Shown here one piece after another: positions 1 through 29,405 of a stretch of 29,405 bases of DNA. The translations under genes were made by a program, and so were the position numbers. Where the stretch lies: the IMG/VR virus record IMGVR_UViG_3300025098_000202, positions 1 through 29,405 of that record, one strand, 5' to 3'. Below the pieces are notes generated by a model that saw only the letters and a program-made list of their open reading frames with translations, did not search any database and was not told the DNA's origin. Source of the DNA: a virus. Position 1 is the first letter of the stretch, and every line of letters begins with the position of its first letter.

Positions 1-1885
1 CTACTGGTGTGTAAGGTTTGGGAACATCAAAACCACCTTTGTATTTTGCTACACCTTTGTAGACACGAACGTCTTGAATGTTAGCATTTAACTCCGCGTT
101 TGGAACAGCATTTTGTGAACCAATTCTTAATGGATCTGTGGTGTTGTTGTAGATACTTCCTGCAGATACATTAATACCTACGGCAATACCATTCACATAA
201 ACAGTAATTACATTACCAGATCTTTCAACACAAATATGACTCCACTGATCAATTGGAACTGTATTATTAGCCGTCGTTATATCTGTTCCAGATGAACCAT
301 CGGTCCACCATTCAAATCTTATAGCTTGATTTCCTCTCTGTTCTAATTGCCATGTCCTTCTAGTACCAGCAGTATTTTCAAAAATACCTATTATGGAGTC
401 ATTACCACCAGTATCTTTTCTATACAACCAGAGTTCAATCGTAAAATCTTCACCACCACTATAATTAAAATCTGAGTTGTTGGGAATTGATAAGAAATCA
501 CCAGTCCCATCAAAGGTCATAGCACTTCCATAATATCCACCAAGTTCATAACCCACACCAGCATTACCAGTTGCTGTAAGTGTCTTATTGGTTCCACTAC
601 CTTTGATATCAGCAGAGTAATCTGTTGGTGCGTTTACTTCTCTTACAGAAATATTATCAAATTCTTTGAAACTACCTGATGATCCTCCAAATACATGGAA
701 ATGTAAAATTTCTGTTGTTGATGTTGCTTTGAAAACTACTGAATACGAACCATTAACATATTGTGCATATGCTAAGACAAAAGTTCCACTATTATATAAA
801 TTAGAATCTGTTACTCCAATATAACCATTATTTGCTCCAGTCAATACATCAAAAGTAAGATTATAATACTTGCCAATTTCAGTAGTTATTGGATAATGTG
901 CCCCACTAGTAGTAGATGCTCCATTTGTAACTCTCATTACTCCATCATTATTGGTGATGGTTGCACTTCTATTAGATGTCCAACCAGTAGTAGTTCCATC
1001 ACTGAAATTACCATTACTAACAGTTTCGGTTCCTCTTAATGTACCAATACCAGGAACAGCAAGAACTAAGTTAGCAGCATAAGGGTCTGTTCTCAACTGA
1101 CTGACAAATGCATCAGAAGTTGTAGGAGCACCATTACGTGGTTGTGGTAAGTCTTCTCCTTTCAGTTTGATAATACTATTAGGAGCACAGTGGAAGTCAG
1201 CACCAGGATTAGAACTATCATTCATAGGCAGATAGAATCCATTGACTCCAAATCCACCACCATTATTGATTACATTCTTGATGACTGATGGTGATTTAGG
1301 AACCCATTGTCCTGGTCTAAAATCAGTTGCTTCTGAAGTGCCAGAAGACTGATAACCATCTCCATCTTTATAAAAACCAAACACATCAGGTGTGAGTGCT
1401 TGACCATCTACAAGGAAAAAATCTGATAATTGTCCATCCCAAGGTTGTGATCCAACATTTACATACCTACCAATGGTCTGAGCAACAACATCATTTATTG
1501 GACCATCGGAATTTCCACTTAATGTATTAGAAACCGTATATTGATATATACTACCATTTATCCAAAATCTAATTCTATTTTGTTGAACTTCTAGAGTAGA
1601 ATTAACTGCTATACAAAAATGTAACCAGTTTCCACTATCTCTACCCACTCCAGTGGAAACTGCCTGATGCCATGTGGAACCATCGTCATTGATTCCCATA
1701 TTAAATTTATTATTAGTATCAAGACCATATTCAGTTCGTGGTGCACCACTTGTACCGTCTCCGGCAGCAAAAAATGTTCTGTAACTTGAAGTATTTGAAT
1801 CGTTAATTTTTGCCCAAACAGATACTGTATGAACCTTACGATTGCCACTACTGGTAGGAATTCTCTTTAAATGTTCGTTTGCCAT
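1..1885 (-). CDS. LamG-domain tail fibre or adhesin (3' end beyond window)
   Basis: An open frame starts at ATG 1885 and runs 628 codons without a stop to the left edge, so only the N-terminal part is seen. The GAGGT Shine-Dalgarno overlaps the stop of the gene before. Residues about 15-170 form a concanavalin-A-like/LamG domain: VSVWAKI strand, NWLHFCIAV, RFWINGS, then WDGQLSDFFLVDGQALTP, which is typical of marine phage lectin domains. Residues about 288-420 resemble a carbohydrate-binding jelly roll (NGNFSDGTTTGW ... FDNISVRE). Residues about 452-628 are a second LamG domain (AMTFDGTGDFLSIP, FTIELWLYRKD, IDQWSHICVERSG, IQDVRVYKGVAKY). The likely role is glycan binding on the host surface as a virion appendage. 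The domain calls are by motif only; the remaining C-terminus is unknown. Confidence 0.88.
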   Translation of the reverse strand, partial: MANEHLKRIPTSSGNRKVHTVSVWAKINDSNTSSYRTFFAAGDGTSGAPRTEYGLDTNNKFNMGINDDGSTWHQAVSTGVGRDSGNWLHFCIAVNSTLEVQQNRIRFWINGSIYQYTVSNTLSGNSDGPINDVVAQTIGRYVNVGSQPWDGQLSDFFLVDGQALTPDVFGFYKDGDGYQSSGTSEATDFRPGQWVPKSPSVIKNVINNGGGFGVNGFYLPMNDSSNPGADFHCAPNSIIKLKGEDLPQPRNGAPTTSDAFVSQLRTDPYAANLVLAVPGIGTLRGTETVSNGNFSDGTTTGWTSNRSATITNNDGVMRVTNGASTTSGAHYPITTEIGKYYNLTFDVLTGANNGYIGVTDSNLYNSGTFVLAYAQYVNGSYSVVFKATSTTEILHFHVFGGSSGSFKEFDNISVREVNAPTDYSADIKGSGTNKTLTATGNAGVGYELGGYYGSAMTFDGTGDFLSIPNNSDFNYSGGEDFTIELWLYRKDTGGNDSIIGIFENTAGTRRTWQLEQRGNQAIRFEWWTDGSSGTDITTANNTVPIDQWSHICVERSGNVITVYVNGIAVGINVSAGSIYNNTTDPLRIGSQNAVPNAELNANIQDVRVYKGVAKYKGGFDVPKPYTPV

Positions 1886-1896
1886 TATATTTTACC

Positions 1897-2571
1897 TCAA
1901 CCTAAAGTAGTAGAACCTGATGGGAAATAATCAGAGATTATCTCCACCCAATTTGTGCCATTGTAGACCTCTAACGCAGTGTTGGTTGAGTTCCACCTAA
2001 TGTATCCACCATATGCTGTTGATGGTCTCTGAGCAGTAGTACCAACAGGTAGAGCAACTGCATCAGTCTTCTCTGATATATCTACTGATACTGTGGGTGA
2101 TGTTGAACCCAATCCAACATTACCACCACTTTCAACTCTTAATCTCTCACCACCAGATGCTGCAGAGACAATAAAATCATTATTATCTGCACCAATTTCC
2201 ATTTGATTGGTGGTATTACCATCCTGAAATCTTATATTTACTCCAGTATCACCAGATTGAAATTTTGCTACTGAATTGATGGTTGGATGATATACTTCTA
2301 ATGGAAGATTTGATGCGGTTCCAATTGCAACACTATTAAAAGTACCAATACCAAGAGGGCTATTGATACCACTAGAGTTGATGGTGGTGACACCAACAAT
2401 AGAAGAACCAATACTAATAGTTTCACTAATATCTAGATTAGTGAATGAATAAGTGTTGGTTGAAATTACAGTTTCTGCGGTGATACTTGTAGCAGAAACC
2501 ACACCAACATTCAAGTCTGTTGGTGGCCCAACTGCGGTAGTAAAACCAGCTAAATTACTTGCCCTTGACAT
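1897..2571 (-). CDS. Short tail fibre-like protein, 224 aa
   Basis: The N-terminus MSRASNLAGF matches that of the fibre at 5996-7330 (MSRARNLAGF), so the two probably share an attachment or trimerisation module. The middle has GIGTFNSVAIGTASNLPLEV, then ERLRVESGGNVGLGSTSP, the common fibre shaft module. The C-terminal part (PVGTTAQRPSTAYGGYIRWN, LEVYNGTNWVEI) is a terminal domain widespread in marine phage fibres. At 224 residues it is much shorter than its neighbours and has no obvious separate tip domain. Its stop lies 11 bases before the LamG gene, whose ribosome site overlaps the stop, so the two are probably co-translated. It could work as an adaptor for the LamG protein; that is inference. 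Confidence 0.85.
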   Translation of the reverse strand: MSRASNLAGFTTAVGPPTDLNVGVVSATSITAETVISTNTYSFTNLDISETISIGSSIVGVTTINSSGINSPLGIGTFNSVAIGTASNLPLEVYHPTINSVAKFQSGDTGVNIRFQDGNTTNQMEIGADNNDFIVSAASGGERLRVESGGNVGLGSTSPTVSVDISEKTDAVALPVGTTAQRPSTAYGGYIRWNSTNTALEVYNGTNWVEIISDYFPSGSTTLG

Positions 2572-2587
2572 ATCGGTGTATTTTTAG

Positions 2588-2617
2588 TTATTTATGAGTT
2601 CTTGGGGAAAGTGCCAT
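2588..2617 (-). pseudogene. Remnant start of a duplicated 95-aa accessory gene (9 codons)
   Basis: The 5' leader, the ATG and the first three codons (ATG GCA CTT) of the accessory gene at 4077-4364 occur here again; the reading frame then diverges and stops after nine codons (MALSPRTHK). The leader copy is nearly perfect (44 of 45 bases) and keeps a late promoter motif and the GGAGG ribosome site. The stop codon merges with the promoter of the next fibre gene. Most simply, a second copy of the accessory gene was deleted or replaced by a fibre cassette. Translation into a nonapeptide is possible but not shown. Confidence 0.55.
2589..2596 (-). promoter_or_regulatory. Late promoter motif CATAAATA before the 224-aa fibre gene
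   Basis: Minus-strand CATAAATAACTAAAAAT, about 18 bases before the ATG at 2571. It belongs to the repeated RATAAATAACTAAAAAGTA cassette and overlaps the stop of the remnant frame. Confidence 0.65.
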
Positions 2618-2653
2618 TAGGAAAATCCTCCGAACTAAACAGGTTTAGGCGTA
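2609..2653. repeat. 45-bp leader repeat, copy 1
   Basis: Matches 4356-4400 at 44 of 45 positions (one C/T change). It spans the start of the accessory reading frame, the GGAGG ribosome site and a dyad (CTAAAC-CT-GTTTAG). The dyad is perfect in this copy and loses one pair in the other. Confidence 0.9.
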
Positions 2654-2753
2654 TTATTTATTCGTTAGTTTGTCAAGTGGTTGTTATGCGGTACGATATA
2701 CACCAGAGACAGATTTAATGGATTTAGTTTTAATCCGGTTACGGACTATTTAA
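2618..2753 (-). other. Non-coding interval between fibre genes
   Basis: With the nine-codon remnant it makes a 182-base gap, the longest in the fibre array. It holds the leader repeat, a late promoter motif (2655-2662) and about 90 bases after the stop at 2754 in which I see only a weak hairpin (GGATT-AAAACTA-AATCC) and no strong terminator. Confidence 0.6.
2655..2662 (-). promoter_or_regulatory. T4-type late promoter motif AATAAATA (remnant leader)
   Basis: Minus-strand AATAAATA, one mismatch from the T4 late consensus TATAAATA. It lies upstream of the truncated accessory gene, at about the same place as in the intact copy (4403-4410). Confidence 0.6.
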
Positions 2754-4046
2754 CTAGCTAGTATAATAAATTCCGTTTCCATAAAATGTAAGCCCAGAAG
2801 AATAAACAGTATTAGTTACATCGGCATGACCGCTATTAGTCATATATAAAAGCCTCATATAATTACTACCATTTTCAATATACGGCATGATACTTCCTGC
2901 CCCTGAAGGCAAAGACATGGAAGCATTACCTTGACAATTTCCATGACTATATGTAGGTACTTGATCAGCTGCATACGGCAAACCCGAAACATTAATGTTT
3001 CCGGTTCCTCCCGATAAACCGGAGATATTTAGTTGATACGAAATAAATACAGTATTACCAATTCTGGTGTATTTACCTTGATTGGTTTGACTGGCTAATG
3101 TCCCACCAAATGTAACTGATGGAGTCCAAGTACCTTCTTCATAATCATCTAGAAGTTCAGATGTAGATGTTCCTGAACCATCAGCAGTGGCAGAGAAGTC
3201 AATACCTTTACCAGAAGTTCCTATAACCAAATTTCCAGTTTTAACTTGAACATCACCAGCAGAAGTTATACGAAGTCTTTCACTAAGACTGGGACCAGAG
3301 GCGCTGGTGTAGAACTTAATCTGTCCGTCATCTTTATTAGTGGTATCACTCCCTCCAGCGAATTGGAATCCAGCAACTTTATTTGTATCCCAAAAACCAA
3401 ATATTTCACTCAAAGTGGTATTAGCACTTGACCCAGAACCTCTTATTGCGATTCTTCCTCCACTTGTTTCACCATTTACTATAATTGATCCAGCAATGGT
3501 ATCTAAAGCAGTTGAATAATTTCCTGTAATTAATCTGCCACCAGAATCTACACGAAGTCTTTCTGTTAATGCATTTGCACCAGATACTCCATTAGTTTTG
3601 AAAATAAGATGTGAAGGTGACCCTTGACCAGTAAATGCTGCTTGTGCTATTGACTCAATAGATCCAGTAACTTGATCTCCATCGTTACTACCATCATTAG
3701 CTTTAAATTCAATTACACCAATTGTTTGATCAGCAGTTATAGAACTATCACTATTATTAATTCTTATAGTTGGTGAAGAACTACTACTTACTACAAGGTT
3801 TTTTTCTGGATTAGTCAGTCCGATGCCAACCAGACCAGCAGAAGTTATACGAAGTCTTTCTGTATTATTAGTACCTAATGCTAACGTATTAGTTGCTGGA
3901 CTACTAACAGAAGTACCAGTACCAACATTTAATGCACCAGATACAGTACTCACACCTGCTAGAATGGTACCCCCACCAATAGTCGTCTGAATTGACGGAG
4001 TAGAAGCATCTAAATGCTCAATATTATTAGTCTTGAGGGTACTCAT
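2754..4046 (-). CDS. Tail fibre protein, 430 aa
   Basis: The N-terminus MSTLKTNNIEHLDASTPSIQ is a fibre start I recognise from marine phages; close variants open the neighbouring fibres. Then come beta-repeat shaft modules (GVSTVSGALNVGTGTSVSS, and several ERLRITSAG or ERLRVDSGG units with GIGLTNP). The C-terminal ~130 residues start at DDYEEGTWTPSVTFGG and continue with GKYTRIGNTVFISYQLNI and GLPYAA, a tip domain found on many phage fibres. The rest of the tip (GNCQGNASMSLPSGAG ... GNGIYYTS) is probably the receptor-contacting end. It sits just downstream of the 95-aa accessory gene and has its own late promoter. No S74 domain is present, so it should mature without self-cleavage. Confidence 0.9.
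   Translation of the reverse strand: MSTLKTNNIEHLDASTPSIQTTIGGGTILAGVSTVSGALNVGTGTSVSSPATNTLALGTNNTERLRITSAGLVGIGLTNPEKNLVVSSSSSPTIRINNSDSSITADQTIGVIEFKANDGSNDGDQVTGSIESIAQAAFTGQGSPSHLIFKTNGVSGANALTERLRVDSGGRLITGNYSTALDTIAGSIIVNGETSGGRIAIRGSGSSANTTLSEIFGFWDTNKVAGFQFAGGSDTTNKDDGQIKFYTSASGPSLSERLRITSAGDVQVKTGNLVIGTSGKGIDFSATADGSGTSTSELLDDYEEGTWTPSVTFGGTLASQTNQGKYTRIGNTVFISYQLNISGLSGGTGNINVSGLPYAADQVPTYSHGNCQGNASMSLPSGAGSIMPYIENGSNYMRLLYMTNSGHADVTNTVYSSGLTFYGNGIYYTS
3255..3281. repeat. 27-bp ERLRITSAG repeat, copy A
   Basis: Exact 27-base sequence also found at 3834-3860 and 5426-5452; variants occur near 5576, 6490 and 8556. It encodes ERLRITSAG or part of it. Conservation at the DNA level between two fibre genes suggests recent duplication or recombination. 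Confidence 0.85.
3834..3860. repeat. 27-bp ERLRITSAG repeat, copy B
   Basis: Identical to 3255-3281 and 5426-5452; same gene as copy A, about 580 bases away. Confidence 0.85.
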
Positions 4047-4064
4047 GTCTATCTACTTTTTAGG

Positions 4065-4072
4065 TATTTATT
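4065..4072 (-). promoter_or_regulatory. Late promoter motif AATAAATA before the 430-aa fibre gene
   Basis: Minus-strand AATAAATACCTAAAAAGTA cassette, four bases after the stop of the accessory gene and 18 bases before the ATG at 4046. Confidence 0.7.
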
Positions 4073-4076
4073 GAAC

Positions 4077-4364
4077 TTATTCGGCTGGTTTGTTTGCAAT
4101 CAAGAATGCCTTGTATGCATCTTTCACTGTTTGTGTCCATGCAGCATTACAAATTGCTTGAACATCAGCATCTTCACCACTGATATCTGTGTCAACAAAG
4201 TTATCACTTTCATCAAGTGAACCACATGACAGTGCATGACGATGGAAAGAACGTGCAACTTCTACACCATCCTTCTCAATAATTTCTGCTCTACGTACTT
4301 GTACTGCTTTATATGTACCAACGACTTCAATCTTGTCGTTTTCAAATCTTTCAGTAAGTGCCAT
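4077..4364 (-). CDS. Conserved small accessory protein, 95 aa
   Basis: A compact soluble protein beginning MALTERFENDKIEVVG, with a basic/acidic beta-like N-half (KAVQVRRAEIIEKDGVEVARSFHRHAL) and a helical C-half (ADVQAICNAAWTQTVKDAYKAF). I recognise the sequence type from cyanophage fibre regions but know no function. It has none of the Gly/Ser/Thr-rich repeats of the fibres. It lies between two fibre genes, and its leader is duplicated at 2609-2653, so it may travel with fibre cassettes. A fibre-assembly helper or virion decoration is possible but unproven. The ATG is fixed by GGAGG nine bases upstream; the leader can also fold AGGA-TTT-TCCT over part of that site. Confidence 0.85.
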   Translation of the reverse strand: MALTERFENDKIEVVGTYKAVQVRRAEIIEKDGVEVARSFHRHALSCGSLDESDNFVDTDISGEDADVQAICNAAWTQTVKDAYKAFLIANKPAE

Positions 4365-4400
4365 TAGGAAAATCCTCCGAATTAAACAGGTTTAGGCGTA
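4356..4400. repeat. 45-bp leader repeat, copy 2
   Basis: 44 of 45 bases match 2609-2653. Here it is the functional leader and start of the 95-aa gene. Confidence 0.9.
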
Positions 4401-4402
4401 AG

Positions 4403-4410
4403 TATTTATT
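4403..4410 (-). promoter_or_regulatory. Late promoter motif AATAAATA before the 95-aa gene
   Basis: Minus-strand TGATAATAAATACTT; the TGA is the stop of the upstream S74 fibre gene. The leader to the ATG is about 38 bases, longer than at most fibre genes, and carries a TAAAC-CT-GTTTA dyad. Confidence 0.65.
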
Positions 4411-4411
4411 A

Positions 4412-5971
4412 TCAACCTTCAAGTGCAGTAACTCTCGTCAATAGGTCAGCGTTTTGTGTTTCAAGGGTTTCGATCTTTGAAAGCGCATCCTTCAATGCCT
4501 CAACCAAAACGGGAATAATCCCCGTCTTCTCTACAGATTTAGACCACTCAGATTGTGTATCATCTCTATATGCATCACTATAATCATCAATAATTTCGCC
4601 TTGCCCATAACCTTGTGTAGTTGCTGCAGTCGAAACTCGATTAATGCCCATATTTTGATGAACAAGATTTGGTATTACAGTTTCTACCTCTTGAGCAATA
4701 AATCCATACTTTGTATCAGTCCCCATTTTTGCTTCTTCTTTCCAGGTAAAAGTCCTTCCCTGAAGTCCCTTAATAATAGTTACTGCATCACTTGCACCAA
4801 TATCTTGTATATTTTCTTTTAATCTACCATCAGAAATATCAGCACTAGAACTACCAGTGAAGTTTCCATTAGAAGCATCAATGGTCAAGCGAACAGTATC
4901 ATTGCCAGCGGTAAAGTATAAATTGCCGGTACTGCTGTTGTGAATAATTCTTTGACCAATTCTCATCCCATTGGCTTGCCAATTCATAAACTGTGAAGTA
5001 GCATTATGACTTCTTATAACAAGACTAGCATTAGATCCCGAGTTAGTAACTGCTTGAGTATTTTCAATTTTTAGATGACCATTGGCATCATTTTGAGAGA
5101 ATGCAGCTTTAATATGAAGTTGTGTATCAGGACTTGTCTCATTTATACCAACAAAACCAGCAGATGTAATCCTCATCCGTTCCGTAGCGTCTGAACCATT
5201 TGATCGAGTCGCAAAACGCATATACGAAGATGTATTGTCGGCAGTCCCATTTTCTTTCGCAACCTGAATGGTTCCACCCATTTCATAACCACTGCCATCG
5301 TGATTGTAGAAAGTTATTCCTGATCCTCTATTAACACTACTAGATGCACTTGCAGTATAAAGTTCAAGTGAATCATTATCACTTGCTTGCAAAGATCCAC
5401 CACGAGTACCAGTAACTTGAATTTTACCAGCAGAAGTTATACGAAGTCTTTCATTACTACCAGTATTGAATTCTAATTCTTGTTGACCAGAACCAATAGA
5501 TCTAATAAAAGGATTACTACCAGATGATGCTGTCCATTCTAATCTAGCGTTTGCTGTTGTTAAACGAGCATATCCATCAGAAGTTATACGAAGTTTTTCT
5601 GAATAAGATGTTCCAGAAGCAACACTAAAGATAATTGGTTCATCATCATATGAATACAATATTGTTCCAAAACTATTTTGTGCCTGAAGTGCTGCCTTTT
5701 TCGTTCCAGCATTGAACAATGAGATTGTGCATTCATTAGTCGCATGATTAACTTGGAGCTCCGTTGTTGGATTATCAGTTCCGATCCCTACGTTACCACT
5801 ACTATCTTCAACCATTGAAGAATAAGTTACAATCCCAGCGGTTCCACTGTTCTTATAGAACTGATTAGCAGCACCATTGGTACCTGGCAATGTGATAGTA
5901 TTATCACCTGCGACTGCTGGTGCATTGATATCAACCGCACCAGATGTAGTTCCTCTTAAACTCAGACCCAT
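4412..5971 (-). CDS. Tail fibre with C-terminal S74 intramolecular chaperone, 519 aa
   Basis: The N-terminus MGLSLRGTTSGAVDINAPAV leads into shaft modules with repeated ERLRITSAG and GIGTDNPTTELQV / GINETSPDTQLHI units. Residues 380-519 are a peptidase S74 (endosialidase chaperone) domain: SDGRLKENI at 380-388, then FTWKEEAKMG, YGFIAQEVETVIP, and a C-terminal heptad helix (VEALKDALSKIETLETQNADLL) that would form a trimeric coiled coil. In this family the chaperone trimer folds the fibre and then cleaves itself off just before the conserved Ser, here Ser380, giving a mature fibre of about 379 residues. The Ser, Asp and Lys of the motif are present, so cleavage should be active. It is the only S74 domain visible in the window. 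Confidence 0.92.
   Translation of the reverse strand: MGLSLRGTTSGAVDINAPAVAGDNTITLPGTNGAANQFYKNSGTAGIVTYSSMVEDSSGNVGIGTDNPTTELQVNHATNECTISLFNAGTKKAALQAQNSFGTILYSYDDEPIIFSVASGTSYSEKLRITSDGYARLTTANARLEWTASSGSNPFIRSIGSGQQELEFNTGSNERLRITSAGKIQVTGTRGGSLQASDNDSLELYTASASSSVNRGSGITFYNHDGSGYEMGGTIQVAKENGTADNTSSYMRFATRSNGSDATERMRITSAGFVGINETSPDTQLHIKAAFSQNDANGHLKIENTQAVTNSGSNASLVIRSHNATSQFMNWQANGMRIGQRIIHNSSTGNLYFTAGNDTVRLTIDASNGNFTGSSSADISDGRLKENIQDIGASDAVTIIKGLQGRTFTWKEEAKMGTDTKYGFIAQEVETVIPNLVHQNMGINRVSTAATTQGYGQGEIIDDYSDAYRDDTQSEWSKSVEKTGIIPVLVEALKDALSKIETLETQNADLLTRVTALEG
5426..5452. repeat. 27-bp ERLRITSAG repeat, copy C
   Basis: Identical to copies A and B but in a different fibre gene (4412-5971), so it could serve as a crossover site between genes. 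Confidence 0.85.
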
Positions 5972-5989
5972 GGTTTTATACTTTTTAGT

Positions 5990-5997
5990 TATTTATC
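5990..5997 (-). promoter_or_regulatory. Late promoter motif GATAAATA before the S74 fibre gene
   Basis: TGATAAATAACTAAAAAGT on the minus strand; the TGA stop of the upstream fibre gene (5996-5998) is built into the motif. Confidence 0.7.
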
Positions 5998-7330
5998 AGG
6001 CAGTAGATGAAGCCGTTAATCTATGTTGTGAATCAATTCTAGCATTCTGTAAAATAATTTCATAAGAGAATTTAACTCCATCATCACCAGTTGGATTTGT
6101 AATATCAATACTATATCCAAAACTACCAGCATTATTGAATGCATAACTACCGGTACTGTAAGTATATGCAAATGGTGTAGTCACTGTTGAATTATCAGAT
6201 GAATTACCAGAACTATCGGTAAAGACTCTAGATACAAACTGTGCTGCAACATGATTACTTGCAGTATTAGATGCTGCCCAAGATCCAACAGCATTAATTG
6301 TAATCATACAACATTTTCTATTAGTTCCAGTAAATGTAAATCTTGTCAATTGACCAGAATTTAAGCTGTCAATTACATAGTATTTTTGGATAAGACCACC
6401 ACCAACATTCTCATAGTTATAAACAACATTATTACTAGCAGTTGTATCACCTAATTGTAACGTACTGCCAGTACTTACTTGAACCTGACCACCAGTGATG
6501 CGAAGTCTTTCCTCTCCAGCTGTTTCAAAAAGTAATATATTACCAATTTTTCCATAAATATTTGCCTGACTGGTTCCTGCAGAATTAAGGAATCTTAGTC
6601 CACCAATAGTATCACCAGAACCTTGTCGTTCTGTTTGAATGTCAATTCCACAAAACCCAGATTCTCTAAGAGACAATTTATTAGCAGGATTATCAGTACC
6701 AATACCTAAACCAGTGCTTGTAACTCTTAATTTTTCAGACCCACTATTAGTAACTGCAATCTCACCAGCAGAAGGGAAGAATATTCCAGTCGTTGTATCA
6801 ACACCAACTATACCTGGAGTTGCTTCAGTTCCATAACCAACTGATACTGCTGTACCAACAGGTACTGCGAGACCATAAGGAACATATGCAGCACCAGTTC
6901 CTTTCTTATTTGTATAATTGTCTGCTCTGACTTTACTATTACCACCCGAAAGAACACCGGGCATATCAACAAATGTACCAATACCTAAAATATCAGGAAT
7001 AAACTCATCACCATCACCAATAATCAAATCAGCGTCACCTTGCATTACAATATCAGTGTATTGTGTATATGCAGCTGATGCAGATTCTGGTGGGTCTACA
7101 GTAATCGTAGATGCAATCGAAAGATTTGCATTCGTATAATATATCTTATTCAATGGACTGGTAAGGTCCGTAGCCAATAGGGAAGTGCCAAGACCACCCG
7201 GAGTTCCAGTTAACTCGGAACCGTCACCAAAGTATGAACTAGCAGTCAAAAACCCTACTCGGATATTGACTGCATTTTCTGCACTGGTAATAGCTGAACC
7301 AAAACCGGCTAGATTACGAGCTCTTGACAT
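5996..7330 (-). CDS. Tail fibre protein, 444 aa
   Basis: MSRARNLAGFGSAITSAENA at the start is shared with the 224-aa fibre. It is followed by a YFGDGSELTG module (also in the long fibres at 11674 and 13597), a segment of YGTEATPGIVGVDTTTGIFF, then GIGTDNPANKLSL and ERLRITGGQVQV shaft units. The C-terminal ~150 residues (YYVIDSLNSGQLTRF ... YSIDITNPTGDDGVKFSYEI) show no motif I recognise and are likely the receptor-binding tip. Its stop codon overlaps the promoter of the S74 fibre. The ATG lies 18 bases after a late promoter motif. Confidence 0.88.
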   Translation of the reverse strand: MSRARNLAGFGSAITSAENAVNIRVGFLTASSYFGDGSELTGTPGGLGTSLLATDLTSPLNKIYYTNANLSIASTITVDPPESASAAYTQYTDIVMQGDADLIIGDGDEFIPDILGIGTFVDMPGVLSGGNSKVRADNYTNKKGTGAAYVPYGLAVPVGTAVSVGYGTEATPGIVGVDTTTGIFFPSAGEIAVTNSGSEKLRVTSTGLGIGTDNPANKLSLRESGFCGIDIQTERQGSGDTIGGLRFLNSAGTSQANIYGKIGNILLFETAGEERLRITGGQVQVSTGSTLQLGDTTASNNVVYNYENVGGGLIQKYYVIDSLNSGQLTRFTFTGTNRKCCMITINAVGSWAASNTASNHVAAQFVSRVFTDSSGNSSDNSTVTTPFAYTYSTGSYAFNNAGSFGYSIDITNPTGDDGVKFSYEIILQNARIDSQHRLTASSTA

Positions 7331-7336
7331 TTTATC

Positions 7337-7391
7337 TACTTTTTAGTTATTTATTCAGAGTCAGCAGGTAGTGGTTCGTTACCTTCTGCTA
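7337..7391. repeat. 55-bp promoter/gene-end repeat, copy 1
   Basis: Identical over 55 bases to 8810-8864. It contains the end of a small gene (codons for AEGNEPLPADSE and stop), the late promoter and the leader of the following fibre gene. Confidence 0.95.
7348..7355 (-). promoter_or_regulatory. Late promoter motif AATAAATA before the 444-aa fibre gene
   Basis: GAATAAATAACTAAAAAGTA on the minus strand; the TAA stop of the 56-aa gene (7351-7353) is part of the motif. Confidence 0.7.
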
Positions 7392-7521
7392 GCCAGGCAA
7401 GATATTCTTGATAGTCGGTGTTCTTTGGAGAACAAGGAATCCAAGAACCATCTGTAGTTCTTAAGACAACAGCTGGATTGATGGCTTGTGAGCGTTGATC
7501 GTAAACAAGTTGATAATTCAT
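7351..7521 (-). CDS. Small fibre-associated protein, 56 aa (paralogue 1)
   Basis: Reads MNYQLVYDQRSQAINPAVVL, then SWIPCSPKNTDYQEYLAWLA and the tail EGNEPLPADSE. The ATG overlaps the TGA of the upstream fibre (ATGA), which argues for translational coupling and against a longer start. The (S/W)xxP...N.DYQEYL.WxAEGN.P.PAD pattern is common in small proteins or domains next to tail fibre genes in many phages. An assembly or capping role is plausible but unproven. The C-terminus is identical to paralogue 2 (8824-9000), while the N-terminal half differs. Confidence 0.85.
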   Translation of the reverse strand: MNYQLVYDQRSQAINPAVVLRTTDGSWIPCSPKNTDYQEYLAWLAEGNEPLPADSE

Positions 7522-8804
7522 AGTTCTGATTCGGCAACAACGTGGAAGTAAGATTCATTACATTGATTAACAGCCCCAAGGGATGTAGATATCAGGGTAT
7601 GATCTTGAGACGGATTGACAACTGCGATATTAACATTGCTCGCATTGGCGCCAGTTCCTTTATAGGTAAAAGCTTTATTTAATGTGCCATCTTTTGCGCT
7701 ATAAAGCCTTACTGTAGCATTGGCTCTTTTATTAACTTTAAACCGGCAAGATTGTGCACTAATTGTGTCATCACTTGCAATAAAATTAAAAGCCAGAGGT
7801 TTGGATGTTGCAAACGGATATACTTCGTCAAAGTCATGACCTTCCCCATACCCAGTTGGATAAGATGTTTCATAGTATCTCTGACACTTAGCTAACTCAT
7901 CACCATAACTACGATGTTCAAACGGCGTAGCTTTAGTGCCTACTTCTAATTGGACTTGCGCCAAATTTACTTCATACGCGGCTGTGCCTGTATCCGAATT
8001 TTTCTGTTGCCAGGCCACTTCTAAGTATGCCGACTCGTTGGTCATTGTTAATCCGCTGATACTAGGAACAGTAAATGTATGAGTGTATTTAACCCAGCTA
8101 GCAGTGAGAGTTACTGATTCACTTGCTATGGCAGAAGCACTGGAACCATCAAACCACTTAATGCCAACCTGTAGCCCACTGGTAGGTGAAACACCTTTAG
8201 CGTAATAAGAAAGTGTAACGTCATTGTTGATAGCAGGAAACGCATCTTGAGCCTCAATCTTGTAATAGATGCCTGAATTATTATTACCTGTAGTTACACT
8301 TGATTTTAAATATTTATTAGCTCCCGGAACATCTGTTTGACCTAAGGTAAAACTTTCTTGCGACATAGTTATTGTGGCACCAGAAAGACCCGAATACCAG
8401 CGATCAATACTTCCATACGCAGCAGCTGTTTGGCTAGTGCCTCTCTGCGCCACCTGCATCGCTCCATTAATTATGAGGTTCCTATTACTTAATGCCCCAG
8501 TAGCAGGATAGTTGTTACCATTAACCTCAAGAGAACCAGTAATTGATGTGATACCGGCAGAAGTTACACGAAGTCTTTCTGTACCACCAGTTCTTAATAC
8601 TAGATCTGTAGGAGCATCTAAACCCTGTTGTGCAGTGATAATACCAACGGAATCTATATTAGTTACATCTTCATACGTTAAAGTACCGCCAATGGATACA
8701 CTACCACTGAAAGTCGATACACCAGTGACTGTTAGTCCTCTAGGACAGTCTGGAGCACCATTGTCAAAGTGATTGACGATTTCATTAACTTGTATTTTTG
8801 ACAT
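7518..8804 (-). CDS. Tail fibre with jelly-roll module, 428 aa
   Basis: MSKIQVNEIVNHFDNGAPDC opens the protein, followed by GVSTFSGSVSIGGTLTYEDV and ERLRVTSAG shaft units. From about residue 102, GALSNRNLIINGAMQVAQRG starts a jelly-roll-like module (FTLGQTDVPGANKYLKSS ... VTLSYYAKGV ... YTHTFTVPSISGL ... AYLEVAWQQK). This module ends in QLEVGTKATPFEHRSYGDE around residue 293. This bracket (NRNLIINGAMQ ... TPFEHRSYG..LAKCQRYY) is a familiar carbohydrate-binding arrangement in phage fibres. The last ~110 residues differ from the neighbouring fibre and probably form the tip. It is paired with the 56-aa gene through a 4-base overlap. Confidence 0.9.
   Translation of the reverse strand: MSKIQVNEIVNHFDNGAPDCPRGLTVTGVSTFSGSVSIGGTLTYEDVTNIDSVGIITAQQGLDAPTDLVLRTGGTERLRVTSAGITSITGSLEVNGNNYPATGALSNRNLIINGAMQVAQRGTSQTAAAYGSIDRWYSGLSGATITMSQESFTLGQTDVPGANKYLKSSVTTGNNNSGIYYKIEAQDAFPAINNDVTLSYYAKGVSPTSGLQVGIKWFDGSSASAIASESVTLTASWVKYTHTFTVPSISGLTMTNESAYLEVAWQQKNSDTGTAAYEVNLAQVQLEVGTKATPFEHRSYGDELAKCQRYYETSYPTGYGEGHDFDEVYPFATSKPLAFNFIASDDTISAQSCRFKVNKRANATVRLYSAKDGTLNKAFTYKGTGANASNVNIAVVNPSQDHTLISTSLGAVNQCNESYFHVVAESEL
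7873..7928. repeat. 56-bp fibre repeat, copy 1
   Basis: Identical to 9337-9392. It encodes TPFEHRSYGDELAKCQRYY at the end of the jelly-roll module, directly before the divergent tip. Confidence 0.95.
8454..8483. repeat. 30-bp fibre repeat, copy 1
   Basis: Identical to 10005-10034; codes for part of NRNLIINGAMQ at the start of the jelly-roll module. Confidence 0.9.
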
Positions 8805-8809
8805 CTCAA

Positions 8810-8864
8810 TACTTTTTAGTTATTTATTCAGAGTCAGCAGGTAGTGGTTCGTTACCTTCTGCTA
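8810..8864. repeat. 55-bp promoter/gene-end repeat, copy 2
   Basis: Identical to 7337-7391; see that entry. Confidence 0.95.
8821..8828 (-). promoter_or_regulatory. Late promoter motif AATAAATA before the 428-aa fibre gene
   Basis: GAATAAATAACTAAAAAGTA cassette, overlapping the TAA stop (8824-8826) of the 58-aa gene; ATG 17 bases downstream. Confidence 0.7.
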
Positions 8865-9000
8865 CCCACTCAAGATATTCTTGATAGTCGGTGTTGTCTG
8901 GGTCAAACGGGATACACCATGATGGCTGACCATCAACGTTTTTCATGACGCTGATGATGTCGCCATCAAGTTGCCGTAGAAGTCTATAAGTGGTTGTCAT
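8824..9000 (-). CDS. Small fibre-associated protein, 58 aa (paralogue 2)
   Basis: Reads MTTTYRLLRQLDGDIISVMK, then PSWCIPFDPDNTDYQEYLEW and ends VAEGNEPLPADSE. The ATG at 9000 lies two bases after the stop of the upstream fibre. A longer frame starting further up would lie inside the fibre gene in another frame and is not credible. It is a paralogue of the 56-aa gene: same length class, same DYQEYL.W.AEGN core, same place after a jelly-roll fibre. The different N-terminal halves might match the different fibre tips they accompany. Confidence 0.85.
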   Translation of the reverse strand: MTTTYRLLRQLDGDIISVMKNVDGQPSWCIPFDPDNTDYQEYLEWVAEGNEPLPADSE

Positions 9001-9002
9001 AA

Positions 9003-10367
9003 TTAAAGTTCCGAATTGAGTTTTAGAAATGCTCGGGTCTCCCCAGTCTGGTTTGCGGCTTCCAACCAATAAACTGTATTGGCCGGAAGATTACCTGCTC
9101 CAGATTTAGCAACTATCATGCTTTCAGGTGAGCCACTCCCATGAGTATTCCAATCACCAGTAAAATTATTAATATTGGTAGCCCGTGTTCTCCAACTTCC
9201 GCCCATTGCAAGTGATGGACGAGTCCTCATTGAAGTTACAAAATGAATAGGAACGTAGGCACTATTACCATTACCGTATGACGTGCCTAACCAACCGAAG
9301 GAATTATTAGTCCCATTCGGATTTTGAATTTGCCAGTAGTATCTCTGACACTTAGCTAACTCATCACCATAACTACGATGTTCAAACGGCGTGGCTCTAG
9401 TTCCTACTTCCAATTGGACGCCGGTAAGGTAAAAAGTTGCACCAGAGTTAGCCATAAAATTAGTCTGATTAGACGTTGTGAACGCATCACCAGAAGTATT
9501 CCAAGTGTCGGCAGTACCGTAGCGGTTTGACCCTGCATCAAGGCAAATACCTATGGCTAGGCCTCGTCCGTTTGTTACATCCCAAGTTCCGGAGGTTTCG
9601 CCAGTAAATGTTAGTATTTTCTTTTCCCAAGTATTGGCGGAAGTAACAGTAAACTCTTTCGGCTGATATCTAGTTTCAGCAGCGTTTCTAATCCAAGCAC
9701 CATAAGTTCCAGTTATGCTTGAACGTACCCAAAAACTAAAAGTAACACTTTGTGCATCAGAACTACCCCAATTTAAATGAGCAATTGAATAACCTTCAAC
9801 TATTTGGTGAGGAGTGACAATAGTACTGTTGACGGCACTTCCAGTCGAGTCAACTTCATATTTAATTGAGTTATAGAAACCACTGGGCGCTTCTGATGAT
9901 TGAGAAATATTTAAGCCACCTAAATTCTGAAATAAGCCCATCCGGTCTAGCGTTGTATAACCGTTACCTGTATTACCACCAACGCTAGTCTCTCTCTGCG
10001 CTATCTGCATCGCTCCATTAATTATGAGGTTCCTGTTACTTAACGCCCCAGCAGTAGGGAAGTTTAAGTCATTAATTGAAGTTACATAAGCTGTTGTAAT
10101 ACCAGCAGTTGTAATACCAGAAATACCATCACCACTAATAGTAACCGAACTCTGACCAACAGTCAGGATGCCAGTAATTCTTGCGTCACCACCAACAACT
10201 AGTTCAGTTGTGGCTCCCCCAACAACAGTATTATTAAATGTTGATATACCAGATACAGAAACACCAGAACCAACATGCAACCCATTCGTGGCGGTAGTCA
10301 CACCCGTCAGCACTGGTCCGTGAGTACCAGTCCTACCTGTAATAGAATTTACATTAATTGCTGACAT
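9003..10367 (-). CDS. Tail fibre with jelly-roll module, 454 aa
   Basis: MSAINVNSITGRTGTHGPVL leads into GVTTATNGLHVGSGVSVSGI and similar beta units. A jelly-roll-like module runs from GALSNRNLIINGAMQIAQRE (about 107) to TPFEHRSYGDELAKCQRYY (326-344), with VTFSFWVRSSITGTYG, FTVTSANTWEKKILTFTGE and YLTGVQLEVG in between. The bracketing ends are nearly identical in DNA to the neighbouring fibre (7518-8804), while the interior and the final ~110 residues are unrelated in detail. It is therefore a paralogous fibre with an exchanged module and tip. Likely role: binding host surface glycan. Confidence 0.9.
   Translation of the reverse strand: MSAINVNSITGRTGTHGPVLTGVTTATNGLHVGSGVSVSGISTFNNTVVGGATTELVVGGDARITGILTVGQSSVTISGDGISGITTAGITTAYVTSINDLNFPTAGALSNRNLIINGAMQIAQRETSVGGNTGNGYTTLDRMGLFQNLGGLNISQSSEAPSGFYNSIKYEVDSTGSAVNSTIVTPHQIVEGYSIAHLNWGSSDAQSVTFSFWVRSSITGTYGAWIRNAAETRYQPKEFTVTSANTWEKKILTFTGETSGTWDVTNGRGLAIGICLDAGSNRYGTADTWNTSGDAFTTSNQTNFMANSGATFYLTGVQLEVGTRATPFEHRSYGDELAKCQRYYWQIQNPNGTNNSFGWLGTSYGNGNSAYVPIHFVTSMRTRPSLAMGGSWRTRATNINNFTGDWNTHGSGSPESMIVAKSGAGNLPANTVYWLEAANQTGETRAFLKLNSEL
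9337..9392. repeat. 56-bp fibre repeat, copy 2
   Basis: Identical to 7873-7928. Confidence 0.95.
10005..10034. repeat. 30-bp fibre repeat, copy 2
   Basis: Identical to 8454-8483. Confidence 0.9.
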
Positions 10368-10386
10368 TGTTAATATCTTTTAATTG

Positions 10387-10394
10387 TATTTATC
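10387..10394 (-). promoter_or_regulatory. Late promoter motif GATAAATA before the 454-aa fibre gene
   Basis: CTGATAAATACAATTAAAAG on the minus strand; overlaps the TGA stop (10393-10395). The downstream leader departs from the ACTAAAAAGTA form of its neighbours. Confidence 0.65.
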
Positions 10395-11121
10395 AGAGGT
10401 CACCCAACTGATATAAGTCAGTTACAAGGGTTTTGCCAAGACCCACAGTGACAGCTACACCAGTTTGAACGATAATTCTTGGCTCTTGAACGACGACATA
10501 GGAGTGGTCATTACCCGCATTTGTCGTATCAAGTACGATGTTTTCAGTTACATATGTAGTGGCATTGATATAACTGAATGGACTTTTAGTATTATCTGAA
10601 TACTTAATAGCAGTACCAACACCAGACGCACCACTTTCAATACTGACATCAACAGTTGTACCATTGACAGTAACAGTATTACCAACACCAATAAAGTTTA
10701 TGGTTGTGATACCAGTACCAATCTGATTACCACCAGACTGAATACCAACTGCAGAGATAAATCTAGTAGATATACCAGAAACCAGTTCAGTATCACCCTC
10801 TACTATTAAATTACCTCCAACAGTGAAATTGCCAGGTGCATCTGTTGGGATGACTGCGTTAAATGCTTTATAAGATATTGCTTCTACTACATCTCCACCT
10901 TGAACTGGAGTTGTAAATGTGATATTTGTTCCGTCTGTTCCATTATAATCTTGGCTTGAAATCAGTTTCGCACCGTTTAGATATACTTCAAGATATCCAA
11001 TTTGATATTTTGTCGCAAAAACAAATGAAGTTTGAACACCCGTAGGGTTGAATACCTGACGAGCAACAATTACTGATGAATCTCCTGGGTTACGACCTAG
11101 ATACCCGTTATTACCTAACAT
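10393..11121 (-). CDS. Tail fibre-like virion protein, 242 aa
   Basis: After MLGNNGYLGRNPGDSSVIVA comes a ~70-residue domain with FNPTGVQTSFVF, YQIGYLEVYLNGAKLISSQD and GGDVVEAISYKAF. This is the recurrent phage fibre domain with the pattern GYxxVxLNGxxL..D....GxxI.F....GDxVE. The middle has PGNFTVGGNLIVEGDTELVS and GISTRFISAVGIQSGG beta units, and the C-terminus is a beta-rich YVVVQEPRIIVQTGVAVTVG segment ending in TDLYQLGDL. Start and upstream stop overlap by one base (TGATG), so it is translationally coupled to the 175-aa gene. Probably an appendage component; the exact position in the virion is unknown. Confidence 0.88.
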   Translation of the reverse strand: MLGNNGYLGRNPGDSSVIVARQVFNPTGVQTSFVFATKYQIGYLEVYLNGAKLISSQDYNGTDGTNITFTTPVQGGDVVEAISYKAFNAVIPTDAPGNFTVGGNLIVEGDTELVSGISTRFISAVGIQSGGNQIGTGITTINFIGVGNTVTVNGTTVDVSIESGASGVGTAIKYSDNTKSPFSYINATTYVTENIVLDTTNAGNDHSYVVVQEPRIIVQTGVAVTVGLGKTLVTDLYQLGDL

Positions 11122-11648
11122 CAGGCAACTCCTTCTAAAATACTAAGACTTACATCTAATGCGTTTGCAGTATCACAATAGACCCTAATTTCTTCATTAG
11201 GTCTTAAAATTGTCTTACCGGCATCACTAATAACAAAAGAACTTCCAGTTGGAACCGGAATGTCATTTGCAATATTCGCAAAAGTGTTTCCAATACCAAT
11301 CTCAACAAATAGATTTACAGAGTTACCTGTAAGATTTGCAAAAGTACCACCGACAAGAATTGATTTCCCCGATGCAGTATATGCAGTTGTAAGACCCATA
11401 AAGGTTATATTCTGATTAGCTGCGATTGAATTATTTGTGGAGGCCTTATCCACAAGAACTGAACCAGCACCAATAGAATATACTTTCGTCGCACCTCTAA
11501 AGAACGTGGTATCAACCATATCACCAACGGATATGCCATTAGTAGATATACCACTAATAGTAGTTCCAGCAGCACCAATACTAGCAACTGTCGTTGTTGT
11601 CACAATCCCAGCTGATGATGTCAGTTTATTGTTAAATGACTCCGCCAT
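11121..11648 (-). CDS. Virion-associated protein, 175 aa
   Basis: MAESFNNKLTSSAGIVTTTT begins the protein; the rest is Gly/Thr/Ser/Val-rich with a jelly-roll-like C-terminus (GKSILVGGTFANLTGNSVNL, VPTGSSFVISDAGKTILRPN, then NALDVSLSILEGVA). The end resembles the 114-aa protein at 13251-13595 (LVLETGDSLVISSSSNTDVK, FISSILETL), so the two are probably distant paralogues of a small phage structural family. It is the first gene of a two-gene unit with its own late promoter. Function beyond a virion role is not visible. Confidence 0.82.
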   Translation of the reverse strand: MAESFNNKLTSSAGIVTTTTVASIGAAGTTISGISTNGISVGDMVDTTFFRGATKVYSIGAGSVLVDKASTNNSIAANQNITFMGLTTAYTASGKSILVGGTFANLTGNSVNLFVEIGIGNTFANIANDIPVPTGSSFVISDAGKTILRPNEEIRVYCDTANALDVSLSILEGVA

Positions 11649-11667
11649 TGTATTAATACTTTTTAGT

Positions 11668-11675
11668 TATTTATT
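11668..11675 (-). promoter_or_regulatory. Late promoter motif AATAAATA before the 175-aa gene
   Basis: TAATAAATAACTAAAAAGTA on the minus strand, overlapping the tandem TAA stops of the 523-aa fibre gene. Confidence 0.7.
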
Positions 11676-13245
11676 AAAGTCCACCAAGAGCAATTACCAT
11701 TGCTAATGAAGGGATAGTGTTATTGTTGACTGTTAGGTTACCTTCAATGTTGGTATCACCCCTAACATCCAAAGTATGGAGTGGATTTGTGGTACCAATT
11801 CCAACCATAATGGTGGAACCAGATGACACAACCGTAAATTGTGATGTAGCAGAACCAACGTTTAATTCGGTAACAACATCAAGGTTTTGTGCTGTTAATA
11901 TACCAGCAAAGACTCCACTACCGTCAGGAAGAACAGTAACACCAATACCAGATGGTCCAGTGGTATAACCAACATTCAACCCAGTCCTGGCAGTTACAAA
12001 ACCAACAGCGTCTATACTAGCTACATCCTCATAGGTTAAAGTACCACCAATGGTGACATTTCCAGAAAAAATAGCATTACTACCATTGAAAGTGCCACCA
12101 ACGGACACATCATCACCGAATGTTGCAGTCCCACCAACAATATTAGTCGCATATACAGTACCAACACCCAGAGATTCAGCACCAGTAATGATACCAAGTG
12201 TTGAAATACCACTAACAACTAATGTTTCTGCCGAGACATTTGCAGTATTGGCAAGACCAATAATTGTTACTTGGCCTGTTGAGCTACTAACTGAAATATT
12301 AGCTCCAGCAACAATAGAAGTGACAATACCGGTTAGTTCAGTACCACTACCATAATATGTCGTAATACCTGCAGATGTTCCAACTGTTGCACCTACACCA
12401 GACGACGTAATCTTAAAGTCTGCGAATGAAGATACTCCAGCATTTACATTCAGTTGAGTAACTGAAGCAATACCACCAATAACATTCGTTGCAATACCTG
12501 CAAGTGTTACAAATGACTGTTGTGCGACAGTGATTGTGGCGATACCACCATTATTACCACCAGTTGCAGTTACATCAAGTCCTCTAAAATCAAGACCTGA
12601 ATATGTTATTCCTCCACCAACTACTGCACCTTCGTCAAATAGGAGAAGACCTTCAATAGCACCTGAAGGTGCAGCTGCTAACCATTGTGGAGGTTGACCT
12701 GTACCTCTAGAGAAAAGGCCTTGACCAGTAGTTCCATTTTCAAATGCAGATGTTATACCCGGTTGGGCTTGATATAATAGCTGACCTGTCGCTCCACCGT
12801 AGATATTAGTTGCATTCGTTGCACTAGTAATACCCGTCAGTCCAGTACCAGCACCAGTAAATGTGGTTGCAGTAAGAGCACCAGATACAAAAGTATCAAC
12901 TAAATTAGAAGGTCCATTGACAGTAAATGCCGTGCCGACTGTCGCAACACCAGTTATATTAAGATTTCTACCAGTAACCTCATCATATACGAGGTCACCA
13001 ACAACATTTAAGTCTCCACCAACATATAAATCACCGACAAAAGTACCAATACCAGTAAATGTAGAGAGACCAGTTACGGATAAACTATCCGATACATTCA
13101 CTGAACCGGCTACATCCAATGCTGATTTTGCACTAGAACTGTTGATACCAACGCGACCAATAACTTCTAACGAAGTTTTGTTGTCACTAAAAGAACTTAT
13201 ACCAATTTTAAAGTTTTTTTGGTCGTTACTAGCGTACTTTGCCAT
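11674..13245 (-). CDS. Tail fibre protein, 523 aa
   Basis: MAKYASNDQKNFKIGISSFS is followed by SLEVIGRVGINSSSAKSALDV, then long runs of beta units of the GLSTFTG / GDLYVGGDLNVVGDL / GRNLNITGVATV type. Segments such as YGGATGQLLYQAQPGITSAF, LFDEGAVVGGGITYSGL and YYGSGTELTGIVTSI are shared in style with the 1273-aa fibre. The C-terminus has GIGTTNPLHTLDVRG and ends MVIALGGL, comparable to ILALGGDS in the 1273-aa protein. No tip domain is evident, so it may be a shaft or a proximal fibre part. It sits six bases after the 114-aa gene without its own promoter motif, so it is probably co-transcribed from 17446. Confidence 0.88.
   Translation of the reverse strand: MAKYASNDQKNFKIGISSFSDNKTSLEVIGRVGINSSSAKSALDVAGSVNVSDSLSVTGLSTFTGIGTFVGDLYVGGDLNVVGDLVYDEVTGRNLNITGVATVGTAFTVNGPSNLVDTFVSGALTATTFTGAGTGLTGITSATNATNIYGGATGQLLYQAQPGITSAFENGTTGQGLFSRGTGQPPQWLAAAPSGAIEGLLLFDEGAVVGGGITYSGLDFRGLDVTATGGNNGGIATITVAQQSFVTLAGIATNVIGGIASVTQLNVNAGVSSFADFKITSSGVGATVGTSAGITTYYGSGTELTGIVTSIVAGANISVSSSTGQVTIIGLANTANVSAETLVVSGISTLGIITGAESLGVGTVYATNIVGGTATFGDDVSVGGTFNGSNAIFSGNVTIGGTLTYEDVASIDAVGFVTARTGLNVGYTTGPSGIGVTVLPDGSGVFAGILTAQNLDVVTELNVGSATSQFTVVSSGSTIMVGIGTTNPLHTLDVRGDTNIEGNLTVNNNTIPSLAMVIALGGL
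12965..13010. repeat. 46-bp fibre repeat, copy 1
   Basis: Matches 15827-15872 at 45 of 46 bases; encodes the LVYDEVTGRNL part of the shaft in two different fibres. Confidence 0.88.
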
Positions 13246-13250
13246 CGTTA

Positions 13251-13595
13251 TTACTGATTAAGTGTCTCTAAGATAGATGAGATGAATTTCACGTCAGTAT
13301 TGCTACTTGATGATATGACAAGAGAATCTCCAGTTTCAAGAACAAGTTTACCTGCCAAAAGATTTGCAGCATCGTTTGCTGGTACTGGGAAACCTTTTAG
13401 AATTTCGGTAGTTACTGCAATACCTGCGGTTGTTCTCTCGTGAGAGAAACTGATAGTTTGTGTGTCACTACCAACGTTGGTGGTTTGTGCTAAAAGGACA
13501 ATAGCACTATATCCAGTAGGTGCTGTATAGATACCTACCGTATTGAGTCCGACAACACCTGTGATTGTCTGATAATTGTTAAGGGCTAATGCCAT
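13251..13595 (-). CDS. Virion-associated protein, 114 aa
   Basis: MALALNNYQTITGVVGLNTV, then GIYTAPTGYSAIVLLAQTTN and ISFSHERTTAGIAVTTEILK, ending LVLETGDSLVISSSSNTDVK plus FISSILETLNQ. Small all-beta proteins with a V.L.A...N.GS.TQ.IS.SH...T and LVLE.GDSL pattern recur near phage fibre and neck genes. It is probably a structural appendage protein and a distant paralogue of the 175-aa protein. It starts one base after the stop of the 1273-aa fibre gene, with GGAGGAG just upstream inside that gene's end, so translation is coupled. Confidence 0.85.
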   Translation of the reverse strand: MALALNNYQTITGVVGLNTVGIYTAPTGYSAIVLLAQTTNVGSDTQTISFSHERTTAGIAVTTEILKGFPVPANDAANLLAGKLVLETGDSLVISSSSNTDVKFISSILETLNQ

Positions 13596-13596
13596 T

Positions 13597-16500
13597 TTAT
13601 GAATCTCCTCCTAATGCGAGAATATAAGGTGTGATATTGGCAAATAGGCTTCTGTTGTAAGCATCACCAGTAATAGATCCTTCAAGTTGATTAATAATAA
13701 CTCCTTCACCAATCTTGAAGTTGCCTGCTTGATCGGTAGAAGTAAAGATTACCAAACCACCATTCTTATTTACAATTTCATTCTCTGGGATTGCAATACC
13801 ACCTCTTTGTGGGAGAGCGGTAAGAGCAGTATTACCAGAACCGATATATTCAAATGCTTGAGATGAAGCAAGTACTCTACTTTGTTTGAAGAATGGAACG
13901 GTAGTTCCTACACCAACCGCATAAGGTACATTTTCTGTGAATGTGACTGTAGTGATACCACCAACAACTGGAGTTGCACTACTGACCACATAGTATGTAG
14001 GTAAGACATCAGGAGTACCTGTAGCAGACCCAGTAAAGGATACCGTAGGTGTTCCTGTATAACCTCTACCATTAGAAATCATGTCCACAGATGTCACAGA
14101 ACCACCAGTCAGTCGTGCAACACCAGTTGCCTTGATACCCCATGATTCTGAAGGATCAGAGAAAGTAACTACCGGAGGTGATGTGTAACCAGAACCACCA
14201 CTTGTAATATTAACACCTTTTATAGTGTTATAAATTTCGTCAAGGTATACAACCTGACCATCATAAGGCAATGATGTAAATGTTTCTACTTGACCACCAG
14301 AAGAATATGTATGTGCTAAGGTTGATACTCCAACATAGGCTCTAAACTGATTTGTTGCTGGAACAGAATCGACAGTAAAGATACTACCAAATGCACCACT
14401 TGGGAATGGTGCAAATGTACTGATACTTACATTACCACCAGTTTGATAGTTATGAACAATTGTCGAAGGACCTACATTAACCTCAAACTCTCTTGCTGAG
14501 TTAATACCGACAACATCAAATACATGATTTGCAACACCGTTGTTGTCGCCAAGTGCAGGCGGGAAGTATGCAGTAGAAATACCCCCACCAGAATTACAAC
14601 TGAATACTAACTGCGAGAATGTGACACTTGCACCAACATAGAAGTTATTTGCAATACTGGTTGATACCGTCATCACACCAGTCACATTACTATAATTTGC
14701 AGTAGAGATACCGAATGATGTGACAGCAAGTTGTGAGTCACATGTAAATGTCATATCTCTCATTGAGACTGACATACCAACATTATAACCATGATTGGTT
14801 GCTGTTGTAATTGTAGTCAGACCAGTTACATTATCGTATGTTGCATTTGTGATGTTAATGCTGTCGGTACTAATATCAATTGGGAATGCATTCGACCCAG
14901 CAGATGTAAATTCAGTAACAGTTCCAATAAAGTTTGTTGGACCAATACCATCAGCAACAAGACCCAACCTACCAAAGGAAGAGTTGGAGTTTGTCAGGTC
15001 ACATTGACCACCGTTGATACAAACAATACTTTGGTCGTTGTAGATAGTAAAGATTGAAACTAACTGGGCATAACCTTCATTAGAGACTGAAACACCAATA
15101 CCACCCTGATTGAGTTGAGTATATGAGTCAACGTTCATTGCTCTGGTGTCACCAATGACATGTCTACCGTCAATCTTCATACCAATACTATTAGAGATGA
15201 AGTTTGTACAGTTCCTAATGTAAGGGCCCTGTGTTACATAAGATGGTTTGTTGGGATTGAATGCGATAATTGCCTTACCTTCATTCAATGAACCCGTAAA
15301 TGACATATTCTCAACATAACTACCATTTGCAACATAAATGAGATCTTCGTCAGGGTTTTGTGGAATAATTGAGACTTCTCTCAAACTGTCACCAAGAAGT
15401 GTGACCTGTTCTGGAATAATGATTGGATTGTTTTCTGAATAATTACCAGCAGAAATTCTAATAACCGATGATGCTTCTGCAATCGTAAGAGCAGAACCAA
15501 CAGTTCTCTTTGCAGTAGAAATTAGGTAACCATCATTTTCATCATTACCATCAGGTGTAACATAGATTTGGTTAGTAACAGATACCAGACCAACAACACC
15601 AGTCAGGTTTGAACCATCACCATAGAAGGCTGTAGCACTTACAATACCCGTTGTGGGGTACATTGTAACAGCTGCACCTACTGATGTAATACCAGAGATA
15701 TAAACATCACTCAGGAAGGTTGAGAACCCAGTGAGAGTAGAAATACCAGTTACTAATAGGTCTTTTGTAGTGGTAAGACCGGTGATACCAAGGTTTGCAA
15801 TTGTTGCAACACCAGTAATATTCAGGTTTCTACCAGTAACCTCATCATATACAAGGTCACCAACAACATTTAGATTGCCAGCAACATAAAGGTCACCACC
15901 AGTCGTCGTAATACCACCATCAGATGCAAGTGTTGTGATGCCAGAGACAACTAATGAACCAGTCAGTGAAGAAACACCAGTTACGATCAGTTCTCTTGTA
16001 GTTGTAACTCCAGTAACACCTAGTGTTGCAATCGTAGAGACGCCAGTGACTTCTAAGAACTGGGTAGTTGTGAGTCCAGTAACACCAAGTGTTGCAGCTG
16101 TAGCTACACCAGTAACATCAAGATATTGTGCAGTCGCAACACCAGTAACACCAAGTGTCGATATAGTAGAAAGACCAAGTGTTGAATTTCTCGTGACTGT
16201 GAAGTCTCGTGGAATAGTAACATCAGTATTAAGACCTACAGTAATTGTAAGACCTGTACCTATGGTATAGATTTCACTAGTTCTACCCAGAATATCAAAC
16301 CTTTCACCATCAAGGTCAATACTACTGGTACCAATATTACCACCATATTCTAGTGATACATTACCTGCGGCATTGTCAACATATGCCTTAATTGATTGTT
16401 GAGTTGCAAGTGCCTCGTTACTATTTGAGCCAAAGGTATCTTCATCTAGAATGGTAGTAACACCAACTGTTGCACCAGCTCCTGTACCTACCTTCAGAGT

Positions 16501-17418
16501 TGCAATGGTAGAAACACCAGTGACAACCACATTAGCTGCAGTTGTAACCCCAGTAACACGAAGGTCTTTATCTATAACTACATTGCCACCACTCAGTGTG
16601 GTGATACCAGTAACACTTAATGAAGTAACAGAAGCAATACCACCAATTGCACTCGTAGAGATACCAGATAGTCTTGCATATCTGACATCTAAATTTGCTT
16701 TAGGGTCAATCCAAGTTGGTGCAGCTGTACCTTGGCCTAGAAGAAGATTACCTGTGGGACCAATCGGTAAGAATCCAGTTGCATTTTGTCCTGTTTGATA
16801 AGGAATCCTACCAGAAGAACCACCTTTTAGGTTAGTAGAAATACCTGCACTGTCTGCATAGGAGACATTAATTGCTGCAAGTGATGTCCAAACAGGAGTT
16901 CCTGTTCCTTGTGATTGAAGAATTTCTCCAGCTGTACCTGATGCAGTGAATGCTGTATCATTTGGACCAGCCTGATACAAGATAGCACCAGCCGCACCAC
17001 CTTTTACATCAGTTGCAAGACCAGAATTAGTTGAATACCCAGAAACTACAACTCCATTTGCCGAGATTGTAAGTTTTCCTTTACCGGATATTGGTGAAAT
17101 CTGGATACCAGGACCAGGTTGAATTTCAGTTACAATACCTGTTAGATTGACACCATCACCAAAATACGTTGCACCGGTGATAATACCGGCAGTGGTGATA
17201 CCAGTAAGAGATGAATTGAATAATGATGCACTATTGGTTGCATTGATGAACTTGGCGGTTAGTGCTCCACCAACCAGAACATTGTTCGTTACCCCAATAC
17301 CCAGTGCGGTAAGTATTCCAGTAACAGTAAAATTTCCACTTACAGTAGAAGGACCTACGATAATAGGACCACTGTTATTGAACCTATTGGCTATCTTGTC
17401 GGCCCTAAGTAAAGACAT
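13597..17418 (-). CDS. Long tail fibre with beta-helix domain, 1273 aa
   Basis: MSLLRADKIANRFNNSGPII opens a shaft of beta units. Residues 422-482 contain six exact 11-residue repeats (L.VTGV.T...), with further 11-spaced VTG/ITG pairs at 288/299 and 534/545/556; such repeats suit a trimeric beta-fibre. ALATQQSIKAYVD (337-349) is a common fibre motif. Residues about 617-840 (IYVTPDGNDENDGYLISTAK, IIIPEQVTLLGDSLREVSII, then LTNSNSSFGRLG) form a pectate-lyase-like right-handed beta helix. Then come GGSGYTSPPVVTFSD repeats, and from residue 1189 a FEYIGSG...FKIGEG domain shared with the 1629-aa protein. No catalytic residues could be assigned, so enzymatic activity is unproven. Confidence 0.9.
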   Translation of the reverse strand: MSLLRADKIANRFNNSGPIIVGPSTVSGNFTVTGILTALGIGVTNNVLVGGALTAKFINATNSASLFNSSLTGITTAGIITGATYFGDGVNLTGIVTEIQPGPGIQISPISGKGKLTISANGVVVSGYSTNSGLATDVKGGAAGAILYQAGPNDTAFTASGTAGEILQSQGTGTPVWTSLAAINVSYADSAGISTNLKGGSSGRIPYQTGQNATGFLPIGPTGNLLLGQGTAAPTWIDPKANLDVRYARLSGISTSAIGGIASVTSLSVTGITTLSGGNVVIDKDLRVTGVTTAANVVVTGVSTIATLKVGTGAGATVGVTTILDEDTFGSNSNEALATQQSIKAYVDNAAGNVSLEYGGNIGTSSIDLDGERFDILGRTSEIYTIGTGLTITVGLNTDVTIPRDFTVTRNSTLGLSTISTLGVTGVATAQYLDVTGVATAATLGVTGLTTTQFLEVTGVSTIATLGVTGVTTTRELIVTGVSSLTGSLVVSGITTLASDGGITTTGGDLYVAGNLNVVGDLVYDEVTGRNLNITGVATIANLGITGLTTTKDLLVTGISTLTGFSTFLSDVYISGITSVGAAVTMYPTTGIVSATAFYGDGSNLTGVVGLVSVTNQIYVTPDGNDENDGYLISTAKRTVGSALTIAEASSVIRISAGNYSENNPIIIPEQVTLLGDSLREVSIIPQNPDEDLIYVANGSYVENMSFTGSLNEGKAIIAFNPNKPSYVTQGPYIRNCTNFISNSIGMKIDGRHVIGDTRAMNVDSYTQLNQGGIGVSVSNEGYAQLVSIFTIYNDQSIVCINGGQCDLTNSNSSFGRLGLVADGIGPTNFIGTVTEFTSAGSNAFPIDISTDSINITNATYDNVTGLTTITTATNHGYNVGMSVSMRDMTFTCDSQLAVTSFGISTANYSNVTGVMTVSTSIANNFYVGASVTFSQLVFSCNSGGGISTAYFPPALGDNNGVANHVFDVVGINSAREFEVNVGPSTIVHNYQTGGNVSISTFAPFPSGAFGSIFTVDSVPATNQFRAYVGVSTLAHTYSSGGQVETFTSLPYDGQVVYLDEIYNTIKGVNITSGGSGYTSPPVVTFSDPSESWGIKATGVARLTGGSVTSVDMISNGRGYTGTPTVSFTGSATGTPDVLPTYYVVSSATPVVGGITTVTFTENVPYAVGVGTTVPFFKQSRVLASSQAFEYIGSGNTALTALPQRGGIAIPENEIVNKNGGLVIFTSTDQAGNFKIGEGVIINQLEGSITGDAYNRSLFANITPYILALGGDS
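15827..15872. repeat. 46-bp fibre repeat, copy 2
   Basis: Matches 12965-13010 at 45 of 46 bases; lies within the 1273-aa fibre gene. Confidence 0.88.
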
Positions 17419-17445
17419 TATCTATAATGTTTTATCCGTTGTTTT

Positions 17446-17453
17446 TATTTATA
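17446..17453 (-). promoter_or_regulatory. Consensus late promoter TATAAATA for the 17418-11674 genes
   Basis: Minus-strand TTATAAATAAAAACAAC, a perfect T4 late motif 27 bases before the ATG at 17418. It should drive the three coupled genes 13597-17418, 13251-13595 and 11674-13245. Confidence 0.75.
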
Positions 17454-17462
17454 ACCAGTATA

Positions 17463-17470
17463 TATAAATA
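17463..17470 (+). promoter_or_regulatory. Consensus late promoter TATAAATA for the plus-strand gene
   Basis: Plus-strand TATATATAAATATTTTT, a perfect T4 late motif 23 bases before the ATG at 17494. It is divergent from, and only 9 bases away from, the minus-strand motif. Confidence 0.7.
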
Positions 17471-17483
17471 TTTTTCAGGTATG

Positions 17484-17495
17484 ATGATATATCAT
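17484..17495. promoter_or_regulatory. 12-bp palindrome at the start of the plus-strand gene
   Basis: Perfect palindrome ATGATATATCAT reaching into the ATG start codon. It could be an operator or a translation-hindering hairpin, or chance in AT-rich DNA. Confidence 0.4.
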
Positions 17496-17814
17496 GAAAA
17501 AAGGCGAATTTTGTCCGTTAATTCAAAAGAAATGTGTTGAACATAAATGTGCCTGGTATACATGTGTAAGAGGAACAAATCCTAATACTGGGGAAGAGAT
17601 TGATGATTGGCGTTGTGCGGTATCATGGATGCCTATGATGACAGTAGAAATTGCACAAAAGTCAAATCAAACTGGAGCTGCTGTAGAAAGTTTCAGAAAT
17701 GAAGTAGTAGAAGCAAATCATCAGAACCAACAACTTTATGCACATGCCCTTCAACAGGGAATAAATGTTGCTCAAATAACTCCACTTAATCCCCCTATGA
17801 TAGGGGGTGAATAA
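17494..17814 (+). CDS. Cys-rich conserved phage protein, 106 aa
   Basis: The only plus-strand gene in the window. MKKGEFCPLIQKKCVEHKCA opens a cluster of Cys7, Cys14, His17, Cys19, Cys24 and Cys41 with Trp21, Trp39 and Trp45, which could bind a metal or iron-sulphur centre. After NPNTGEEIDDWRCAVSWMPM comes VEIAQKSNQTGAAVESFRNE, a helical polar half. I recognise the pattern (CPL..K.C....C.W......NP.TGEE.DEW.CAV.W.P, then QTGAAVESFRNE) as a widespread small phage protein of unknown function. It has its own late promoter and ends six bases from the converging fibre gene. No signal peptide or membrane segment is seen. Cofactor binding is inference. Confidence 0.88.
   Translation: MKKGEFCPLIQKKCVEHKCAWYTCVRGTNPNTGEEIDDWRCAVSWMPMMTVEIAQKSNQTGAAVESFRNEVVEANHQNQQLYAHALQQGINVAQITPLNPPMIGGE
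17791..17807. terminator. Strong hairpin between converging genes
   Basis: CCCCCTA-TGA-TAGGGGG, a perfect 7-bp stem with 3-base loop, inside the last codons of the plus-strand gene and just before the end of the converging fibre gene. Neither strand has a proper U tract, so a two-way terminator or RNA 3'-end stabiliser is possible but not certain. Confidence 0.45.
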
Positions 17815-17820
17815 GGGTAT

Positions 17821-20442
17821 TTAGTTCTTCTTACAAATAATTACATCAATGTATTGGACACGGAAGTCCATGTTGTTTACAGTTCCGGTATTACCAACAG
17901 TAATTGTGTGTTGATGGTCTGCATTTTGTGCATTAATACTAAGATTGTGACCGTGATCTGCGTTTGCAGCATTCGTACTAATGCTATGACTATGCCCAGC
18001 ATTACCTTGTCGCACATTTTGGTTTGAATAACCAACGCCACCTTTGTTAAAACTGATATCAGTTACTGCTTCTTTTCTGCCGTCAGAGTCAAAATCACTT
18101 CTATTGTAGTTAAGACCTGTAATAAAGCTGCCGTTCACACCACCGGCATTAATACCGTGGTTATGAGGTACATTTTGGAAACCTGCACTTCCGCTATGAG
18201 AGTGATTTGCAGCAGCAGTTACTGCTTCTCCACCATGAGTATGATTGGCTGATTGATCTCCGGCACTTGCAGTATGATTATGAGTAGGTACTGGAACAGA
18301 CCTCTCAGAAAATGCACTGGTGAAACTATTAGTACCACCAGAACCACCACCAGAACCAGAAACAACACGTAATGTTTTGTTATTATGTGTAGTCACTTTT
18401 GTCCAACCGGTTGGTGCAGATGCCTGGTAGAACAGCATCTGAGACCCGGAAGAAATAAGATTTTTTATACCATTATAAAGTTGTCTAGAGACATTTGTGG
18501 TCGCAGTTTTTGTTGTAGAGGTACTTGTAGGAGGATATGTGTTATCAAGTTGAACTACACCCTGTGCAGATGTTGTTGCGTTAGGTAGTCTTGCCTCATT
18601 AATAAGACCCTGTGAAATATTACTACCATCGAGATTTGTAAGATTATCACCTTTACCCGCCAAATTACCGGCAGTTAGTGTATTTGTTGATGGATTATAG
18701 ATAAATTGACCAGAACCACTATCGATATAAGGTCTTTGATACCCAGCAGCCTGATTTGTACTGAAAAGAACTTGATAATTTGTATTAGAACCAGTTTCAT
18801 CTACATTAATAAAGTCTGCTCTTGTTGCAGTACCTGCCAAACCAGCAGTTACTGTCGTTGCAGTAATATTGGTAGACTGAAGAGTATTTGTAGAAGGATT
18901 ATAAAGTAATTTGTTAGAATCACTATCAATATAAGGTCTTTGATAATCAGCACCTTGATTATCACTAAACAAGATTTGATAGTTTGTATTATTATTTTTC
19001 TCGTCTACATTAATCAAGTCTGCTCTTGTTGCAGTACCGATCAAACCACCTGTGATTGAGGTTGCAATGATATTTGTTACTGACAGTCTATTAAGTGATG
19101 GATTATATGTTAATCTAGAACTCTCACTATCAATATACATCCTCTTATAGTCATATTCACCAGGATTACTGAAAATGACTTGATAATCAGTATTACCATT
19201 TTGAGGGTCTATATTAATATTATCCGCACCAGTGGCAATACCAGATACATTACCCACAAATCTAGTACAAGACAGTACATTTGTGGAAGGAACATACGTT
19301 AATTGATTGGTATCAGAGTCAATTAAGTGAAGTGGGTAGTTTGAACCCAAACCTACATTGTTTACAAATGAAACCTGATGTGTGTCACTGCTACTTGTAG
19401 TCTGAACACTAACTCTATCTGCACCAGTAGAAACACCAATAAAGGCCGTTTGATCTTGTCTTACGGTAACAATACCAGCACTTACACTGAAGTCATTGCT
19501 CTTGATGTTATTAATTGTACCGATACCCGATACATAGATGTTCTCAAAGTCTGCATAACCATTACTATCTAATCTGTTTCTAACTGTTGCAACACCAACA
19601 TCAATTTGTTTACCATTATTTTGTAGATATATTGTTGCTCCCATACCAGCAACGTTAGATGCTTGGTAGAAAAGTCTATTTGGTGCATCAAATGGAACTC
19701 TAATGGTCAGAATACCAACCTGGGTACCATTACCATCTACACCATTATTGTAAATATTATCCAAGTCTGCTGTTGGTGCAGTCTTAATATAGAATGGGAA
19801 ACCACCAGAATCCACATGAAATTCATATTTCTTACCGCGCAACAGATAAAGTTCTGGATCATCGGTGTTTTGTGTAAACCCAATACCTGGAGGGTCACCT
19901 GCAACTAGAAATCTAAATGTATCACTATTAACTTCTTCTAATGTAAATTTGGTGAATAATTCTGCATCATTTGAGACTAAATTATTTTCTACAGTTACAT
20001 TCGTAAACCCAACTGTTCCACCAGCAGAAATTTGACCTGACAAAGATGTTCCTTTGATATTACCAGTAACTGTCAGGTCACCAAAAACATACTCTGCGGT
20101 TTGGCCAATCGAAACTGGTCCGATAACATCCAGAGTATATGCAGGAGTGGCAGAATTGATACCAATTTTTTTGGTAAGAGTAGAACTAGTAAATACCGTT
20201 CCACCAACACCTACATCAAGACCAATATTAGAAGTAGTAACACCCGTGGTTACAAGTCTTTGTGCAGTAATTGTAGTACCAACTGCCAGACGTTTACTAA
20301 CCTCACTATCACCAATAATTACAAGTTTTTTGTCTGGGGTTGTAGTTCCAATACCAATCTTGTCACTATCGGCATCAGCATAGATTAAATTCTCATTGAC
20401 TTGAATGCCATTTCTTATGACAAAATCCTTATCTACTGCCAT
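17821..20442 (-). CDS. Tail fibre with HxH metal-binding tip, 873 aa (T4 gp12/gp37-tip-like)
   Basis: N-terminus: GIGTTTPDKKLVI and GINSATPAYTLDVIG shaft modules. Residues about 164-275 (FTLEEVNSDTFRFLVAG, DPELYLLRGKKYEFHVDSGG, FPFYIKTA, FYQASNVAGMGATIYL) look like a cupredoxin-like domain whose copper ligands are mostly lost. Residues about 340-605 hold four ~66-residue repeats (RADxINVDE...NTNYQILFS...YIDSxS..L.YNPSTNTL). LPNATTSAQGVVQLDNT is a fibre-linker motif, followed by MLFYQASAPTGWTKV, the collar entry. Residues 721-845 carry seven HxH motifs (721, 734, 747, 760, then 817, 830, 843), spaced exactly 13 within each block, before the end FRVQYIDVIICKKN. T4 gp37 and gp12 tips use such His pairs to bind iron or zinc along the trimer axis, so this is probably a receptor-binding fibre tip. 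Confidence 0.92.
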   Translation of the reverse strand: MAVDKDFVIRNGIQVNENLIYADADSDKIGIGTTTPDKKLVIIGDSEVSKRLAVGTTITAQRLVTTGVTTSNIGLDVGVGGTVFTSSTLTKKIGINSATPAYTLDVIGPVSIGQTAEYVFGDLTVTGNIKGTSLSGQISAGGTVGFTNVTVENNLVSNDAELFTKFTLEEVNSDTFRFLVAGDPPGIGFTQNTDDPELYLLRGKKYEFHVDSGGFPFYIKTAPTADLDNIYNNGVDGNGTQVGILTIRVPFDAPNRLFYQASNVAGMGATIYLQNNGKQIDVGVATVRNRLDSNGYADFENIYVSGIGTINNIKSNDFSVSAGIVTVRQDQTAFIGVSTGADRVSVQTTSSSDTHQVSFVNNVGLGSNYPLHLIDSDTNQLTYVPSTNVLSCTRFVGNVSGIATGADNINIDPQNGNTDYQVIFSNPGEYDYKRMYIDSESSRLTYNPSLNRLSVTNIIATSITGGLIGTATRADLINVDEKNNNTNYQILFSDNQGADYQRPYIDSDSNKLLYNPSTNTLQSTNITATTVTAGLAGTATRADFINVDETGSNTNYQVLFSTNQAAGYQRPYIDSGSGQFIYNPSTNTLTAGNLAGKGDNLTNLDGSNISQGLINEARLPNATTSAQGVVQLDNTYPPTSTSTTKTATTNVSRQLYNGIKNLISSGSQMLFYQASAPTGWTKVTTHNNKTLRVVSGSGGGSGGTNSFTSAFSERSVPVPTHNHTASAGDQSANHTHGGEAVTAAANHSHSGSAGFQNVPHNHGINAGGVNGSFITGLNYNRSDFDSDGRKEAVTDISFNKGGVGYSNQNVRQGNAGHSHSISTNAANADHGHNLSINAQNADHQHTITVGNTGTVNNMDFRVQYIDVIICKKN
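18630..19425 (-). repeat. Four tandem ~66-codon repeats in the HxH fibre gene
   Basis: Repeat units begin near residues 340, 405, 473 and 541, with spacings of about 65, 68 and 68. The last two keep clear DNA similarity (the stretches around 18725-18845 and 18915-19035), indicating more recent duplication; the first is most diverged. Confidence 0.8.
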
Positions 20443-20471
20443 TTATCTTGATAATCAGGAATTATTATTTT

Positions 20472-20479
20472 TATTTATC
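20472..20479 (-). promoter_or_regulatory. Late promoter motif GATAAATA before the HxH fibre gene
   Basis: TTGATAAATAAAAATAATAA on the minus strand; overlaps the TGA stop (20478-20480) of the 1629-aa gene, 29 bases before the ATG at 20442. Confidence 0.68.
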
Positions 20480-23400
20480 AACTGATAACCCCGAAGGTTC
20501 TCCACTGATTGTTTGTTGTGTAAACCCAACCAACTGTTCCACTATTCTCTGGATTTGCGTTGAAGACGACATCACCAGGAGTACCAGCCTCTGTTGGTGT
20601 GGCTATACCCACAGTCAACTTTCTTGAAACTTGAGCATTACCTTGAATAAAGACACTATTAGTTTCAAAACCTTCGTCTGATGTACTGATAACTTTTTTG
20701 GTAAATTCTACAGGTCCATTGAACTGAGAAAGAATATTACCTTTGTCTCCACCATCAACCATTATGTTTCTTTCAATTTTAACAATAGAAGCTTCAATAT
20801 AGTTGAAGTCAGATACATCATCAGAAATACCACTTGAATATGGATCTTCGCCAGTATAGGTTTGAACTGGAGTATCAAATACTTGTTCTCTACCTGTATT
20901 AGAAGCAATTCTCTTGTTACCAATAAAGAAATCACCTCTATCATTCATACCAGTATAGTTGACAACACCGCCGGCAATTGTTTGTGACTGTGCATTAATC
21001 TGCTGAGATAGTGTAAGTCTCTTCGTCTGTTTATCGGGGAATGCAGTTGAGTAGTTGCCAGGACCGTAACCAATATACTCAAAAGTATGACCGGATGCCC
21101 TAATGATTGAGTTTCTTCTGAATTCAACTGGGAAGAACTTAACCCGAGTAATAACTGAACCTATCACATGGGTATTTGCAATAGAACCATATACACCTCT
21201 AAACACTTTAAGTTGCGTAGTTCCAGCTACTCTACTTACTGTAGTTTTAATTCTCATCAACTCATCATTAACTCTAACAAAATCACCAATTCTGAAATTG
21301 TAATCTGTCATGTTGTTGACATTGATAGTATCAGTTGTTTTACTAGTAATTGCAGAATTAAGTGTAGTCGAAATACCAGCATAGACTTGACTTTCTCTAC
21401 CAGACAATCTTCCATTTCTTGCAACTAAGTCACCAAAGTTTCCTGAAGAACCAGATGGGAATAGTCGAATATTACCATCAATTGTTGGAGTAACTGTGCT
21501 AATACCTACATCAATAACCACCGTGGTCAATCCAATTTTATCAATACAAACAAACGATCCATTATAGAATGTTTGACCTGCACCACTTACGATCACAGAA
21601 TTATTAACTCTAAAGTTATTATTCAGTTTTGTAGTTATTGTTGCAATACCGACATCTTTATTATAAACAAAACTTTCACTATCGAACGACGGTCCAATGA
21701 TAGAGAAACCACCACCGAGTACTTTGTCAGGACCAAAACCCAATGTTGTAATACCAGGAGAACCTAAAACTGGAGTTACCTCAATCTGTTTAGTGTCTGA
21801 AATGGCAGAAATTCTATAGAATTGATTGTAACTTCTGCCATCATAATCATTGATACCGGTTAACGTGAGAGTGTCTCCTCTATTGTCATAAACTTTATTG
21901 ACACTACCAGTGGCTGCACTAAATCCAGTTGTTGTTGCAATACCAACAACTCGGAAGTCATCACCAGCTGCAAATGCTGAACCACCATCCATGATTTGAA
22001 TATCAATAATCTCACCAGCAGATGTACCATCAATCGTGACTAATCCAGTGCCAAAATCACCAATCGATCCACTTGTGATGTTTTGAAGTTTTGCATTATA
22101 GTAGTATTGAATTGAATTTGTACCATTACCATACCCTGCGCCAGGATTATTGATAGTCGGAACAGTAATTCTATTCAATCCATGGTCATACTGTGTAAAG
22201 ATAGTATACGCAGTTCCTACATTATTCGATATAATTCCTGTAATTGCAACACCAACTTGTTGGAACATCTCCTCCAATGTTTCTCCAGTAATACTATTTT
22301 TAGGATCATTGATTGCAACCTCACCGATATTATCGGACAGTGCATAACATGCAGCTGATGGTGCCTTAGTTACAGGGTTATCTCTATCTAACTGTGGATA
22401 ATAATTAGTGACTGGTTGTGAGAACGCATAACCATTATTGTTGAATGGGAAAACCTTTGGTTCATTTGCAGAATTAATTATTGACAGATGATAGACACCA
22501 TCCTGTTCTCCATTGATATATTCATTAATAGTTTGTACGTCGTAGACATAAAAGTCTTTTGCAAAGTTTCTTCTAGAAACCGTCGGAAGAGTAGTAGTTC
22601 TCTGCGAGGTATCATTGATAAATGTACCAGCAGAAAGAGAAATAGAATTTACAGTAAATGTCTTTGCACTTGTAATTCCAGTAACTTCATATGTACCATT
22701 ATAACCAGAGTTACCTGTGCCAACTGTTGGGAACAAAGTACTTCTTACATTATTAATAATAACAGTTGAACCAATAGAAAGTCTATGAGGTTTTTCTGTT
22801 GAATAATATGTAATTCCAGCTTTATAGTCAACATCAGAGATGAAACTAAAGTTTCTCATTTGAGAGTCATTACTCATCGTCACAGAACCTGGATTAAATT
22901 CCAATGCAACTTCGGTATTAGTTGCTCCAGTAACATCACTCGAATCTTGAAGAATAAAACCATCCAGTGGTTGTCTTGCAGAAGAGACTCCAGTATTTGC
23001 AGGGATAACAAATCTCAACTGATGAATTCTATCATCAGATTGTCTAGAATCTTTCTGTCTAACGATATATGTTCTAGAAGTAATATTTCCAAGTCCACCA
23101 CCATTTAGCTTAGAGAACAAATTATTCTCTGTTGATGCGGATGATACGTTTACATACCATTGTGATTCATCAACATCATATTGAACAGGATGTCCTACGT
23201 CACCAGGGTCTTTATCACTAACTCTACTCTCTACAATAATGGTGTCACCAAGATTATTAATGCCAACCTTATTACCAGTCAAAGAATCATTGAATGATTG
23301 TGCTAGTTGTAGTTGATTCGATGGTAGGCCATCAACAACAGCAAAATAAACTCTATTACTCTCAAGACCGTCAGGAAGTCTTCCATCATTTGAAATGGCT

Positions 23401-25367
23401 CTTACAGTCTCACCCTGTTTAAACTGATGGTCTTCAGTAAACATCAACGTAGAATTTGTAATGCTATTACCAGTAGAAACGTTTCTACCGAGTCTTGCAA
23501 GTTTTCTTCCAGTTATTTTCTTTGTTGCATATGCAGTATCGTCCATGACGACTCTTGCTCTAAAGACTTCCGTCTGTCCTCCTACAGGAATAACTACATT
23601 CAATGTCTCGTCATTATTTGCACCAAATCTATAGCCATTAACTGTACTTGGTGGCAGTACATCCTCATTAGTATAATTATAGAGATACATTCTACTTGTA
23701 TCTGCAACACCTACAGTTTTTGTGATATCAATTGAAGGATATTCAATCGTAGTAAATTGTGGTTTAAGTGATTGTGGTGGAATAATTTGTGTAATATATC
23801 CAACATCATCTTGAGCAAATGCCAAATCTCTATAACCTCTAGAGATAAGTGCAGATTGACCAAAGTTTGAGTTGGAGTTGGTAACAGAGAAATCACCACC
23901 AGATTCTGTTAAGAATTGTTCTGCATAACCAATAGCAAAAATAGAAACTAACTGAATCAAAGAGTTATTTGATGCCTTGATGTGATAATTTACATATTGT
24001 GGTTTATATACTGCATTGATATCTGTATGCAAATTAGCGACTACATTAGAGTCATCAAATGAACCACTTGTGGTATTATATCTTACAAAAGCTTTATCAT
24101 CGACTTGAAGTCCAATTCCAGTGAATTGTGCAACAACCATTGATTTAAATCCATCAGCCTTACTGCCATCGGCATGCATTCCACACATACCATAAACAGA
24201 TCTCTGCGAAACGTTGAAAATGTATGGTGATGCACTAGTTACAGTATCGGTGGAAAGTTCTATAGAAGAACCTAGTGGATTTGGTAGTGCATTACTTGGA
24301 GGAACTGGAACTTCATACGCGAATTCAGTAACTCCATTTGCATCAGTGTCTAATACTTGAGTCACAAGATATGTACCATTATATCTTGTATCGGTTACAT
24401 TATTGACAATAACATTAGTATCGACATTTAAACCAAAAATACCACTAGAAAGTTTAACATTAATTCCTGTAGAAGCTGTTATACCATCACCAGACTTGAT
24501 ACTATTGATACCAACTGAGCCAGATACTGGTCCAACAATACGGTATTCATCAATCTTGGGTTGAATATCTACACTTGCATTTGGATAATCAGGTTCAATT
24601 TCTCTTCCACTTGCAGAACCATATGCAATACCAACCTTCTCATAATACATGTCTAGATCACTACGATCTGTAACATAGTTGATAAAATCATCATTAATGT
24701 TTACATTATTCTTACCATCAGCATACTCAAAGCATGTAAGTTTATGGTGAGAGAATGTTGGTTTGAATGTAGAAGAACTGTAATCTTTATATGCAGGTCT
24801 CTGTGTATCAGCATCCTTCAAAGTAAACTGGAACATATAACATCCGCCAGTCAATCTAAAGATTGCAGATCTTTCGATTAAATTGTTTTCTGGATTAGGA
24901 ACATAGATTGGTCTGATGACAGTCTTTCTTAAGTCCTGACCAATAATAGACACACCTCTGGGGATAATAACTCCACCATGAATACTATTGAGTTTATAAA
25001 GAATATTGTTACCATCTGCAATATCGAAGTTTGATGTATTACTGAATGATTGAAAATCATTTGAGTTAACGCCACTTCTCAACAAATAAGTACCTGACCC
25101 AGATGGAATCCAACCTGGTCTGTTATCAATGTAATGTGTGCCAGGAAACAGATAGATTGAGGTTTTTTCAAATCTATCATTATCAAGACCTACTTGATAT
25201 GAAAATCTAGAGGCTTCAATTAATGCCCTTTGTAGAGTTCTAAATGGTCGAGCAAATGAGTTCCCTTGGTTCTCAATACCATCTGTTGCATCCAGATTAC
25301 TTGGATCAACATATAAAATATTTCCTTTTACGTTCTTTAGAAAGTTATCTAATCTTGAGAGAGGCAT
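20478..25367 (-). CDS. Giant beta-helix virion structural protein, 1629 aa
   Basis: The start PLSRLDNFLKNVKGNILYVD, with FARPFRTLQRALIEASRFSY soon after, is the signature of a very large virion protein I recognise from T4-like cyanophages. Residues up to about 540 have pectate-lyase-like beta-helix features (TSIYLFPGTHYIDNRPGW, GVIIPRGVSIIGQDLRKTVI, then FSVTNSNSNFGQSALISRG). The middle repeats beta domains with a YNGTY.VT pattern (residues near 330 and 920). From residue 1429, FEYIGYG ... GDFFIGNKRI matches the C-terminal domain of the 1273-aa fibre, and the protein ends TVGWVYTTNNQWRTFGVIS. It is likely a baseplate-peripheral or fibre-anchoring protein; depolymerase activity cannot be judged. 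It is the first late gene after the terminator at 25405-25437. Confidence 0.9.
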   Translation of the reverse strand: MPLSRLDNFLKNVKGNILYVDPSNLDATDGIENQGNSFARPFRTLQRALIEASRFSYQVGLDNDRFEKTSIYLFPGTHYIDNRPGWIPSGSGTYLLRSGVNSNDFQSFSNTSNFDIADGNNILYKLNSIHGGVIIPRGVSIIGQDLRKTVIRPIYVPNPENNLIERSAIFRLTGGCYMFQFTLKDADTQRPAYKDYSSSTFKPTFSHHKLTCFEYADGKNNVNINDDFINYVTDRSDLDMYYEKVGIAYGSASGREIEPDYPNASVDIQPKIDEYRIVGPVSGSVGINSIKSGDGITASTGINVKLSSGIFGLNVDTNVIVNNVTDTRYNGTYLVTQVLDTDANGVTEFAYEVPVPPSNALPNPLGSSIELSTDTVTSASPYIFNVSQRSVYGMCGMHADGSKADGFKSMVVAQFTGIGLQVDDKAFVRYNTTSGSFDDSNVVANLHTDINAVYKPQYVNYHIKASNNSLIQLVSIFAIGYAEQFLTESGGDFSVTNSNSNFGQSALISRGYRDLAFAQDDVGYITQIIPPQSLKPQFTTIEYPSIDITKTVGVADTSRMYLYNYTNEDVLPPSTVNGYRFGANNDETLNVVIPVGGQTEVFRARVVMDDTAYATKKITGRKLARLGRNVSTGNSITNSTLMFTEDHQFKQGETVRAISNDGRLPDGLESNRVYFAVVDGLPSNQLQLAQSFNDSLTGNKVGINNLGDTIIVESRVSDKDPGDVGHPVQYDVDESQWYVNVSSASTENNLFSKLNGGGLGNITSRTYIVRQKDSRQSDDRIHQLRFVIPANTGVSSARQPLDGFILQDSSDVTGATNTEVALEFNPGSVTMSNDSQMRNFSFISDVDYKAGITYYSTEKPHRLSIGSTVIINNVRSTLFPTVGTGNSGYNGTYEVTGITSAKTFTVNSISLSAGTFINDTSQRTTTLPTVSRRNFAKDFYVYDVQTINEYINGEQDGVYHLSIINSANEPKVFPFNNNGYAFSQPVTNYYPQLDRDNPVTKAPSAACYALSDNIGEVAINDPKNSITGETLEEMFQQVGVAITGIISNNVGTAYTIFTQYDHGLNRITVPTINNPGAGYGNGTNSIQYYYNAKLQNITSGSIGDFGTGLVTIDGTSAGEIIDIQIMDGGSAFAAGDDFRVVGIATTTGFSAATGSVNKVYDNRGDTLTLTGINDYDGRSYNQFYRISAISDTKQIEVTPVLGSPGITTLGFGPDKVLGGGFSIIGPSFDSESFVYNKDVGIATITTKLNNNFRVNNSVIVSGAGQTFYNGSFVCIDKIGLTTVVIDVGISTVTPTIDGNIRLFPSGSSGNFGDLVARNGRLSGRESQVYAGISTTLNSAITSKTTDTINVNNMTDYNFRIGDFVRVNDELMRIKTTVSRVAGTTQLKVFRGVYGSIANTHVIGSVITRVKFFPVEFRRNSIIRASGHTFEYIGYGPGNYSTAFPDKQTKRLTLSQQINAQSQTIAGGVVNYTGMNDRGDFFIGNKRIASNTGREQVFDTPVQTYTGEDPYSSGISDDVSDFNYIEASIVKIERNIMVDGGDKGNILSQFNGPVEFTKKVISTSDEGFETNSVFIQGNAQVSRKLTVGIATPTEAGTPGDVVFNANPENSGTVGWVYTTNNQWRTFGVIS

Positions 25368-25381
25368 CTTTCTCGCACGAC

Positions 25382-25399
25382 ATATCTATTATTAGATAT
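25382..25399 (-). promoter_or_regulatory. Leader hairpin of the 1629-aa gene
   Basis: ATATCTA-ATAA-TAGATAT on the minus strand, a perfect 7-bp inverted repeat that overlaps the late promoter motif by three bases and ends 14 bases before the start codon. It may shape the 5' end of the late mRNA. Confidence 0.4.
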
Positions 25400-25404
25400 T
25401 TATT
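25397..25404 (-). promoter_or_regulatory. Late promoter motif AATAAATA before the 1629-aa gene
   Basis: GTAATAAATATCTAATAAT on the minus strand, 29 bases before the ATG at 25367 and immediately after the U tract of the terminator. Confidence 0.7.
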
Positions 25405-25406
25405 AC

Positions 25407-25437
25407 ATAAAAAAACCACCCAGAATACTGGATGGTT
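25407..25437 (-). terminator. Intrinsic terminator of the small-gene operon
   Basis: Minus-strand AACCATCCAG-TATT-CTGGGTGGTT followed by a T run: a 10-bp stem with one G-U pair, a 4-base loop and a U tract of seven. It separates the small early-type genes from the late 1629-aa gene. Confidence 0.9.
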
Positions 25438-25482
25438 GATTAACACAATAGAGTGCTTCCTTCACACGGTCTTTATATTATA

Positions 25483-25653
25483 TCATGGATTAATATCTGT
25501 GTCAAGTAAATATTCTACAGTATTTGCCACATCATTCATAGCATCTCTTAAGTCTTCCTGACCACCTGAATGTTGGTCATTCGAATCTATGTCAGAGACA
25601 AGAGACCATCTCCATTCTCTCATAGGTTCGGAGTACCAAAGTTGAATATTCAT
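25483..25653 (-). CDS. Small hypothetical protein, 56 aa
   Basis: Reads MNIQLWYSEPMREWRWSLVS, then DIDSNDQHSGGQEDLRDAMN and DVANTVEYLLDTDINP. The ATG is supported by AAAGGGG six bases upstream. The N-half is rich in Trp (W6, W14, W16) and looks like a beta hairpin; the C-half is an acidic helix. I have no functional assignment. It is the last gene before the intrinsic terminator and is separated from the 97-aa gene by 28 bases, so it probably belongs to the same transcript. Confidence 0.8.
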   Translation of the reverse strand: MNIQLWYSEPMREWRWSLVSDIDSNDQHSGGQEDLRDAMNDVANTVEYLLDTDINP

Positions 25654-25681
25654 TCTACCCCTTTATTTTATATAGGAATCT

Positions 25682-25975
25682 TTATAAGGTTCTCTCTAAT
25701 CTATTTGTTGCCTGGTCAGGAAAGTCTCTCGGGCGACTATCAGTTGCATTATCAGTTCTGGGTGAACCTTCGTTTGCCTTCATTGTATGCTGGTAGTTGA
25801 TTCTCTTGTATCTAATACAGAATGGATCGGGCATCCAGTATGTTACTTGCCAATTAATTGATGAGTTTAACTCTAGATGTTTTTCTACAGAATGGTTGAA
25901 AATACCAATCTGAATATACCCATCATGAGTAACACATCTACCATTACCAATGTCAACCACAAATAATTGTTTCAT
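25682..25975 (-). CDS. Small hypothetical protein, 97 aa
   Basis: MKQLFVVDIGNGRCVTHDGY opens a beta-rich N-half (IQIGIFNHSVEKHLEL, INWQVTYWMPDPFCIRYKRI); the C-terminal ~35 residues are polar and probably disordered (EGSPRTDNATDSRPRDF). I chose the ATG at 25975 because it overlaps the TGA of the 51-aa gene (ATGA); a frame extended to a TTG at 26008 would overlap that gene by 37 bases for no reason. No family is recognised. It may be an early host-takeover factor, judged only by context. Confidence 0.72.
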   Translation of the reverse strand: MKQLFVVDIGNGRCVTHDGYIQIGIFNHSVEKHLELNSSINWQVTYWMPDPFCIRYKRINYQHTMKANEGSPRTDNATDSRPRDFPDQATNRLERTL

Positions 25976-26127
25976 TCCTCCGTCCAAGTAGGAGGATGAA
26001 GCACACAATACTCATTGAAGGTAATTTTCATCTCTTTTTGAGTTAAGTTGCAATTCTTTGCTGCCTTTGGAAGATTCCATTTGGCAGAGAACAACATTTC
26101 CATAGACTGACGGGTTTCTGGTCTCAT
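25972..26127 (-). CDS. Small hypothetical protein, 51 aa
   Basis: Reads MRPETRQSMEMLFSAKWNLP, then KAAKNCNLTQKEMKITFNEY and ends CVLHPPTWTEE. The segment LPKAAKNCNLTQKEMKITFNEY resembles a helix-turn-helix (A...C.LT...M...F), so DNA binding is possible. The sequence looks like a conserved cyanophage small protein to me, but I cannot check. It is joined to the 97-aa gene by ATGA and overlaps, in another frame, most of the 53-codon frame at 26012-26173. It has no clear ribosome site of its own. Confidence 0.68.
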   Translation of the reverse strand: MRPETRQSMEMLFSAKWNLPKAAKNCNLTQKEMKITFNEYCVLHPPTWTEE

Positions 26128-26173
26128 ATTCGTAACAGTTTAGAATTTCTTCGTAAAGGTCTGAACAGTTCAT
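26012..26173 (-). CDS. Possible overlapping small protein, 53 aa
   Basis: Starts at an ATGA overlap with the 72-aa gene and reads MNCSDLYEEILNCYEYETRN, then PSVYGNVVLCQMESSKGSKE, ending LQLNSKRDENYLQ. The first ~17 residues look like a genuine acidic helix; the rest overlaps the 51-aa gene in another frame and may be only its shadow. It could be a real overlapping gene, a short coupling leader for the 51-aa protein, or joined to it by a +1 frameshift near 26128. Confidence 0.4.
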   Translation of the reverse strand: MNCSDLYEEILNCYEYETRNPSVYGNVVLCQMESSKGSKELQLNSKRDENYLQ

Positions 26174-26388
26174 TCTGCAGAAGTAACCAAAGGTTCTGCA
26201 TAAACAATGTCGTCTTCCTTAATCAATGCACGTACCAACTCAAGAACATTCATAAACTGGTCTACAGTCTCACATTCAACATCTCTACTGTTACCTTCAC
26301 TTGAGTAAAGATAAAACTTACGAAGACTTGTGTCAACCACAACACGGGTCAGAAAGTCTTGGTCTTCTTCTTGTGGTTTGTAGGTCAT
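26170..26388 (-). CDS. Small hypothetical protein, 72 aa
   Basis: Reads MTYKPQEEDQDFLTRVVVDT, then SLRKFYLYSSEGNSRDVECE and TVDQFMNVLELVRALIKEDD, ending IVYAEPLVTSAE. It looks like a small alpha/beta protein with acidic surface: two strands (FLTRVVVD, KFYLYSSEG) and one helix (VDQFMNVLELVRALI). AGGAG five bases upstream fixes the ATG. It is the first gene after the sigma70-type promoter and is coupled to what follows by ATGA. No known family is recognised. Confidence 0.85.
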   Translation of the reverse strand: MTYKPQEEDQDFLTRVVVDTSLRKFYLYSSEGNSRDVECETVDQFMNVLELVRALIKEDDIVYAEPLVTSAE

Positions 26389-26409
26389 TGAACTCCTGTC
26401 TACTCTAGT

Positions 26410-26438
26410 AGTATAACGGTTTTAAGTGCCCAAGTCAA
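26410..26438 (-). promoter_or_regulatory. Sigma70-type promoter (TTGACT-17-TATACT)
   Basis: On the minus strand, -35 TTGACT (26438-26433), a 17-base spacer and -10 TATACT (26415-26410); each hexamer is one base from consensus. Transcription should start near 26403 and give a ~15-base leader with AGGAG. A small CTACT-AG-AGTAG dyad lies at the start region. Such promoters serve early genes in T4-like cyanophages. Confidence 0.82.
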
Positions 26439-26449
26439 GGGAGTGTGTG

Positions 26450-27163
26450 CTACTTCGTCTTCTGGCTTCTGACATCATAGTCATACCCCGAGATAGAGAA
26501 CTGATCAGAACTTCCTGGGTACTTGGCAGGTGTCTCTCCCTCATACTCAACAATCAATGGCTCTCCATCAATTCTTTGTGCAGTAATCGTATAGAAACAC
26601 TCAATATGACCACCCAGATTGTTTCTAATCTGAATTCTCTTACCCCATTCAATTGACTCAACAAAGAGTTCTTGATAACAACCAATTGGAGTCAGATTGA
26701 CACTGATTGACTCAGGATCAACTAATCCTTGCCAGTATGCAGGACATGTAATCGTAGTTCCTTTACACCTTCCTCTAATATAAACACCAGCCTCTGGACC
26801 CTCCATACAGATGTGTCTCAATCGATGGCCATCTTTGTTGGGGTGTTTAATATCAAACCCTTTCCAAGATTGCACATTAATTTGCCCCGAAAATGTAGGA
26901 GCAGTAACTGTACCAGAGAAAGTTGCAGTAGCACCAGTCAGATTGGTAGTAATATCAAGTTGATCAATCGTGGCAGTGGAATGATAATAGGGTTCACACT
27001 GAGGTTTTGAATATGGATTGGGCGTAGGGGCCGTGGCATCATTATTATTATTTTTTTGAATATATGAAAAATTGCCTGATGGTAACCCTCTGGCTTGACC
27101 GTCTGAGCAATCTTGATTTCCTGGTGAGCCTGGTTTAAATGGACCAAATAATGAGTCTGTCAT
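26450..27163 (-). CDS. Tail fibre-like protein, 237 aa (paralogue 3)
   Basis: N-terminal ~70 residues are polar (MTDSLFGPFKPGSPGNQDCS ... PNPYSKPQCEPYYHS), then IDQLDITTNLTGATATFSGT beta units. From about residue 104 (KGFDIKHPNKDGHRLRHICM, EGPEAGVYIRGRCKG, PAYWQGLVDPESISVNLTPI, GCYQELFVESIEWG, GHIECFYTITAQRIDGE, YPGSSDQFSISGYDYD) it has the same ~130-residue C-terminal domain as the two genes upstream. Related domains end fibre-type proteins in T4-like cyanophages. It is linked to the preceding gene by ATGA and is the last gene of the right-hand virion operon. Confidence 0.85.
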   Translation of the reverse strand: MTDSLFGPFKPGSPGNQDCSDGQARGLPSGNFSYIQKNNNNDATAPTPNPYSKPQCEPYYHSTATIDQLDITTNLTGATATFSGTVTAPTFSGQINVQSWKGFDIKHPNKDGHRLRHICMEGPEAGVYIRGRCKGTTITCPAYWQGLVDPESISVNLTPIGCYQELFVESIEWGKRIQIRNNLGGHIECFYTITAQRIDGEPLIVEYEGETPAKYPGSSDQFSISGYDYDVRSQKTK

Positions 27164-27936
27164 GATTTAATATCGTAATGGTATCCTACAATTGAGTATT
27201 GATCGTTATTCCCTGGATAATCTGCAGGTGTTTCACCTGGATACTCAGGAATCAAACTTTCACCATCCTTTCTTTCTGCATATGCATGATAGAAACAATG
27301 GATTGGTGTATCAGATCGTGATTGAAGATAAATCTTATCTTTGTCAATTTTCTTCACGATGATATCTTGATGAGCTCCTATCGGTGTCAAACTAACAGTG
27401 ATAGATTCTCTATGAACAAAATCCTTCCAATATGTAGGAAGGTCAATATAATCTCTATCCTTCAGTGTTCCTCTAAAGTATACGTCATTAGTAGGTCCTT
27501 CTGGACAAGTATGCCTCAACCTCCAACCGGTTTTTGAAGGGTGGACAATATCAAAGTTCTTTTTAACAGATAGAACATGAACTCCACAATTAGAAACTAT
27601 TTCACCCTGTACTGCAAGATGTCTTCCAACAATTACATCAGCATTGGTGTTAACCATACCCATTAAAGCGGTTGAACCAACAACAGCTAAAGAAAATGGA
27701 TTAGCAGGAGGACCATAACAGAACCCACCAGGAATTAAAGGGGGTGTTGATTCTGGATTGATCAGAGGACCAATCATTGATGATGCCCATACATTAGGGA
27801 AAGTTGGAGTCCCTGTAATAGTAGGGCCCTGCATATAACCAGACCCGCGAATTTCTGCTAGTCCTCTACCCAGACATTCTGGATTTCCTAATCCAACAAA
27901 TAATCTCTTACCTACATTGATGTCAGGTACCTTCAT
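27160..27936 (-). CDS. Tail fibre-like protein, 258 aa (paralogue 2)
   Basis: MKVPDINVGKRLFVGLGNPE, then a Pro/Gly-rich stretch (GSGYMQGPTITGTPTFPNVW, GPLINPESTPPLIPGGFCYG) and GSTALMGMVNTNADVIVGRHL. The C-terminal domain, from FDIVHPSKTGWRLRHTCPEG, aligns with its two neighbours (YFRGTL, YWKDFVHRESITVSLTPIGA, HCFYHAYAERKDGESL, GNNDQYSIVGYHYD). The Pro/Gly part may be an extended linker. It shares ATGA junctions with both neighbours, and both genes upstream of those junctions end in AAATCATGA. Role: virion appendage, position unknown. Confidence 0.85.
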   Translation of the reverse strand: MKVPDINVGKRLFVGLGNPECLGRGLAEIRGSGYMQGPTITGTPTFPNVWASSMIGPLINPESTPPLIPGGFCYGPPANPFSLAVVGSTALMGMVNTNADVIVGRHLAVQGEIVSNCGVHVLSVKKNFDIVHPSKTGWRLRHTCPEGPTNDVYFRGTLKDRDYIDLPTYWKDFVHRESITVSLTPIGAHQDIIVKKIDKDKIYLQSRSDTPIHCFYHAYAERKDGESLIPEYPGETPADYPGNNDQYSIVGYHYDIKS

Positions 27937-28268
27937 GATTTAACCTTACCCTCTGTCTTAAGTCTTGGAACATCCTTTCGTTCACCATATACATGATAAT
28001 AACAATCAATAGGAACACCTGGATTTGAATCTAGTATGACCTGATTATTCTGAATACCCTTCACAATAATACTTTGTGCCATACCGATAGGTGTAATTGA
28101 TACCGTAATAGAAAGTTCTTCTACAAGGTCTCTCCACACCTCAGGCAGTTCAATTCTATCGTGACCTCTCAATCTACCTCTATAGTATACACCATGCTCA
28201 GGACCATGTAAAGAGGAGTATTCAAGTCTTTTTCCTTTCTTCTGTGGATGCGGAATATTTAAAGTCAT
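27933..28268 (-). CDS. Stand-alone C-terminal fibre domain, 111 aa (paralogue 1)
   Basis: The whole protein equals the C-terminal domain of the next two genes: MTLNIPHPQKKGKRLEYSSL, HGPEHGVYYRGRLRGHDRIE, LPEVWRDLVEELSITVSITP, then IDCYYHVYGERKD. It has no shaft and lacks the GETPADYPG...QYSI tail of the others, ending in a basic KTEGKVKS. It may be a truncated duplicate that still folds, or a cap partner of the longer paralogues. The start overlaps the upstream stop (TAATG). Confidence 0.82.
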   Translation of the reverse strand: MTLNIPHPQKKGKRLEYSSLHGPEHGVYYRGRLRGHDRIELPEVWRDLVEELSITVSITPIGMAQSIIVKGIQNNQVILDSNPGVPIDCYYHVYGERKDVPRLKTEGKVKS

Positions 28269-28849
28269 TAGCCTATTGGTAGATTTTGTATTTCATTTTG
28301 TGATGGAAGAATTGAACCCTTGATTGCTGTGGCACCATCTGCAATATCAACGAATCCACCATACATATTTAAGATTGCATTTCCGATAAGTTCAACTGTT
28401 TTCTCTGAGAATAGTCTAGTCGATACTTTAGATGAAACGTCAATAGTTTGTGCCCTCATAAGTATTTTTTCGTTAGCATCAATGGTAATAACACCATTTT
28501 GACCGTCAGCACCAGATGCAATTAAATCGATGTTAACTCCCTCTATTCTAACTCTTCCACTGGGAGCTCGTAGAACTAAATCACCACTAACTGCTTCAAC
28601 ATATACCCCAGGCACATCTTTATCTACATTATCACCTGCCCTTACCTGAAATGAGCCGGGTGATCGACAAATAGTTCCATATTTACGATGAGGAGCCCCA
28701 GAGGAGTCCATCGTAATATAATGGTTCTTCGATTTTCCACTTCTCAACAAGACTGATGAAAGAACATTGTCTTGAGTAAGATGGCCAAACTTTATTTCAC
28801 CGTCTGCTTGACCATACCTAATTGTATGATAATTTTTTACTTCCGCCAT
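28268..28849 (-). CDS. Spike-like virion protein, 193 aa
   Basis: MAEVKNYHTIRYGQADGEIK opens an N-half of unknown fold (DNVLSSVLLRSGKSKNHYI, APHRKYGTICRSPGSFQVRA). From about residue 80 it is a run of short beta units (GVYVEAVSGDLVLRAPSGRV, RIEGVNIDLIASGADG, VITIDANEKILMRAQTIDVS), a pattern like the beta-prism needles of gp5/VgrG-type spikes. This resemblance is by repeat style only. One-base overlaps (TAATG) couple it to the genes on both sides. A baseplate hub or tail-tip role is plausible; no lysozyme motif is present. Confidence 0.8.
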   Translation of the reverse strand: MAEVKNYHTIRYGQADGEIKFGHLTQDNVLSSVLLRSGKSKNHYITMDSSGAPHRKYGTICRSPGSFQVRAGDNVDKDVPGVYVEAVSGDLVLRAPSGRVRIEGVNIDLIASGADGQNGVITIDANEKILMRAQTIDVSSKVSTRLFSEKTVELIGNAILNMYGGFVDIADGATAIKGSILPSQNEIQNLPIG

Positions 28850-29405
28850 TAAACTTTACCTACACAATCAATCACGGTTATAACTTTGTCTTGGAATGTT
28901 GGCTCTTTGAGCTTATCATTACCAACTCTATCTATACAAAGTTTTGGTCGCAATACAGCATTATAACCGGTTTCAGATTGAATGTAAAGTGTTGGATATT
29001 TAGTGAAACCTTCTCCACTTTCAGTAACCTTGATGGAAGTCAATCTACCACGGGCATTAAATTTAGGTTCTACAACTGCACCAATGTCTGGTTCAATAAT
29101 AACTTTGTCTCCTGGAGAATAATTGATGCCACTTTCATCGATAAAGATTTCGCAAAGATAAAGAATGACCGGATAAGAACCATTAGATGATGTTGGATAG
29201 TCACCTGACGATCTTTTATATTCGGGTTTAGGTGTAGTAAAAACACCAGGCAATTCAATAAGCACCGGATTACCACCTCGAATAGTTTCACCACCACCTT
29301 GACCACCATCAGTAGAACCATTATTGCCGTCACCATTACCTCCTCCACCGGTACCATCTCCACCAGTTCCTGGGTCAAGTATAGGGTCAAATGGTGGTAT
29401 TGTGG
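28849..29405 (-). CDS. Virion structural protein, C-terminal part (5' end beyond window)
   Basis: The frame is open to the right edge, so the GTG at 29265 is probably not the true start; about 184 C-terminal residues are visible. The first ~45 are a Gly/Asn/Asp linker (PILDPGTGGDGTGGGGNGDG and on), then NPVLIELPGVFTTPKPEYKR, YLCEIFIDESGINYSPGDKV and a beta domain with SGEGFTKYPTLYIQSETGYN, ending FQDKVITVIDCVGKV. The GxGFTxxP element resembles GxGYTSPP units in the 1273-aa fibre. I know similar C-termini in cyanophage structural proteins but cannot name the T4 equivalent. First visible gene of the operon. Confidence 0.8.
   Translation of the reverse strand, partial: TIPPFDPILDPGTGGDGTGGGGNGDGNNGSTDGGQGGGETIRGGNPVLIELPGVFTTPKPEYKRSSGDYPTSSNGSYPVILYLCEIFIDESGINYSPGDKVIIEPDIGAVVEPKFNARGRLTSIKVTESGEGFTKYPTLYIQSETGYNAVLRPKLCIDRVGNDKLKEPTFQDKVITVIDCVGKV

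Follow-up and report, generated by a model that had tools for sequence, protein, structure and literature searches.

A row of nine fibre-like genes in a single phage raises the question of whether they encode alternatives among which the phage switches, spare parts, subunits of one structure or several receptor-binding fibres made together. The window (the whole stretch of DNA analysed, 29,405 nt of IMG/VR record IMGVR_UViG_3300025098_000202) originates from a T4-like cyanomyovirus related to the Synechococcus phages RN05-S, RB11-B, S-B05 and S-B43, and its host is probably the cyanobacterium Synechococcus. Searches for tRNA genes and Rfam families gave no match. The row at positions 1–17418, first described in a sequence-only reading, was confirmed as nine long open reading frames (ORFs), all on the minus strand and referred to here by slot, i.e. 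N-terminal prefix, or by lower coordinate. The array extends approximately 8.3 kb past window position 1, as read from contig G002 of the same phage, which overlaps window positions 95–20094 with one mismatch. Beyond the window, G002 encodes the remainder of the LamG gene, followed by genes of 154, 183, 374, 670, 186, 196, 309 and 86 aa, and the far end of the array lies near L088:8419. All array genes of the window and G002 share one orientation.

The outer boundary gene is conserved and encodes a baseplate/short-fibre-like protein of 873 aa (17821–20442; phrog_677, E = 2.1e-15). The first of the nine fibres, slot MSLLR (13597–17418), is a baseplate-proximal protein of 1273 aa affiliated with the tail fibre family phrog_17885 (E = 1.9e-155). 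It is separated by a 114-aa gene (13251–13595; 94–100% identity across the pairs compared) from the second, slot MAKYA (11674–13245), a beta-repeat protein of 523 aa that matches baseplate wedge/fibre PHROGs. The 175-aa accessory gene MAESF (11121–11648; phrog_26609, E = 1.3e-60) carries a late promoter and leader and overlaps by one base the gene of slot MLGNN (10393–11121), a fibre-like protein of 242 aa with a weak match to phrog_18345 (E = 0.0087). The slots MSAIN (9003–10367, 454 aa, C-terminus LNSEL) and MSKIQ (7518–8804, 428 aa, C-terminus AESEL) both belong to tail fibre family phrog_4492 (E = 6.8e-45 and 8.8e-52, respectively), bear a CBM-like tip and are each followed by a small partner gene, of 58 aa (8824–9000) and 56 aa (7351–7521). 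The start codon of the latter overlaps the MSKIQ stop; a broken "pseudo" partner preceding 5996–7330 was considered and rejected, the 56-aa frame being intact and below the 60-aa ORF limit. Slot MSRAR (5996–7330) encodes a fibre of 444 aa whose middle segment varies in relatives. Slot MGLSL (4412–5971, 519 aa) ends in an S74 intramolecular chaperone domain (Peptidase_S74, PF13884, E = 2.5e-16). Next follow a 95-aa accessory gene with its own late-promoter motif (4077–4364; phrog_6228), a relative of which is encoded in 214 of 242 pattern-matched stretches of the viral_contigs set, and slot MSTLK (2754–4046), a fibre of 430 aa with the motif DDYEEGTW. Lastly, slot MSRAS (1897–2571) is a 224-aa anchor/stem gene, and 11 nt behind it, lacking an ATAAATA of its own, lies the LamG fibre (2–1885; Laminin_G_3, PF13385, E = 7.5e-32), which runs off the window after 628 of the 1197 aa known from G002.

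The shared N-termini were found as the earlier reading had it: MSRASNLAGF and MSRARNLAGF occur in two genes, and an N-terminus resembling MSxIxxNxI in the genes at 7518, 9003, 2754 and 13597. Its claim of a distinct C-terminus for each gene does not hold for 7518 and 9003, whose tips are of the same family and contain DNA patches of 84–95% identity. One such patch (7873–7955, repeat D13) is 95% identical to 9337–9419; it belongs to a tip framework common to neighbouring slots and is a possible recombination site. The jelly roll of 7518–8804 matched CBM_4_9 below the Pfam cut-off (E = 7e-4) and CBM families in Foldseek (E about 1e-6); the tip model was middling (mean pLDDT 67.4), hence only its CBM-like part was used. 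Searching the PDB with a profile of the tip returned nothing. NCBIfam yielded no useful match.

The same reading had most genes begin with a common promoter cassette. The motif ATAAATA indeed precedes seven of the nine fibre genes, 23–34 nt upstream, but is missing at 2–1885 and 11674, and a fuller leader was seen at five (1897, 2754, 4412, 5996 and 7518). A copy at a cassette boundary lies at 5990–5996; other TAAATA cores are located at 2589, 4065, 4403, 7348, 8821, 10387, 11668 and 17446. In the excerpted text of PMC2984593 the late promoter of S-PM2 is given as NATAAATA; by motif, seven of the nine window fibres thus carry the T4-type late promoter shortly upstream. The 15-mer leader ATAAATAACTAAAAA was found in five of seven records (nine copies in RN05-S, seven in RB11-B, six in S-B05 and three in S-B43), and all 32 matches lie inside fibre arrays, preceding a fibre or accessory gene. 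In a wider scan of IMG/VR, 111 of the 126 listed matches to an 18-mer lay upstream of an ORF start, and many of the ORFs behind it, again among the matches listed, are not fibre-like judged by their N-termini. The idea that the boundaries carry a shuffling element specific to fibres was therefore rejected, and the boundary sequence is called only a late promoter, since the 18-mer fronts many other late genes as well. Selection alone may account for the conservation of these promoters. The PeSL mobile regulatory cassettes of T4-type phages, reportedly an early promoter plus a stem-loop, are similar as intergenic regulatory elements bordering shuffled genes. In contrast, the fibre array has a late promoter, and the junctions within 1–17900 showed no terminator-like hairpin on the coding strand.

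Exchange was evident when the array was compared with close relatives, as the sequence-only reading had proposed: tips are altered beside near-identical sequence. RN05-S and RB11-B are 99.2% identical over 16,991 bp; among the 20 array genes compared, 13 show at least 94% identity and seven are altered in their middles or tips, all seven keeping the N-terminal 41–305 aa (one pair is incomplete at the stretch end). In G011 and RN05-S the two genes nearest the baseplate (13597 and 11674) are conserved at either end, and fully replaced tips in relatives begin at gene 9003. The window and G011 share a 200-bp island, comprising the promoter and 58 codons, with 95% identity, and the tips flanking it on both sides are unlike (28% and 29% identity overall). 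In pairwise comparisons of 18 array sequences, which are not independent of each other, homology started at most 150 nt upstream of the start codon in 76 of 123 cases, 59 of these within 6 nt of ATAAATA, and ended inside the gene in 90 of the 123. Homology starting close upstream thus most often starts at the late promoter and often stops within the gene. Slot N-termini, and mostly slot order, are kept while the tips of close relatives differ; genes for the slot comparisons were selected by N-terminal prefix, so that conservation of the N-terminus is partly built in and syntenic order alone answers this point.

Tips or tip segments also occur on different anchors. One tip (72% identity over 171 aa), together with its 106-aa partner (89% over 104 aa), occupies slot MPVRL in RN05-S, whereas in L133 and L134/L374 it is found in slot MSTLK. 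The MSKIQ gene of RB11-B shares 199 bp at 91.5% with MSAIN of S-B43 and 129 bp at 93% with the slot MSRxRAD, whereas MSKIQ of RN05-S shows at these patches only 62–95 bp at 81–88%. Block order differs as well: the blocks [MSRAS-LamG-...] and [MSRAR-MGLSL-MALTE-MSTLK] are in reverse order relative to the window in RN05-S, RB11-B and, as far as seen, S-B43, and in G013 the slots beyond the third gene are absent. The idea of exchangeable cassettes is thus supported by RN05-S against RB11-B, by block order and by one tip with its partner on different anchors. The late promoter with the N-terminus is the conserved unit; the tip, often with a small partner gene, is the exchanged one.

Partner genes are found behind one tip family, and where one has been lost its 3' remnant persists. 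Among 36 fibre ORFs ending in [AS]E[LI], 20 have an adjoining partner by motif, 11 by eye and five a 3' remnant, and the motif occurred behind none of 893 other ORFs. The partners measure 50–62 aa, and more in some other phages; homologues stand behind fibres ending in AEL, SEL or AEI in 11 of 11 further records. The ending rule is not exact, since partners were also seen by eye behind SVEL (L132), SAEF (L249) and QADL (L004). A stricter pattern scored a partner for nine of 18 tips with EL-like ends against one of 49 others, and missed true partners in L007, L087 and L133. Tip and partner do not always travel together: in slot MPVRL the fibres of RN05-S and RB11-B are 95% identical, their partners only 67%. 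Like fibre-tip chaperones of the Tfa, gp38 or Pam3 gp25 type, the partner gene adjoins and co-varies with its tip, which suggests such a role for it; this candidate reading leans mainly on position, since the predicted structure (three strands and one helix) found no fold match in the PDB (best E = 0.58). A Tfa or gp25 fold was confirmed neither by profile comparison, which gave no match in the PDB, nor by fold comparison. PF16778 was seen in the Vanda homologue below the cut-off (E = 0.027). In the excerpts of PMC9608196, Pam3 gp24 is a fibre with a dedicated chaperone, gp25, whose N-terminal beta domain is variable and whose helical C-terminal domain is conserved. The modelled partner resembles it in its strands and helix, although gp25 has about 162 residues.

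Inverted repeats of at least 25 nt were not found in the window (0 pairs, seed 12). Four complete relatives and three contigs, covering 53 kb of the window's own phage, contained neither serine resolvase (PF00239) nor tyrosine integrase (PF00589), families matched in 10 and 14 of 14 control genomes, respectively, nor reverse transcriptase (PF00078), matched in three of the 14. Accordingly, neither the invertase and tip-flanking inverted repeats of a Mu/P1-type invertible segment nor the reverse transcriptase of a diversity-generating retroelement were seen in the material searched. With all genes in one orientation, the switchable kit offered by the earlier reading finds no support. A multi-receptor kit, its other suggestion, is plausible from the sequence, since seven of the nine window fibres carry the late-promoter motif and their tips belong to unlike families.

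We consider it probable that positions 1–17418 are part of the phage's host-recognition fibre array and, jointly, that this array consists of slots in a row, the majority having a late promoter of their own, and that its tips are exchanged by recombination and not by a programmed switch. Each slot would combine a short, constant N-terminus that is probably the end used for attachment with an exchangeable distal tip. Some tips would be accompanied by a dedicated partner that folds them, probably an assembly chaperone, and one, that with S74, would have its chaperone built in. Exchange would proceed during co-infection through homologous recombination within shared sequence, namely the promoter/N-terminus and patches of the stem or tip, and all fibres would be produced together late in infection and serve adsorption.

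Among the alternatives, several genes could encode parts of a single fibre complex, branched or hetero-oligomeric, with divided labour instead of alternative receptors; this reading is doubtful. Within the pairs MSRAS + LamG and MAESF + MLGNN the genes overlap or are separated by 11–12 nt, and the second of each pair has no promoter motif. However, this accounts for some genes only: MSRAR, MGLSL and MSTLK each look self-contained, having both a promoter motif and a tip of their own, and MSKIQ seems to form a unit together with its partner. That only the conserved fibres are functional, the remainder being a reservoir or gene-duplication junk, is unlikely. Partner remnants and scars do occur, for instance at 2600–2653 (repeat D18), which is a copy of the 95-aa accessory gene's leader and opening codons (reading MALSPR; 91% over 54 nt against 4347–4400) and the next promoter follows soon after, and RN05-S has an MSRAS stub of 47 aa; yet the nine window genes, with the LamG end taken from G002, and the further G002 genes are all open frames, and phages with unlike tips retain the same promoter motifs, N-termini and, for the most part, gene order. 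Programmed switching, by which a single slot would be expressed through DNA inversion, promotion of a cassette to an expression site or retroelement mutagenesis, is very unlikely: a cassette switch would need repeated boundary sequence and paralogous tips, both of which are present, and block order varies among phages, but the searches above found neither inverted repeats of at least 25 nt in the window nor, in the seven records, any of the three enzyme families, no single expression site is visible since most slots have their own late-promoter motif, and the window, G002 and G006, which may derive from one population, agree where they overlap.

Hypervariable fibre islands and tip swapping are already known. 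The host recognition cluster of pelagimyophages and cyanomyophages, located between VrlC and gp14 and averaging 34.2 kb in the latter, is likewise a hypervariable tail-fibre island of T4-like marine phages, although the excerpts of PMC7029224 describe it at island level, without slot-by-slot tip exchange, partner genes or scars. The present locus is also a tail-fibre cluster of such a phage, hypervariable in relatives with conserved flanks; the arrays of RN05-S, RB11-B, S-B05 and S-B43 share many slots and N-termini with the window and differ in tips. Metaviromic islands, under-recruiting regions in which carbohydrate-binding, tail-fibre, C1q and lectin genes abound, also show conserved tail-fibre N-termini and variable C-termini, but the domain examples in the excerpts of PMC3909814 are from pelagiphages, and a multi-slot array is not described in them. 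The slot–tip–partner grammar and deletion scars were not found in published literature, nor were publications on RN05-S or RB11-B.

Several slots share the MSxIxxNxI anchor type, and by promoter motif all are apparently made late. It is conceivable, if rather speculative, that such slots compete for baseplate sites, so that each particle of a clonal stock carries a random mixture of tips. If true, these mixtures would amount to a combinatorial, bet-hedging adsorption apparatus, restocked by the traffic of tip-plus-chaperone cassettes among slots and phages. Sequence so far explains little of cyanophage host range in the ocean. A grammar of anchor, tip and tip-specific partner would allow tips to be recognized and counted in metagenomes, and to be expressed together with their matching partner. 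RN05-S and RB11-B are isolates recorded on one host; being near-identical over 17 kb and yet different in seven array genes, they make it directly testable which tips matter.

The ORF map of the 29,405-base virus record contains nine long minus-strand open reading frames between positions 1 and 17418, as the sequence-only reading had described. The tip types it had assigned also held: LamG, S74, a CBM-like domain (its jelly roll) and DDYEEGTW, the last in 2754-4046. Adjoining the array, genes of 873 and 1629 aa match baseplate and fibre PHROGs. Facing the 873-aa gene lies, on the plus strand at 17494-17814, a cysteine-containing gene of 106 aa with no Pfam match above the cut-off and no PHROG match; at 14 distant loci between L044 and L084 a similar gene is followed by DNA 70-78% alike, which apparently runs the same way as the gene it follows. 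Three adjacent genes at 26450-28268 share matches to the same two PHROGs (17490 and 28536) and look like tandem paralogues.

The array continues beyond the window: the overlapping contig G002 from the same phage, which matches window positions 95-20094 with one mismatch and extends 13.4 kb beyond position 1, carries further array genes. G002 completes the LamG gene at the window edge to 1197 aa; beyond it follow genes of 154, 183, 374 (C1q domain, E 3.4e-12), 670 (LamG domain, E 1.2e-13), 186, 196, 309 and 86 aa, and the array ends near L088:8419. The closest named relatives by DNA are the Synechococcus phages RN05-S, RB11-B, S-B05 and S-B43; the recorded host of all four is Synechococcus MW02, which makes Synechococcus the probable host of the window phage as well.

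Between RN05-S and RB11-B, identity was at least 94% in 13 of 20 compared array genes, with the small genes represented by the 114-aa and 95-aa genes alone. In the other seven, named like all slots by first residues or domain (MSKIQ, MSRAR, LamG, MPISI, MTVRI, MSRVR and MSRIRAN, the last incomplete in one of the phages), the N-terminal 41-305 residues were kept and divergence followed, with C-terminal identity regained in MSKIQ, MSRAR and LamG. The exchange at conserved flanks that had been proposed as a check is seen here, with N-termini kept and interiors or tips, the distal fibre parts, replaced.

Among 123 pairwise comparisons of 18 array sequences with an alignment spanning a start codon (events not independent of one another), the alignment began at most 150 nt upstream of the start codon in 76, within 6 nt of the late-promoter motif ATAAATA in 59 of these and further upstream in 17, and it stopped within the gene in 90. 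Selection on promoters could be the source of part of this pattern. The clearest single example is a 200-bp island at 95% identity between the window and the related contig G011, reaching from the MSKIQ promoter through codon 58 and flanked on both sides by unlike tips.

The late promoter is given as NATAAATA in the available text of PMC2984593. A fibre-specific boundary element, suggested by 32/32 matches inside arrays, was dropped because the promoter 18-mer precedes many other genes among the matches listed; among those in viral contigs L276-L395, the exact 18-mer often stands before a gene family starting like MDxQELRxLQEAYxEVY. The proposed switchability was not borne out: resolvase, integrase and reverse transcriptase families had no match in 7/7 records (controls positive, own phage covered over 53 kb), and the window holds no inverted repeats of at least 25 nt.

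The same N-termini recur across 12 mapped stretches drawn from nine records, and slot order is identical in the window and G011 over the extent of G011. In RN05-S and RB11-B the block MSRAS, LamG, MAIGN, MPISI precedes MSRAR, MGLSL, MALSE, MSILK, whereas the window has the reverse block order; S-B43 shares the junction LamG ... MPISI to MSRAR with those two phages. The deposited S-B05 and S-B43 genomes (L006, L007, L274, L275) have array parts scattered over several places and orientations, the 1273-aa fibre orthologue matching as two far-apart pieces in each, which may be real rearrangement or assembly error. In the relative G013 (L089), the third-slot gene has 2586 aa and is followed by genes unlike fibres where the array would be. 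Window positions 2600-2653, between two fibre slots, hold the leftover start of the 95-aa accessory gene, likely a scar of rearrangement.

Sequence is also shared between different slots. MSKIQ of RB11-B matches MSAIN of S-B43 at 91.5% over 199 bp and the MSRxRAD slot at 93% over 129 bp, whereas MSKIQ of RN05-S matches them over only 73-95 bp (81-88%) and 62-74 bp (81-82%), respectively; window MSAIN and MSKIQ have common patches of 83 bp (95%) and 81 bp (88%). One whole tip with its 106-aa partner, the small gene adjoining it, recurs in different slots, MPVRL in RN05-S but MSTLK in L133 and in a second contig (L134 and L374, one sequence), alike at 72% over 171 aa in the tip and 89% over 104 aa in the partner. 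Counting against strict joint movement, the MPVRL fibres of RN05-S and RB11-B are 95% identical and their partners 67%.

Partners (8824-9000 behind MSAIN and 7351-7521 behind MSKIQ in the window) follow fibres ending [AS]E[LI]. They are mostly 50-62 aa, some longer, with a variable N-terminus and the C-terminal end DYQEYLEWVAEGNTPxPAD. In a set of 929 distinct ORFs from the loci analysed, each 200 aa or longer, the motif followed 20 of 36 with this ending vs 0 of 893 others. By eye, the 16 remaining comprised seven with a partner missed by the pattern, three with a diverged small gene, one with a longer partner (L219) and five with a remnant only, the final partner codons joined directly to the next promoter; three tips whose endings come close to [AS]E[LI], in L132, L249 and L004 (QADL), likewise have a partner behind them. 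A tblastn check beyond this set gave 31 named records; after leaving out four relatives counted before, two duplicates and 14 more Pseudomonas putida phages with a near-identical match, the fibre upstream of the partner homologue ended AEL, SEL or AEI in 11/11.

The S-2L homologue is annotated as tail fiber assembly-like; in Vanda a similar label sits on the fibre itself, the remaining annotated homologues are hypothetical, and a different, 106-aa partner of RN05-S is annotated as tail assembly chaperone. The modelled fold, three strands and one helix (mean pLDDT 90.8), found no match in the PDB. We infer that the partner may be a tip-specific assembly chaperone because its arrangement beside the fibre, the point of likeness, resembles that of gp25 of Pam3 in the available text of PMC9608196.

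According to the available text of the sources, a hypervariable host recognition cluster has been named in pelagi- and cyanomyophages (PMC7029224), the commonest genes of variable islands include carbohydrate-binding, fibre, C1q and lectin genes (PMC3909814), and tail fibres count among flexible genes (PMC3037559). No description of the slot-tip-partner grammar or of partner remnants was recognised in the literature searched, mostly outside subscription journals, and this silence is weak evidence of novelty. A real multi-slot fibre array evolving by exchange of tip cassettes is well supported; it is of an ordinary kind for cyanomyophages, and unusual for how clear its units are.
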